64,000 bases of DNA. Source: Terramyces sp. JEL0728. Lineage: Eukaryota > Chytridiomycota > Chytridiomycetes > Rhizophydiales > Terramycetaceae. The number at the start of each line of letters is the position of its first letter. Position 1 is the stretch's first letter. A model generated the notes under the pieces. The model did not search any database and had not been told where the DNA came from. It worked only from the letters and a program-made list of their open reading frames with translations. Location of the stretch: the NCBI GenBank assembly GCA_027603945.1, contig JADIIU010000053.1, forward strand, positions 25,833 through 89,832, written 5' to 3'. The translations under genes were made by a program, and so were the position numbers. Shown piece after piece: positions 1 to 64,000 of the stretch.

Positions 1-920
1 TGGGCTTCTACCCAGTCAACGAAGCTGCCACCAACAAGGCAAAGGAAGATATCAAGCGCACCCTCTCTGCTCTCAACAAACACTTGGCTGCCAAGACCTT
101 CCTTGTCGGCGAACGTGTTACCTTGGCTGATATCGTTTTGGTCACCTCCCTCTTAAGATTCTACGAATTAGTCTTTGACCAATCCTTCTTGGCTCCATTC
201 AAGAACGTACACCGTTGGTTCACTACTTGTGTAAACCAACCGCACTTCAAATCTGTTCTTGGAGAAGTTAAATTCTGCGAAAAGATGCGTGTTGCTGACG
301 CTTCTGCTGCTCCAAAGTCTGCTGCTCCAGCTAAGGAAGCAAAGCCAGCTAAAGAAGCAAAGCCTGCCAAGGAAGCTAAACCAGCTAAAGATGCTAACGC
401 AGATTTACAACAAGCTTTGGACGCTGAAGCCGCCAAGCCAAAGGAAAAGAACCCATTAGACCTCTTACCAAAATCTTCCTTTGTCTTGGACGAATGGAAG
501 AGATTCTACTCTAACAACGACACTAGACCAACCGCCGTCAACTGGTTCTGGGACAAATACGACTCTGAAGGCTACTCTATCTACAAAGTAGACTACAAAT
601 ACAACGACGAATTGACCCTTGTATTCATGTCTTCTAATCTCATTGGTGGATTCTTCCAACGTCTCGACCACATGAGAAAGTACCTTTTCGCATCATTGCT
701 CGTTTTAGGAGAAAACAACAACAGCAAGATCTCTGGTTACTTTGTCATCCGTGGATCTGAAATTCCATTTGGAATCCAAGACACTGTTGACTACGAATCT
801 TACAACTTTGAAAAGGTCGACACCAACAACAAGGATGTCCGCGAACGTATCAATGCGGTCTTTGCTTGGGATGAAAAGATTGACGGAGTCAAGTTTGCCG
901 ACGGAAAGATCTTCAAATAA
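1..920 (+). CDS. EEF1G: Translation elongation factor eEF1B gamma (5' partial)
   Basis: Gamma subunit of the eEF1B nucleotide-exchange complex that recharges eEF1A with GTP. The window begins inside the gene; the frame is open from base 3, so the true start and the N-terminal thioredoxin-like part lie outside. What remains is the GST-C-like domain (LVGERVTLADI near the start) and the conserved C-terminal EF1G domain (NPLDLLPKSSF, GGFFQRLDHMRKY, SGYFVIRG). Between them lies a lysine/alanine hinge of about four near-perfect PAKEAK units (about 327-392), as in other eEF1Bgamma proteins. No intron is seen in this part, unlike most genes here, and codon choice is C-ending and visibly biased, fitting a highly expressed gene. 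Confidence 0.96.
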   Translation, partial: GFYPVNEAATNKAKEDIKRTLSALNKHLAAKTFLVGERVTLADIVLVTSLLRFYELVFDQSFLAPFKNVHRWFTTCVNQPHFKSVLGEVKFCEKMRVADASAAPKSAAPAKEAKPAKEAKPAKEAKPAKDANADLQQALDAEAAKPKEKNPLDLLPKSSFVLDEWKRFYSNNDTRPTAVNWFWDKYDSEGYSIYKVDYKYNDELTLVFMSSNLIGGFFQRLDHMRKYLFASLLVLGENNNSKISGYFVIRGSEIPFGIQDTVDYESYNFEKVDTNNKDVRERINAVFAWDEKIDGVKFADGKIFK

Positions 921-1057
921 ATTACTCATTTACTCCTGCATTGTAGTTTCTGTTATGGGGCGTATTTCTTGTGATGTTGGCATTGTTCTTTTTTTGATGG
1001 CTTAGCTATGCGTGTGTGACTTCAATTTAGCTATAAATGGGAGATTGAAACGAGTCC

Positions 1058-1591
1058 ATGAAAAATATGGTTTCTGAAATGCAATTCCCAATCACCGACA
1101 TCAGCGCTAAAGTAGAAATCCCAGCACCATATAGATTTCGCCCACTAATGAAATCTGACTATGAAAAATTCCTAACATTGCTATCCCAGTTAACTACGGT
1201 TGGTAATATTTCTGAAGGGCAATTCTCCAGTAATATTTACACTAATATAGCTCAATTCGACTGGCTAATTAGTCACAGCGATACCCAACGCTCTCTAGTA
1301 ATTGAAAACATCGAAACCAGTGAACTGGTAGGATGTGGCAGCATCATTGTCGAAAGAAAGTTTATACATGAATGTGGAATAGTCGGTCATATCGAGGATA
1401 TCGTCATCTGTGAATCAACAAGAGGAAAGAAGCTTGGCAAGTGTTTGATTGACCAATTGGCCCATATAGGAGAAAAGATGGGCTGCTACAAAGTTCTACT
1501 GAGCTGTGCAGAAAAAAACGTTGGGTTCTATGAGAAATGCGGTCTTGCTCGTAAAGAAGTGACGATGGTGCGATATTTCAGCAAACAGTAG
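1058..1591 (+). CDS. GNA1: Glucosamine-6-phosphate N-acetyltransferase
   Basis: GNAT-family enzyme that acetylates glucosamine-6-phosphate with acetyl-CoA on the way to UDP-GlcNAc (chitin, GPI anchors, N-glycans). The 177-residue uninterrupted reading frame contains the family's signature blocks: GHIEDIVI, the acetyl-CoA loop RGKKLGKCLIDQL, and the C-terminal EKNVGFYEKCG. Full family length. The first ATG is used here; a second in-frame ATG lies 9 bases downstream and could be the start. Intronless. The stop lies 33 bp from the stop of the convergent SPIN90-like gene. Confidence 0.95.
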   Translation: MKNMVSEMQFPITDISAKVEIPAPYRFRPLMKSDYEKFLTLLSQLTTVGNISEGQFSSNIYTNIAQFDWLISHSDTQRSLVIENIETSELVGCGSIIVERKFIHECGIVGHIEDIVICESTRGKKLGKCLIDQLAHIGEKMGCYKVLLSCAEKNVGFYEKCGLARKEVTMVRYFSKQ

Positions 1592-1624
1592 TATACCAGC
1601 CAGTAGATTCAATAAATTCTTGTT

Positions 1625-2643
1625 TTATTCTATTTGGTTCAAAATCTTTTGGGCCAACAAACTAGTTGAAGTTGGGGTCATTGGTGATGAATTGATCTTG
1701 TCCAGTTTGTCTCGCAACTGCTTTGTCAGATGCTGCTTTGATCCTGGCGATTCTACTGGTATGCAATCTATCAATAGTGGCAGTAACCGAATGAATTTTT
1801 GCCGTAGCTAAGGATTAATTCGTTTGTACATTGTGATCTTGGATCCTCATTGTTTCACGCATCGTAATGTCAAATAATACTGTGATATCGTTTGTATAAA
1901 AGAATGTTGGATCCTTGAGTGATAGCGCAATAAGCAAATCCACAATCAGCTCCTGCATGAACGCGGATTCTATCTTAGTAGTGCAGCTACCTTCTCGATT
2001 GAAAACAAATATTATCCCCAATGACAATTCCTTTCGCAAATAGCTAATACTGTCCGACACTAGGACAGCGAGCAAAACTTGAGACTGTTCCCCGCTCTTT
2101 TTTGAATACTGGCCTTGCAATACTAGCAACAATGTAATTGCAGAGTTTGTGTATTCTTCATTTTGATAGTATTGTTCATAGACCGCCTGGCATACTCTTG
2201 TGGTGTAATTCAAGTCAAATATTTCCAATTCTCTGGTTGTTAACTCGTGACACTGGAGTAGCTCTACTAACAATAGGAATGACAAATGAGATTCAAAAGG
2301 CGGCCGTATTTCCACTAGCAGCTTGAACCAATCCATATCACACAGTTTCTTGTATATATTTGGCACTGCGTGTCCCAATGAAAGCAGGATCGAGAGATGG
2401 GCAGAAACCTGGATAAATCTAGTGGTACATTTGGATACAACTCATCAGTAATCAGATTGATGTTGTCAAATATTTCAAATTCATGAATCTCCTGTATGAT
2501 TATTTGCAAGTGTGGAAGGGACACATTGCTCTTTGACACTAGATCAAGTATTTCTATAAAATCCTCTCTGGATGATTTTTCTCTGTATTGCTGTAATCCT
2601 GCCGTTAAATTACCGTACCATCCAGCAGCTCTTGTGGATCCAT
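1625..2643 (-). CDS. SPIN90/Ldb17/Dip1-family Arp2/3 activator
   Basis: Proteins of this family (human NCKIPSD/SPIN90, budding-yeast Ldb17, fission-yeast Dip1) activate Arp2/3 without a pre-existing filament and seed actin at endocytic sites. Removing mini-introns of 20, 20 and 22 nt gives one 318-residue protein made almost wholly of the helical armadillo-like domain. Key blocks are SAHLSILLSLGHAVPNIYKKL in the middle and FFYTNDITVLFDITMRE near the end, matching the family's conserved YTND...VLxD core. There is no SH3 domain, as in the yeast forms. The start ATG (2643) is 17 bp from the divergent start of the VPS60 gene; the last exon ends 33 bp from the GNA1 stop. Family call is by motif memory only. 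Confidence 0.75.
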
Positions 2644-2660
2644 TTTTTCACAACTGAAAT

Positions 2661-3396
2661 ATGAATCGCATTTTCGGGTCTTCAAAACCACAAAAACCAA
2701 AACCAACTGTCCAGGATGCCATAGTCAAAGTACCTTAATTTAATATCAGACAGATGAAAGAGCGGATGCGGTATTTGTAAAAATAAGGAAATTGGACGCA
2801 GAACTAATGCGGCACAAGGATCAAATGGCGAATATGAGAGATGGACCGGGAAAGAATGCAATTAAACAAAAAGCAGTTCGGGTATTAAAGCAAAAGAAAC
2901 TTTATGAAACGCAATTAGAGTCTCTCCAGCAACAGTCATTCAATATGGAGCAAGGTACTTGCAATTAACGCGTAGCATCCATGACTACAGAAAATCTAAA
3001 GAATACAATGACCACACTGGATGCTATGCAATTGGCAAACAAGGAGCTGAAGAAACAATACAAAAATATCAACTTGGACAAGATTGAGGTACAGTTTGCT
3101 AACAAAGAAAGCCCAAGATGAAATGGAAGATTTACTTGAACAGGCTAATGAAGTTCAAGAAGCTCTGGGCAGAACGTATGGTGTTCCGGATGACATCGAT
3201 GAGGCTGACCTTGAAGCTGGTATTTGCTTTTAATATAGAACTGGATGCGTTGGGAGACGAATTACTGTTGGAAGAAAGTGAGCCAAGTTACCTACAAGAA
3301 CCAGAATTCACAGCGCCTAATGTGCCTGGCGGGTTTGTTAGCGAATCTGCCGCAACAGGAAATCAAGAAAATAAACCAATGACCGTACCTCAATGA
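2661..3396 (+). CDS. VPS60: ESCRT-III accessory protein VPS60/CHMP5
   Basis: Snf7-family protein that works late in ESCRT-III with Vta1/LIP5 and Vps4 in multivesicular-body sorting. Four mini-introns (20, 21, 19, 19 nt) removed give 218 residues, the usual length. Visible blocks: N-terminal [10 protein letters not shown], the helical core [50 protein letters not shown], and the acidic C-terminus with [13 protein letters not shown] (the CHMP5 region that binds LIP5). Every intron falls where the conserved CHMP5 alignment would otherwise break, which makes this one of the cleanest proofs of the 19-21 nt intron rule. Start codon shares a 17-bp gap with the divergent SPIN90-like gene. Confidence 0.93.
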
Positions 3397-3435
3397 AAAT
3401 GTAAGTTAATAAACTCCAAGTTTAATTGTTTATTA

Positions 3436-4201
3436 TTAGGATAGGAATTGAGCCAACTTCCAGCGGTTATAAATAGTCTAAATTAGATTGATGGAACCTT
3501 TTGCATTTTCTTGTCTTTTGAAGTTTCTGCAAACAATATTTCTCGAACAGCAGTAGCTTGCTGGACAACTCTTTCCAAGCTACTATCCGGTTTACCACCG
3601 CAAGCGGCTAAATTAACGATGCTTACATATAATATAATTGTTGAACGATATTGCCACCGATTCTCTCTGATCTTGAGATAGGTAATGCGACATTGGTGAA
3701 GACGCTGGATCTGGATAAGCAATCAGTGCGATAATATCCTGTAATGTGTCGTTATACTTTGGATTTATTGAAGAAAATACACCCAGTTCTACTTAGTAAA
3801 CAATTACCTGTTTGGGCATACATTAGCGCTTTAGCAGCATCAGTCCTGGCGTATTCTATAAACTGCTGGCACGTTAAAATAAAGTTAATTTCGTTGGATT
3901 CCGGTGTTTTATTTCTCAATAACCCTGGAAAATTCTCGTTGCAATAAGCGACAGCTTCCTTAATCTCTCCTTTTCTAACCATTGTGGACAAAATCTTTCG
4001 TGGTTCCAACGATCTTGTTGGATCTTGCGAAGATAAATCGATATCCATTTCAGTGTTGATTAGTTGGCACGTCGATCCAAACGCTGCTGCAGTTTCTGAA
4101 AAACAAGAGTGGACCAAGTAATCGTAAATCATTTTTTGAATAATTTTTTGTTCTGGTTGTGGTTCCTGTTCATATTGCTCGATAGCTTCGTCAGATGTCA
4201 T
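3436..4201 (-). CDS. LisH-CTLH-CRA protein, RanBPM/GID1-like, no SPRY domain
   Basis: About 235 residues after removal of three mini-introns (19, 19, 20 nt). Order: LisH (IYDYLVHSCFSETAAAF), CTLH (ILSTMVRKGEIKEAVAYCNENFPGLL, then FILTCQQFIEY), and a CRA segment (DTLQDIIALIAYPDP, SPMSHYLSQDQRESVA, SSLERVVQQATAVRE). This arrangement is that of the CTLH/GID ubiquitin-ligase scaffold; the CRA part is closer to RanBP9/10 (GID1) than to GID8. The SPRY domain that precedes LisH in RanBPM is absent: the 205 bp between this start and the SMC4 stop cannot hold it. A short final exon after the third intron ends in RWKLAQFLS. Confidence 0.8.
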
Positions 4202-4406
4202 TTTTCGTTTTAGCTGAAAATTTAGTGATTGTTGCCAAATTGCGAAATGGATCCAAGAGTATCCAAACCCACTCTTACGTCCCCGAGCCCAGTTTGCAGT
4301 ATCCAAGTGCCAGAGTCTTGCAGAGCGGTAGTCCAATACAAAGACTGCTCAAAATGGATGCAAACCAAAAATTTATTAAACTGCAGCCTGTTCGACTAAT
4401 AGCGGG

Positions 4407-7400
4407 TCAATAGTAATACTCTTGGAAGTATTCTCTGTCTATATTAAGATCGGCTACCTTGTAAATACCAACCAATCGGTCGGCCAATTCAAACATATTG
4501 TTACGCAACGAAATGATAATGAATTGGCCGTTACGTGTTCGCTCTTTAATGTAATTTGCAACAATAGACACATTTCTAAAGTCCAAGGCTGCATCGATTT
4601 CATCCATCACATAGAGAGGGGTTGGTTTAAATTGATGTAAAGCAAATACTAGAGCTAAAGAACTTAATGTCTCCGTTAGTTTAGACTACCTTTTCACCGC
4701 CAGACAAATTTGAAATGTTTTTCCAACTCTTCTTTGGAGGCATAACTGAGAATAGTACCCCTTCAGAGAATGGATCCATAGAATCAACCAGTTCCAATTC
4801 TGCATTTCCCCCCATTGTAATAATTTGGTACATTTCCTTGAGATACTGAGAGATTTTAGTAAACCCATCCATAAAAGTATTCAGTCTTTCTTTTCGTAAT
4901 GAATCATATTTAGCTTTGAATGCATCGCGCTCACTGGCAGCCTTTTCAACTTTGCTGCTGCGTTCATTGAAGATTGCCATCTTTGCTTTGTACTCTTTAA
5001 TAACCCCTAAATTAATATGGCTGTCTTGTTTTTCGGCTATATTAGCAACTCTTACATTCTAGTTTATCCAATTGAGATACTAAAGACTTTAGACTCAAAT
5101 TCTCCAGTTCGTCGTCATGATATGCTTTGAGCTGTTCGTCATCTTCACCGGTGGATAGCAATTCCAGCTGCCCTTTTTGGAATTCGATATCTTTCAAAAG
5201 AGATTTGTTTTTGGTAAAGGTTTGTTCCATTTGTTTGAGTTCGGTTACCAATTCCAATTGTTGCGACTTCATTTTGTTTCTTGCATCCATTTTCTCTGTG
5301 GCTTCTTGCTTTAGCTCGTTTACTTGATCCTGTTTGCATTCAATTTCCTCAAATTAACAAATTTTACATTTTCAAGTTCAGATACTTTAGATTTACTTGA
5401 TTGCGTTTCTTGGAGCTTTTGCTGATAGTCTTCCTGCTGTTGCTCAATCTCTTTTTCAATCTCTTCAATTTCAAGTGTCTTCTTTTCGATATTCTTTACA
5501 AGTTTTAATCTCTGTTTTTCTTTGGCTGTTTTCTCTCCATATAATTTGGTGACTTGCGACTGTAACATTTCAATCTGTTCATTCAGAGATTCGACTTTGT
5601 GTCTTTGAGAACAAAGTCTGACTCCACCTATTTCCATGATTTTTTCTTGCAATTGCTTGATTTTGTCTTGGATAACTTGGGTTGAAGATTGGATTGGTTC
5701 CATTTCAGTTTCAAGTTTCCTTATCAATTTCTTTAATTCGTTAAAGCGGTCGACATCTTCCTTTTCAGGCTGGCTATTTTGTCTTGCTAGTTTCACAGCG
5801 TTTTTTGCATCTTCTAACTGGTCATTTGATGATTTCAAATTCAAATCCAATCGATTCTTTTGGTTGATCAAGTCCTGAATATTTTTTTGTATTTCTTGCA
5901 CATCTGATTCAATTTGACTAAATTCATTAGAGTATCTTTGAAACGCAAGTTCTGCTCCTTGTACATTTTCTTCCAAATCTTCAATATTGGCTTGCTCAGC
6001 ATTTGTCTTTGCAGATCGCATACCGCCCTTTTCAACTCTATTGCCACCGCCGCTCATTGTACCACTTTTATCAATCAATTGGCCGGTCAGGGTAACTACA
6101 CGATATCTCTGTCTACCATAGGCAATTCGATTGGCTTGCTCCAAGTTATCGGCTACAAGTGTATCACCCAAAGCTTGATAAAATGCTGGCAAAAACTTGT
6201 CTTCAGACTTGATTAGATCAAACAATCTTGGTGCGTTTTCTGGAGTCTTGATCATTTCAAAGTTAAACTTTCGCAGTTTGTCAAGACAGATAAACGTTGC
6301 TCTTCCCAAGTTGTGCTTTTTCAAAAACTCGATACATAACTGCCCAGCTTCAACTGTGTCCACCACAAACGAATTCAAGGCGCCGCATGCAGTGCTGATG
6401 GCGACATCATACTTGTCGTCAATAGTAGCCAAATCGCCTAATCTGCCACAAATCCCTTGAATAGTCCCTTTTTGTTTTTGCTTCATCAACTCCTTGTATA
6501 TAATTCCTCGTTCTTTAAAAGACTTTATGTACTCCAGTGCATCGGCATGTTTAGCTTGTAATTGAGCAAATTCTTGCTTGCTGGACTTTACTAAAGCTTC
6601 AGTCTTTGAAAGCTGTGATTGTTTTTCAGTCAACTCTTTTTCATTTTTTTTCAAATTCTTTTCAGCGATTCTATACTCTTCTTTTTCAGTATCAATATTT
6701 GAGATCAACAAAGATAATCTCTGTTCGCTTTCTTGCAATAAAATCTTTCCGCTGTTGATTTTAGTGTCCAGCAACTCTGATTCAGAATTAAAAGTGTCCA
6801 ATTTTGATTTTTTTTCGTTAACCTTTTCCAACCATGGCTGTAATTCAACTTGCAATTGCTCGATTTCCTGTTGATACACCAAAGTCTTGTCTGACAAGCT
6901 TTCTTGCATTTCCTGTAGCACTTGACTTTCCTTTGCTAATCTTTCTTTTAGTTCTTTGATTTCTTTGTTTGCCCTATTGACATCTTGTTCAAAGTTTCCA
7001 ATAAAATTGTCAATTTCGGACTTTAAGTGTTTGTCTTCAGAAAACGACTTCATCAACTTTCGCTTTCGGGATTGCGAATGTTTTTCAAACTCCTTTAATT
7101 CAATTTCTTGTTTTTCTAATGAAGACAAGATCTTATTTTGCTGTTTTTGATCTTGCAGGAATAAAGTCAACTCTTGTTCAAGTTCTTTCAGTGTTGAATC
7201 CAATTCTTGATTCGCTTGGTGGTCATTTTCTTGGATTTTCTTCAATTCCTTCTGCTTGATTTTATTTTCAGCCTAAAGTTAAAATTTCACTCACTATTTG
7301 CATTTCCAATTCAGCAGAATCTCGTACAAGCAAACTCTTCTTTAATTGACAAATAACATTCTTCAAATGAGTGATTTGGTTTTCCCACTGAATGTATTTG

Positions 7401-8114
7401 ATTGCTTCTTCGGACTTTGATTGTAATGAGTTGGTTTCATTCTTAATATGCTTGAATTTTACCAGCTGTTCGTCATACTTGTTGTTTAATGTATCCAATT
7501 GCCCTACTAAATCCTCAATAGGTTGTTTGAAACTGCTAGTACCAATAATATCTTCAAGATATTCCAACAATCCATCTTCATTTTCATTTAGTCCCTTGGG
7601 TTTCATCAAACTGATGGATTCAACCTCTCCTTGCAAGATCAAAAATCTCTTGTGATCCAAGTCGATCCCAAAGCTTTTCAATAGATTTTGAACCTGAGTG
7701 AAATTTGAAGTTTTTCCATCAATGTGATAGGATGAAGACTCTTTTCCATCATTCTTCTTGACTGTTCTTGAAACAACAAACCTATTTACAATCTCATCAT
7801 CCATCTTTTCAACGATTTCTTGAAAATGAACTTGGACAGAGCATTCTTTTAAATTAGGGAATTTCGCTGAATTGTGTATCAAATCAGACAGCTTTCCTTG
7901 TCTTAATTTCTTTGCTTTGAATCCAAAAACAAACAAGAGCGAATCGATTACATTTGATTTTCCACTTCCGTTTGGTCCAACTACAGATGAAAATGATTTG
8001 TGAAATGGTCCGATTTCTACTTGTCCTGCATATGATTTGAAATTTGTCAATACTAATTTTGAGATGATTAATCTCTTGTTTTGATCTATATTAATTCATG
8101 CTACCTCCCAACAT
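4407..8114 (-). CDS. SMC4: Condensin subunit SMC4
   Basis: ATPase of the condensin complex, about 1,190 residues. The N-terminal head has QNKRLIISKLVLTNFKSYAG, GPFHK and Walker A GPNGSGKSNVIDSLLF. It is followed by long coiled coils, the hinge (about 5.9-6.5 kb; GICGRLGDLATIDDKYDVAIS) and the C-terminal head with signature NLSGGEK, Walker B VMDEIDAALDF and SLRNNMFELADRLVGIYK, all SMC4-specific. Mini-introns break the frame at several places, for example one of 19 nt right after LSGGEK and one of 19 nt four codons after the start ATG at 8114. The N-terminal extension common in SMC4 is nearly missing. Next upstream is centrin, divergent, 268 bp away. Confidence 0.96.
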
Positions 8115-8382
8115 ATTCAGATTGAAAAGTCCGAAATTGCAAACTGAAAATACTTTGCTGCTATTTATAACCCAGAACAGGTCTAGCCATATGACTTAAC
8201 CTTAAAGAATTAAGATGCTGTAGTTTTATTCCACGATCAACAGCCTAACAAATGGTCTGGTTTCCAGCAGGTCTTAAAGGTGTAGCCATTTTACCGATGT
8301 TCTCCTGATTGCGATGGCCAGAGTGTGTAGATAATATTCATCGATAGCCTGCCGCTATTTTTCAAAATCTTGTCCGAATCTA

Positions 8383-8917
8383 ATGTCGTTGTTGTATACA
8401 TCCCAAAAACAAAAGAGAAAACCAAGGCCAGAACTAACTGACGATCAAAAACAAGAAATCAAGGAGGCGTTTGAACTATTCGATACAGACAAAGACAACG
8501 CTCTCGACTACCACGAACTCAAGGTAGCTATGCGTGCCTTAGGGTTCGACGCCAAGAAGCCAGAAGTACTCAAAATCCTAAGAGATTTTGATAAGACAAA
8601 TCAAGGACTTATTCAATTTGAAGATTTCCAAAAAATCAGTACTTTTTATTAATATAGTGACTGAAAAGATTATAGATCGTGATCCTATTGAAGAGATCAG
8701 GAAAGCGTTTAAACTGTTTGATGATGATGGCACTGGAAAGATTAATTTGAGAAATTTGAGAAGAGTTGCAAAGGAAATCGGAGAGAATATGGACGATGAT
8801 GAGCTGCAAGCGATGATTGATGAGTTTGATCTTGACCAAGATGGGGAAAGTAACTTGTTTTTAATCCTAGTAAATGAGCAAGAATTTATCAACATTATGA
8901 CTGACGCTAACGACTAA
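8383..8917 (+). CDS. Centrin (CDC31-type EF-hand protein)
   Basis: Calcium-binding protein of basal bodies/centrioles. Mini-introns of 19 and 21 nt removed give 164 residues with four EF-hands. Hand 1 is [12 protein letters not shown] and hand 4 is DLDQDGEINEQE; hands 2 ([12 protein letters not shown]) and 3 ([12 protein letters not shown]) carry some changes. The N-terminus is the short basic centrin tail ([26 protein letters not shown]), and [25 protein letters not shown] is typical of centrin 1/2 rather than calmodulin. It supports a flagellated cell, together with the SAXO, IFT22, NPHP4 and TMEM138 genes in this window. Confidence 0.93.
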
Positions 8918-9106
8918 TAAATTTAAATTTTGGCTTTTAACGCTTGCCCTACTTTTGTCTCATAAAGAGGATGCGCATCTTGCTGCAACAGTCTGTGGAA
9001 TGGCTCAGTAATGATCCATATCAACTGTCAATAAGAAGCAAATCCACCTCGTCGGATCTACGATGGAAACGGGAAAAGAGAAAATTAAAATGAATCTACT
9101 AATGAT

Positions 9107-10352
9107 TTAATGATCTACTGCAACAGTACTTGGTCTAACTAAATGGACGTGTCCATCTCTGGCGTGTTGCCTTGGCTGGCCCATCCATTTTGTTGCTTCA
9201 CATTGAGGCAATGGCTTAGGATCATGTTGACGTCTAGTAGTCGAGAGGAAATCTCTGTCATCACTGGTAGGAGCGTAGACATTTCTAGGACTAAAATCTA
9301 CAGCCCTTGTTTGTTTACCAGGCGACATGTAATCGCTCTTGTTGGTGCTCTTTCCATCAAATTTGGTAAGATTTGGCACATAAGTTGGCGTAGGGTGAAT
9401 ATAACGTTCTAGATTAGTTTCGAATTACCAGCTGTTTTTGGAACGTAAGTATTAGAATAAGTAGTATCTCCGTTAAATTCTGCAGTAGATGGTGCGTACA
9501 TTGCACGGTGTCTTTGATATCTTGGCGGGATTTGCCAAGCCTTGAAAGCATCTTTTGCGGTGGAGCTACCTTCAAACTTGCTGCTATTATCAGTGGTCAA
9601 GTTTTGTGGTGCTTTTACTAATTCACGACATGGTTCGTGAGCAACGTAAGAAGCATCAGTAGTGGATTTAAAATCTCTGAAATTAATCATGCGATTACCT
9701 GTCTTCGGCTCCTCTAGCTGGTGCTGGAATCGTCTTTCTTCTTGTTGGAATAGAAGACACTTGCCATGGTTTGTAATCTGCTTCTTGAGTAGAAATCCCG
9801 TCCATTTTTTCATCACTTTTGACGTATGGCTGTTGTTTGCGGACATACTTGGCTGGCAATACCATTTCAACGTAATCTCTCTTGGTGGTAGTGGACCCAT
9901 CAAAGGCACCGCTGGTGCTTTGCCATTTTGGCTGTTGTCTTCTCTTTGGAGGACTGACTCCTGGCCAAGGCTGGTAATTATCACGCTGGGTAGTCAAAGA
10001 CTCCAATTTGGCATTATTTGGTTGATAAGTTGGTTTTACAATCTGTTGTTAATCCCAAAGTACTTGATAACGAGGCCCTAGAGTGTGCAACACGAATTTT
10101 TCGCGACTAAATTAACGCATGATTACTTTTCGGTACTCGCATAGAAATCACCTCCGACGGACAGCTCCTGGGGAGCAGGCTTTCCTCTGACTACCTGGGT
10201 CGGATAAGTTTGAAAGTGGTCCCCATATTCTAGATTAGGATGGCGAAACCTGTGTGTGCATCAATGTGCGCGTCTGTCAAATGAACTGGTTTACATAACT
10301 TGTGTCTCCCACATGTGCATACATTGCAGATACATCTATCATCGTGTCCCAT
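9107..10352 (-). CDS. SAXO/FAM154-type stabiliser of axonemal microtubules
   Basis: Mn-module (STOP-like) protein that decorates centriolar and axonemal microtubules. With five mini-introns (20, 20, 21, 22, 20 nt) removed the product is 380 residues. It starts with the diagnostic cysteine-rich CICNVCTCGRHKL block, followed by repeated modules of the pattern F-x-G-x-T/S-T-x-K-x-DY (FDGSTTTKRDYVEM, ISTQEADYKPW, FEGSSTAKDAFKAW, FDGKSTNKSDY) and ends with HVHLVRPSTVAVDH. No single reading frame shows the whole protein because the introns shift frame. The cysteine block plus repeated modules make the family assignment strong; the paralogue (SAXO1 versus SAXO2) cannot be told. Confidence 0.88.
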
Positions 10353-10581
10353 TATGGCTTTTGAAGTGAAGAGTAAGATTGTTGAGCGTGGAACATCTCC
10401 CATTGTCCATCAACATGTGACTCTCTATTATTATAATTCTCAAACTAGAGATGGGTAGCAATCGCCATTCTCATCGCAAACATCATTTATGGTATATATA
10501 TGGAAACTGTGCTCTCTCAGCTTTGCAGTTCGTATAGACATGAAATGTCATTACAATGAAAATCAGACACAAAAAGTCGTG

Positions 10582-11715
10582 TTATTGAACAATGGGATCC
10601 AAATCTTGATTTTCAGTCTCTGGCTCTTTAAGATTGTCTGTAGGTGGTTTGTAATCAAATCTAAATGTAAACAAAATCTTACCTCCAAACTAAAGCATCT
10701 TCCCCTACAAAAACCAGATTATCACTAAGTTTAAATGATCCAGTACCAATTTCGTGAGAATGCGCAGCATTTTATCGATTTGGCAGATCTCTTGTGAGAT
10801 ATTGTGGAAACTAGAGATCCGTCAAGCAAAGAATATATCTGGATTTGGCCATTTTCAGTGCCCACACAGAAATAGTTTTGCTGGCGACTACCTTAGTAAG
10901 AATTACCTTATATCTATTCTACATTTATTCTTTTGGCGGGTATTGTAAGTGAAAATAATTGATTCAGTCTCCAGATTCCAGTACACAATTTTTCCATCGA
11001 CGGATTTGGTCAGGACATTATCGCCAACTATTTGCACATAGTCTGCATGAAATATAGAATACCTATTTCAGTTGCGTGTGATATAAATACAGTGTTGATA
11101 TCTAAATCGCCATTTTCACCAGTCAAACTAACCTTGTACAGCGATCCGGACAAGTTTCCTGCAACCAGCCAGGTGCCTGAACGATCGACAGTCTATATCA
11201 GTTGAAAAATACAATTCTAGTGGCATCGCAGGCAATCCTTTGGTTTATGTTGCCCTGCAGGTCCCAAATAAATATTCCTTCATCTGCACATGTAATCAGC
11301 TTCTTTTTCCCAGGGATTATATCATAGATTGGCCCTGAATGTCCATGAAATGTAACAATTTCTTCAGACTCGGCAATACTGAGTATATGTATAGATCCAT
11401 TGATATCTCCCACTGCTAACCACACATCACAGTCCACTTTGATCCAACAGCAGCACGACTGGATGAATAACAGATTACCAGATTAATATCGCAGTTATAT
11501 TGCGACATGATATCCAAGTGAGTCCCGCAATGTTCATTATCGTATATATTGGCTTGTTTTCCCCCAATCACTGCCATCAGATTTGTTGGATTATAAATAT
11601 CCTTGATTTCAGACTTGAAAAAACAACATTCCACCAAGCATTCCCCATGATTTTCTTTAATTAGGCGAGAAAGCTGAAGATTTTCGAGATTAGTTCTTTC
11701 GTCTTCAACTGTCAT
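10582..11715 (-). CDS. Polycomb PRC2 WD40 subunit, EED/ESC-like
   Basis: Six mini-introns (20, 20, 20, 19, 22, 22 nt) removed give 336 residues forming a WD40 propeller. The order of blocks follows EED: LMAVIGGKQANIYD, VWLAVGDINGSIHIL, HGHSGPIYDII with ITCADEGIFIWDL, DYVQIVGDNVLTKSVDGKIVYWNL (compare the DCVRWLGDLILSKS...IVCWK block of EED), YFCVGTENGQIQIY, and the C-terminal EDALVWRFD, which resembles the terminal IWRWD. EED binds H3K27me3 and activates the EZH2-type methyltransferase. The protein is short and quite diverged; LRWD1 and other EED-like propellers are the alternatives. Its start faces the CDC14 gene. Confidence 0.72.
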
Positions 11716-11991
11716 TTAAAAAGTAAAAAATTGGAGCAACTGAAACCGCTCTTGGGCATGCATGAATTACTTGGGATCCAATACATTTCAGTTGGTGACC
11801 AAGGTCTATCCAAAAGATCTGTTTGCAGGATAAATGATTATATGCGGACCAATCACTTAAATTATCTTTCCGTCGCTCAGCGATCCTATTTATCTGCCAT
11901 CGTATTTACGATTGGCACAATGATGTCACCAAAGTCACGCCAATTCTTTGTGAAGACAAGTTACATTACAATCAAACTTTGCTGGATACAA
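11716..11991. promoter_or_regulatory. Divergent promoter region between EED-like and CDC14 genes
   Basis: 276 bp between the EED-like start codon and the chosen CDC14 start. The CDC14 frame stays open upstream through ATG 11758, so part of this could be coding N-terminal extension (about 78 extra residues with no recognisable motif). I see no TATA box or other element I would defend. One of the longest gene-free gaps in the window. Confidence 0.35.
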
Positions 11992-13733
11992 ATGCAATAT
12001 ACATTTCATAGCAACATCCAATCACAAGCAGAAATTTCCAGCGAAGCAAGCGAGCTTGCCAACGCGAAAGAATTCATAAAGGGTAGCTAAAGCGTAATGT
12101 AGACAAATTATTTTTCGTATGTCTGTCCAGAGCACCTCAAGACACTGACAAAATCCATTTCTTTACAGTTGATAGCACGTTTGTGTATACCAATTTTTAT
12201 GCGGACTTTGGACCGTCAAATATGGCTCATTTAGTTAGGTTTTGTTACTTTATGCAAGACAAACTCCAGGTAATTCACACTGATATTAGAATCCGCAAAC
12301 TGCAAACAAGACCCTGTGCTTGTATTCCTCGTTCGAGATCGATAGGCGAGCAAACGCGGCATTCTTGTTGACGGCTTACATGGTAAATGATAGTAATGAA
12401 GATGGTCGTACACCAAAAAACACCAGAAGAAGCGTATCAATCTTTGCTTGGAATCACTCCCCCTTTGATTCCTTATCGCGATGCTGGTTATGGCCCAGCA
12501 ACCTATCACATCACTGTATTGGATTGTTTACGAGGATTGAATAGAGCAATGCAGCTAGGACTATTTGATTTACAGTCATTTGATTTGGAAGAATATGAGT
12601 TTTATGAAAAAGTAGAAAACGGAGACTATAACTGGATTACAAATAAATTTGTTGCATTGGCTGCTCCAAAGGATGATTTACAGGAACAACAGAGCTACAC
12701 TATCAGCCGTTTTACTCAGCAAGGAAAACCTCTGTTTTCATCCTACAGAATGACGCCTTTGATCCACTGGATGCTGCAAAATAATATTCGTACTATTATC
12801 CGCCTGAATAATAAGACTTATGATAGAAGCAAATTCGTTAAAGCAGGGATTGAGCATATTGAATTATATTTCCCCGATGGATCTACACCGCCAGATGCGA
12901 TATTAAAGAAGTTCTTGGAAATTTGTGAAACCAGACCTGGTATTTTACATTTTATGTAGGCGCAATTGCAGTTCACTGCAAAGCCGGGCTGGGAAGAACA
13001 GGATCACTAATAGCAGCATATTTAATGAAGCATTATAGACTAACAGCATGTGAAATCATCTCGTTTATGAGAATAATTCGTCCTGGAAGTGTTGTCGGGC
13101 CACAACAAAACTATCTACAAGCGTAATCCAAAAGCTTAATTATAGCATTCAATCAAAACTATGGAAAATGACTCCTGCAGTAAAATTGCCTCCATATGTC
13201 TCTTGCTGGGTAGAACCGCTGCCGTTAACCAGATTTGGACAGGTGGTTATCAAACCAGCCCAATCATTGGTACAAGATCGCCCTGTGTTCCACGCAAAGA
13301 AGCGCTACGAATCATATGCTCCAGGAGACATAAAGAATTATAGAACTGCGAATGAAGTTGAAGAATACGAAAAACAAATCCAAAAAGAAAGAAGTCTAGT
13401 GTCAACTAAACAAATCGAAGAGCTATCAATCCCTGTACAACCTAGAAAGCATCTGCTTTCAGAAGAAGTAAGCAAATCTAATCATAGGAAAAGAACGGCG
13501 TCCAGCATTCATTCTTACAGCAAAATCATGTCACTGCAGAAAACAATGCAAATAGGTACCATCTGCGTTCAAAATCTGCTAATCAAGCATTCACAATACC
13601 TAATAGGCCGCGCCAGTTTGTAGGGTTTGAACCAGACTTGATTGTACAAGAAAGCCAAGAGGGATTTGGATTCATTGATCCCTTTGCAGAAATAGAGGCT
13701 GGACATTATAAGCAAAAGCGATTGGCACAATAA
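11992..13733 (+). CDS. CDC14: Dual-specificity phosphatase CDC14
   Basis: Mitotic-exit and cytokinesis phosphatase, also linked to basal bodies in ciliated cells. Six mini-introns (20, 20, 19, 20, 23, 20 nt) removed give 539 residues. N-terminal DSP-like domain: [29 protein letters not shown], then [22 protein letters not shown] and [14 protein letters not shown]. Catalytic domain: P-loop [17 protein letters not shown] (Cys and Arg present), then [13 protein letters not shown]. The C-terminal tail of about 190 residues is unlike any I know; in it a 20-nt intron can be read through without a stop, so the raw reading frame hides it. Start chosen at ATG 11992 because family members begin shortly before FIKDKL; ATG 11758 is possible. 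Confidence 0.9.
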
Positions 13734-13766
13734 GTTTATTTTAGAATAAATATGGCTAGGGTACTA

Positions 13767-14522
13767 TTAAATTCTTCTTTTCTGAAATTTCTGGGGAGCT
13801 GGTTTAGATTTCTTTGAGACTCCTTGAGCGGGTCTGAAGTTTGAATACAGATCGTTCTTTTTTGCCGGCAGTTTCCTCTCCACTATATTAAGATAACCTA
13901 CCTAGTTCTTTGTAATTTGGTAACTTTAATAATGCCTGGGGATCAAAGAAATCTTTTTTGAACTCTGTGCCGTATTGATCCAGCTCCATAAACTGGAGCA
14001 TCTTGTTCATTATAAGGGGGTTCCTAAACGCATGTGTATTCCGCAACCTCTCGTTGAAATGCATCCCTTTCTCCCTTAAATCGGTCCACAGTATAATTTT
14101 ATCCTGCAATAAGTATATGTTACATGTAACTCTGGTGAGCATTCTCCAGTACACACGGGTATTTTATGATACTCCAAGATTCCTTTCTTTTGAAGGATAT
14201 GCTTTACTTTGAACGCATTCGAATCTGGGTTATCATTTCTATCCAATTCTTCCTGAATTTCCATTGCAAAGTTCTGGTATTCCAGTTCAAATGGATCCAA
14301 TGATGCTTGGGTTTGGGCAGAGTTTTCATTTTCAAACCTCGAAGAAGGCGAAGATCTGAAACTATCTTGGTTTGTAAGTGGAGCTGGAGAATCGATTATT
14401 TCTGTCGATTTCTTTGTAGCTGGCGGATCCTTTGCTATATTAGTTGCCGGCAGTGACGGATTGACATTCGGTGCTCTATCTACACTCTCATCAGAATCAG
14501 AATCATATTGCACCAGCTTCAT
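13767..14522 (-). CDS. SAP30BP/HCNGP-like splicing cofactor
   Basis: 238 residues after two mini-introns (20 and 19 nt). The N-terminus starts KLVQYDSDSDES and is acidic, serine-rich and disordered. The C-terminal HCNGP domain follows: DKIILWTDLREKGMHFNERL, FRNPLIMNKMLQFMELDQYGTEFKKDFFDP, the family's core pattern (Q-K-K-EFRNPSIYEKLI...DELGTNYPKDMFDP in animals). Human SAP30BP acts with RBM17/SPF45 in splicing of short introns, which is notable in a genome whose introns are about 20 nt. Its start is 17 bp from the divergent start of PRKRIP1, another spliceosome factor. Confidence 0.88.
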
Positions 14523-14539
14523 TCAATTTTTTGAAAAAA

Positions 14540-15081
14540 ATGGCAAGGGAATCTCAAGCAGAAAAAGCTCTCAGATATCTGGAAGAAACAACACCTGAGG
14601 AGAGAAAAAGACATTTAAAAGAAGGGATTGTGGAAGAAACTGTTGGCGAAAGAGTTTTAAGAGTTCCAAAGTCAGTAGCAGAGAAACAAGGCGAAAAAAT
14701 CGAAAAACTATTTCAAAGAATCGACGTCCCAATTGACTTACCTGCCAATTACAAAGAAGAAGCTCAGCCAGGTACTCTGGGGCTAAAGTAGATTACGTCC
14801 ATAACATCCCAACTCAATCATCGGGATCTGGACACGGAGATTCTTCAATTTATAGAGTCTTGTTCAAAAAAGATCATTCGAAAGGAAAATTGATGGATAT
14901 TGAAGCAGAGATTGTAAATTTTGACTTATTGTAGCGACAAGAGCAGGAGGATTATACAACCAAGCTTGAATTGAACAAAAAGTTGGCTGCCGAAAGAACT
15001 GCAAAGAAGAGAGAAAAACGGCTAAAGAAAAAGACCAAGCTGTCAAAGAAGGATTTGAAGGCGTCCTTGGCAGACTCGTAA
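14540..15081 (+). CDS. PRKRIP1-like spliceosome C-complex factor (DUF1168)
   Basis: 166 residues after introns of 20 and 21 nt. The conserved centre SGSGHGDSSIYRVLFKKDH matches the GAGSGEFHVYRHLRRRE block of PRKRIP1. It is followed by a long charged helix (QEQEDYTTKLELNKKLAAER) and a lysine-rich tail (KKREKRLKKKTK). In spliceosome structures PRKRIP1 is an extended helix bridging U2 snRNP and the U6 catalytic region during exon ligation. Divergent from SAP30BP with only 17 bp between start codons, so the two splicing genes very probably share control. Confidence 0.85.
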
Positions 15082-15103
15082 TTGTAATTTAATAAAATAA
15101 TTT

Positions 15104-15847
15104 TTAGTATTTGTTGATCATGGCTGTCAAATGCTTATCTACAGTTTCCCATTCTTTGTCGCTGCTAAGTCGATGGTCGCCGTCTATTAGTTTGACATTG
15201 ACATTTCCAATGATGCGCTGCGCTATATATTCAGAATCCTGGTATGGAACATCCGTGTCTTGCATGCCATGAATAAGATCAACTTGACAATCTCCAACGC
15301 TCAAATCGCTTGGTATCATATTTATTGATTCTGCGAGCAGTTTGTAAGAGTAGACATAAGGGTAATTTGAATATTGTGACGGTTTAGAGTAATATCCTTG
15401 TCTTTGCACATGTATTAGCTCAGTCTGTGACAATGAATCTAAAATCCGTTTGGTAAATAAACAGGTTGACCCAAGCCCAATGAACCCTTTACATTTATTT
15501 GTTTGAAATGCCTTTCTGGCTGCTAATAAGCCAATCCAACATCCCATGCTAGCGGCTATGATAAAAACATTCTCTTCTCCAACAAGATTGATTATCCTCT
15601 CCGCATCAGCCACCCATCGCTGAAGCGAAGCATCTTTAATGTCTCCGATGCTTTTCCCATGTCCATAATGATCGAAAAGAACTAAATTCAAGGATTGCCT
15701 TTCTGAAAAGGTAATCAAGTTTGTTGCTTTAACAGAGTTTTCAATAGTTGAGTTGTAACCTGGAATGAATACAAGTGTCTTGTCCGAGTGGTTGTTGAAT
15801 ATCTTGATTGAAATTCCTTTCAAAAGTGCTGTGGGGAAATTTTTCAT
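15104..15847 (-). CDS. Alpha/beta hydrolase, ABHD10-like
   Basis: 247 residues, intronless. Alpha/beta-hydrolase fold with oxyanion region LVFIPGYNS, strand/turn LFDHYGHGKS, nucleophile elbow AASMGCWIG (Ser in A-S-M-G, a variant of GxSxG), acid DTDVPYQDS and His in DGDHRLS. Order and spacing fit mitochondrial ABHD10 (acyl-glucuronide/palmitoyl-thioester hydrolase). I do not see a clear mitochondrial presequence, though the first 17 residues are basic and amphipathic. Start is 13 bp from the divergent start of the LRR/IQ gene. Confidence 0.78.
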   Translation of the reverse strand: MKNFPTALLKGISIKIFNNHSDKTLVFIPGYNSTIENSVKATNLITFSERQSLNLVLFDHYGHGKSIGDIKDASLQRWVADAERIINLVGEENVFIIAASMGCWIGLLAARKAFQTNKCKGFIGLGSTCLFTKRILDSLSQTELIHVQRQGYYSKPSQYSNYPYVYSYKLLAESINMIPSDLSVGDCQVDLIHGMQDTDVPYQDSEYIAQRIIGNVNVKLIDGDHRLSSDKEWETVDKHLTAMINKY

Positions 15848-15860
15848 TAACTCGCGTCAA

Positions 15861-18800
15861 ATGTCTGAAGGTGATAAAGAGCCAGACACCAATGAAAAAA
15901 ATGAACCTGGAAAGATAACAGGATTCGACACGAATCAAGGAGAGGATGTTCAGGCTTCTGACAAAGAAGTGGATCCAATTGAAAGGGAAATATCTCAAGA
16001 ATTGGAAAATGTCCTATTAGATGAAGCTGGACAATCTGAGCTAGGAGAGGAAATATCTGTAGAGGACATAATTTATAATTTAAACAAACAAAATAAATCA
16101 ATAATACTGGAGGAAGGAGCAATTCCAGATATCGCACCAATCCAAGTAACTACAGTTAATGCAGGCTCTTAATTCATGGAATGACTTGGTGGATCACATT
16201 TCGTTCAAAAATCAGACGATTCAACTGACAGATGATGAAGAGGAGGTTGAAAACTACGCCAAGGAAGTGCTAGAGAAATCTGGATTCAGCGCGGATATAA
16301 AAGGGACACTGGCCAATGTAATATTGAATTTATGATAGCCGGAGAGAATTGGATATCATCAAGACGAAAAGTCAAATAATTCAAGGAGTGTTAAAACGGA
16401 AAGTTTGGATGATATTTTGAGCAGAAATAATGAATTTAATACGGTGCTAGGGAAAGGATTGCTAAAAACAAAACAACCAAATATCAAGAATTACGATAAC
16501 GGAGGCTCTCAAGAAATTTCAAATATATCCGTAAAATCCAGCCGTTCACAAATAGTCTCAGAGTCGCCTCTTCAATTGGACTATAATTCATCTAGAGGGC
16601 TTTCAGGTGTAGGATCAGCAGCAAATCTAAGTGGAGCGTCAGCCAAAGATTTGTCCATTCATTCTAGAAACCATTCTTTGAGTTCTTTGAAGATGTACAG
16701 AAATAAATCAAAAACATATCATGACGAGGGGACTGGAGAAAGCAAGGTACATGAAGAAGGAAAGAGTAAGCCAAATTTAAATCCACAACGTCTCTCTGAA
16801 ATGGCATTATATGAATCCGAGTTTGAAGGTGTTGACGAATCGCTGCTTTCAGCACCAGATAGTACAAGTCAGCCATTCTTGGCTAGACAAAATTATGCTC
16901 CAACCAGCCATAATTTGCCATCTACTTTCGAAAAAGAAAATCGCTCTCCGATACAGCACAGTACCATTGAGTCGGAAAGAAAAGAGTTGGCTGCATCTGG
17001 TAAGCCTAAAGTGCAATTTAGTGATAGCGTTGTACAAGATGCTCCCAGAGAATCTCTGGATAAATTGGATAATGCATCGACTGCAAAGACCAGGCCACAA
17101 ACTCACACCCCAAAAAGTGGCCATACCAGCGAGAGTGGAAAAAGTTCTGAACTGCTTAACCGTCTGGAGGACGATTTTGACGAAGATTTTTTCACTGATT
17201 TGTATGTTGACAAGCCAAGCAAGAGTGCAAAAACAAGGGGTCAAGTTAAAAAGGGTTTTGTAAAAGTGCTACAAAAAGTAAATATGCCGCAATCACCGGA
17301 TGGAATTGTAAAGAATTTGAACCTGAAAGGGGTTAAATTAGCGGCCAATTTGCCCTCCAGATCCGCATCCCCAAACAAGGAAGACGAAGTGGTAACTGTG
17401 CAATAACCTCAGGTAGAGAAAATATTTTCAGAAAGCAAGTACTTTGGATTTCACGTAGGGAATTGGAAAACAAACGCATTTCGATTGACATTACGAATAA
17501 TGAACAAATGTTTGATGAAATTTCGTTTGAATTAAAAGAGCGATTAAAGTAACATTAATTAATCATAGAGAGTTTGAAGTGAAGGAGCAAAAGGAGAAGG
17601 AAATTTTAAAAAACATCAAGAAGCAGAACAGCGACAGAGATTTAAGTTATAAATTCACAAAATCAAACAAATATCAAAAGGATATCCTTCAAGGAGATGT
17701 TTCAATCCCAGCGTACTTACAGCACTCACCCTAGAACTATTCCGGTAAGACCTTTTAGTACACTCCCGCTCCATTCTGAGGAAGCAGAAAGACCAAGAGT
17801 TTCATACCGTTCCTTTTCTGATACCGAAATAGAAGCTCGGCCTTCTAAATTTGAAAAGAAAAATCTTGATATTGCTCAGCTGGAAGAAGCAAAGTTTAAA
17901 GTACTGAATGCTATCGTCAACAAGCTTCAAACTGAATTAGATATCTTAAAGGACAAAATTAAGAAACAACAAGATTACCAGAACAGTAAAAACTTTCAGC
18001 TGGAGTCGATTAAATCCTCAAAATCAATTAAAACAAAAGATTTAAGAGAGCTGAGACTGGAAATGCCACTGTTACAGGAAAAGAAAAGATCTTTAATCCA
18101 GTATTTGCAGGAGGAATTCCGGATCCAGTTTTCAAAAGAAAGATTAAGAAACAACCAACTTTTAGCTACCGCCTATGAATACCGTCAAAAAATCATCAGG
18201 AGAAACGCTGCGCTTGAACACCACTGGGAAGATAACGTTGCATTAAAGGATGATGTTTTAAAAAATCTGAAAGGGGTGCAAGGATTGCGAGATGACGTGA
18301 TGGTTGAAGTAAATAAGGCCCAGGATGATGTAGATTTTTTGAAAGCTACTTATGAAAAGTTAAACACAGAGGTGAATTTCAAAAGAGGAGAAAAGAAGCA
18401 GATGATTAAAAAGAGGATGGTTGTTGATAACACTGTCCAAATTAAGGAGCTGGAATTGTTGGAAGTTGCGTTAGAACGAAGGAGAGCAAATGGAGGGGCT
18501 GTAAAATCCATCAAGGAGTTGGATAGCGTTGATCTGGAAGACTTTAACTTGACCAGAGTATGTTAAAAGCTAAAACAGCTACCTGTTGCACAATTGGATG
18601 CGAAAAAAGTGAAATATATAAACGTTGCCAAGAATCAGCTGATGAATTTGAATGCACTGGGAGCATTTTCGGAACTAGAAGCTATTGTATCCGACGTACT
18701 CGTTATTTAATCTAGTTTAACCAACTCAAGCAAGTTAATTTTAAGGATATGGCACATTTAAAGGCACTCTCTGTTGCATCGAATAATCTAACAACGCTTG

Positions 18801-21697
18801 AGGTAATTTGGGCTCATTGCAGGGATTAAGCAGCAGATTGCACTACCTTAATGCCAGTGCAAACAAGCTTACTACTCTGAAAGGTTTAGAAACAGCACCA
18901 AATATTAGAATATTGATCCTTAGCAGTTCCAAGGTCAAAGATATGGTGTCAATTAAATTCTTGAAAAATCTACTTTATTTGGATATATCGCAATCTCAAT
19001 TGTCAGAAGATATAGTGATGCAATTGACATCCTGCCATCAGCTACAATGCCTGGAAGCAGGAAATAATCATTTTAGAGTGATTCCAGATATCCCAAACCT
19101 GGCTATGAACGAATTGCATTTGACAAAGAATGTATTGCAGCAGCTGAATAGAATGTCATGGCTGTTTAACTTGCGAGTGCTGAATCTATATGACAATCAG
19201 ATATCCGACATTTCGCCTTTGGCAATGGCTCCATTCTTGAGAGAATTATACCTGGGACACAACGTTATCAAAGGTTGGACTGTATTAACGTAGATGTGAA
19301 AAACATTTATCATATTGGTATTTGTCAGAATCTGGAAGTTTTAGATTTAACCGGAAATCCAGTAATGTACGACCATGCATTCCCAGTGGCTGTTGGGATG
19401 TTATTCCCCCATATTCGGGTAATTTTTAGCTTAGTGTAGCTTTTAAACAATATGCAAATCAATTTGCATCAGCACAAAACGAAAAGGATATATACATTGA
19501 TAAACGTGTTTGAAGCAATCAAATTTTTCAATGAAGTTAAAACCCAACTTGTATACTATATTGATGATCAAAAAGAGTAAATATTGCTCAATTAGTGACA
19601 CCGCTGACATGATGAAAACCTGGAAGGAGTTTGCAGTTTCGAGGGACAAAGTAAAATAGATTAATACTAGATGATTAGGAACTATATGGGTCCATATTTT
19701 TCTCCTTATTTGAAATATCTCACTAGCAATTCGGTTGCTGCGAAATTTAACCCAATGTCAAACTTGGCTGCTCAGGAACGAAGATTGTTTTGGCTTTCTG
19801 ATGCCATAACCGACATACTAAAAGATTCAGAAATAATGCCAGTTCCAACTTCGTAACACTATTTAATTGCAGGGATGGTTCAATCATTTATTATTTGCAT
19901 CATCTGGATTTCCTGATTAATAATTATCGCGCAACCCATTTACAAGCAATATGGAGAATGAAATTACAGATGAGGAAATTTGTTTTGCTAAGAAATAGTA
20001 AAGCGATACTAACAAAAAGAAGTGTTGAAAATCCAACGGCGATTAAGAGACTACTTTGCCTGCATCGAGCCGAGAAGGATCCTCCGAAGGCTAAAGAAAG
20101 AAAAGTTTGAAGCTGATGCAGCAATAATGATCCAAAAACACTGGAAACGTACATGAAAATAACTGTAGGGTTTAGGATGCGGGGGAAATTGGAGGAAATG
20201 CGCATTCAGCACGAGAAAGACTTGGAAGAGCAAGCCATAAAACTTGTCAGGCCCGTGCCAGTTTCTGAGCAAGACCTGGAAAATGCAATGATGGATAAGG
20301 ACATTGCAGATATAAATAAGTGGCTGGAAGAAGAAGAAGACCTGAAATTTGACAAGAAGATGAAAAAGTATCTAGAGAATGAATCTCTAGTGCACTATCC
20401 AGGAATGAGGAAAAAGAAACCCCCTAAAAAAGATAGAAAAGGCTATAGAACGTCAAGCAAAGCATCGTCTTCCCACATTGTACTGGATAAAATAGTTGTT
20501 ATTAGAGATGATATCGATGCAGAGTTGGACGAAGAAAACTTTTTTGATGATGAGTACGATTCAGAAGGTAGGGGTGATACTTCAGGGTCAGAGACCGGTT
20601 CTAGCCCGCCTTCTCCCCCAACTGTTGATTTACATCACACAGTACAGCTAGCTAAAGAAAGAAATGATATAATGATCAATTTAAATCGACAGGTATTACA
20701 TTACTGATGTAGTTTAACAAATTGGTAAATACATTGCCCCCAACGGGACATCTTACAAATGACGATATCATGAAACCGCAAACTCCATTAAAAACAACAG
20801 GTAGAATTGGTGTACCGCGCCTGGGAGAAATATCCTTTCCCCAAAGTCCGTTAAAAACTGCTCCCGGTAGAACCACCGAATCACTACTAGGTGAAACCCG
20901 CCGTGGTGAATCTAGACTTGGTAAATATGGGTTCCCTAATGAAATACAATCGACAGTCGGCGATGCTAAAACTGCAGTCACACCTGAAGCATTACAAAAT
21001 AGCAACATAAGTAACCTCAAGGATCGATTTGAAAATAACGTAAATCCTAGTATATTGGACGCTACAAGTTTCGATTCAGCAAGTAGATACACTGAAGGTA
21101 TAAAGGAAAGAGATGATATTGGATGGTAAATGCATTCTAATTGTAGGTCGCAGTATGGGAGAAAACAACCTCTTATCAACGCAATGAAATCAGCTCCAGA
21201 GAAAAAGATTCAGCCAATTTCAATTGAAGAGATGCTTGAACCACAAACAGCTCCAAGAGATCACAAATTGATTTTTGAATGGGATATCCATCCAGGCAAT
21301 GTTTCCCAGAAACTTTTAGTAATTATAATTAATATCAGGCGGCAGAGAGAAAAGAATCAATGCCAAAAGAATCTCCTATTCAGTACACTGGGACAGGTGC
21401 ATTCCCGCTAAAGGGCAATTATATTAGCACCGTATTCATTTTTAACGGCAGGAACCTCAGTTTAAACCACCAGTGACATTGCTGATTAACAATTACGTTG
21501 CATCTAAAATACTGCGACCAACGATTTCAAACATTGACCCAAACACAATCCATCGTTTGGAAACTAAACCACGAACCAAAAAAGGCAATTACGATACAAT
21601 GTTGGATTTAATTCCCTCACAGATCGTTACCCCTGCCTACGGTTCATATCAGCTGCCGAAACCAGAGCCGCTACCGTCAATTAGCAAGAAACAATAA
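15861..21697 (+). CDS. Giant coiled-coil, leucine-rich-repeat and IQ-motif protein
   Basis: One gene of 21 exons; removing 20 mini-introns (19-22 nt) yields 1,809 residues with the frame preserved throughout. Order: acidic N-terminus (about 1-150), serine-rich disordered region (150-560), coiled coil (about 590-880; FKVLNAIVNKLQTELDILKDKI), an SDS22-like LRR block (about 890-1140; RLHYLNASANKLTTLKGLE, LRVLNLYDNQISDISPLA, LEVLDLTGNPV), then IQ-type helices (about 1300-1390; LKIQRRLRDYFACIEPRRILRR and AAIMIQKHWKRFRMRGK). Next come an acidic stretch and a proline-rich tail. LRR plus IQ architecture recalls LRRIQ1 and other axonemal/centriolar proteins, and calmodulin or centrin binding is likely. 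Not identifiable to an orthologue. A naive annotation would split it into about ten genes. Confidence 0.82.
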
Positions 21698-21858
21698 ATC
21701 AACTGTTTTTAGTTCTGAAACTTTGTGCCCTGTGAAACGTGGCCACATTGTTAGCTCGCAGACACCACATTTAACCACCGTAAGAATAAACCGCCGATTT
21801 AAAATTTAGAGGCGGCATTCGCGCATACGGTTACGATTGTGAGTGTATAGGAAATCCC

Positions 21859-22723
21859 ATGATTGTATTCAATCTGTTCCCAGAACCTAATTCGAGTCCC
21901 TTGTATTCTTCTTTTTCAGATGTGTGGCGCACTATAAATACCAAATGGGAAGGAGCAATTGCAAGTTGTACAATGATAGAGGTGGATGATATTAAGCATT
22001 ACGCAGTCGTCTCAGTGCGCATTCTAAAAAGGGATCCATATTCGTGCTTCCTAATGCTGGTTTCCCTGTTCTGCTTTTCCTTCAATATAGTTTCAGTGTC
22101 TGGAAGTTGGGCAGAATACTTTCAAACTGACTCAACAACGTAATTTGAATGTTAACGGTAGACAAAAAACTGGTTATTACAAAATGGGACTATTCAATTC
22201 AGCAACTAATGAACATTGGTACTCGTTTCCGCATGACTTGTGTGTGTTGAACGCAAGAGGCAGCAGTGCAGTTGAAGTCTGCGATGCTCGTTTGGCGGAC
22301 GGTGTTTTACTTGTATTTGCAATCATTTTTTCGATATTTTCATTTGTACTTTTGGGTCTTATCGTCTCTAGAACTTTGTTGGATTTCAGAGCTAAGCAAG
22401 CCAAGAACCTTGCCATTGCCTTCTTTGCTCTAAATGGTAACTTGTTTCTGATTATAGCCATTATTAATTTAGTTTGTATGTCTGTAGGTATGGGAGTATT
22501 TGGACAAATCATTTTCCCAAATGTTTCCGGAGCTGTTTACGGTATTGGATTCAAGTTCACCATTGTTTCTCTGATATTTAATACCGCATTGGCGGTTGCT
22601 GCATACTTTTTAGTGGATTTCCAGGGAGATGTTGCGACACTGCCAAGGTTTGGAAGTGTTGGGAGAGCTGCGCGCAAAGAAAATGCAGAGCAAGTCAAAG
22701 AAACTGGCGACAGTTACTTTTAA
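21859..22723 (+). CDS. Four-transmembrane protein, claudin/SUR7-like topology
   Basis: 280 residues after one 22-nt intron. Hydrophobic segments: CFLMLVSLFCFSFNIVSV, DGVLLVFAIIFSIFSFVLLGLIV, LFLIIAIINLVCMSVGMGVF, and FTIVSLIFNTALAVAAYFLV. Between the first two lies a loop with W, FPHDLCVLN and VEVCDA, i.e. a tryptophan and two cysteines as in the PMP22/claudin/SUR7 superfamily. The basic C-terminus (RAARKENAEQVKETGDSYF) would be cytosolic. I do not recognise the family. An internal ATG at 21973 (MIEVDD) is a plausible alternative start because the first 38 residues look non-descript. The 161 bp before the start show nothing clear. Confidence 0.65.
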
Positions 22724-22900
22724 TAAAACTCATAGAATTTACTGCTTTTTGTATCTCTAATGGACATGTAACAATTATATTATGCTGTTGATTGAACCCA
22801 TTTGCAGTGCACACTCTGCGAATTAAACCAAACATTTATTGCGCAAGTCAGAGGCAACTCAAACCAAGGAACAATCAGGCAAAATTGATTTATTAACAAA

Positions 22901-23629
22901 TTACAGAGCTTTTTTGTTTCTGGCACAACTGCCAGACTCCTCCACTGTTGGAGCAACAATTGGAAATGACATTTTTTCTTTCAAGTCTTCGATATACTCA
23001 TTCTTGACGCCTTTGGTAGAGTAAAATACACACTTTCCAGATCGTCTTGCAGCACCAGTCTTTTCGCAAAAAGTCTTGCAGTAATCGTAGGGAGGGGAAT
23101 ACAAGTGAAGAGAAACTGAAGGCTTATTGGTAGGGTTTGTTACTCGGTGCAAACCAATCTTGTCTACTGTTACGTTGGAGCTTACCATGCATGTAAGTAA
23201 CTTGGTTTTCATAATACAATGCTTCCTTGGAGGGAGTAAGGTTCTTTGGAGGTGCAGACAAATCAGAGTTCTCTGGCCAGTTATATAAAGATTCCAACAA
23301 CTCCCCGTCCAACACTTTGAGGACACAGTGGCTATTGGAATGATCGTGGATGGGGCTACAATTAGGAAAGTGTACCTTGAGGCACCAGCGTCCCAACACA
23401 GGATCATTAAATTGAATTTACCATTCCCGTCGTCAACGAGGTTGCGAGTGTAGCGATTATGATCAACAAGCGCATACTTTTTCCAATCATTACTGTTTGA
23501 CTGGTAGTTGGCCATTAAACGCTGGATTTTTGGCACGTCGGCAGCGTCCAGACCGTTTTCTCCCATTTCTTTGTTGATGAGAGCGACTAGTTCTTTGAGG
23601 GATTTTGGCATTTCGTTGTTTTCATTCAT
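22901..23629 (-). CDS. Cysteine dioxygenase
   Basis: Mononuclear iron enzyme that oxidises cysteine to cysteine sulfinate. Two mini-introns (20 and 22 nt) removed give 228 residues. Iron ligands are visible: SSPIHDHSNSHC (two His) and GLHRVTN (third His). The Tyr of the Cys-Tyr crosslink region is in SLHLYSPPYDYC, followed by CVFYST. HDHSNSHC retains the cysteine that forms the Cys-Tyr cofactor in eukaryotic CDO. The second intron lies directly before the IGLHRV block, so the third ligand is only seen after splicing. The C-terminal about 30 residues are extra. Confidence 0.93.
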   Translation of the reverse strand: MNENNEMPKSLKELVALINKEMGENGLDAADVPKIQRLMANYQSNSNDWKKYALVDHNRYTRNLVDDGNGKFNLMILCWDAGASRYTFLIVAPSTIIPIATVSSKCWTGSCWNLYITGQRTLICLHLQRTLLPPRKHCIMKTKLLTCMVSSNVTVDKIGLHRVTNPTNKPSVSLHLYSPPYDYCKTFCEKTGAARRSGKCVFYSTKGVKNEYIEDLKEKMSFPIVAPTVEESGSCARNKKAL

Positions 23630-23705
23630 TTCAGCTTTATTTCACTATTTTGGAGTAAAAAAGGCGGAGGGGGATAATAAGCGTGACCCACTTGCCGCAA
23701 AACAA

Positions 23706-24030
23706 ATGAAATTGTGGGGTATGTTGCTTTGCACAAAGGAATAGAGGAATGTAGAAATAAGCGACAGGACGTTATTAAGAAAGCAGAGTTCCACGCTTTG
23801 GAAAAAACCGCAAGTGAAACAAAGAATTTGGAGGGAAAGCCATGCTGGATCGTGCTGGACAAAAGAACTAGGATCAGTGTGATATAGGATGCGCGAAGCT
23901 GGTGCTGCTACACCAAGCCTCGATCTTTGGTGGTGATTTGCCATTGGGCTCTTATGAGATGATCAACTCTGCATTAGCCTTTCTACAAATAGATGCATGG
24001 GAATCTGATTTCTACTTGAAAACATTGTAG
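23706..24030 (+). CDS. Small unidentified protein, two mini-introns
   Basis: Reading-frame reconstruction gives 94 residues when two 20-nt introns are removed (the second is gtgctggacaaaagaactag). The product starts MKLWGIEECRNKRQDV, has a charged helix (KKAEFHALEKTASE) and ends ASIFGGDLPLGSYEMINSALAFLQIDAWESDFYLKTL. Three cysteines cluster in the middle (PCWIDQCDIGCAK). I do not recognise it. Support is the open spliced frame, the intron-like sequences and the position in an otherwise empty 470-bp gap; it lies 76 bp from the divergent CDO start. Confidence 0.45.
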
Positions 24031-24103
24031 AAATGATACGAGAGTGAATCGGCAATAATCAAAATATTGGATTGATTACTATAAAAGTTTATTACTGTAA
24101 TTA

Positions 24104-26332
24104 CTATTCAAAGCCCATATTAATCCTATATTCTCTCATTTCTTCTGCAGTAAGATCGTCCATCCTTTCATTTGCACTCATAAACATCGATTCGCGCATT
24201 TTTATTCTTGAGTCCATCATATCTAATATCAAGCCTACTTACCTTTGATATTGGGAGTAGATATTTCGTCAAATATATTGTCTGGATTAACGGTTTCTTG
24301 GCGAGATAAATGATCTTTTAGGTACGGCGTTTGAGCCCACTTGGGAATCTTTTGTTTCCTTGGCGTGTCCATATCTGACTCTGATTCTTCTTCAGAGCTA
24401 AATTAAATTCGCATTACCTAGGTATATCAGGCAAGTCTCCTTCTGGATCCACAATAGTGGGGTTCGCTTCTTTTTCTAATGCCTTTGGGGGTAACGCAGG
24501 GTTTAACTTGCTTATTAGCTGTTTAGTCTTATCCAAATACACCGGTAATTTCTAGTCAATCTAAACTTACTGGTTTTTCTTTTAAGGTTGGAATGCCGTT
24601 TGCGACTGGCTTTGTCGTCAGCAGCGGTGGACCAATTTTCTTTTTCAATGGTTCATCTAGTTTTGATTTTTCAGCTGCCATCTTTGTGGAGACTTCTGGT
24701 TTTGCAAGCTCAACAGTCTTTTTCAGGATTCCTTTCTTTTCCTCCTTTTTCTGTAAAAGCTTCATTCTTTCTTCTTTTTGTTGCAATTTCTTTTGTTTTT
24801 CTTCTGCTTCCTAAATAAGTAAGATTTACTCTTTTGGCAGCCAGGGCGGCCTGTTGCAGTGCTTTAACTGGAGGCGGTTTTGGCTTTACAACTGTCTTAG
24901 CTTGCTGTGTGACGAACGAGCTAATTCCACTTTTTGGTTCTACTAGAACAGGTTCTTTTGGAGGCAGAAAAGATGAAGCGGTTCCCTTGTAGATGTTCAT
25001 GGTAGTTTTTACTGGCAATTCCAACTTTCGAACTGGTTGGGGGAATTTAGGGTGTGAATTCAGAGTCAATAAACTGGATTGAGAAGTTGTTATGACTTTG
25101 GGTGTCCCCAGTGATTGAGAATCACCCGCTAGCTTGCTTTCCTGTGTTCGGGTGATACCTGCAATCCTACTTTCCTTTGAAATATTATTTGCACTTGGAA
25201 AATCAATGCTCATATCCGCATCGAGGATCATGTCATCATCGCTTAGATTAGTATCAATTGAAGTGAATTGTTTTGGTGCTATTGGTGATAACGAGTTGAA
25301 TAATGGTCTAGACATGTTGTCGTCAATAATCATCGAGTCCCTATCTGAAAGTGCATTTGTCTGTGAATCATCCTTTTCCGCAGCTACCGTCACAATTCTT
25401 TTTGAATTTGCGCCAGTACCTTGAGTGACAGCTTTTGTAGTTTTATTCTGTCGCTCCATAGTGCTTGGATCGATGCTTGGGAGTTGTGTGCGAACTGACA
25501 AACTATCCTGGATTGGTTTCAATTCTGTGACCTTTTGCTGGCCATCAACAAAAGTAAGCTTGGTCGGTTCAGGTTTTGCAAGCTTTGCCATTGTTCTCTT
25601 TGCTGCCAAATCCTTACGGATTTGCGCTAATGAAAACCCTTCTTCTTCCAAGCATGAATTTGAACTTTTCCCTTTGACAATAGAAACATCTTGAGCGTCT
25701 ACTTTCATTGCTGTGTCAATTCTAGGAGAAATATCACTTGAGCTCTTCTCCACAGTAGAGCTGATACTTGCATCCACAAGTTTGAGCTCCTTTTGTGTCG
25801 GCAGATTTGCTGTTGGATTTTTGAGCTTGGATGAAATTGGTGGATGAGTATTGTTTGCTGAAACAGACGGTTTAAGATTATCATTTACAGGTTTAAAAAC
25901 AATTGATTCGTTCATTGACACATCTCCATCTGATATATATTGATCTATAATTGAAGAATCTTTAATTTTTTTTTGGTTTCTGAACTCACTCTCCACCTCA
26001 TCCATCTTTCTTTTGTGATCATGTAAATCTTCGTGATATTTTCCAAAAGCTCCTTCTATTGAGATTGTAGACGATCGCATCAGTTTTGGCACTGTTCTGT
26101 TGAATTTATTCCGATCGTTGGATTTTGAAGATTCCATTTCCTTTGAAGATACAGTTTCATTTGGCGTTTCAGCATTATCAAGAACAGCTGGAATATGATC
26201 CTGTCTTCTATTGTTAGTATTTTAAAACTTTTCATTCAACCAAAGTAATTCCTTTTCAAGGGCAATGGCAAATTGATATGCACCAATGCTCAGTATATTG
26301 TTGAACGTCGCTGCAGTGTCTTGTAAAGTCAT
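24104..26332 (-). CDS. Inner centromere protein INCENP/Sli15-like
   Basis: Scaffold of the chromosomal passenger complex with Aurora B, survivin and borealin. The short N-terminal helix (FAIALEKELLWLNEK), before a 21-nt intron, resembles the CEN box that binds survivin/borealin. A long disordered, serine-rich middle follows (about 26.1-24.9 kb), then a highly charged helical stretch rich in K/E (about 24.8-24.6 kb; SAH-like). The C-terminal IN-box with PKWAQTPYLKDHLSRQETVNPDNIF, preceded by acidic DLPDIP and SSSEEESESD, is the Aurora-B activating segment. IN-box match is the strongest evidence. The start is 55 bp downstream of the preceding gene's stop. Confidence 0.85.
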
Positions 26333-26387
26333 CTCAAGATTATTCAAGATTAACAATTTTTTAACAAGCCACAGATACCATTCTTTA

Positions 26388-27942
26388 TTAAAAAACACTG
26401 TCGTTGGATACCCACTGCTTAAACTCATCCACCAGGGCAACTGGAATTCCAAAAGTTGTTTGTTGCTTCCCATCTTTTTCAAACGTGATCAAGCAGTTAA
26501 AGAACTCTTCTCCCGTTCTCAAGGTCAGCCAAAGTTTTAATTTGTTTTTAAACTCTTTTCTGTTCTTAATATCCACTCCGAGGTCTTCTAGCACTCTATT
26601 GTTAGCAAAAGCTACTTTTTGTATTTCACAGTTTGCACCAGTGTGTCTGCAAGAGCAAGATCAAATAACGCAAATGGCTCTTCGTCATCACTTTTTTTGT
26701 GCTTCTTATTAGGGTCATTGCTAGATTCTGCTTTTCTTTTTTCTGGTCTCTTGAATCCTTCTTTTTCCAGCTCTTTAAACCATTGGACAAACGTCTGCGC
26801 AAGTTCGTCTGGGATCAAATACTGTCTTTGAGAGTTTCCATTTGGTAAACATGGTTTTGAATCCCGGTTTACCGATCTGCAGCTTTCCTTTAAAAAGTCC
26901 GCAAGAGAATATCTAACTCGCTTTTCGATAGTCGCATCTGATTTGAATGACGGATAGCCTTTTTTAATCACTTCCTTCCACACGGTTAGTTTTTGGACAT
27001 CCTCTTTTGAATCTTCAGCGTCTTCCCTTTCTTTTTGTCTTACAAAATTATACGAGTCAGTTCCAAATTCTTTTTCAAAGGCTTTTATATACATTTCATG
27101 GTACTCTTCTGGTAAAGCACCTAAAGTTAGCTAAAGTTACCTGAAGCCCTAAACCCTTGTCTTGCAATATTTACATCCTCAATTTTATGTTCAGTTTTAA
27201 AGGATTTGAAAAAGGTAGAGAAATGAGCAGTGGCAGTAGTTTTAAACGTAGGATATTTGGATCGTACCACTTCAGTCCAAGGCCTAGGTTTAGTCATATG
27301 AAGTGCTATTGCTCTCAAACAATACACGACTTGGTTCTACTTACTTCCATCCAATTTTTGGTGAAGGTGGAACTGGCACCTCTGGTTCTGTCTCTACTTT
27401 TGCAATCCTCTAATAATTAAAATAGGCTACTCTAAACTTCATATCTTCTAAACGGAGCGATTCTCTCTTTCTTTCCCTTTCCCTTTCAAATTCTCCAATA
27501 ATCGACTTTTGCTTTTCAATTGTCTTTTTGCAAGTCTCCAGTTGACTTTCCAATGTCCTCAAGTTGCTCTCGTAATTCGCAATATCAACATCTTTTTGCT
27601 TGAGGATATTCTCTGCTCGTTCCAAATTGGTTTGCAGTTGTATTATTGAGCTGTCCCTGCTTGTCAGTGTTTGCGCCAAATCGTCTGGTGTTAAAATAAT
27701 ATACTGATAGTATGCTTCATAGACCCTATTTGTCGAGTTTTATCCATTTGCACTTGGTCAATATACTCATTTAATTTATGTACTTCTGTTTCATGTCGGC
27801 AACATACTCTTGGCGCTGGCGGTAATTCCCATCCAGCTCTGTGAATAGGTGGGGGCGGCAGCCTAGGAGGATATTGCCATCGTTCTTGGTGTCTTCTTGG
27901 ATCCATATCCTCTGGTCTATGATGTCCATGATGAGGGTACAT
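26388..27942 (-). CDS. Unidentified protein with Pro-rich N-terminus, coiled coil and repeated W-E-V-x-K-x-YPxFK segments
   Basis: Multi-exon gene joined by introns of 20, 21, 61, 20 and 20 nt. N-terminus is His/Pro-rich (PPRLPPPPIHRAGWELPPAP), then a coiled coil (about 80-180; QTNLERAENILKQKDVDIANYE). Next are two related globular segments beginning PWTEVVRSKYPTFKTTAT and VWKEVIKKGYPSFKSDAT, a lysine-rich nuclear-signal-like patch (PNKKHKKSDDEE) and a final domain ending EFKQWVSNDSVF. I do not know the family. The internal similarity of the two segments suggests a duplicated domain. The 61-nt intron is supported by its GT/CTAA/AG elements and by frame, but is unusually long for this genome. 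Confidence 0.55.
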
Positions 27943-28370
27943 ATGAAGATTTGGAAACTTTTCCTAAAAACGGACATGATAAATTAATAATTGAATTTCT
28001 CAAACTTGTTTGCAGGCGAGCTGGAAAAGGAATTAGGAATGAGCTCCAAGATCTTGAGCAAAGTATGCTAGAGTATAGCTCGCTAAAGGGAGAAGGGCTT
28101 TTGAATATTACCACTGGATATCCTCACCTGAAATACTATGGTCAGATACGAGAATGTCTGCTACCCACTCGATTGGAATTCCAATGACCTCCTATTTGAA
28201 TCGGCTCAGCTGCATGTAGTTCTTTAGTTGAATGGGATATTTTCCACCCTAAGATCCAATAGAATAATTCCCTCCTTTAAGTCAAATATGCCCAATAGAA
28301 TAATTCCCTCCTTTAAGTCAAATATGCCCAATAGAATAATTCCCTCAAGCTTAAATTTTTTCTCTCAAAA
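27943..28370. other. Intergenic region upstream of the copper ATPase
   Basis: 428 bp, one of the longest gaps. The + strand frame is open from 27897 to 28187 but has no ATG before codon 60 and overlaps the antisense 5' end of the preceding gene, so I do not call a gene. The 3' half carries the tandem repeat listed separately. Confidence 0.5.
28256..28346. repeat. 36-bp tandem repeat, 2.5 copies, in a promoter
   Basis: Unit of 36 bp beginning ccaatagaataattccctcc; two full identical copies (28256-28291, 28292-28327) and a 19-bp partial third (28328-28346). It ends 24 bp before the start codon of the copper-transporting ATPase. Each copy holds CCAAT and a TCCCTCC tract. The only clear non-coding repeat in the window; a regulatory role is inference. 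Confidence 0.9.
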
Positions 28371-31300
28371 ATGAAATGTGGATGCAAAACGGGAGTGTGT
28401 CAATGCTCTGAAAGCTTAATCAACCAGAACGACTGCGAATGTAATAACTGTAATTGCCACTACATATCTATTCAAAAGAAACAAGGGTTTATGGTAAAAT
28501 CTATCATTATATCTCAACCACATACTTATTCATTCGCCCATACACTTGATGACTGCAAAGGAGCAGAAAAAAGAAAGTGTTCCCGGCATCGAAATTTGAT
28601 TATCGCGGATTTATTAAGCAGATTGAGCAGCCTATCATTTCTAAGGAGCATCACTCTCTCCAGCAACGATCTTGGACATGGACCATATATCAATGTACAT
28701 TATACTAACGACAGATTGACCTGGTGTTTACAAAAGAGCTTGGAAAAGATCCGCAGGATTTCATCAGTAGGCAGCTGACACTTGGAAAGTATCAAGTAAT
28801 TCAAGCAGAACCAGATATTCCAGTCACTTACGAAACATCGCCGGAAATAAGCTCACTACCTGGAATATTTGAAGCTAATTTATATGGGTTGACTTGTAAA
28901 TCGTGCGTGCAGAAAGTAACTACTGCACTGGAAGCTCTGTCCGGGATTCGTAAATGCGAAATTACAGTAAAGAAGGCCGCTGTTGACTATGACACAGCAA
29001 TTCTGTGTCCTCAGGATATAATTTCTGCAATTCAAAATGCTGGATATGGAGTTTACGAAGGAGCCCTTCCAACTGATGTTGAAATTGTAACTGAAAACCA
29101 CGCTGGATATATTCATAGATCCACTTTCATTATAGGCGGGATGTCTTGTACATCTTGTGTTGCCTCAATCGAAGCTAATTTAAGAAAACTGCCAGGTATA
29201 GACTTCAATTCTTTATCGGTTACACTCCTTCCTCCGCAAGCTGTTATTTCCCATAATGCAGCATTCTTAACTACTGATGGTATTATCAAAAGAATTGAAG
29301 AAATGGGATTTGATGCTAGTTTAAAAAACAGTGTATCTCACAACGCTGAAGATGGATCTAAAGCAGCTTCAGTGGTGAATATCTCAATAGAGGGTATGTC
29401 TTGCTCCTCCTGTGTCAATTCAATCGAATCGTTTTTAAAAGAGCAAGGCGGGATCGTTGCTGCCTCAGTGAATTTACTAACCGCATCAGTAATTTTCCGT
29501 TAATCTAGGCTGTGGTTGAATTTGACTCTTCTCAAATCGGAGTGCGGGATATTATCAATCTTATTGAAGAGATTGGGTTCGCTGCAAAGTTGAAATCGGA
29601 TAATTCAATTGCTACAGATGAAGAAAATAAGGAATTGCAAAATTATTTAAAAGACACAATTCTTGCCTTATTTTTTGTGATACCAGCATTTGCCGTCAGT
29701 ATGATATTTATGATGTTGTTGCCGCACAACCATCCAATCAATCAATTTTTCATGAAAGACGTTATTCCTGGCTTGTCGATTGAAGATTTAGCAATGCTTG
29801 TTCTTTCAACCCCAGTTCAATTTTGGCTTGGTAGAAGATTTTATCACGGAGCTTGGAAATCATTGGTTTATTTGAAAACAGCTAATGTAAGCGTTTGCTA
29901 ACTGTAGATGGACGTATTGGTAGCTTTAGGCACCACGGTTTCGTATTTATTTTCAATTTATTCCTTGTTGTTAAACATTTCATATGGAAAGCATTTGGTG
30001 CAGCAATTTTTTGAAACGTCCATATTCTTGATTTTCTTTATTTTGGTAGGAAAGTCCCTGGAAGTTTTTGCCAAAGGTAAAACCACAGATGCCATCAGAC
30101 ATTTACTAACTCTCACTCCTGATACCGCCATGTTAGTTGCCATATCTGAAGAAGACCCTTATTTTATTATTTCGGAACAAATAATAGAAATTTCACTGGT
30201 GCAGGTGGGAGATATCTTAAAAGTCTTGCCTGGAGGGAAAATCCCAACCGACGGGCTTGTGTTTAACGGATCTTCCTACGTAGATGAAAGCATGCTGACC
30301 GGTGAAAGTTTGCCTATTTACAAATCTAAAGGTTCCTTGGTATTTGCTGGAACCGTGAATCAATCGAATGTAATGTTCATTAAAGTCGCTAAAACTGGAT
30401 CAGGTAATAATCAATTAAAATAGAAACAACTTTGGCTCGAATCATTAACCTTGTTCAAGAAGCGCAATCCGCAAGAGCTCCAATCCAGGTGTACGCAGAC
30501 AAGATTTCTGCTGTTTTCGTTCCTGCTGTTTTGGGAATAGCTGCATTGACGTGGCTCGGATGGATGTCTGCATTTGAGTTTGGATTTATCGCAAAAACAT
30601 TGCTACCCGTAGGGAGATCAGTTTTGCTATTTGCCACAGAACATGCTATTTCTGTCTTAGTTATTGCCTGTCCGTGTGCTCTGGGTTTAGCAACGCCTAC
30701 AGCCGTTATGGTAGGATCTGGTGTTGCAGCTAAGCTTGGGATATTGATTAAAGGCGGTGGTGCAGCACTTGAAACGTCCTACTCAGTTAAAACCATGGTT
30801 TTTGATAAAACAGGTACCCTTACAATGGGGACCCCACAGGTTACCGACGCTCAACTGTTTGATTTGGCTCAGTTTTCGATTAATACAGATTTGGGATGCT
30901 GGAAGCTGTTGTCTAGCCTTGAATCAAATAGCGATCACCCTCTTGGAAAAGCTATTTGCGAATATTTTCGAAATAACTTTGTAGAATCCGCTGAAGAACA
31001 AGAATTTACTCTGTCTGAAATATCAGAAAAGAGCGGAAGAGGTTTAGCTGCGACTGTCCAAACCGGCGAGAAGCGATTTTATATCTATGCTGGGAATGAA
31101 AGATGGATCAAAAGCAATGGATGCGATTCAAATAGAGATCGCTACCAGCCTATTATGGATAGATGGAAATTGACTGGAAAATCAATCGTAATGGTAGGAA
31201 TAAGTGAATTTTCAGATAGTATTCCAAATGTAACAGACTCTTCGAAAGGAAGTGTGGTTGCAGTTATCGGAATTTCTGATCAAATTCGTCCAGAAGCGCC

Positions 31301-31870
31301 AAGTGCTTTGGCAGCCTTGCAGGCACGGGGGATAGATGTTTGGATGTTGACTGGTGACCATGACACCACTGCCAGAGCAGTAGCGTCCCAAATCGGCATA
31401 CTTCCCAACCACATTATTTCCCAAGTTCTACCTGAAGAAAAGTACCAAAAAGTCAAGGAACTACAGTTGAGTTCGAAAGGGAAGGTAGCAATGGTTGGGG
31501 ATGGTATCAACGATTCCGTTGCACTGGCGCAGGCGGATATTGGGTACTTGATACTTGACTTAGAATTGCTCTCGGCAGTGGATCAGATATTGCAATTGAA
31601 GCTGCTCAAGTTATTTTGATAAAGGCAAATCTTTTAGACGTGCTCACATTACTAGATCTTTCGCACAAGACGTTTAACCGAATCAAATTGAACTTTGGAT
31701 GGGCCTTTGGATTCAATATCATTGGAATACCGCTAGCTGCTGGTTGCTTTTATTTCTGGGGAATCACATTGAGCCCTATGTTTGCAGGCATGGCAATGGC
31801 ACTAAGCTCAGTGTCTGTTATTACCAGCAGCTTGTTGTTGCGCTTCTATCATCCGCCAAAACCTTTATAA
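28371..31870 (+). CDS. Copper-transporting P1B-type ATPase (ATP7/CCC2 family)
   Basis: Pumps Cu(I) into the secretory pathway or out of the cell. Five mini-introns (20, 20, 21, 20, 20 nt) removed give 1,132 residues. A cysteine-rich N-terminus ([23 protein letters not shown]) recalls metallothionein. Heavy-metal-associated domains follow with LTCKSCV, MSCTSC and MSCSSC. Membrane/catalytic part: actuator TGES, ion-binding CPC in [14 protein letters not shown], phosphorylation site DKTGTLT, SDHPLG (the P1B His-Pro), MLTGDHDTT and [10 protein letters not shown]. The final transmembrane pair includes [10 protein letters not shown] and [15 protein letters not shown]. The first HMA-like segment lacks the CxxC. 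Preceded by the 36-bp tandem repeat. Confidence 0.95.
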
Positions 31871-31927
31871 AGCATTGAAAAATTTTGAAATCTTTTGAAA
31901 AGTTCAGCTGTGTTATAACCCGTTACA

Positions 31928-32245
31928 ATGTCTCTATCTGAAAGGTACGCAAACTGATAACCCAGATTTGAAGTGTTAGAAGCAAAGAGAGCAGCTTCAA
32001 AAAAAATAGTTCCTCCACCAAAAGCCAAACTGATAACCAAAGCAAAGGCCACCAAAAGAATAGAAAAGAAAACAGCTCCGAAAAAACAAATAACAGATAG
32101 ACTTGGACCTAAAAATGTATTTGAACGACTTGGACCAACGTTATCTGACCGGCTGGGAAAGACTCTCTCTGAAAGGTTAGGAAATACGGTCGAGGATAGA
32201 CTTGGTGCTAGACCCAATCGAAAAAGGAAACCTAATAAAATTTAA
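31928..32245 (+). CDS. Small basic RLG-repeat protein, CHTOP/UIF-like
   Basis: 98 residues after one 21-nt intron that lies directly after MSLSER. The start MSLSERFEVLEAK resembles the SLNERF motif of CHTOP and related TREX mRNA-export adaptors. The C-terminal half has five copies of (D/E)RLG (DRLGPKNVFERLGPTLSDRLG and onward), also like the RLG units of CHTOP. Strongly basic (K/R-rich centre, KRKPNKI end). Binding to mRNA or UAP56 is inferred from these short motifs, not shown. Confidence 0.55.
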
Positions 32246-32285
32246 TCTAATTTTGTATTCGTGTTAGTTTTACCTTTTTTCCAGG

Positions 32286-33933
32286 ATGGAATACACCCCA
32301 TTAGAGCACATACCTGAGCAAATTAAATTGCAGTTGGATGTAGATGGTGATTTGGAAGTAACCGACTAGGTGTATTACCATGGAAGATGAATCTGGTTCA
32401 GTTCAGCCAGGAATACATTTTCATTGCGATAGGAAGTAAAATTCAAGTCTACAAGAATTTCCAATTAATCGAAACATTTCATGTAAGTGAGACTTAATCA
32501 AGCAAACGGATGAGATAAATGCAATATTGGTTGGATATTTTGGAATAGATGAGGTTCTTGCCTCAGTTGGGGATGCCGGGCTAGTCTCTTTATACCATAC
32601 CAATAATTTGCAACTGAAGCCAATACGGCTGATGAACTATGAATCAACTTGGGGTTTGGCAATTTGCCCACAGTTCTCTCTAATTGCAGTCTCGGATAAT
32701 GGATTCAAAATTACCATTTGGAATTTATCAACATCAAACGATATCCTTGGACAATACAAGAGAGTATTACGAGGACACGAACACAATATACCGTGTATAG
32801 ATTTCGCTGATGATGGCTTAACCTTGGTATCAAGTTCCATCGATAAAACAACTCGGATTTGGAATGTTGTAACTGGAGAACTATTAAATACAATTGCAGT
32901 CAACCCCGAATGGAATTGGCAGTGTAATTTCATCAAGTTTGGAGATATAAAAGTTGTGTCAGAGATGGATGCGATATGGGCCGATATCAAAAAGCAATCC
33001 GAAAACCCATTTTCAAACAGACAACCATCATTCCAGGACGCTCTACCGTATTTGGAGCGTCTGTATACTCTTTTCATGGAAAGAGAATCTGCTAGAAACT
33101 CTCTAATGGATGGTCAACGAGCAAGCCCAAGGAATGCAGATCTTGAGCCTTCTACAGATGAAGGCAGTGGAAACGATGTTGAAATTGAATCAGTTGCTTC
33201 AACTGTCTCATTTTATTCTCAAGATTCTACTGCATCGTGGTCATCTGCTCGCAGCGAACCGATAGATTCAGATAATTGTTCAAATACAGGCGACCAATTG
33301 ATGAGTGCGGATTCTGATGCATCACTTTCCTTTCACACGGCAGAAGAATTGAACAGTGAAGAATATGTAACAACCAATGAAAATGCCAATGCGGACATTG
33401 AAATTAATATTGAAAGTACGACAGGCGATTTTCTCCAAAATTCAACGCACTCGGAAGCGTTGGACGGCTTTAGCAATACACCGATAGGTCAGATTGCAGG
33501 CTCTATGGAAAATATTGTCATATTGTGCACAATTAGGGATTTCTACATTGTTGACCCTATGGCTGGCGCAATTTGCTGCATTCCAAACTTGTTTCCTCGG
33601 TATCATTTCGATCCTTCTTTGAATGGGATGGAAAGGATTTCTATTGCTGACTGGATACCAGAATTGTCTTTAGTAGTATGTGTGTCGCAACGAGGAAAGA
33701 TTGCGCTGATTCGACTAGTTAGATGTGAGAAGCGGATTGGTATTGTAAGCTTATGTTGATATTAGTTTGTAGAGCAATTCATCTCCATTCCTGAGGAACA
33801 GCAGCCTATCATTGGGTTATCAGTGAAAAAGAGCCCTTCAAGTATTTGCACATATCAGCTCCTGATTGTATGTTCTGACGGAACAACTCAGATTGACCGG
33901 ATATCTCGTCCATTAAAATCAAATTTATTGTAG
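32286..33933 (+). CDS. CRT10-like WD40 protein
   Basis: 527 residues after introns of 23, 20 and 21 nt. Starts MEYTPLEHIPEQIKLQ. WD-type blades include EVLASVGDAGLVSLYH, STWGLAICPQFSLIAVSDNGFKITIWNL and HEHNIPCIDFADDGLTLVSSSIDKTTRIWNV. A long acidic/serine-rich loop follows (about 33.1-33.5 kb), then ISIADWIPELSLVVCVSQRGKIALIRL and PIIGLSVKK. The STWGLA...AVSDN block and the late ISVADWIPELSL...QxGxVALI block fit the fungal CRT10 family (constitutive RNR transcription). CRT10 is best known from fungi, which matters for placing the organism. Its stop is 4 bp from the stop of convergent TMEM138. Confidence 0.68.
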
Positions 33934-33937
33934 AGCA

Positions 33938-34513
33938 CTAATTTGAGGAAAGTAATTTTAGGCTTTTCTCTTCAAACCAGTCGGAATAGTAGTAATATTT
34001 TTCATCGCATAACCTCACCACACCTTGCTGTATATAGAAATAGTACATTATCGACGCTGAAATTAAACCGTAGCTACCAACGCGATAAAGGAAATCGAGA
34101 AAATACCTGCCATCTGATTTTGGTTGATAGCAGATGAAATCATAATCACAACTAAATAAATCCGACTTGATTAACGAATTTTACCACCGCCACTATCCTT
34201 GCCACTATTAATATGATGAAATAGAGTATTCCGGCAAGCATTTCAATCATGAATTCATTGTAAAGTAATTTTATCATCCCAGCCCGGAACGGAAACGTAT
34301 ATGTAAATCGGAATATGAAGCATGTGATATTGAATATCAGAAATAGTATCTGTGCCCTGCTGTTAATATAACAAACATGTATATGATTACAGAGTAGTGT
34401 ACAGTGCGATGCATCAGGTCTCCAAATATTGTAATCAGTAAATCTGCAAAAGCAAAGGTTGCTGTTGTCAGAATAAAGAATAACGGTGCTTTAAATATCT
34501 TGGTTTTATTCAT
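33938..34513 (-). CDS. TMEM138: TMEM138-like ciliary transition-zone membrane protein
   Basis: Four-pass protein needed for ciliogenesis (mutated in Joubert syndrome). No long open frame exists: three mini-introns (20, 19, 21 nt) must be removed, giving 171 residues (human 162). Matches seen: LLITIFGDLMHRTVHYSVII, QILFLIFNITCFIFRFTYTFPFRAGMIKLLYNEF (compare FNTFVFQAGLVNLLFHKF) and the C-terminal YRVASIMYYFYIQQGVVRL with YYYYSDWF (compare YFYKRTAVRL...FYQDSLW). Four hydrophobic segments in the right order. The start is 15 bp after the bystin stop and the stop is 4 bp from the CRT10-like stop, so it is squeezed between neighbours. Confidence 0.82.
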
Positions 34514-34528
34514 GGACGCGTTAAAAAG

Positions 34529-35877
34529 TTAAAAGTCTATTTCCATCTCTGGCTCTGGTTTCATTTCGCCACGGCACACTGAATTTTGCAATTCTCTTCG
34601 CACTTCAGCAGTTATTTCGTGGTGACCCTTGTATTTTAGCAGATCCAATATCGCCTCTTTCTGTTCTGGGGTCATGTCTTCCTTGTATCTTTGAGCAAAC
34701 ACTAGTAAAGACTGGTGCCACAATACCGGTAGCTCCCTATCGTCTTGTTTAAATCTCAAAAAGTGGAACACCAAAGCGTCGATTACTTTGAATGGAAGCG
34801 CATATTTCTTGTCCAGCAAAATTCTAATGAACAAACTGTTTGGACCTAGCATAAGATATGAATTACCAGTGTAGTCCATTTCTGCTATTTTCAAAAGTGC
34901 GGCTGCAGAGTGGAGGACAGGAACTGAAATTTTTACCAACACCGACCCAATAATCGCAGCTTCCCTCAAAGTACATGTCCCCGATTCCAATAGTGGGAGA
35001 AGAAATCCTTTGAAGAATGCAGCAGGTTTATAAAGAGATTTCTTCAGCGCCATATAAAGATGAACGTTTAATTTCTTGGTGTCTTGAATATCATTGCGCA
35101 CCCTTTCCAATAAAATAATACTGAAAAATCTGTGTTAGGAACGTCTACCTTTGCGCCATCTTTGCTTTCAAGTTGGATGTGAAAATTCTTGTAGCTTGAT
35201 AGACTGCCTGTGGTGTCCAGCTCGCAGGATCGGTGATATACAAAACCTCTTCCCAGTCACGCAAAGTAGGAATAATTTTGAATGTTTTTGGTAGTTTTCC
35301 AGACTTGTACCGAGATAACAACATGCCAACCCTGAAATCAGTTTGATATTTACTTTGTATAGACTTCTACTACTTTTGGATTGATTGTAGGTTCTTTGCT
35401 TGCCTGGTTGGATTCTGCACTTGCTTCCACAGCACTAATTTTATTCATGATCATTTCTGATAAATTAAGCTTTTGTTTCGGTTCATTATTCATAAATTTT
35501 TCAATCAATGCTTTGTCTGCTTCGTCGATATTCTTTTGTTAAAACAGCATTACTAGGTCATTGCCTTCATCCCAATCCTCATATTCCTCCTCCTCGATTT
35601 GCTCCTCGACTTCCGCTTCGTCTTCTTCGACATCTTGGAAGGCATACGAATGTCTAGTCTCTCCTTTCTCAACCTCCAATTCATTTTGCTGCTCTTTGGC
35701 CATTTGAAGAATTTTTCTAGAGGTTTTGGCATCAACAACAGTAGAGTCCTGGACTGGTTCCTTCTTCTTCTTGCCTTTAATTGGCTTAACATCCCTTTCC
35801 ACAGACACATCGTTGCTTAACTGTACGTGCAGAGGGTCATGTCGTTGGTTTTTGGCAGCTTTTGCAGACTTTGGCAT
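34529..35877 (-). CDS. BYSL: Bystin/Enp1, 40S ribosome biogenesis factor
   Basis: Nuclear pre-40S assembly factor. N-terminus [20 protein letters not shown], then [15 protein letters not shown] and an acidic run. The conserved C-terminal helical repeat region is unmistakable: [83 protein letters not shown] and [19 protein letters not shown]. The middle (about 35.1-35.54 kb) is split by several mini-introns that I located only approximately. Divergent from RTT109 with 19 bp between start codons. Confidence 0.95.
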
Positions 35878-35896
35878 TTGGAAAAAAGAAAAAAAA

Positions 35897-36856
35897 ATGC
35901 AGAATTTTGTGATTCAACATTTGAAGGAAAAGTTGGATGCCAATGTTACCCTATCAATCGCCACTTTTACGAGCAAATCAAATGAACGGATGGGAGGGAT
36001 TCAGTATGCAAAAACTGATTATTTGGCAGTGATTGCCCATCAAGATACTTTTGCCTTTTCTGCCTTGTTTTCACATTATTCCAATGCAACTAGCAATTTA
36101 TTGTACTTGAACAAGATTGACACAACAGGATACAAGCAGATCCCAAGATTAGCACGGACGGTGGTGCAAGGAATCATTGGATATTTCTCTTCACTGGACA
36201 AGATTGAGGTACATGTTTACTGTGCTACTTCAGAGCAATACCTATTTCATGAAAGCTGCGAATCCAAAGCAAAGAATATTTTGACTGATAGACAATTGGT
36301 TTCATGGTGGATGAAAACTATTTCGCTGCACGCAAACCAAAAGAATTATGTATTTGTTCCTGGTGAGAGTATAGTTACTATGAAAAAGATGATACCGGTA
36401 GATACAATTTGGAATTGGGGATTTCCGATATCCGCCAATGAATCAGCAAACAAGCTGCCTCAGTTTGAAGACAATTTGATTACAAAAGGATTGCAGTACT
36501 CTAATCCTGAAGCAACTGTAGGTGAATTAATGGAAGTAATGGATTGTATGGAAACAGCTTCGGGTGTCAGGGCACTACTCACTGCATCAATAGATAAAAC
36601 AGAAAGCAGATATCAGGTTGAGGATCAAGAATATCACAGCATGGATCAATATTGTTGTAATCTCCTTGATTATTCTTTTGCGAATGAAGATGTGGCAAGG
36701 AAGTCTACCGGCGAATTCATCAAGGAAAACAAAGTCAAGATGGCAGCTTTCTCAATTTCAAACGTGCTTCCCGAAAAATCAGTTCAGGTAGAAGTGAAGA
36801 GAAAAGCAGAGCATATTGCCGATATCACAAACTTGATTAAAAAGAAAAAGAAATAA
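35897..36856 (+). CDS. RTT109: RTT109-type histone H3 acetyltransferase
   Basis: 319 residues, intronless. Rtt109 acetylates newly made histone H3 (K56, K9, K27) with Asf1/Vps75 before CAF-1 deposits it. Visible blocks: LYLNKIDTTGY; then IEVHVYCATSEQYLFHESCESK followed by ILTDRQLVSWWMK, the core acetyl-CoA region (QYLFxxS...DDRxLxxWW in fungal Rtt109); WNWGFPISAN; FEDNLITKGL; and VGELMEVMDCMETASGVRALL near the end. The C-terminus is the lysine-rich IKKKKK tail seen in this family. The p300-related fold makes metazoan CBP a distant alternative, but size and motifs fit Rtt109. CAF-1 p60 (CAC2) is also in this window. Confidence 0.8.
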   Translation: MQNFVIQHLKEKLDANVTLSIATFTSKSNERMGGIQYAKTDYLAVIAHQDTFAFSALFSHYSNATSNLLYLNKIDTTGYKQIPRLARTVVQGIIGYFSSLDKIEVHVYCATSEQYLFHESCESKAKNILTDRQLVSWWMKTISLHANQKNYVFVPGESIVTMKKMIPVDTIWNWGFPISANESANKLPQFEDNLITKGLQYSNPEATVGELMEVMDCMETASGVRALLTASIDKTESRYQVEDQEYHSMDQYCCNLLDYSFANEDVARKSTGEFIKENKVKMAAFSISNVLPEKSVQVEVKRKAEHIADITNLIKKKKK

Positions 36857-36865
36857 AATCCATCT

Positions 36866-38455
<1,590 letters not shown>

Positions 38456-38606
38456 CGCTGAATTTTGCTTTTGAGATTAAGTTGAAATTTGTCCCTCCAA
38501 AAAATGAGCCTCACTTAGCTAATTGAATGGCGGTAGAGCAAGCTCAAATTATAATTATTGCATTGTTGAAGAGTTTTTTAATTTCATTGTTTGTTTTCCA
38601 AATTTT

Positions 38607-40159
38607 ATGGGTTGTCAAAATTCCAAGATTCTGCAGGTGTATCCAGAGGAGCAAGGGACAAAGTCAGTAAAGGCAGATACACCCACCACTGTTCATAAAG
38701 ACGTGGATACAAATCAATTGAAGCAATTCATAAAGACAAAACACGAGGCAGTTGCTTTGTCGGCAAGTGCTAGTCACAACTTTACAAACTCCTCTCAGAG
38801 CAAAAACAAAGTAAGAGGAAGCTAATACAGGGTCCGGCATTGTTGGGGAGTCGATATAAATTCCATGAATCCACCGGCTCTTTGGAAGAACTGAAAGATC
38901 CTCCAGAACAAATATTTCTCATCACAGACAGAAGCACTAGCAATGTACGTGAAAATTGCCCAGAAAAAGAGCCGCTTCCAAGAAATATAACTGTAGATGA
39001 ACAAGAAGATATGATGATCAGAAAGGTAGGAATGATGTCTGGTGCGTCGTCAATGGCCTTCCAAGTACCGGATAATGTAGCAGAGGGTCCAATAGCCTAT
39101 AAAGACGCGTATTCGTTAATCAAGAAGGGCCAGGATAGCAATACCAAATCATCAGACCCAAATGTTAAAACATTACAAAAAATCTGGACCTCCAATAATT
39201 CAATCTGTTTCGCCCCATTAATATTCTCGGCTGCTGGGTCAATCCATACGGAACAAACAAACGAGACCGACTCTGTAACAGTTGAAAAAGACGAAAGACC
39301 TCTTAGAAAATCGTTTACTACTTACAAAATGAAGAATGAGACTCTGGTAGAGAATGTTCGCTCTCCTTATCCCCATGAAAACCTTACAAAAGTATTGGAT
39401 TTGAAAAGGATTGGAAATCCAAGCAATTACACATCAGCACCATTCCCAGTTGAATTTTTTGCAAACAAAATCACCAACAACGATCCTAAACAAACTATCC
39501 AAAGCGAAAATATAAACGATATAAAGAAAAGATTGATCGACAAGAACTTTCCTGAAGAAATATCAAAGGATTCAGTGGGAAGCTCAGAAAACCCCAATTC
39601 ACCTTCAGCAAGCAAAGAAATTCCCATCCAACCTCAAGCTGCAAATCCAATAGAGCTTCACAGTCAGCACTCCAACGCTGAAGCACGCAGCCCATACCAA
39701 AAGGACAATTCACACAATTTTAAAACAGGCTCGCACAAATATTTAGAAACCATTTCCCTCGAGCAAACACCAATACCAGCAGAGAGCGATTCTCTGTTGA
39801 GAAACACTAATGAAAGTCTGCAAGACCAAGAAAAATCTCCAGCCGAAGAAAAGAAATCAAGCGTCGTTTCATTTGAAATCCCAACAGTAGCAAATGATAA
39901 GAAATTAAGCGTCGTTTCGTTGATTTATCTACCTGAAGGACAAAAACCAGCACAGACTTCAGTGTCATTCCCAATTTTATATGGATTCCAAGAGCCCAAA
40001 GTCGAGACTAAAAAAATAGCATCAGCAGCGGGAATCAACCCGGACTCAAAACCTAATGCCGATATATTCATAAAATCCATAAAGGAGGCCGAAAATAAAT
40101 CCAACCCAGAACCTGTAAAATATTCCTCAATAGTATCCTCTGGAGATATGATAAAATAA
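38607..40159 (+). CDS. Predicted N-acylated, disordered protein of unknown function
   Basis: 510 residues after one 20-nt intron (gtaagaggaagctaatacag). The N-terminus MGCQNSK fits N-myristoylation at Gly2 with a palmitoylatable Cys3, so it is probably attached to a membrane (plasma or ciliary). The rest is polar, Ser/Asn/Lys/Glu-rich and lacks hydrophobic cores; only short motifs such as SSVVSFEIPTVANDKKLSVVSL stand out as an internal near-duplicate (two xxLSVVSxxI/E units). No domain recognised. The 151 bp upstream of the start, facing the NDR kinase, show nothing defensible. Confidence 0.7.
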
Positions 40160-40231
40160 ACTTAATTTTACAATTGCTGGCAGCCGCATTCTTTGATTCA
40201 GATCCAACAAAAAAATTTTCAAATTTATTTA

Positions 40232-40699
40232 ATGCTGAGAGTAAGACTTTCACTAACGCAGCACGGTTTGACGCATGCAAAAATATGGCATGAGGTGGAC
40301 GCAAAGGATAAAGTATTAGGGAAATTGGCTCAGAGAATCTCAATCGCACTGAGAGGAAAATACAAACCAAATTACAACCCTGCAGTTGATTTTGGTGACT
40401 ATGTCGTAGTAAAGAATGCAAGATATGTCGCAATGACAGGAAATAAGGAAACGCAAAAGGAATATAAATGGCATTCTGGATATCCTGGTGGATTGAAAAC
40501 CGTAAAATATGACAAGTTCGTCGATAAACATCCTACAGGTCCAATTAGAAAAGCAGTGTGGGGGATGCTACCCAAAAATAACCTTCGCAAAGTATTGATG
40601 AACCGACTACTAATCTTCCCCGAAGAACAACATCCCCACAAAGCAAATATTTTCAAGTGTCATGATCCAGCAGATCCAGCATATGAACAAAATAAATAA
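40232..40699 (+). CDS. MRPL13: Mitochondrial large-subunit ribosomal protein uL13m
   Basis: 155 residues, intronless. uL13 fold with KIWHEVDAKDKVLGKLAQRIS at the N-terminus, GDYVVVKNARYVAMTGNK, YKWHSGYPGGLK, and HPTGPIRKAVWGMLPKNNLRKVLMNRL. These fit mitochondrial/bacterial-type L13 rather than cytosolic RPL13A. Start chosen at ATG 40232 (MLRVRLSLTQHGLTHAK), which gives a basic N-terminus; an upstream in-frame non-ATG extension is open but unlikely. Confidence 0.93.
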   Translation: MLRVRLSLTQHGLTHAKIWHEVDAKDKVLGKLAQRISIALRGKYKPNYNPAVDFGDYVVVKNARYVAMTGNKETQKEYKWHSGYPGGLKTVKYDKFVDKHPTGPIRKAVWGMLPKNNLRKVLMNRLLIFPEEQHPHKANIFKCHDPADPAYEQNK

Positions 40700-40794
40700 A
40701 ATGTTGATTTTTTGCTACAAATTGAATTCAAATCTCTAACCTGATGAATCGTCATTGTTGTCCAGTAGCGGTTTTTCCTTTTTCCAAAATCAGG

Positions 40795-42718
40795 ATGGAA
40801 GATGTAAAACAGTATTTGAAAAATCAAATAGCAATGGCGATCGAATGTTTCGATTTTGATCTGGGAGAATTCTTGGCGGAAAGATTGCTCTCATTTGATC
40901 CAAATTGTCCAGATGCTAAATTTCTACTTTCAAAAGCACTATATCTTGGTGGAAATGTCCAGAGAGCAATTTCAACGTTGGATTCAGCTACAAACCACCC
41001 GCAATCCATTATACTCTATGGAAACTGTTGTTTAAAATTGAAATTGTATCAGGATGGAGAGTGTGCGCTAAGGAGATGGGTTGACTTTAATGGAAACGAG
41101 TCACCACAAAATCTAGCAACGATTTATTCATTAATTGGAAATATATGTCGGTAAATCTCGTGTAACATTTCAGACTAGTCGGAAGAGTTGAGGACTCGAA
41201 AACTGCGTTTCAGGAGTCACTCAAGTATAATCCAACATATGTTACATCATATTTGGGACTTAGCGATTTAGGGACGCCGTTGAAAATATCAGATACACTG
41301 AACTTGCAGAAAATAATGTCCAAGAGAGAGTATATTTAGCTAATTGTAGAAAGCCAGGTCTGTCCAAGGAAACTTTCTCGAAAAAGGGACACGATTTTAA
41401 CCATAGAGATCAAATGATGGGAAAGTAATCAAGCCAAATAGTAGAGAGCCTTTATCCTCTAAATTCACTGTTGAATCTCGAAAAAGAGGTCAAGTCAACA
41501 AAAATCCGGCCAAAGTGAGTTTTTACTAAATAAGAAAACTGCAGAAGCTTCTGCGAAATCGGAAAAGGAAAATTATTCAATGGATGATATGTTATTAATC
41601 CTGCAAAAAATCCTTACCGCGTACAATGCACTCTCTCTCTTTCGCTGTAGATATGCACTAGAGGTGTTACATTCACTGCCCGAAGAGCATCTGAATAGTG
41701 GATTTGTATTGGCTGTCGTAAATATTTGTTAAATTAGAAAGCAAAATGTCACTATGAGCTTCAACAATATCATCAAGTATTTTTCACTAATTTAGGCTGA
41801 CGAACTGTTTCAAATCATTAGGTAGTTTGGTTTAATGGTAGAGTAACTGACCCCTGTAGATTAAAGGATATGGACATATATGCAACATGCCTTTGGCACT
41901 TGAAAAAGAAGGTCGGACTATGTATTTTGGGAAAGGAACTAGAGGATATCGATAGAGTAGCGCCGGAAACATGGTGCGTTATTGGCAACTACTTTTCGTA
42001 ATTAGCATTAATGAAGATTATTGGCAGAGCATGACTCGGCGATTGAAGCTTGCAAGAGAGCGATACAATTGGACCCGAATTTTACCTATGCCCACACACT
42101 GTTGGGACACGAGTATCTGGCGAATGAAGATCTGGAGGCTTCCTCCAATAGTTTTAGAATCGCAATGCGGACTAATTCCAGACATTACAATGCCATGTAC
42201 AGAATGCTTAATGATAGCTATGGACTTGGATTGATTGAATTAAAGCAGGAGAAATATCTTGTCGCCGAACACTTTTTCAACATGGCACTTCAAATTACCC
42301 CAGAAAATTCGATTTTGTTGGATGTATTGGGGCAAGCGATACAGAAAGACAAGACCAGGAACGATGAAGCACTAAAACTTTATGAAAAGGCACTTGAATT
42401 GGCGCCAGAACACCGCGTCTATCTTTGGCACAAAGCGCAGCTACTGTTTGAAATGGGAGAATACGATGCAGTGAAAATGATACTGGAAAAAGAAATAGCG
42501 AATACAAAGCCCGATAGTCAAGTACTATTCATGCTGGGAAGAGTCTTTGCAAAGCTAGGTTCAAAACAGGACGCAATCAAATATATGACCCTAGCACAAG
42601 ATTTCCAGGAGCACAAATCCAGTAGCATAATTAAAGATTCGATTGGTAAGTCTCTATTTATTTAGAAAAATTGTTTTGTAAAGAAGAAAATTTGGAACCT
42701 TCAAATGAATTTCTTTAG
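40795..42718 (+). CDS. CDC27: Anaphase-promoting complex TPR subunit CDC27/APC3
   Basis: Scaffold subunit of the APC/C ubiquitin ligase that binds CDC20/CDH1 IR tails. Ten mini-introns (19-23 nt) removed give 573 residues. The N-terminal TPR/dimer region includes FDFDLGEFLAERLLSFDP; a short linker follows. The C-terminal TPR superhelix begins with TWCVIGNYFSLLAEHDSAIEACKRAI, then LDPNFTYAHTLLGHEYLANEDLE, YGLGLIELKQEKYLVAEHFF and LGRVFAKLGSKQDAIKYM, the invariant CDC27 blocks. The stretch 41.16-42.0 kb contains seven mini-introns, so no frame is open there. One 21-nt intron (42197-42217) can be read through without a stop. An upstream ATG at 40744 would add 17 residues. Confidence 0.93.
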
Positions 42719-42762
42719 TGCATTACGCTAAACTGGAACCACAGAACTAATATTAAATAAAA

Positions 42763-43676
42763 TTACTTGTAATGTTCTCCCAGTCCAAAAGAGTGTCTGT
42801 GATACGACAAGAGTAGTGGGGGGAGTCTGTCAAACTCTTCACCCAGCTTCACTAAGACAGAATTCATCTGAACAATATTAATCTGGACCTTTAAGGATTG
42901 ACACAGTGCTTGAAGTTCGCTTTGTCCACCCCAAACTGCTCCGGTGCACATCTCTTCACAATAGTCTTCAAATTCGCCTACATAAAAGCAATTGTACTGT
43001 CATTAAGAATATCGCCATGTTTGTTTGTGAGGAATGGCATGAAATCATCTTTATGATCCAGCATGTAATCCGTAGCCAATTTCCGTAAATCCTGAAAATT
43101 CAATGTATTTTCTGGATCGCGCAGGTAAAGTTGATCAGCTATGGCATAGAATAGACAGTGGCCATCTGCTTTTATCTAATTTAGAATCAACATGCCTGTT
43201 TAATCTTTAAACCAAGCGGTTGCAGGTAGCTGTCAATGGACAGAGTTTCCAGCTGCTTGTTATCTGGCATTTGTTCCGCTTCCTTTGCTGCTTCCGCACG
43301 CATGGCTTCGAATTCGTTTTCTCTTTTTTCCTTGAATTAATAGGCAAACACTTTTCTCCTTTTCGCTTTGCTTTTCTTGACAGTTGGCTGTTGAATTTCC
43401 AGCTCTTCCAGATTTTCTTGTACCTGATTCAATATTTCTGCATTGGAGTCTATATTCGTTGTACTTTCTTGAGCAAGATTCAGTTCAGCGGCATGTCTTT
43501 CCTTCAACTCCAGTTCAATCTTGGCAATATGCTCTTCCACTTCCTTCTTTTTGCTCTTGCTTGCCGATCCTTTTCCAACGGATTTCTTCAATTGCATGAC
43601 TTCACCTTGTAATAATTTAAGCTTGAATTATTATGATATTTACTTCCTTCTTATGTCTGGCCAAGATTTCCTCCAT
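42763..43676 (-). CDS. OTUD6-type OTU deubiquitinase
   Basis: 276 residues after introns of 22, 21, 20 and 20 nt. N-terminal coiled coil MEEILARHKKELKLLQGEV, the linker KEVEEHIAKIELELKERH, then the OTU domain: IKADGHCLFYAIADQL (Asp and catalytic Cys), EFEDYCEEMCTGAVWGGQSELQALC, and SYHRHSFGLGEHY with the catalytic His. This is the OTUD6B order. The intron directly before IKADGHC starts with GC rather than GT. Start is 25 bp from the divergent CSC1 start. Confidence 0.92.
43176..43195 (-). other. 20-nt GC-AG mini-intron
   Basis: On the minus strand this is gcatgttgattctaaattag, with branch-like TCTAAAT. Removing it joins GLKIKQ to IKADGHCLF of the OTU catalytic block in phase. No GT donor nearby restores the frame. 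The only GC-AG case I noticed in the window. Confidence 0.7.
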
Positions 43677-43701
43677 TTGCGTATATTTTTAACTGAAAAA
43701 A

Positions 43702-46384
43702 ATGAGTTCACAAAACACGCTTGTAATTACAGACGACTCTTTTCAAGGAGTATTGCTATGGATCCTTATATTAGTCGTGGTATGCACGGTGTCGATGATT
43801 GTATTTGAAATTGTACGACGAAAGTCGAGTCTTCAGAAAATCTATTATACTAGGATCCAATATACTTCAGGCACGAATTTAACAGTACCATATGGAATAT
43901 TTGAATGGATCAAGACGGTGTTTTCGACTCAGGAAAGTAAGCTGCTACATGAAATTGGGTTAGATGCGATTATGTTTTTGCGATACTTATACATTTGTTT
44001 CTGGATATTACTATTTACTTGGATGTTGGTAATAGTTGTATTGCTACCGATAAACATACTACAGCCCGCTAACAACGGGACAAACGAAACTATTGTTTTA
44101 AGCGGTGGAACAATACTGCAAGTCTCGGCAAATGGGCTGTCGAATCTATCAATCACAAAGATTCCAGATGGTTCCAGTTTGCTGTGGATTCACGTACTAT
44201 GCTGCTATCTCATTACTGGATTATGTTGCTATTTATTTTATGGGGAATACCAAATCTACGCAACATACAACAGGCAAGTGGCAAAGAACGAAATCGGAGC
44301 TGTGGAAAATCTCCAACAAAGAACAATTTTAATCAGTAATTTAAGTCCGGAATTGTGCAGTAAAGCAACGTTGAAGAAGTGGTTTGAAGATTTGGATATC
44401 GGAAAAGTAACAGACATCAATATGAACACATCGCAGGATTATCGGCTTCTTCAAAAGCTACATCAATACAACAAATATCTGAGGAAATTAGAAACCGCTT
44501 ACATGTATTGGGCAATTCAAATCTATAAAACAGTTCAAAATAAGGGGAAATGGACAAAGCTGTCTCCTCAAAAGTTGATTGAAATTCATGAAAATCCAAT
44601 GCCTGAATCAGTAAGGGAGGAGGCATCGAAAGTTTCCTTCAATTGTCGCCCACTGTTTTTCCAAGCCGCGAATGGAACTATAAAGCGATATGATGTGATT
44701 AATTCTCTTACTTACAAAATTAACTTGCTTGAAAATGCTATCGATAACCTTCGAAATCAAACTTTTCTCATAAATCAACGTGTTGAAAGAAGTAGCTCCT
44801 CCCATTTATCAGAAACATTAAACAGGATTTATAAGGATTTGGAAAAGTACTCGGTTTCAGCTTTTGTTACATTCGAAGACAGACGGAACGCTATCATAGC
44901 GCGGCAGCTCTCACTGCACTCTGCTTTGGACACAACTACAATGCAAGTTGACCAGGCACCTGTTCCGAACGACGTAATTTGGGATAGTTTATCACGAACT
45001 CTTTTTGATAGACTCATTAAAAGGAATGCTGTTCTACTGTTGGTGTGGTGTATTTGCATCTTGTGGGTTATTCCAACATACTATATTTCCACAATACCTG
45101 TTGAATTAATGAGGATTCCAGCTTGGCAAAGTTACATGGAAAAGTATCCTGATAGCGCATTGTTCATAACCAGCTGTATCTCACCAATATTGATATTGAT
45201 AAGTACAGGCATCATGCCCTATGTCCTTGATTGTAATTTAAACTAATCTAGACTTATCCTATTTGGGATGTTGGGATTCTTTAACAGAAATTCAGGAGGC
45301 TACATTGTCCCAATATTTCTATTTTCTTTTATTCAATGTACATTTTGTGTATACCATCATATCAACAGCCTGGGTAACGTCTTCCGAATTGTATCTCCAT
45401 CCCTTAAGCTGGGTGGAAAATGTTGCAAACTCATTTCCTTCTGGGTCGGCATTCTTCATTAATTATGTAAAACCGATTTAATTCAAGCTGATATTAAACC
45501 TCTCGGTTTTCTGCGTTGAATTATTGCGGCCAGTGCCGGCATTATACTTCCTATTCATGCGCATTTTCATCACCACACCTCGAGAATTCCTTGAACTATC
45601 AAATATCAATAGTTATCTTAATTACGGTAGTTTTACCCTAATGCCAGGCTGGATATATCCTTTCCAAATTTTAATTTTCATCATAGTGATTTCATACTCG
45701 GTAATTTCCCCCCTAGTAGTTCTTCCAGGTGTTGTTTATTTCGGCTTTGCATTGATCGTATACAAAAACCAGTTGATGTATGTTTACATTAAGCCAATCG
45801 CAGGTCAAGGGCAATATTGGAAAATGGCATTTGACAGATCTGTTGCAGGAATAGTTCTATTTCAGTTTCTCAGTGCTGGAATTTTGTCAGCAAAAGGTGC
45901 GGCATATCCTTCAATATTGGTTGGGATATTGATTCCAATAACAATCTACTTTCACTATATTTGCGAAAAAAGCTTTGGGAGGCAAAATCTAATTCCTCTG
46001 GAGTTATTGTCAAAATTACCAAAAGAGAATGATCAAAATGAGAATCAAATAGATGCAGATATGATCCACCTTGTACCTCAAATTCGAATAGAGGATCCCG
46101 ACTCGCAAGTAATTGATGTAGGAGATAAGGACGTGACTGTCTTAAAATTAAAATCTCCAACAACACCTTTACTGCCCTCTAAAGATTTGGCAGCTATTCA
46201 AGCCAAATCTGAAGATTACAGGTCCCCTTCAAAGTCTTTGAAGTTGACAAAGCTGTGGATTCCAGAGTATATCACTCACCTAATTAATGAAAACGAGGCA
46301 GATAATTTGGCAAATATCGAGGAACAGCATTTTTCTTCTATTACAAATATGAACTGGTCCTCCATTCAAAATCTTCGTAACTAG
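43702..46384 (+). CDS. CSC1/OSCA/TMEM63 mechanosensitive ion channel
   Basis: 880 residues after introns of 19 and 21 nt. Hyperosmolality/stretch-gated cation channel family. N-terminal TM segment VLLWILILVVVCTVSMIVF, then IGLDAIMFLRYLYICFWILLFTWM and a soluble RRM-like domain with RTILISNLSPELCSKATLKKWF, EKYSVSAFVTFEDRRNAIIARQ and DVIWDSLSRTLFDRLIKRNAVLL (compare APxPxDVxWENL). Pore helices follow: FNVHFVYTIISTAWVTSS, ALYFLFMRIFITTPREFLEL, SVISPLVVLPGVVYFGFALIVYKNQLMYVY and AGIVLFQFLSAGILSAKG. Full family length. The C-terminal about 110 residues are hydrophilic and unique. Confidence 0.93.
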
Positions 46385-46460
46385 CTTAATTAAATTTTCC
46401 CCCACCACCTCTAGTGGAGTTGCTTGATAAAATATACTTTCAAAAGTTAATTAATTTCAT

Positions 46461-48203
46461 TCAAAGCTCAGATACGACTTTGGGACAAACCCTTCCTTAC
46501 CATCACTTTTCTTGCAATGAGTCCACCTAATTTTAGATGATAATTACCCATCTCCATTTTCTTTAATCAAAGTGAGCTGATCTCCGGAATTTACACTCAT
46601 TTCCTCTGGTGAGTTGCTATCTGCTGCAAAATCATACAACACTTTTAACTTCTTTACGCTACTATCAGAACCTTCTGGCGCTGGAATTGAATTATGAGAT
46701 TGGACAACAGCAGCAGAAGTTCGTATTGATTCGTGTGATTGCACTGCTGCGGCTGGGGTAGAGGAACTTGAACTGGGGGATTGCTCAATCACCTGTTTCG
46801 GACTTCCAATAAACGCTGGAGCTTCAGGTAGCGGTTTTCCGTCTATGTTGGCAATATAGCAATGTAGTTTATGTTTTTGAGCTAGCAATTGATTGAGCTT
46901 TACTTCCACATCATTTAACTGCTCACTTGTGCATTCAAGGATTTTTAACGGGTTTTCCTGGAATTAGTGTACACTTTACCGAGTCTTTGTACGCAGTCTT
47001 CAATATATCGACTCCTTGTCTTTGCTTTTCCACCTCAATAATCTCTTTATCCAGAACTTTAATTTTTTCCATAGCCTTCTTTTTCCCTGAAATCAGTATT
47101 CGTGAAACCTTGCTTATCAGGTAGCTTGGCTATTTCAGTTTCTGAATCATAATCCAAGCGTAGTTCATCTCTGCTCGAGCTGCGAAGTGCAACTTTCTTT
47201 GAATGGACCTCAGAAGTATCTGCAATATTAAAATCAAGCGGAGGATCAAGCCCAGTTTTCAATGATTGGATAAGAGCTTCATGGTCCGAAGAAACACGCA
47301 CCGTATCATTAATACCGATTGCTTCCTCTAATATTCTCTGTTCCTTCGGCAATAATGCTGATGAGGTAGCATACAGTCTGAGAAAAACTTGCTGTACAAA
47401 GCTAATTCTTGAATCATTATCACACTTTTGTATTTGCTAAAGTTTAAATCAGTTTTACCGATAAATACTGCGGTAACAATTCATAATAGTATTCATTCTT
47501 AAATTTGTTCAACTCGATTACAGATTCACGATACATTTTAACTGCTTCTTGAGATGCCAGTATTTGCTTGTCGTAATCCATCTTGATTTTATCCATATCC
47601 TTCTTGGTCATTTTTAAATCTTTCAGACTTTTCTTATATTGTATTGTGCAGCTATCCAAATCCTTCAGTTCTTTTTTATAAGCTGTGTAATTTTTTTCCA
47701 TTCCAGCAATCATTTCATTCAATTGAGCAGCTCCTTTCTTTATCAACTCGAATTTCTAGAATTAATTGACAAATCCCTCTTTGAATACTACTTCGATATC
47801 TTTAGAAGTCGTTTTCATCAGTTTTCTTTCGTTCAAAAATATTTCAGCAGTCTCAACATGAAGCGATCCTAACGATTCATATGAGTCAAGCATTTTTTCC
47901 CATGATTTGATAGAAGTGCTACTTATTAATTGACACCTAACCTCTCTGATACTGCCTTGTAAAACGGATATTTATCCACCTTATCTTTCAATTTGTTGAT
48001 ATCATCCTTGTATGGTTTTACAGCTCTTAATAATGCTTTCCCATATTCCAATTCTGCGTTCGATATTACTTTCAAAAACTCGTTTGTCGAAAAAAGCTGT
48101 TCAGCGCCGTATTCACAATATTTCTCCAGCTGCTTCACTTGATCCTAAATTAAATATTTTATACCCACAAGTCCTTTCCAAAACTAATATTCTCGATCGA
48201 CAT
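46461..48203 (-). CDS. F-BAR and SH3 domain protein (Bzz1/CIP4/Toca-like)
   Basis: Membrane-bending adaptor that links endocytic membranes to actin nucleation. N-terminal F-BAR: FGKDLWDQVKQLEKYCEYGAEQL, LEYGKALLRAVKPYK, then long coiled-coil segments (MIAGMEKNYTAYKKELKDLD; KMYRESVIELNKFKNEYYYELLPQYL). A low-complexity Ser/Ala/Pro linker (about 46.65-46.8 kb) leads to a single C-terminal SH3 (KKLKVLYDFAADS...MSVNSGDQLTLIKENGDGW, EGFVPKSYLSF). A 21-nt intron splits the SH3 directly before the conserved Trp. Several mini-introns in the middle were placed only roughly. The SPIN90-like gene in this window works in the same actin pathway. Confidence 0.85.
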
Positions 48204-48324
48204 GAGCAAAAGTGTTGCGTTACGTAAGGGTAAGATGAAAATCGAACTAAGATAAGAAAATCCAACAGTATCTCAAATACTTTAGACATACGAATATCTG
48301 TTGATTAAAAGGGACTTTTAAACT

Positions 48325-51300
48325 TTATTTTTCTTTTCGTGATGTGTAACGTACGTTTATCTGTAGACACTCCTCAATCTCGTCAAATTCGTTGTTCATG
48401 AAGATTAGTATATCTGCGCTCTGTAGTATGTCGGATGGCAGGAATCTCAAGCCAATATATTGAGTTTCACCACCTGCCAATTCTATTCTCTGGTTTTTGA
48501 ATTGAACGAGATTCGGCTTGTCGGTTCGCATCATAAAGGTCTTTTTGTGTAAGAATGGATTGGTGTACGATACTCTCTATTTGTTAGAGTATTTCGTTAC
48601 CTTGTTGGACAACTTTCCTTTTTCAATTTGTATATCAAAAGATTTAGTAATAGGGGGGAGGGAGTAATGGCATACGACCAGCCAGCTGTAGAGCAAAATA
48701 CTTGCTTCGCATTCTAGGTTATATTCATATTACCCACTATATTGATTAGACATTTGTTTTCTGGCGCAGAATATGGAGGCAACAAAAGTGGTATTTCACT
48801 TAAAACATTTGCCTGCAACTGGACTGTTCCGGAGATACCGACCATGAATCGGCTAGGATCACTTGGATAGCAAATGACGTTCTTGGTGGATGGGCCACCT
48901 CGAATAACCAAATCCAGCTTGTTTGTTTGGCCATATATACAATTGACATCTATCCTTTTGACTGTGTGAATACACACCTTCCAAATGGCAATTACGTTTG
49001 AGCAATATTTGTCTTGATAAAGCACGAAAAACATGTTTTGGACGTCAATTGCAGCCCCTGTTTTAAATTTAAACATAATTTCCAGAAAAGATCCATTTCC
49101 TGGTGAAGCAAGTAGCGTGGTTGAGCAATTTACGTTTGGATTACTACATTTCATGTAGTAGTCTCCTTTGGTATGTACGAGCGTATCCCGTACTATCTGG
49201 CAAACTTGCGGCTCCTCTTCAACAATACTTCTTTGCAATATTTGGTTTTCGTCATAATATGTTTGGAAAGATTTATCAATGTAGTAATTTTTGAAGGTTA
49301 ATATCAATTCCAGGTATTGCAAATCCTTGCTCTTTGAATTTCTTATTGATACCAACAGATATTTTGGAGTTTGTTTGTCGGCGATATCACTGTGTAGATA
49401 AGACGCCGGCTCTTCAAATGTTTGGTAATAGAATGGAATAAAAGATTTTTCCCGAGGTTTTAGATAGATTTGAAATTGATTTTCGTAAAACTTTGGCGTA
49501 ATGGCACTTTCCTCAACGATTGAGTTTCTGGCTTTCCGGAAATATAATATTTCATCCGTGTCACTTAATATTCTGAATCAGCAAAGATTACCGCAAATCT
49601 GAACTCTCCCAGTATATTTCCAAATTTTGTTCACTCTCATACGGATTTTCTACTTCATATTCGATATAATATCCTTGTCCCAGGGACACATCCAGATGAC
49701 GAGTGGTTGTCAAATGCTTGCGAAGGACATTTTGAACATATTTTCCTTTTTTCATTTCCCGCATGCTTTGAATGATATTTAAGCTGTCCTTTGAGAATTT
49801 CGAGTGATTTTTTGATCCATTTACATTTGTACCTTCATGCGGTTCATTTGTGCGGGACAAGCTTAGTATTTTCTGAATTTTCAGAGAATTCTCATCTTTT
49901 TGCTCTTCTAACTTTTCTTCTGTGTTATACGTTTGAGTTGTTTGCAGGACCATTTTTCTTGTTTCTAGATCTATATTTACAAACTAGCATCAGAACTAAT
50001 TACTAGTTTCGGCGTGAATGAATTGGCATTTGAACTGTCAGAGTGATAATTCTCCTTTTTAATGATTTCATTGTTTGCCAAATTGTATATTCTTAAATAG
50101 AGAACGGCAACATCCTCCTTTACTTTTGTTGTCTGCCCAATAAAATCCAATTTACCTCTTCCACTTGGCTAATTTCAATTTCATAATCGCATACAACTCC
50201 ATTTGAGCCATTGCGTAATATATGTTTTAATTTGACATTTGCTTGGCCAAGATAGAACTTTGATTCACCATCCCACATGTCAATGAAAAGATGTTTGCTC
50301 CACAAGTAGTACAAAATGCTTGATTTTCCATATCGCAAGTTTTCGCTATTTTCTTTATCTCTTTGCACATTAAAGTTAACAGTAACTCCTGGTCTTTCAT
50401 CGTCTAGCTTTAAACTATTCTTACATTTTGGTCGGCCATCCAAGCCAATGCCATATAAGATACCCAGCGCCTCATCGTCTACAATTCCGGCATTGTTTGT
50501 TGTGCTGAACGAATCAACCGAATTACTAGTCCGTTCTCTAAAGTGGAATGGTGTCGAGGAACTTCTTTGATGACGGGCAGTTTTTTGAAATTCAGGAGGC
50601 AAGCTGCCATTGTATATTTTCATTTTCTCTGAACGAAAACATGGGAATGTGAAAAACTGGAAGCTAAAAGTCACAGAGTCTGGGGTAGTTCCAGAGTGCT
50701 TCCTCTTGTACAAGTCAGTAAACGATATTCCCATCAATTGAATTTTAATATCTTCGCTGGGATAGGTGTCCAAGTCTAGCCAGAGCTGAGAAGGTTGAGC
50801 AGTAGTGGTGTCTACTGCCTTTGGTTTGTCTCCAAAGTTATCCATAAACATTTCAAATCCAGCTTCCAAAAGCCGCGATTTTGATTTTCTCGACCCTAGA
50901 ATTTTCTTTGGGGCAGGAGGTGGATAGAGAATAATACTATTAGTTCGTGATCTGTTTGATTCCAGATCCAGCAATTCCTCTTGTTCTTCCTCTTCTTTAT
51001 TTACAGGAGGAGGTTGGTTTTTTAAATTAATAGGTCTATTTTCTGTTTCAACTTGAAATTCAGGTTGCTCGACATCTGAAGTTGGCAATTTTGGCAATTC
51101 CTGGACTGGTTGATTAGCAATAGGCGGGGTTTCAATGGTTTCGTCCAAATTAAAAGTGATATTGATGAATCTCGAGCCCTCATTGTTCTGCATATTATTT
51201 CGGTAGGCAAAGGTAGACATTGGGTTGAGCTTGGTGCCTGCATTAAATGTAAGACAAAATCCGTTATCTTGAATAAAATTTGTTTCTCGTTTGCTTGTCC

Positions 51301-52749
51301 CTTGTAATATAGAGTACCCCAGCATGACAAATTGGTCAATTTCATTGGCTTCTTCCAAAGATGGATCTTGTTTAGTTGAGTTAAATTTTTCCATTAGTTT
51401 TGCAAATGACCCTTTCTCTTCTGGAGGTTTATTCACTTCTAGCGATAATTTGTATTCCAAAACCATTACTAACGGAATATCTTCATTGTTAAACGAATCA
51501 ATGTTTAGTTTTCCTTCAAACTTCAAGTCAGCCTGTTCTGATTCTGAATCCTAAAGTTAAAGCTATTTACTGTGAGAGTCAATGTTACAATCAAAGGCGT
51601 GGATATAAATTCATATGAATTGTGATAACCAATATACAATCTCCTTTCATTCACTATTGGATTTTTTAAATTTCCATCAGAATCAAAGACCATGTCATTT
51701 GGGTGTGCATCATAGTATATATCTCTGAAATTTGAGAGGAGACTGTCTTCAAATGATTTAACCCCATGCGCAAAGTTCAATTGAATCTACGTCAAATTAA
51801 AATTACATTTGACAAGTATAGTTTTGTCTGTCCATCAAGGATGATACCTTTCACTGTGCTTTTCTTGATACCAGGAATCGAGCCACTCGATGGAAGAAAC
51901 GTATTTTCTTTCCACAGTCTATATTTCTGACGAATATCTGGTCTTTCAATCAAATAGTATTTCAACGAAGTTCCAGGACAAATCGTCATTGCTGAATATC
52001 CAGAAATTGAATCAAACAAAGTATGTGAGATAAACGAAAGTATTCTTGGTGTTCCAACGAATAATGGAGCACTAGAATGAATATCTACTTACGTTTTATA
52101 CTCGTTTCCAACTGCTTCTTCCGTATTATTTTCACGGGTCAGATTTAATCCTCCTCTCTTATGGTCAAACAGATACAGGATCGTCCAGCCCCCAGATAAA
52201 TCTTCAGATTCCGCAAATCCTTCAACTCTAAAACTTGTTTCAAACACAGCGACTATATGTCTACTCGTGATATGACTATGAAAATACACACACTTGATTA
52301 ACATAAGTTACCTGGTCGCGTAGTTCAAGGTTCAGTTTGTTTCCTATTAGCATTGCTCGTTGATTATCAATTCCTTCTGCATTTGCAGTGTCCTTTCCTT
52401 TGATTTTTCTGATCAGAGGTATGATTTTGCTGGACTTCCAAGTCTTTCCAAAGAAAGTCCCAGATTCAATATCAAAGAGAGAGATTGACAGGAGACATCC
52501 GATTGAAGCGTTTGACCTGGATGCTCTGTGCAATATCTTTTGGGGCACTGGGATCCCTAGGATAGAATCAAATACAATCTGGTATGTTTGGATACAGGAA
52601 TTGTCTGGTGCTTTTGATTTCTTGAAACCCGCTTTGTATTCGCCGTGATTAATAGTCGCAAGCGGTAATACGTTAGCATTTCGAATCAGATTTTCATGCC
52701 AGAGATTCAGCGGGTTGTTTGTGTTTGCCAGCATTACGCGAAAATCCAT
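48325..52749 (-). CDS. NPHP4: Nephrocystin-4 (NPHP4), ciliary transition-zone protein
   Basis: Roughly 1,400 residues over at least eight exons. N-terminal C2-like block CLLSISLFDIESGTFFGKTWKS (compare FFGRTWKT). Middle with VTFSFQFFTFPCFRSEKMKIY and IDMWDGESKFYLGQANVKLKHILR (compare [24 protein letters not shown]). C-terminal MSP-like domains: EMFKFKTGAAIDVQNMFFVLY with VKRIDVNCIYGQTNKLDLVIRG, and the last GGETQYIGLRFLPS followed by ILIFMNNEFDE (compare GGGETYTIGLRFAPS, ILIYIND). All in the NPHP4 order. NPHP4 with NPHP1/RPGRIP1L gates the cilium. I did not fix every intron. Start at ATG 52749 (MDFRVMLANT). Confidence 0.93.
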
Positions 52750-53033
52750 TCTCAATTTTGCCACTAAAATCCATTAATCTCAACCTTTATAAACAGCATA
52801 AGTCTAGCAAATTACACGTTTATAAGGAATAACTTGCCTGTAATCTGTCTTTGCTTGTCTGGTGGCAGCCACATTTCTATGCCACAACGTTTTGCTCTCC
52901 GAAAAGTTGAAAAGAAATCTTTGGTTTCACCAACAGTGCTTTTGGAATTCTTTTTATAATATCAAAGCTGTCAAACTCATTCAATAGCCCTGTGTGCAAT
53001 CTTAAAACACACCCTACTAAACTATTATAACAC
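52750..53033. other. Divergent intergenic region NPHP4/antizyme
   Basis: 284 bp with no convincing reading frame. Holds short A/T-rich stretches (TTATAAG, TTTATAATAT) and nothing I can name. Confidence 0.5.
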
Positions 53034-53608
53034 ATGCCCGCCTTGATTCCTACAGACCTGGAATCTAATGATTATCCTGAACCAATAGCAGTTTGTTCAA
53101 TCTACTCACGACCATTAACCCGCATGTTTTATTTCACGGTAATATTTACTGACGTAGACGGGTAATAAAAGAGGATGGTTGGGGTAGCACCTCTAGCGAC
53201 TCCATATGGGGTCGCAGAGGTGAAGGCTTTGTTCCCACCTTTGGCTATGATACAGCGCAATCTTTTCTGTCGTCTGTATCGTTGGATTATTCAAAGATAT
53301 CTCCAAACGAATCCAGTTTGGGGCACATCTACATTGCTTCAAGACTTGTTCCTATATTTGTTTTTAATTCTACTATTGTAATTCAGTTTGTAGATCTCCA
53401 TGACGAGATCCCTTTACGAGATTAGTAATATTGAATTAATCTTAGTATTGCAATGCTTCTGAACCTTGCAGAAGAGTTGCAGTGGAATTGCGTAGTTGCG
53501 ATCCCATCCTCCTGTAGAGAGGCTTCTCACTCCCTGATGTCGATGGGATTTGAACGAGCAACTGTTTTCCAAAGTGATTCACTTTTATTTTTTGGTTTTG
53601 AGATCTAA
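53034..53608 (+). CDS. Probable ornithine decarboxylase antizyme, possible +1 frameshift
   Basis: Antizyme binds ornithine decarboxylase and sends it to the proteasome without ubiquitin; its mRNA needs a polyamine-stimulated +1 ribosomal frameshift. With a 19-nt intron (53139-53157) removed, frame 1 runs from ATG 53034 to TAG 53185. The +1 frame continues from AGC 53186 through a second 21-nt intron (53425-53445) to TAA 53608, 177 residues in all. The C-terminal part FVDLHDEIPLRDYIAMLLNL...AEELQWNCVVAIP...SLMSMGFERATVF...SLLFFGFEI follows the antizyme pattern (LLxFAEEQL...VxICFxKNRxD...LLRTFxFLGFE...). A single 26-nt intron would also join the frames without a shift, but it lacks the usual branch element. 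Family call moderate. Confidence 0.55.
53182..53188 (+). promoter_or_regulatory. Candidate +1 programmed frameshift site GGG-TAG-C
   Basis: Frame-0 codons ...TTG GGG TAG; skipping the T at 53185 puts the ribosome in the frame that encodes the conserved antizyme-like body. Known antizyme sites usually have UGA as the frame-0 stop, so UAG would be unusual. Competing explanation is a 26-nt intron 53162-53187. Confidence 0.4.
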
Positions 53609-53612
53609 TAAA

Positions 53613-53964
53613 ATGGTAGTTGGAATATTTACAAGAGCATACAATATTAATACTTCAAATACACAGCGACGCAAGCTCAAAACACTGGGAAGAGTATGAA
53701 AAGGAGGAGGGAGCAATCAAAAGTAACTGTTTTTAATGCAGCTGTGATTGATCTCTTTGAGAGTGATGTTAAGCGGCTGCACCCCAAGGATGCACAGATC
53801 CAATATACGCTGGAGGATTTCAGTAAATTTTATGATTCGCTAAAGGAAGTCGCAGTTCTGCGGTAATTTGTTGCTGATGAAGATTGGATGCAAAAACCAA
53901 CATGTATGAAGCAATCAGCAAAAAAACTATAAAGGAAAAGGTAATTCTTGCTTATGACAGGTGA
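53613..53964 (+). CDS. ERH: Enhancer of rudimentary homologue (ERH)
   Basis: Small dimeric RNA-processing cofactor (partner of DGCR8, and of Mmi1 in fission yeast). Introns of 22, 19 and 20 nt removed give 96 residues; the first intron comes directly after the start ATG. Blocks: MHTILILQ at the start (compare SHTILLVQ), KHWEEYEKEEGAI, VIDLFESDVKRLHP, YTLEDFSKFYDSLKEVAVL, and IKEKVILAYDR (compare IKEKIYVLLRR). The order and length equal ERH. The start is only 4 bp after the antizyme-like stop, same strand, so its promoter and leader must lie in the antizyme gene, or the two share a transcript. Confidence 0.85.
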
Positions 53965-54121
53965 CAAATTATCTGCTAAGTCGTAGCAGATGAGATTTAA
54001 TAAAGCGACATTTGACAATCTGTCCATGGATGGAGATTATTTCTGTTTGCAGTCATGTAGAATGTGTGAGATAATAAAATGTTGCTTTTCTGGTTTTTCT
54101 TTTTTTCCAACCAAAATATCT

Positions 54122-54364
54122 ATGTCGCTGAGGTTAATTCAAAAATCCTTGGCAGAAAAGCCAGTAGAAACCAAAGAGAAAAAAGTATTCAAGAGAGGAG
54201 CGTTTAAATCCGTTCAGAAAAAGAGTCTGAAAAAGAAGGAACCAATAAAGGAGAAACCAATAATAGAGGAACAAAATTACCTTCAAAGGAACATTGAAAC
54301 CCTACTGCAGCTGAAAAAGACTGACAAGGAAAAACAAATCGCAAAGTTATTTCAAAAGCAATAA
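54122..54364 (+). CDS. Small lysine-rich protein, unidentified
   Basis: 80 residues, intronless, very basic in the first half (KKVFKRGAFKSVQKKSLKKKEPIKEK) with an amphipathic helix at the end (NYLQRNIETLLQLKKTDKEKQIAKLFQKQ). A nucleolar or ribosomal-assembly role would fit composition but is a guess. ATG 54122 chosen; the frame is open upstream to ATG 53990, giving 44 more residues of unlike composition. Its stop lies 4 bp from the stop of the convergent phosphatase gene. Confidence 0.55.
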   Translation: MSLRLIQKSLAEKPVETKEKKVFKRGAFKSVQKKSLKKKEPIKEKPIIEEQNYLQRNIETLLQLKKTDKEKQIAKLFQKQ

Positions 54365-54368
54365 AAAG

Positions 54369-55402
54369 CTATTTATTCAATACTTTCTTGACAGCTTCCA
54401 AAACTTGATCATGGATTTTCCCATTGGTCGCAATTATGCCTCTGTTGTTTTTTAGAGTTCTTCCTTGAGAGAAATCCAATTCCTTACCATCAATATCTGT
54501 AACTTTACCGCCGCCTTCGCTAACCATCAAAGTACCACCAGCATCTATGTTTAAAAGTAGTTACGATCCCAAATCTTTTCCTGATAGTCTGCTCTTGTTG
54601 GTATCCTGAGATAAATTCCTGCATCCCCCCTTGCAATAACAGCATACTTGCATTGAGAGTCCATTCTGATTGGTTTATTCTTGATATTGAGAATATCTGC
54701 GATTTTAACAGTATCTGACTGGTTAGAATGTGCTGCTTCGACCGATTCACAGAAACTGGTTTCGCTTGGTGATGTAGCGTCCACTACTTTGACTCTAGTT
54801 TCTGTTCTATCTTCAAATGAGCGCTAAATCAATATTTAAAGTACTTCAAATACACCTTGATGTTTAACTGCTACCATCAACGAGCCTCTGTTTGAAGCAG
54901 GATCATTGATATTCCTTGGTAAGTTTGGACATCCTTGAATTGCTACTTTAACTTCCCCATTAACAATCAGCGATAGGCAGACTGCAAATTGCTCTCCTCG
55001 CAAGAATCCTTTGGTTCCATCAATCGGATCCAGTGTCCAGAATCTACCTTGAGGACCTCCCTTGTAATTTCCAAGGTCGATCGCATCCAAAATTTGTTTG
55101 GTCGATAATGGTTTGTCCACAACTGAATTTGTCAATTCAACCACTTTGTCGCATAAAGTCTGGTTTTCCCTTAGGTCTTTAGAATCCTCTTCTCCTACTA
55201 TTGGATCGTGTGGGAATGCTTCGTGCAGAATTGAATTTACAACTGCTTGTGCTCCAAAATCTGCAACAGTGACTGGCGAAGCATCTTCCTTTACTAGTGT
55301 TTGGGATTTTACCAATTTGTTAAATACAGCCTGACATAACTTGCTGGCTTTAATAACAGCGTCAATCCCGATTGCTCGTTCTCCAGCATACAATTTCAAC
55401 AT
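54369..55402 (-). CDS. 3'(2'),5'-bisphosphate nucleotidase (HAL2/MET22 family)
   Basis: Lithium-sensitive, Mg-dependent phosphatase that turns PAP into AMP in sulfate assimilation. Two introns (21 and 20 nt) removed give 330 residues. Metal-site motifs: SPVTVADFGAQA, IVGEEDS, LDPIDGTKGFLRGEQFA, and WDHAGGTLMVSEGGGKVTD. LDPIDGTKGF is typical of HAL2/BPNT rather than inositol monophosphatase. No signal sequence, so cytosolic. Confidence 0.93.
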
Positions 55403-55468
55403 TTTCCAGAGATTTAAAAGATATAGGAAAAAATAAGTAGAGATGAAAATTCAAATTGAAAAATCATA

Positions 55469-56507
55469 TTAAATAATAAAGCCCCATATTTCAAAAGTAG
55501 CGATCGTGTATTCGGTAGCACTGGACAGTGTCTCGTTGCCGAATGTTTCACAGCGTTCTGAATGTCCGTTGTTTAGTTCATCATCTATCCAAAGACCAAA
55601 TTTTCCGTGCCTGCGTTAGTAATAATTTACCCTCCACCAAAGGCAATGCAATGCGCTTCAGATAGCACGTAGTAGTCGTTCTTTCCTGTTGCGCGATACA
55701 CAGATATCCCGTCTCCATCCATTTTCCACAGAAAACTACATTAATATCGCTTACGTGGTGCCATTCCCGTAGTATCCAGGTTGTATGTGCAACTCCTCAG
55801 AAGAAAATGCCCCAAATAGCTGGTCATTCGTATCTTTTATCACTAGTAAGCAGGGGCCTTTATCCGCAGTGTTGTGATATAATGTGTGGATACTAATCCC
55901 GTGATTTTCCAGGGAATATAGCAGGGTAACATTTGACGCTTCCTGCAACAGCGGCGGTAGGTGATGATGGAGCTAACATGAACGAATACGCACCTTCTTC
56001 AAGATATCTAGGCTGAAACTAGGTTTCTCATATTCTATAACTTCTTGGTGGGTTGGTATATATACATTTTGGTGAGAATAATCTTCGTGTAGCGCTTCTG
56101 GAAAGTCGAATTCTTCCAGCTCTGCGTCATCAAATAAAACCAGCTTTTTTGATTTTGGTTCTTTGATATTTGGGACTGTATTAATATTAATTACCAGCTT
56201 CAGGAGGCGTATGGACAATTGGAGATGCGACTGGAGAACCGACTGGACTGGAAGAAATCCCAGCCAAGTCATATATGAACGAAAGAAAGTTTTCCCCCTT
56301 TTTATTTGGAATATCGATGGGCTGGTTAGCGTCTGGACTTGCTTCCTTTTCCTCTTCCTTTTCCGGTTCAAGCTCCACTACATGAGACAATAAATTCGAA
56401 GCGGTACTGTACAATAGCGATAGGAATGGTGCAGAGTGTGGAGTGCCGTTTTTAGTGGTTTCATTAGTAATCGCGAGGTCATCTTTTGTTTGTTCTTTTG
56501 TTGCCAT
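55469..56507 (-). CDS. TLDc-domain protein (OXR1/TLDC family)
   Basis: C-terminal TLDc domain: VTLLYSLENHGISIHTLYH, GPCLLVIKDTNDQLFGAFSSE, YYGNGTTFLWKMDG, AFGGGHGKFGLWIDDELNNGHSERCETFGNETLS, FEIWGF. Introns of 19 and 20 nt interrupt it, the second inside GGG-HGKFGLW. The N-terminal half is disordered and acidic (ELEPEKEEEKEAS) with a candidate start MATKEQ at 56507. TLDc proteins protect against oxidative stress and bind the V-ATPase. Further mini-introns around 56.0-56.2 kb were not fully resolved. Confidence 0.88.
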
Positions 56508-56591
56508 TCGTTGAGCAAGATTTTTCAGAGCCAAACACCAGACTATCGAAAACAACACTCGTATATCACAAATTAATGGCGTTTATTCAAA

Positions 56592-56992
56592 TCAATCCAA
56601 GTGCTTTGGTAATCTTCCTCTACCACCTCTTCCTCTCATCCCTCTTTGGTTTCCTCTAGCTGGAGCTCTGACATTCTTACTTTCTGCCGGCCCTGTTTGC
56701 TTAGCCTTTCTCTTTGGAGCATCATCAATCAAAAGCGTATCCAATGGTAATGTGTCTGGTAGTATAAAGTAGCGGATATTATTTCCTCTGATTGACAATG
56801 AATCAAGCACAACTGGATCTCTGTGCCTTACCGTCATCTTTACAGTTTTCAAATGTGTATTCATTTGCATATCCACACCAGTAATAGTACCGCTAATTAC
56901 TGTCCCATTTTTTAATTCAATAGTGACGGTTTCTGTAGAACATTTCATCAAGAATCTAGAGTTAGCAATCGTTAGTACCTGACCAACTTCAT
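56592..56992 (-). CDS. SMD1: Spliceosomal Sm protein D1
   Basis: Core ring protein of U1, U2, U4 and U5 snRNPs. A 23-nt intron between MKLVR and [17 protein letters not shown] removed gives 125 residues. Sm1 motif: [24 protein letters not shown]; Sm2 motif: [16 protein letters not shown]-terminal RG-rich tail ([14 protein letters not shown]), the site of arginine methylation. The machinery that must cut about 20-nt introns is thus itself encoded with one. Confidence 0.96.
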
Positions 56993-57041
56993 TGTTGAAT
57001 TTTTGGTAGATCAAAAAAGTTGAAATTCAAAAAGTTTTTAT

Positions 57042-58381
57042 TCAGCGAATTAGAATGGGAGTGATTCTCTTTTTCCCATCCGCAATATTTGGCTTTGGCG
57101 CTTCCATCTTTGGGATTGGTTCAACTGGCTGCTCGACTGGAGTAAATACCTTTTCCTCGATAATAGCTTTTCCAAGTTCACCATCTGCAAATTCAATCAT
57201 TGAACAAAACCCATCAATTGACGAAATGATCAAATTTTGTCCATCATGGGACCAAGAGATATCAGTTAAGGATGCGTAGTGGAATTTGCTAAAGTAAGCA
57301 ATTGGTGCCATGTCTTCCGTGTCATAAACAACGACAGAATCATGTGTAGCGAGTGCGTAAATATATCTATAATCCGTATTTGCAAAAGACAAATCTTTTG
57401 TTCGCAGCCTGTACTTTACCGGGCTGAATTTCGCTGCAATGACAGCTTTTTGGTGTTGAGATAGGTGAGCTGCAGGGCTAAATCAACAATCAATTACTGT
57501 GTAAAAGGTCTCACAAAGACATACGAAGTCAAATCCTGGCCATGAACACCGGCAGTAGAAATCAGCAGCTGGCCATCAGGCGAAAACGACAATCTTCTAA
57601 AGAAAGAATTCAGATCTTCATCCATGTACATTCTGGGTTTCTCTGCCTACGTCAATTAAAATTACGAGATTGACTTTGGTGTGCTTTGCTGTCAGTTTCG
57701 GGATCGTCTTTTGTTTCTCTTCATATTTGTAAATGTGCAGCGCTCTTGCTGTTAGGTAATAATCACCTATCACTACTTTGCGAAGCAATGAACTGGAATA
57801 GCGGATCCCAAGCTACACCTTGCACAAAGTGCTGGTGTTCTGTCATAACATGAACGCATTTTTCTACCATTAATCAAGAGTACGTTCTTTGATATCAAAT
57901 ACTCTAATAGACGAATCAATTCCGGCAGAGGCAATCATCGTCCCGTTAGGAGACCAAGCAAGGTCATATCTTGTTAATCAAATCTTACAAATCGGATGTT
58001 GTCCCACGTAGTATAATTGCGGTTCTCCAGTGCTCTAGATTGTCAAATTCATCGTCGTCTATAGATTGCTGTTTCTTGTCAGTCTGTTCCCATAATAAAA
58101 TTGAGCCATCTAGCTTAACTGACAACTACCATCTCCACCACTCGCAATGTACTGTCCATTTGGCGACCATCGAACACAATTGACAGCGGCAGAGTGCCTT
58201 GATAATGTGGATAAATATTCTACAGTTCCATCCTTCAGACTCCAAATTCTTACATTATGATCCCCACCGCATGTTGCAAATCTATTCCGAATTGGATCGA
58301 AATCAACAGAAAATATCGGTAATTTGTCATGCCATCTATATTAAACTTGTAATACATGATTTGTAAAGTTTTTGCCCTCAT
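57042..58381 (-). CDS. CAC2: Chromatin assembly factor 1 subunit p60/CAC2
   Basis: WD40 subunit of CAF-1, which deposits H3-H4 behind replication forks. A 20-nt intron after MRAKTLQII restores the start ([16 protein letters not shown], compare IAWHNKEPVYSLDFQ). Then [45 protein letters not shown], and the C-terminal [57 protein letters not shown], which is the CHAF1B/CAC2 hallmark. Several further mini-introns between 57.4 and 58.1 kb were seen but not all placed. RTT109, which makes CAF-1's substrate mark, is in the same window. Confidence 0.9.
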
Positions 58382-58415
58382 TCAGATTGAACAAACTTTG
58401 TCTGGACATTTTCAA

Positions 58416-58694
58416 ATGCCTGTTGATCTGGAAGCGAGAAACAAATTGGAGCTGTGTCTTTTAAATTGGAAGCAGCTGATAATAGCAGAGAGCTTGATTT
58501 CCAAAATATTGCAGAAGTTTTGCCTGAATTCCACCCATTAACCTTTCCCACTCTCAATGATACATTCGCTGACGGTTATTCTTTAATATCAAAAGTGGTT
58601 AGAGATGCCTAAGCTCGCGTGGAATATTTCAATGCATTCTGTCAATATTGAAGCACAAGTAAAAATTGAGGCTGCAACTAAAAGACTCGCTTGA
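58416..58694 (+). CDS. Small unidentified protein, two mini-introns
   Basis: Removing introns of 20 nt (gtcttttaaattggaagcag) and 19 nt (gtggttagagatgcctaag) gives 79 residues: MPVDLEARNKLELSDNSREL..., then FQNIAEVLPEFHPLTFPTLNDTFADGYSLISK and a helical end HSVNIEAQVKIEAATKRLA. I do not recognise it. An upstream ATG at 58356, with an 18-nt intron, would add residues but would overlap the CAC2 start on the other strand. Confidence 0.4.
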
Positions 58695-58762
58695 ATTTAA
58701 TATATCTGCAATTGCGGTTTATCTTTTAGGCGAGATGTGATAGACGCGCCTTTGACTTTAGA

Positions 58763-59413
58763 ATGGCAAACAAACTCGTGGTATTCATGGTCGGCCCTCA
58801 AAAGACAGGAAAGACGGCAATCACAAACTATTTGGCGGAAATGTCTGAAAGTTTAGAGTCGACAGAGTATCGTCCAACTCAAGGAGTCAGGTACTCAAAA
58901 AATAATATCAGAATCCTGGAAATTGAAAAGAAGTTGGTTGCAGATCCAAAGAAAGGACAAAAATGGAGAGAGGCAAATGTAGTTGGTAAGCGAGTCCTAA
59001 TGTAGTCGAATTATGGGATTGTTCAGGAGAAATCAAGTAGAAATTGCTAATGATAGTCTCGTGGATTGCTGGAGAGCATTTTCAAACAAGATTCACGGAG
59101 CCGTATTCGTTGTTTCGGCAGATGGGAGACACGACAAGGAACTGGACCCTTGGTAATCTGGGTTAATAATAGGCAGGAAGCGATCGGATTACCAAGACCA
59201 AACCAATACACGGTATTCGCTCATAAACAAGCCCAATCAGGAGCTAGAGCAAAGGTAAAACCAAGCAACAAAGTCCTCAGCAAGTCCCCTGTGGTGTACA
59301 CCAATTTGGACCAAGATCCAGAGTCGATAAAAAACGAATTTGATTCCTTCTTGGCCAATATTTATTCTGTATTCTTGGAAAACAAGGAGCGAGAAGAGAA
59401 CGCAATTGTCTAA
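58763..59413 (+). CDS. IFT22: Intraflagellar transport GTPase-like protein IFT22/RABL5
   Basis: IFT-B subunit of the Rab-like family. Three 20-nt introns removed give 196 residues. P-loop FMVGPQKTGKTAITNYL, then YRPTQGVRI-type switch (STEYRPTQGVRYSKNN), VVELWDCSGE (compare FELWDCGGD), VDCWRAFSNKIHGAVFVVSADG, and VYTNLDQDPESIKNEFDSFL near the end (compare VHSNLEDDPEEIRMEFIKYL). As in other IFT22 proteins the later nucleotide-binding motifs are weak. Good evidence for working intraflagellar transport. Confidence 0.92.
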
Positions 59414-59437
59414 TATAATTTTTTGCTTTTTTATCAG

Positions 59438-60787
59438 ATGTTTTCAATTCTGTACTTGCATGGCAATTCCTCTCATGAATGCGGATATTGCCATTCAGAA
59501 GCTGAAACTTCAAAAAGCTTTGGTGTTCTAGGATTCAATTTATCTCCCGGAAATTACCAGGTGATGATTGACAAGGGATGGTACAGGTGATATAATGGTA
59601 GGAGGCGGTCAGGGAATTATGTCTACAAACCAAATATTGGATCGACATGCTGCCCACAGTATTCAATCAAACTGAATTGTCTAGAATTTGAACCTACCAA
59701 GAGTCAGTCCAAGGTACTGAAAAAAGTTCAAAAGTATTTGCTGACTGGAAATTTGAAGCAAAGCGATAGATCGGCAGAGAAACCAGATACAAAGAATGTA
59801 TCCACGGATTTTATTCAACCAAAGCTTAATGTGCCTGTTCAACCAATAGTAGATGCTCTGGATCAAACACCATCTTTCGAAAATCCCAATGTCCAAGAGC
59901 AGAAGCAATCAAAGCCAATATTGAGTAGGAAATCGGGAATAGAAAGTCTGGTGGAAACAATTGAAAACAATCCCAGAAACAAGATTAAATTTCAAGTACT
60001 GACGGATTAACCAGGTAAAATTAGAACCTGCAGAGTATACGAAAGAATCGCACGAATTGTACATAAAGTATCAAATGGCCATCCATGGGGATAAATTAGA
60101 GGAATTGACTGCTGAAAAGTACTCTAATTTCCTGGTTGAATCTCCATTCCAAAAATCTACCTATTTCAAGTTCAAAGATAAAGTTTATGCGTGTGGATTG
60201 TATCATCAAAAGTACTATGTTGATGGGGCATTAATCGCGATTGGGGTCATAGATATTCTACCCTGCTGTGTGTCTTCGGTGTATTTTCTATATGATCCTT
60301 ACTATTCAAGCCTATCTCTTGGAACATTTTCGGCCTTTAAAGAAATCTCAACAACTCTGGAGTTATACCGGGAGAATCCTTCAATCCATCACTATTACTT
60401 GGGTAAATATTGCTTATTTTAGGTTATTATATCCACAGCTGTCCCAAAATGAGATATAAAGCACAGTACAAGCCGTCACAGCTACTTTGTCCACTTACAT
60501 TTGATTGGGTGAGAGCAGATGTAGCAATTCCGTTATTGGATCAAATGAAAAACACAGTACTTACGCACCAGGAGGGTGGGAATCTAACCGCAAAGTCCAT
60601 TAACGGATTTTCAAAACCCCAAATCAATCCCCAACTGCTAACACAAGCCAAAATACTCTTCAACAAAAAGATTGAGCCAATTGACAAATTTTTATCAAAC
60701 AAAATGTTTATAATGAATCTCAAGGAATTTATGGAATACTTGGGAGTAGAGATTCTACAAACTGTATTGATCGTAGCGCCAGAATAA
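59438..60787 (+). CDS. ATE1: Arginyl-tRNA--protein transferase ATE1
   Basis: Adds arginine to N-terminal Asp/Glu/oxidised Cys as an N-degron. Introns of 18, 19 and 20 nt removed give 430 residues. N-terminal cysteine motif [16 protein letters not shown] and [22 protein letters not shown] is restored only by the 18-nt intron. C-terminal catalytic part: [76 protein letters not shown]. The extra insert of about 90 residues (59.75-60.0 kb) is hydrophilic. Starts 24 bp after the IFT22 stop. Confidence 0.94.
59587..59604 (+). other. 18-nt mini-intron in ATE1
   Basis: Sequence gtgatataatggtaggag. Removal joins DKGWYR to RSGNYVYKP in phase, matching the RGWRRSGxYxYKP block of ATE1. A 15-nt variant ending at gtag also keeps frame and would add one Arg. 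The shortest intron I found. Confidence 0.65.
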
Positions 60788-60829
60788 TTTCGCGGCATCT
60801 TCAAAAATTACAATGGCAGAATAATTTTA

Positions 60830-62581
60830 TTAAAACAATATTTCCTGTTTCTAGATTAGCATAATGTACTTTTAAACACTCCATTGAGCAATATCTATAG
60901 ATATTCTTGTCAAAAGATTGCAACCCAGCTAGACTCTTTCCACATGTTCCGCATTGGTTTTGATTGACTCGCATTCTTGCCTCAGCAGCTAAAGCACTGG
61001 ATTAGTAAAAAGTACCGTTTCTCTCTATCCAAACGCTGCCTTTGTTCTGGTGACATGCCAATTGACTGTTTTTCTGTCGCAGAGAGTTTTACCAACGTCA
61101 CTTTCTTTGTTGGTTTCGATTCAACTACTGTTTCCACTTTAGGTTCAACTTCTTCCTTTTTCTTTTTCTTCAATTCTCTTTCCTTCTTTCTCCTTTCTCG
61201 TTCCTTTTCTCTCTGTTTTTCTTCCATTTCTTCAGTCAACGGCCCTGGTACATTCGCTAGTTTGTAGTCCCATTGATCAGGGAAATTGTGCATGTGTCTT
61301 CTATAAACATCTCGCGCTTCTTTTGACGAACACAGGTCATATGGCCGTTTACCCAATCTTGCTATGGTCGGATCTGCACCATTCTCTAGCAAATATTTGA
61401 TTATTAATGGCTGTGACTGCTCCGAAGCATAATGTAGTAGGGTGTAACCAAACTGCACAGGAAAGGTGGTGGTAATTGATTGCCTGTCTAAAATTGAAAT
61501 CAAATATTCCAATCTTCCTTTCTTGACCGCTTCCAGCCGATTCTCCAATAATTCTGGAATCTTAATCTTGTCTTGTTCTAGAATTTGTAAATGGGTTTGC
61601 ACTTTTTCCACAAGCTCTTTTTCCTTTTTAGTCTTGATTTGTTGTTCTTTGATTTCAACATAATTCGCAGTGAATAACAAATCAAACGCTTTTAGTAATT
61701 CCTGTAATGTTGGCCGATTAGTGATAAATGGGAAAGATCGTACTTTTGCAGGGTCGATGATGTTCTCATCAAACAAAATAACACTCCTACTTTGAGCTGG
61801 GTATTTGACAAACACGTATTTAGATCGATTAATCATTTCTTTCCAGTCTTTAAGGAGCTGTTGAATCTCTTCCCTGAGAACTTGCTCGTTATATCTTCTA
61901 ATTTGCGCTCCAGCAGAATTTGCCTTTCCTTTAGAACTATCATTTCCTGACTGCGCTCCTCCTTGTTTTCTTCTTGTAGTGTATCTATGGAATGTCTTGT
62001 GGGCTAGCTGTTGCTTATCTGAATCAATTATCATTGCACTAAAGTGACCCGAAGCCATCATCAGTAGAGTAAAAGTATTCTTTTGCTGCAACTCCATTAA
62101 ACTCGCCTTCCATTCCGCTGGGTCTTTGGATAGCACTTGTTTGTAAACTAAGAGATTTTTGTTTTGGTCTTTGATTTTGAAATCGGCAAACGGGCTCCCT
62201 TGTTTTGCTGGCTCTGGTTCATCTATTATTAGACTGTATATACCTAGTGGTTAATTGGCTTGGTACCTAGGTTAGCAATATTCGGTACCTAGAATTAGAA
62301 TTCAAACTACCATCAGAGGACTCTTCATCAATTGAACTGATATCAGACTTGTCATCGAATTCGTCATGTGTCAACGGCTTCAGCTGCTTTATTTTCCGCT
62401 TTAAATTATACAAGTGCAAATCGCTTTTGTAATGTGATTTGGTGGTGGAAATTAAACATGTTGTACATGGAATTCCTCCTTCTTCTACCTTGATTTCCTC
62501 TTCCTCCTCAACGACTTTCTGTTTATATTCAATGTTATCCAGCAATGTTTTTGGGATTTCGCTCACTCTAAATTTTTCCAT
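60830..62581 (-). CDS. VMS1: VMS1/ANKZF1 ribosome-quality-control tRNA endonuclease
   Basis: Releases nascent chains from stalled 60S subunits by cutting tRNA. 552 residues after introns of 55, 19 and 19 nt. N-terminal zinc finger (CTTCLISTTKSHYKSDLHLYN), the VLRF1 catalytic domain with GHFSAMIID, AHKTFHRYTTRRKQGGAQSGND (the conserved HKTxxRYTxRxKQGGxQ loop), ankyrin-type LLHYASEQSQPLIIKYLLENGADP, a lysine-rich VIM-like helix and a C-terminal zinc-binding CGTCGKSLAGLQSFDKNIYRYCSMEC, seen only after splicing. Start is 13 bp from the divergent RPAP3 start. Confidence 0.92.
62234..62288 (-). other. 55-nt intron made of tandem mini-intron-like modules
   Basis: The VMS1 frame requires removal of 55 nt. 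On the minus strand it reads as a 22-nt unit (gtaccg...gctaacctag), then a 23-nt unit (gtacca...attaaccactag), then gtatatacag. Both large units alone have the complete mini-intron grammar and start with the same gtacc. This looks like a duplicated intron spliced as one, or stepwise. Confidence 0.6.
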
Positions 62582-62594
62582 TTGATTTGAAAAA

Positions 62595-63934
62595 ATGGAG
62601 ACAGCATTGCAAATTAAACGTAACGCTGAAGAACAACAATCGGCAATCAAGGATTTGCTCAAATGGGAAGACGAAGTTAAAGTCAAAGATAAAAAGGCTG
62701 TGGGAGAGAAAGTTTATCATGTTCCAATACGAACTACAGTTGCCAATACCACAGTCAAAAATGACAGGATTTCTTCCTTGGACTATAGGAAATGGGATTC
62801 CTTTAATGTAGACAAGGAGCTGGAAAATGTGGATTACGAAACAAGCAAAGTAAGTGCTCAGATCTATCCTAGCGGCGCTCGCTGCGAAACCTGAACAGAT
62901 TAATAATAGGAACAAGTAAAAATCAAAGAAAAGGTTATCAAGAATAACGAAGATGCCTTGGTGGAAAAGGAGAAGGGAAATTTATACTTTAAAAAACAAA
63001 AGTTCCAAAAGGCAATCATTTGCTACACAAAATCAATAGAGTTGAACATGGACATTATTCCTCTAGTCAACAGGGCACTCTGCTATTTGAAAATTCAGGA
63101 TTACCAGAATGCAGAACAGGACTGCGATAAGGTGCTTGAAATAGATGTCAAAAATATCAAAGCACTCCATCGCAGAGGACTAGCGAGAAAGAATAGAAAG
63201 AAATATTTGGAAGCAAAGAGGGATTTTGAAGATTGCTTGATCCTGGAGCCTACCAATTCCACAATCAAAAAAGATCTGCAAGAATTGGAAAATATCATCA
63301 GTATTTTTAACGGAAAGACTACGAGAAAGAGGATTGAGATTGAAGAAATTAACAAACCAATTGCTAGAGCAGCAGAAAATGACAGGAACGGGGTGGCTGT
63401 TAATGAACCTGTTTTGCTACCCAAAGTAGAAATAGTGGAAGCAAACCCAACAGAGTCTTTTATTGAAACAATTGTACCAGCTGAAGAACCACAAGTTAAA
63501 CCGGCTGAAAGAGTGAAAAAAGTTGAAATTGCAGAGGAAAAAGTAGAACCCAAGGAGGTTTCAAAAAAGTTACCAGAAATGAGTAAAGTTAAGCAGGAAA
63601 AGAATTCTATGGCCCAGCCGGAAATCAAGGTTGATGCTACCAAATTGGAAAAGCCAAAAACCCTGTTTGAATTTGAGCAGAATTGGAAGAATCTGGATCG
63701 CGAATCGCAATATCTATATTTAAAAGTGCTTTTCTATTAACATAGACCCTCAGCTGCGATTTATCCCTCTTCAAGACATCTTTTGACCAACCATTGCTCG
63801 TAAATATATTGGAGATTATTCAACAGCATTGCCAAAAAGAAGAAAGCCTCTTGCTCTTGACAAGTCTTTCGAAACTTCCAAGATTCTCCATGGTCTACAT
63901 GTTTCTCAAGGATAAGACTCGTAATTTTTCCTAA
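62595..63934 (+). CDS. RPAP3: RPAP3/TAH1-like R2TP co-chaperone with TPR and RPAP3-C domain
   Basis: Recruits HSP90/HSP70 to the RUVBL1/2-PIH1D1 complex that assembles RNA polymerase II, snoRNPs, PIKKs and axonemal dyneins. 419 residues after introns of 60 and 20 nt. TPR domain: EKEKGNLYFKKQKFQKAIICYTKSIELN, NRALCYLKIQDYQNAEQDCDKVLEI, ALHRRGLARKNRKKYLEAKRDF. A charged linker follows, then the RPAP3 C-terminal domain: TLFEFEQNWKNLDRESQYLYLK, DQPLLVNILEII, KLPRFSMVYMFL. Ends at TAA 63934 unless one more mini-intron (gtaatttttcctaacatag, 63921-63939) is used, in which case the gene runs off the window end. Confidence 0.9.
62850..62909 (+). other. 60-nt intron in RPAP3
   Basis: From gtaagtgctc to ttaataatag, removed in phase to join VDYETSK to EQVKIKEKV before the TPR domain. 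It ends with the same TTAAT-x4-AG element as the mini-introns. A shorter 23-nt alternative (ending at ctag) leads to a frame that does not continue. One of only three introns over 25 nt that I found. Confidence 0.6.
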
Positions 63935-64000
63935 CATAGTTGTAAATGGGAGGCATGAAAAAAGTGGACAGTTGGAAGTGGACTCCCGCCACAAACCAGC

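Follow-up and report, generated by a model that had tools for sequence, protein, structure and literature searches.

Ultrashort introns are already known from nucleomorphs, ciliates, mikrocytids and dicyemids. They measure 18-21 nt in chlorarachniophyte nucleomorphs (PMC10245619, PMC2483917), 15-16 nt in heterotrich ciliates (Stentor, PMC9505925; PMC10245619), 16-17 nt in mikrocytids, with 224 introns in 179 genes (PMC10245619), and 26.2 +/- 1.9 nt in dicyemids (n=16; PMC2222250). The introns of Paramecium are described as having no branch-point signature (PMC2483917). Among fungi, a mean of 63 bp is given for Cryptococcus (PMC8476143), a median of 50 for Peltaster and a length of 45 for Pneumocystis (PMC7181583), and Malassezia is credited with "very short introns", with no number in that text (PMC7426719). 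In human, the calculated geometry of the B complex requires ~52 nt (about 50) from donor to branch site (PMC6692369), and short introns depend on SMU1-RED (PMC6692369) or SPF45 (PMC8363638). No report of ~20-nt introns in a fungus was found in the literature searched, which had most subscription journals outside its reach.

The DNA analysed here (the window, 64,000 nucleotides) is the end of a contig of Terramyces sp. JEL0728 (Chytridiomycota), whose genome paper we take to be Amses et al. 2022. The assembly is a draft of 231 contigs in which certain loci are present twice. One window protein matched HDV01_005931 of Terramyces at 98% in a protein comparison, and for the three window proteins searched the best matches were all chytrids, namely Terramyces itself and next Globomyces or Boothiomyces. 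The original prediction of an ordinary nucleus of fungal lineage was borne out by these matches and by the occurrence of ~20-nt introns both here and on 20 further contigs, and the analysis supports an ordinary nuclear genome of a chytrid with putative spliceosomal-type introns of ~20 nt. This length is near the shortest known in any organism and well below the usual fungal length. The proof for the introns is statistical and evolutionary and comes from the genome sequence.

A motif scan of both window strands with the pattern GTA ... YTAAY N1-4 HAG gave 25, 35 and 15 matches at 19, 20 and 21 nt, and 28 matches altogether at the 16 lengths from 24 to 39 nt. With eight other first triplets the matches summed over 19-21 nt were 2 to 14. 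The same peak was observed outside the window, where the 20 longest contigs, sampled with a single 10-kb stretch apiece, gave 48, 49 and 32 matches at 19, 20 and 21 nt and 1-11 per other length; ~20-nt introns occurred on 21/21 contigs sampled for length. A gene finder with a flat length cost (GT..AG, 10-120 nt), which prefers neither motif nor length, was run over 290 kb. It placed 107 of 232 GT-AG introns at 18-23 nt, with a slight bias toward GT-AG left by a single retraining of its coding model on that run. The decoy pairs gave 23/223 (GA-AG), 17/222 (TG-GA), 12/201 (CT-AC), 17/219 (GT-GA), 10/202 (GC-AG) and 17/232 (AT-AC) in the same range, and no further intron class appeared in these 290 kb, no length class from 10 to 119 nt outside 18-23 nt exceeding the highest decoy. 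The initial flat-length run, on the window only, was weaker (22/41 at 18-23 nt; decoys 1-9 of 32-44).

A trained splice model with a length prior tilted toward 16-26 nt predicted 176 introns in the window genes, 160 of them without in-frame read-through. Under this prior, 151 of the 160 measured 19-23 nt (33, 73, 20, 19 and 6 at 19, 20, 21, 22 and 23 nt), and the earlier estimate of about 120 introns of 18-23 nt with mode 20 was right, if low. Among the 484 calls of 18-23 nt by this model, 437 would, if retained, disrupt the frame or introduce a stop, and 47 are potentially coding. The distribution is narrow, like that of other ultrashort-intron genomes (~15-21 nt), and lies slightly above them, at 19-23 nt.

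The introns considered singly are given below. The three that the original prediction had quoted were found on the plus strand at 20 nt each and are marked "quoted".

2730..2749, +, VPS60-like (Snf7 family) intron, 20 nt, quoted; predicted; spliced protein matches Snf7
2955..2975, +, VPS60-like intron, 21 nt; predicted
3089..3107, +, VPS60-like intron, 19 nt; predicted
3220..3238, +, VPS60-like intron, 19 nt; predicted
12083..12102, +, CDC14 intron, 20 nt, quoted; removal gives gap-free junction with human CDC14A
12270..12289, +, CDC14 intron, 20 nt; gap-free junction with human CDC14A
12383..12401, +, CDC14 intron, 19 nt; supersedes the finder's 12408-12426; removal gives a 19-residue reading against human CDC14A, AYAVIYLKKTPEEAYRALL
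12940..12959, +, CDC14 intron, 20 nt; gap-free junction with human CDC14A
13123..13145, +, CDC14 intron, 23 nt; gap-free junction with human CDC14A
19853..19872, +, LRR/IQ gene intron, 20 nt, quoted; predicted
38089..38110, -, NDR kinase (CBK1-like) intron, 22 nt; gap-free junction with yeast CBK1
37986..38004, -, NDR kinase intron, 19 nt; gap-free junction with yeast CBK1
37747..37766, -, NDR kinase intron, 20 nt; gap-free junction with yeast CBK1
37681..37700, -, NDR kinase intron, 20 nt; inside a 12-residue stretch; gap-free junction with yeast CBK1
37498..37517, -, NDR kinase intron, 20 nt; gap-free junction with yeast CBK1
37392..37411, -, NDR kinase intron, 20 nt; gap-free junction with yeast CBK1
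37173..37192, -, NDR kinase intron, 20 nt; gap-free junction with yeast CBK1
41151..41173, +, CDC27 intron, 23 nt; exact in public model P0241
41330..41349, +, CDC27 intron, 20 nt; exact in P0241
41425..41444, +, CDC27 intron, 20 nt; exact in P0241
41515..41534, +, CDC27 intron, 20 nt; exact in P0241
41718..41737, +, CDC27 intron, 20 nt; public model instead has a single 78-nt intron, 41718-41795
41777..41795, +, CDC27 intron, 19 nt; based on the 39-nt exon 41738-41776
41822..41841, +, CDC27 intron, 20 nt; exact in P0241; 21-nt Boothiomyces homologue by back-translation
41998..42016, +, CDC27 intron, 19 nt; exact in P0241
42197..42217, +, CDC27 intron, 21 nt; read through in frame in the public model; its 7 residues missing in 3/3 aligned relatives
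42646..42665, +, CDC27 intron, 20 nt; public model ends inside; removal gives EKLFCKEEN, Boothiomyces P0242 having EKLFSKEEN
54824..54844, -, BPNT1/HAL2-like intron, 21 nt; exact in public model P0001
54545..54564, -, BPNT1/HAL2-like intron, 20 nt; exact in P0001
58336..58355, -, CAF1B intron, 20 nt; exact in public model P0121
58110..58129, -, CAF1B intron, 20 nt; exact in P0121
57970..57988, -, CAF1B intron, 19 nt; exact in P0121
57864..57883, -, CAF1B intron, 20 nt; exact in P0121
57745..57766, -, CAF1B intron, 22 nt; removal preserves SSDRALH as in Boothiomyces P0122; the public model's 28-nt intron drops SSD
57478..57497, -, CAF1B intron, 20 nt; exact in P0121
62223..62310, -, VMS1/ANKZF1-like gene, four abutting intron-like units, 22+22+23+21 nt, no exon between; stops in all three frames

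In six window genes 45 finder calls were checked singly. Support was obtained for 29, all of 19-23 nt; 6 were refuted (21, 21, 21, 24, 30 and 69 nt), one of 19 nt was misplaced, another 19-nt intron standing in its place, and 9 were neither supported nor refuted. The claim that removal restores conserved proteins held in these genes, to the extent of these counts. Three public Terramyces proteins mapped to the window contained 16 introns, 13 of them of 19-23 nt. In CDC27, the 39-nt exon 41738-41776 (KAKCHYELQQYHQ) is similar to Kappamyces KAHFELHQYQQ, and a 20-nt homologue of the intron 41718..41737 is seemingly retained in the Boothiomyces model. One tandem pair, in L016, is almost intronless, and the 21-nt calls of the finder in it are false.

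Duplicated loci were also compared. Two near-identical loci (L001 and L002) differ by 14 substitutions, all silent, and 0 indels in 2,199 b of exons, and by 1 substitution and 2 one-base indels in the 163 b of their eight introns, the limits being set by a model that presumes tiny introns. Three tandem velvet-domain paralogues conserve 3/3 intron positions and phases, and the lengths drift between 20 and 24 nt. The U2AF large protein scored 252 bits with the introns read in and 334 bits (cut-off 310) once four 19-20 nt introns were removed. A pair of MFAP1 copies at two contig ends showed 8 substitutions and 0 gaps over 1,035 b and is uninformative on introns.

The 437 introns of 18-23 nt without read-through start with GTA in 379 cases and carry YTRAY near the 3' end in 294, the strict motif being absent from 143. 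The A of YTRAY lies 5-6 nt ahead of the last G in 267/294 and 13-14 nt past the first G in 261/294, the branch A being mostly nucleotide 14 or 15. These values agree with the GTA donor and the C/T-TAA-C/T near AG described originally; the very short donor-to-branch spacing also stood, with the branch A measured at 13-14 nt past the first G and not the ~12 nt proposed. Since the branch site is kept readable, most introns show directly where donor and branch lie. As in U2-type introns, the ends are GT..AG, no peak being seen with decoy boundary pairs, and a YTRAY branch site lies near the 3' end. U12-type introns have a long donor consensus, RTATCCTT, which the donors here do not show: their information is mainly in GTA, with <=0.4 bit at later positions. 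The pattern without branch-point signature described in PMC2483917 was not found, YTRAY being retained at a fixed distance.

Of the splicing machinery that the original prediction proposed to examine, U2 snRNA is present with its GUAGUA branch-pairing stretch intact, together with SF1 and U2AF large; these three, expected for U2-type introns, occur in one genome. MFAP1 is present too. U1 and U6 snRNA were not recognised among the best 41 of 233 U1 and 48 of 1,328 U6 candidates scored, which is no proof of absence. Two U6 core patterns gave 0 and 6 matches (reversed control 7), and 0/6 loci matched Rfam. Two Rfam U6 matches of 27 bits (cut-off 44) were rejected because they lie inside coding-gene copies and overlap a tiny intron. 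The gene under them, in two near-identical copies, is VMP1-like by eye, with a VTT domain match below the cut-off. SMU1 was not recognised among 84 of 151 candidates scored, the matches being generic WD40 stretches and none covering residues 1-179, and RED was not recognised in the assembly; neither result is proof of absence. SPF45 was seen only as a 75-residue UHM-like match. For RED, SMU1 and U1, the prokaryote genomes that the search uses as controls do not serve as such.

It is very probable that the segments are U2-type spliceosomal introns of the Terramyces sp. JEL0728 nuclear genome that have been reduced in length to 19-23 nt, most often 20. Misassemblies, or indels in genes undergoing decay, the scenario named originally as refuting, might be expected in a draft of many contigs with some doubled loci, but they would not share GTA..YTRAY..AG, a single size class and paralogue-conserved positions; the copy comparisons do not fit them either, the checked proteins are well conserved, and the same peak is found on 20 other contigs, so we consider them extremely improbable. 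It is equally hard to credit that a gene-finder artefact masks ordinary introns of 50-100 nt: the prior of the trained finder does favour 16-26 nt and false calls occur, but the flat-length run has the peak with no excess at other lengths, and the motif scan alone shows it, as do public models made by others.

Retention of the segments in mRNA, or their removal by translational bypass or DNA elimination, would accord with a donor-to-branch distance far under the human minimum given in PMC6692369. GT-AG ends and YTRAY at a fixed distance are, however, signals of the spliceosome, the genome has U2, SF1 and U2AF large, and the segments are still in the assembled DNA; we regard this explanation as very improbable. 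A non-fungal source, a nucleomorph or ciliate in the culture, would bring introns of such size (PMC10245619), but the three proteins searched have their best matches in Terramyces and then Globomyces or Boothiomyces, and its probability is negligible.

For the preferred reading, U2-type splicing of shrunken introns, general splicing knowledge suggests that the GUA donor would be read by U1 and then U6 via a short duplex, and YUAAY by SF1 and then U2. The AG would follow so near behind the branch that a polypyrimidine tract has no room. The U1/U6 and U2 pairings would have to be shortened and partly successive, because 13-14 nt is too short for the two long intron helices of the human B complex. 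Boothiomyces, of the same family, probably shares the tiny introns. As a doubtful conjecture, the Terramycetaceae spliceosome may have a hard upper limit of ~24 nt, grown introns persisting only as abutting stacks of tiny introns that are removed successively with zero-length exons, such as the 88-nt four-unit stack 62223-62310, and B-complex activation at 13-14 nt would proceed without SMU1 and RED. Minimal-substrate spliceosome assembly becomes open to testing in a fungal system, and a comparison of relatives, the order having other sequenced members, can date the shrinkage. Gene models drop or garble short exons in Terramyces, and probably also in Boothiomyces.

Chlorarachniophyte nucleomorphs have, like Terramyces, many introns of the same size with the donor reduced to GT(A), but they are relict endosymbiont nuclei with no branch-point signature (PMC2483917), whereas Terramyces has YTRAY at a fixed place. 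Stentor shares the GUA donor, a branch A at a fixed position and a free-living host; its introns are shorter, with the branch A mostly at the 10th nucleotide and no strong consensus, in contrast to the 14th or 15th, in YTRAY, in Terramyces, and SMU1 is listed as found (PMC9505925), none being recognised in Terramyces among the 84 of 151 candidates scored. Mikrocytids also have many uniform introns with conserved motifs, but they are parasites with a reduced genome (PMC10245619), whereas Terramyces has ~2 intron calls for every kb of coding sequence. Human short introns pose the same geometric problem, with about 50 nt from donor to branch (~52 nt calculated) in human (PMC6692369) and a predicted 13-14 nt in most introns of Terramyces. 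Fungal introns in general, of the same kingdom and also GT-AG, are two to three times longer (PMC8476143, PMC7181583). Dicyemids, the nearest opisthokont case found, likewise have short uniform introns (PMC2222250), but they are animals, with longer introns and without a branch signature (PMC2483917). The "new extreme" announced originally does not hold overall, heterotrichs (15-16 nt) and mikrocytids (16-17 nt) being shorter and nucleomorphs (18-21 nt) about equal (PMC10245619); as far as the literature searched goes, it holds within fungi.

Introns of about 20 nt, which the original prediction had proposed from the window, are real and present in every contig set sampled; their length peak stood out against six decoys in a flat run and recurred in motif scans of the window and of 20 contigs. 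Scanning for GTA ... YTAAY N1-4 HAG, a procedure that presupposes a motif, gave 75 matches of 19-21 nt within the window, compared with 28 summed across the 16 lengths 24-39 nt; in 200 kb outside it, made up of 10 kb apiece of the 20 longest contigs, 129 matches measured 19-21 nt. With related branch motifs the window still showed an increase at 19-21 nt, though a weaker one, three variants giving 18, 16, and 15 matches and a fourth 5. A flat gene finder was run on 290 kb, scoring which GT..AG removals of 10-120 nt better the coding signal, with neither motif nor length assumed. Introns of 18-23 nt made up 107 of its 232, and the decoy boundary pairs (GA-AG, TG-GA, CT-AC, GT-GA, GC-AG, and AT-AC) gave 10-23, a comparison mildly biased by one retraining of the coding model on the GT-AG run. 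In the other length classes GT-AG never exceeded the highest decoy, so up to about 120 nt there was no sign of a second intron class.

A trained finder, whose length prior favours 16-26 nt, called 529 introns across 164 genes with 233 kb of coding sequence; 484 of these introns measure 18-23 nt, about 2.1 per kb. Read-through is impossible for 437 of these 484 (370 by frame shift, 67 by a stop); the other 47, all of 21 nt, might encode protein and count as doubtful. Among the 437, 379 start with GTA and 294 carry YTRAY, the putative branch site, near the end. In 261 of those 294 the A sits 13-14 nt downstream of the first G, and in 267 it sits 5-6 nt upstream of the last G. The intron middle is T-rich (41% T versus 30% across the sampled genome). 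In those respects visible from DNA, the tiny introns are spliceosomal.

Homology across the junctions was also considered. The window NDR kinase aligned with yeast CBK1 without gaps at 7 of 7 junctions, and CDC14 with human CDC14A at 4 of 6, one further intron having a better position at 12383-12401 and the remaining junction lying outside the query. U2AF large rose from 252 bits with introns read to 334 bits after removal of four introns of 19-20 nt (curated cut-off 310). In SMC4, two of nine calls were rejected as false, both 21 nt and in frame, their removal leaving 7-residue holes; the other seven were neither supported nor refuted by an alignment covering part of the protein.

The window makes up the final 64,000 bases of a contig 89,832 bases long; the assembly comprises 15.0 Mb in 231 contigs. 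Its BPNT1/HAL2-like gene matched the Terramyces sp. JEL0728 protein HDV01_005931 at 98%, followed by Globomyces, Entophlyctis, and other chytrids; for CAF1B and CDC27 the best matches were Terramyces proteins and then Boothiomyces. Terramyces belongs to Chytridiomycota, Rhizophydiales, Terramycetaceae. An EF-hand gene (8383-8917) and a Ras-like gene (from 58763), both on the plus strand and named by eye centrin-like and IFT22-like, would suit a flagellate fungus.

The public Terramyces BPNT1/HAL2-like, CAF1B, and CDC27 proteins (P0001, P0121, P0241) are spelled exactly from the window with at least 16 introns, 13 of them of 19-23 nt and the remaining three of 28, 28, and 78 nt. One 28-nt intron removes residues that Boothiomyces keeps, the evidence on the other points neither way, and the 78-nt intron engulfs a 39-nt exon encoding residues similar to a stretch in Kappamyces. 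Public models of the two genera (P0121, P0241, and Boothiomyces CDC27, P0242) seem to keep, fuse, or extend tiny introns, whereby short exons seem to be lost. The CDC27 protein of Boothiomyces sp. JEL0866 has a garbled stretch where Terramyces carries tiny introns; back-translated, it leaves room for a 20-nt piece with GT..AG ends where Terramyces has its intron. After this piece come 39 nt that, read in their true frame, agree with Terramyces at 10 of 13 residues, whereas 20,000 random draws reached 8 at best; a further shared site permits a 21-nt piece. From these pieces, the sister genus probably shares such introns; in the other two Boothiomyces proteins read (P0122, P0243) no retained piece was seen.

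Two loci, L001 (contig C199) and L002 (C111), are copies with 98.9% identity over 3,106 bases. Their exons (2,199 bases) differ by 14 substitutions, every one silent, and no indels; their introns (163 bases) by two 1-base indels and 1 substitution; their intergenic sequence (744 bases without an end overhang) by 3 indels and 5 substitutions. Loci L043 (C110) and L044 (C82) are likewise near-identical (99.2% over 1,035 bases). Both pairs fit the expectation for alleles left unmerged or for recent duplicates. Locus L023 holds three tandem velvet-domain genes on the minus strand (4996-5675, 6689-7353, and 8468-9131; velvet match from the one tested), with all three intron positions and phases in common; these introns measure 20-24 nt and drift in sequence. 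A tandem pair at L016 (plus strand, 600-3242 and 3515-6088), nearly identical in a central stretch with diverged flanks, looks like gene conversion.

At two sites intron-like units abut:

62223-62310, minus strand: four units of 22, 22, 23, and 21 nt with no exon between, in a VMS1/ANKZF1-like gene, with stops in all frames
L009, from about 7087, plus strand: two units of 20 and 23 nt with no exon between

The first gene's family was assigned by bVLRF1 and ankyrin matches. These units may be stacked introns, spliced successively; a simpler alternative is a single intron of 88 nt or 43 nt, respectively. The 23-nt unit of the first stack scores poorly. Zero-length exons occurred in 4 of 393 consecutive intron pairs of the gene models, all from these two sites, and in a model-free scan of 589 strong candidates the L009 pair was the only abutting case.

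As to the machinery, the original prediction had pointed to U2, U6, SF1/BBP, and U2AF; U2 (140 bits, branch-pairing stretch intact), SF1, and U2AF large were found in the same genome, together with MFAP1 (215 and 212 bits), and U6, like U1, was not recognised among the top candidates scored. SPF45 gave a single UHM-like match of 75 residues. Six-frame searches yielded zero RED_N candidates and, among top candidates, no recognised SMU1-specific part. Since these searches were six-frame, scored top candidates, and had prokaryotes as control genomes, absence of U1, U6, SMU1, and RED is a lead only.

An intron-definition spliceosome could hold GUA plus a few more bases by U1/U6 and YUAAY by U2. 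In the human B complex, according to a passage of its description, helices of 17 nt and 14 nt lie about 21 nt apart and about 52 nt are needed (PMC6692369); here the U1/U6 and U2 helices would be shortened, or formed one after another. Introns of about 20 nt, for which the literature searched gave no report from a fungus, are a known kind in other eukaryotes. In Stentor, as a passage on its introns states, the branch A is at the 10th position, and 9 nt from the first G to the branch A can suffice (PMC9505925).
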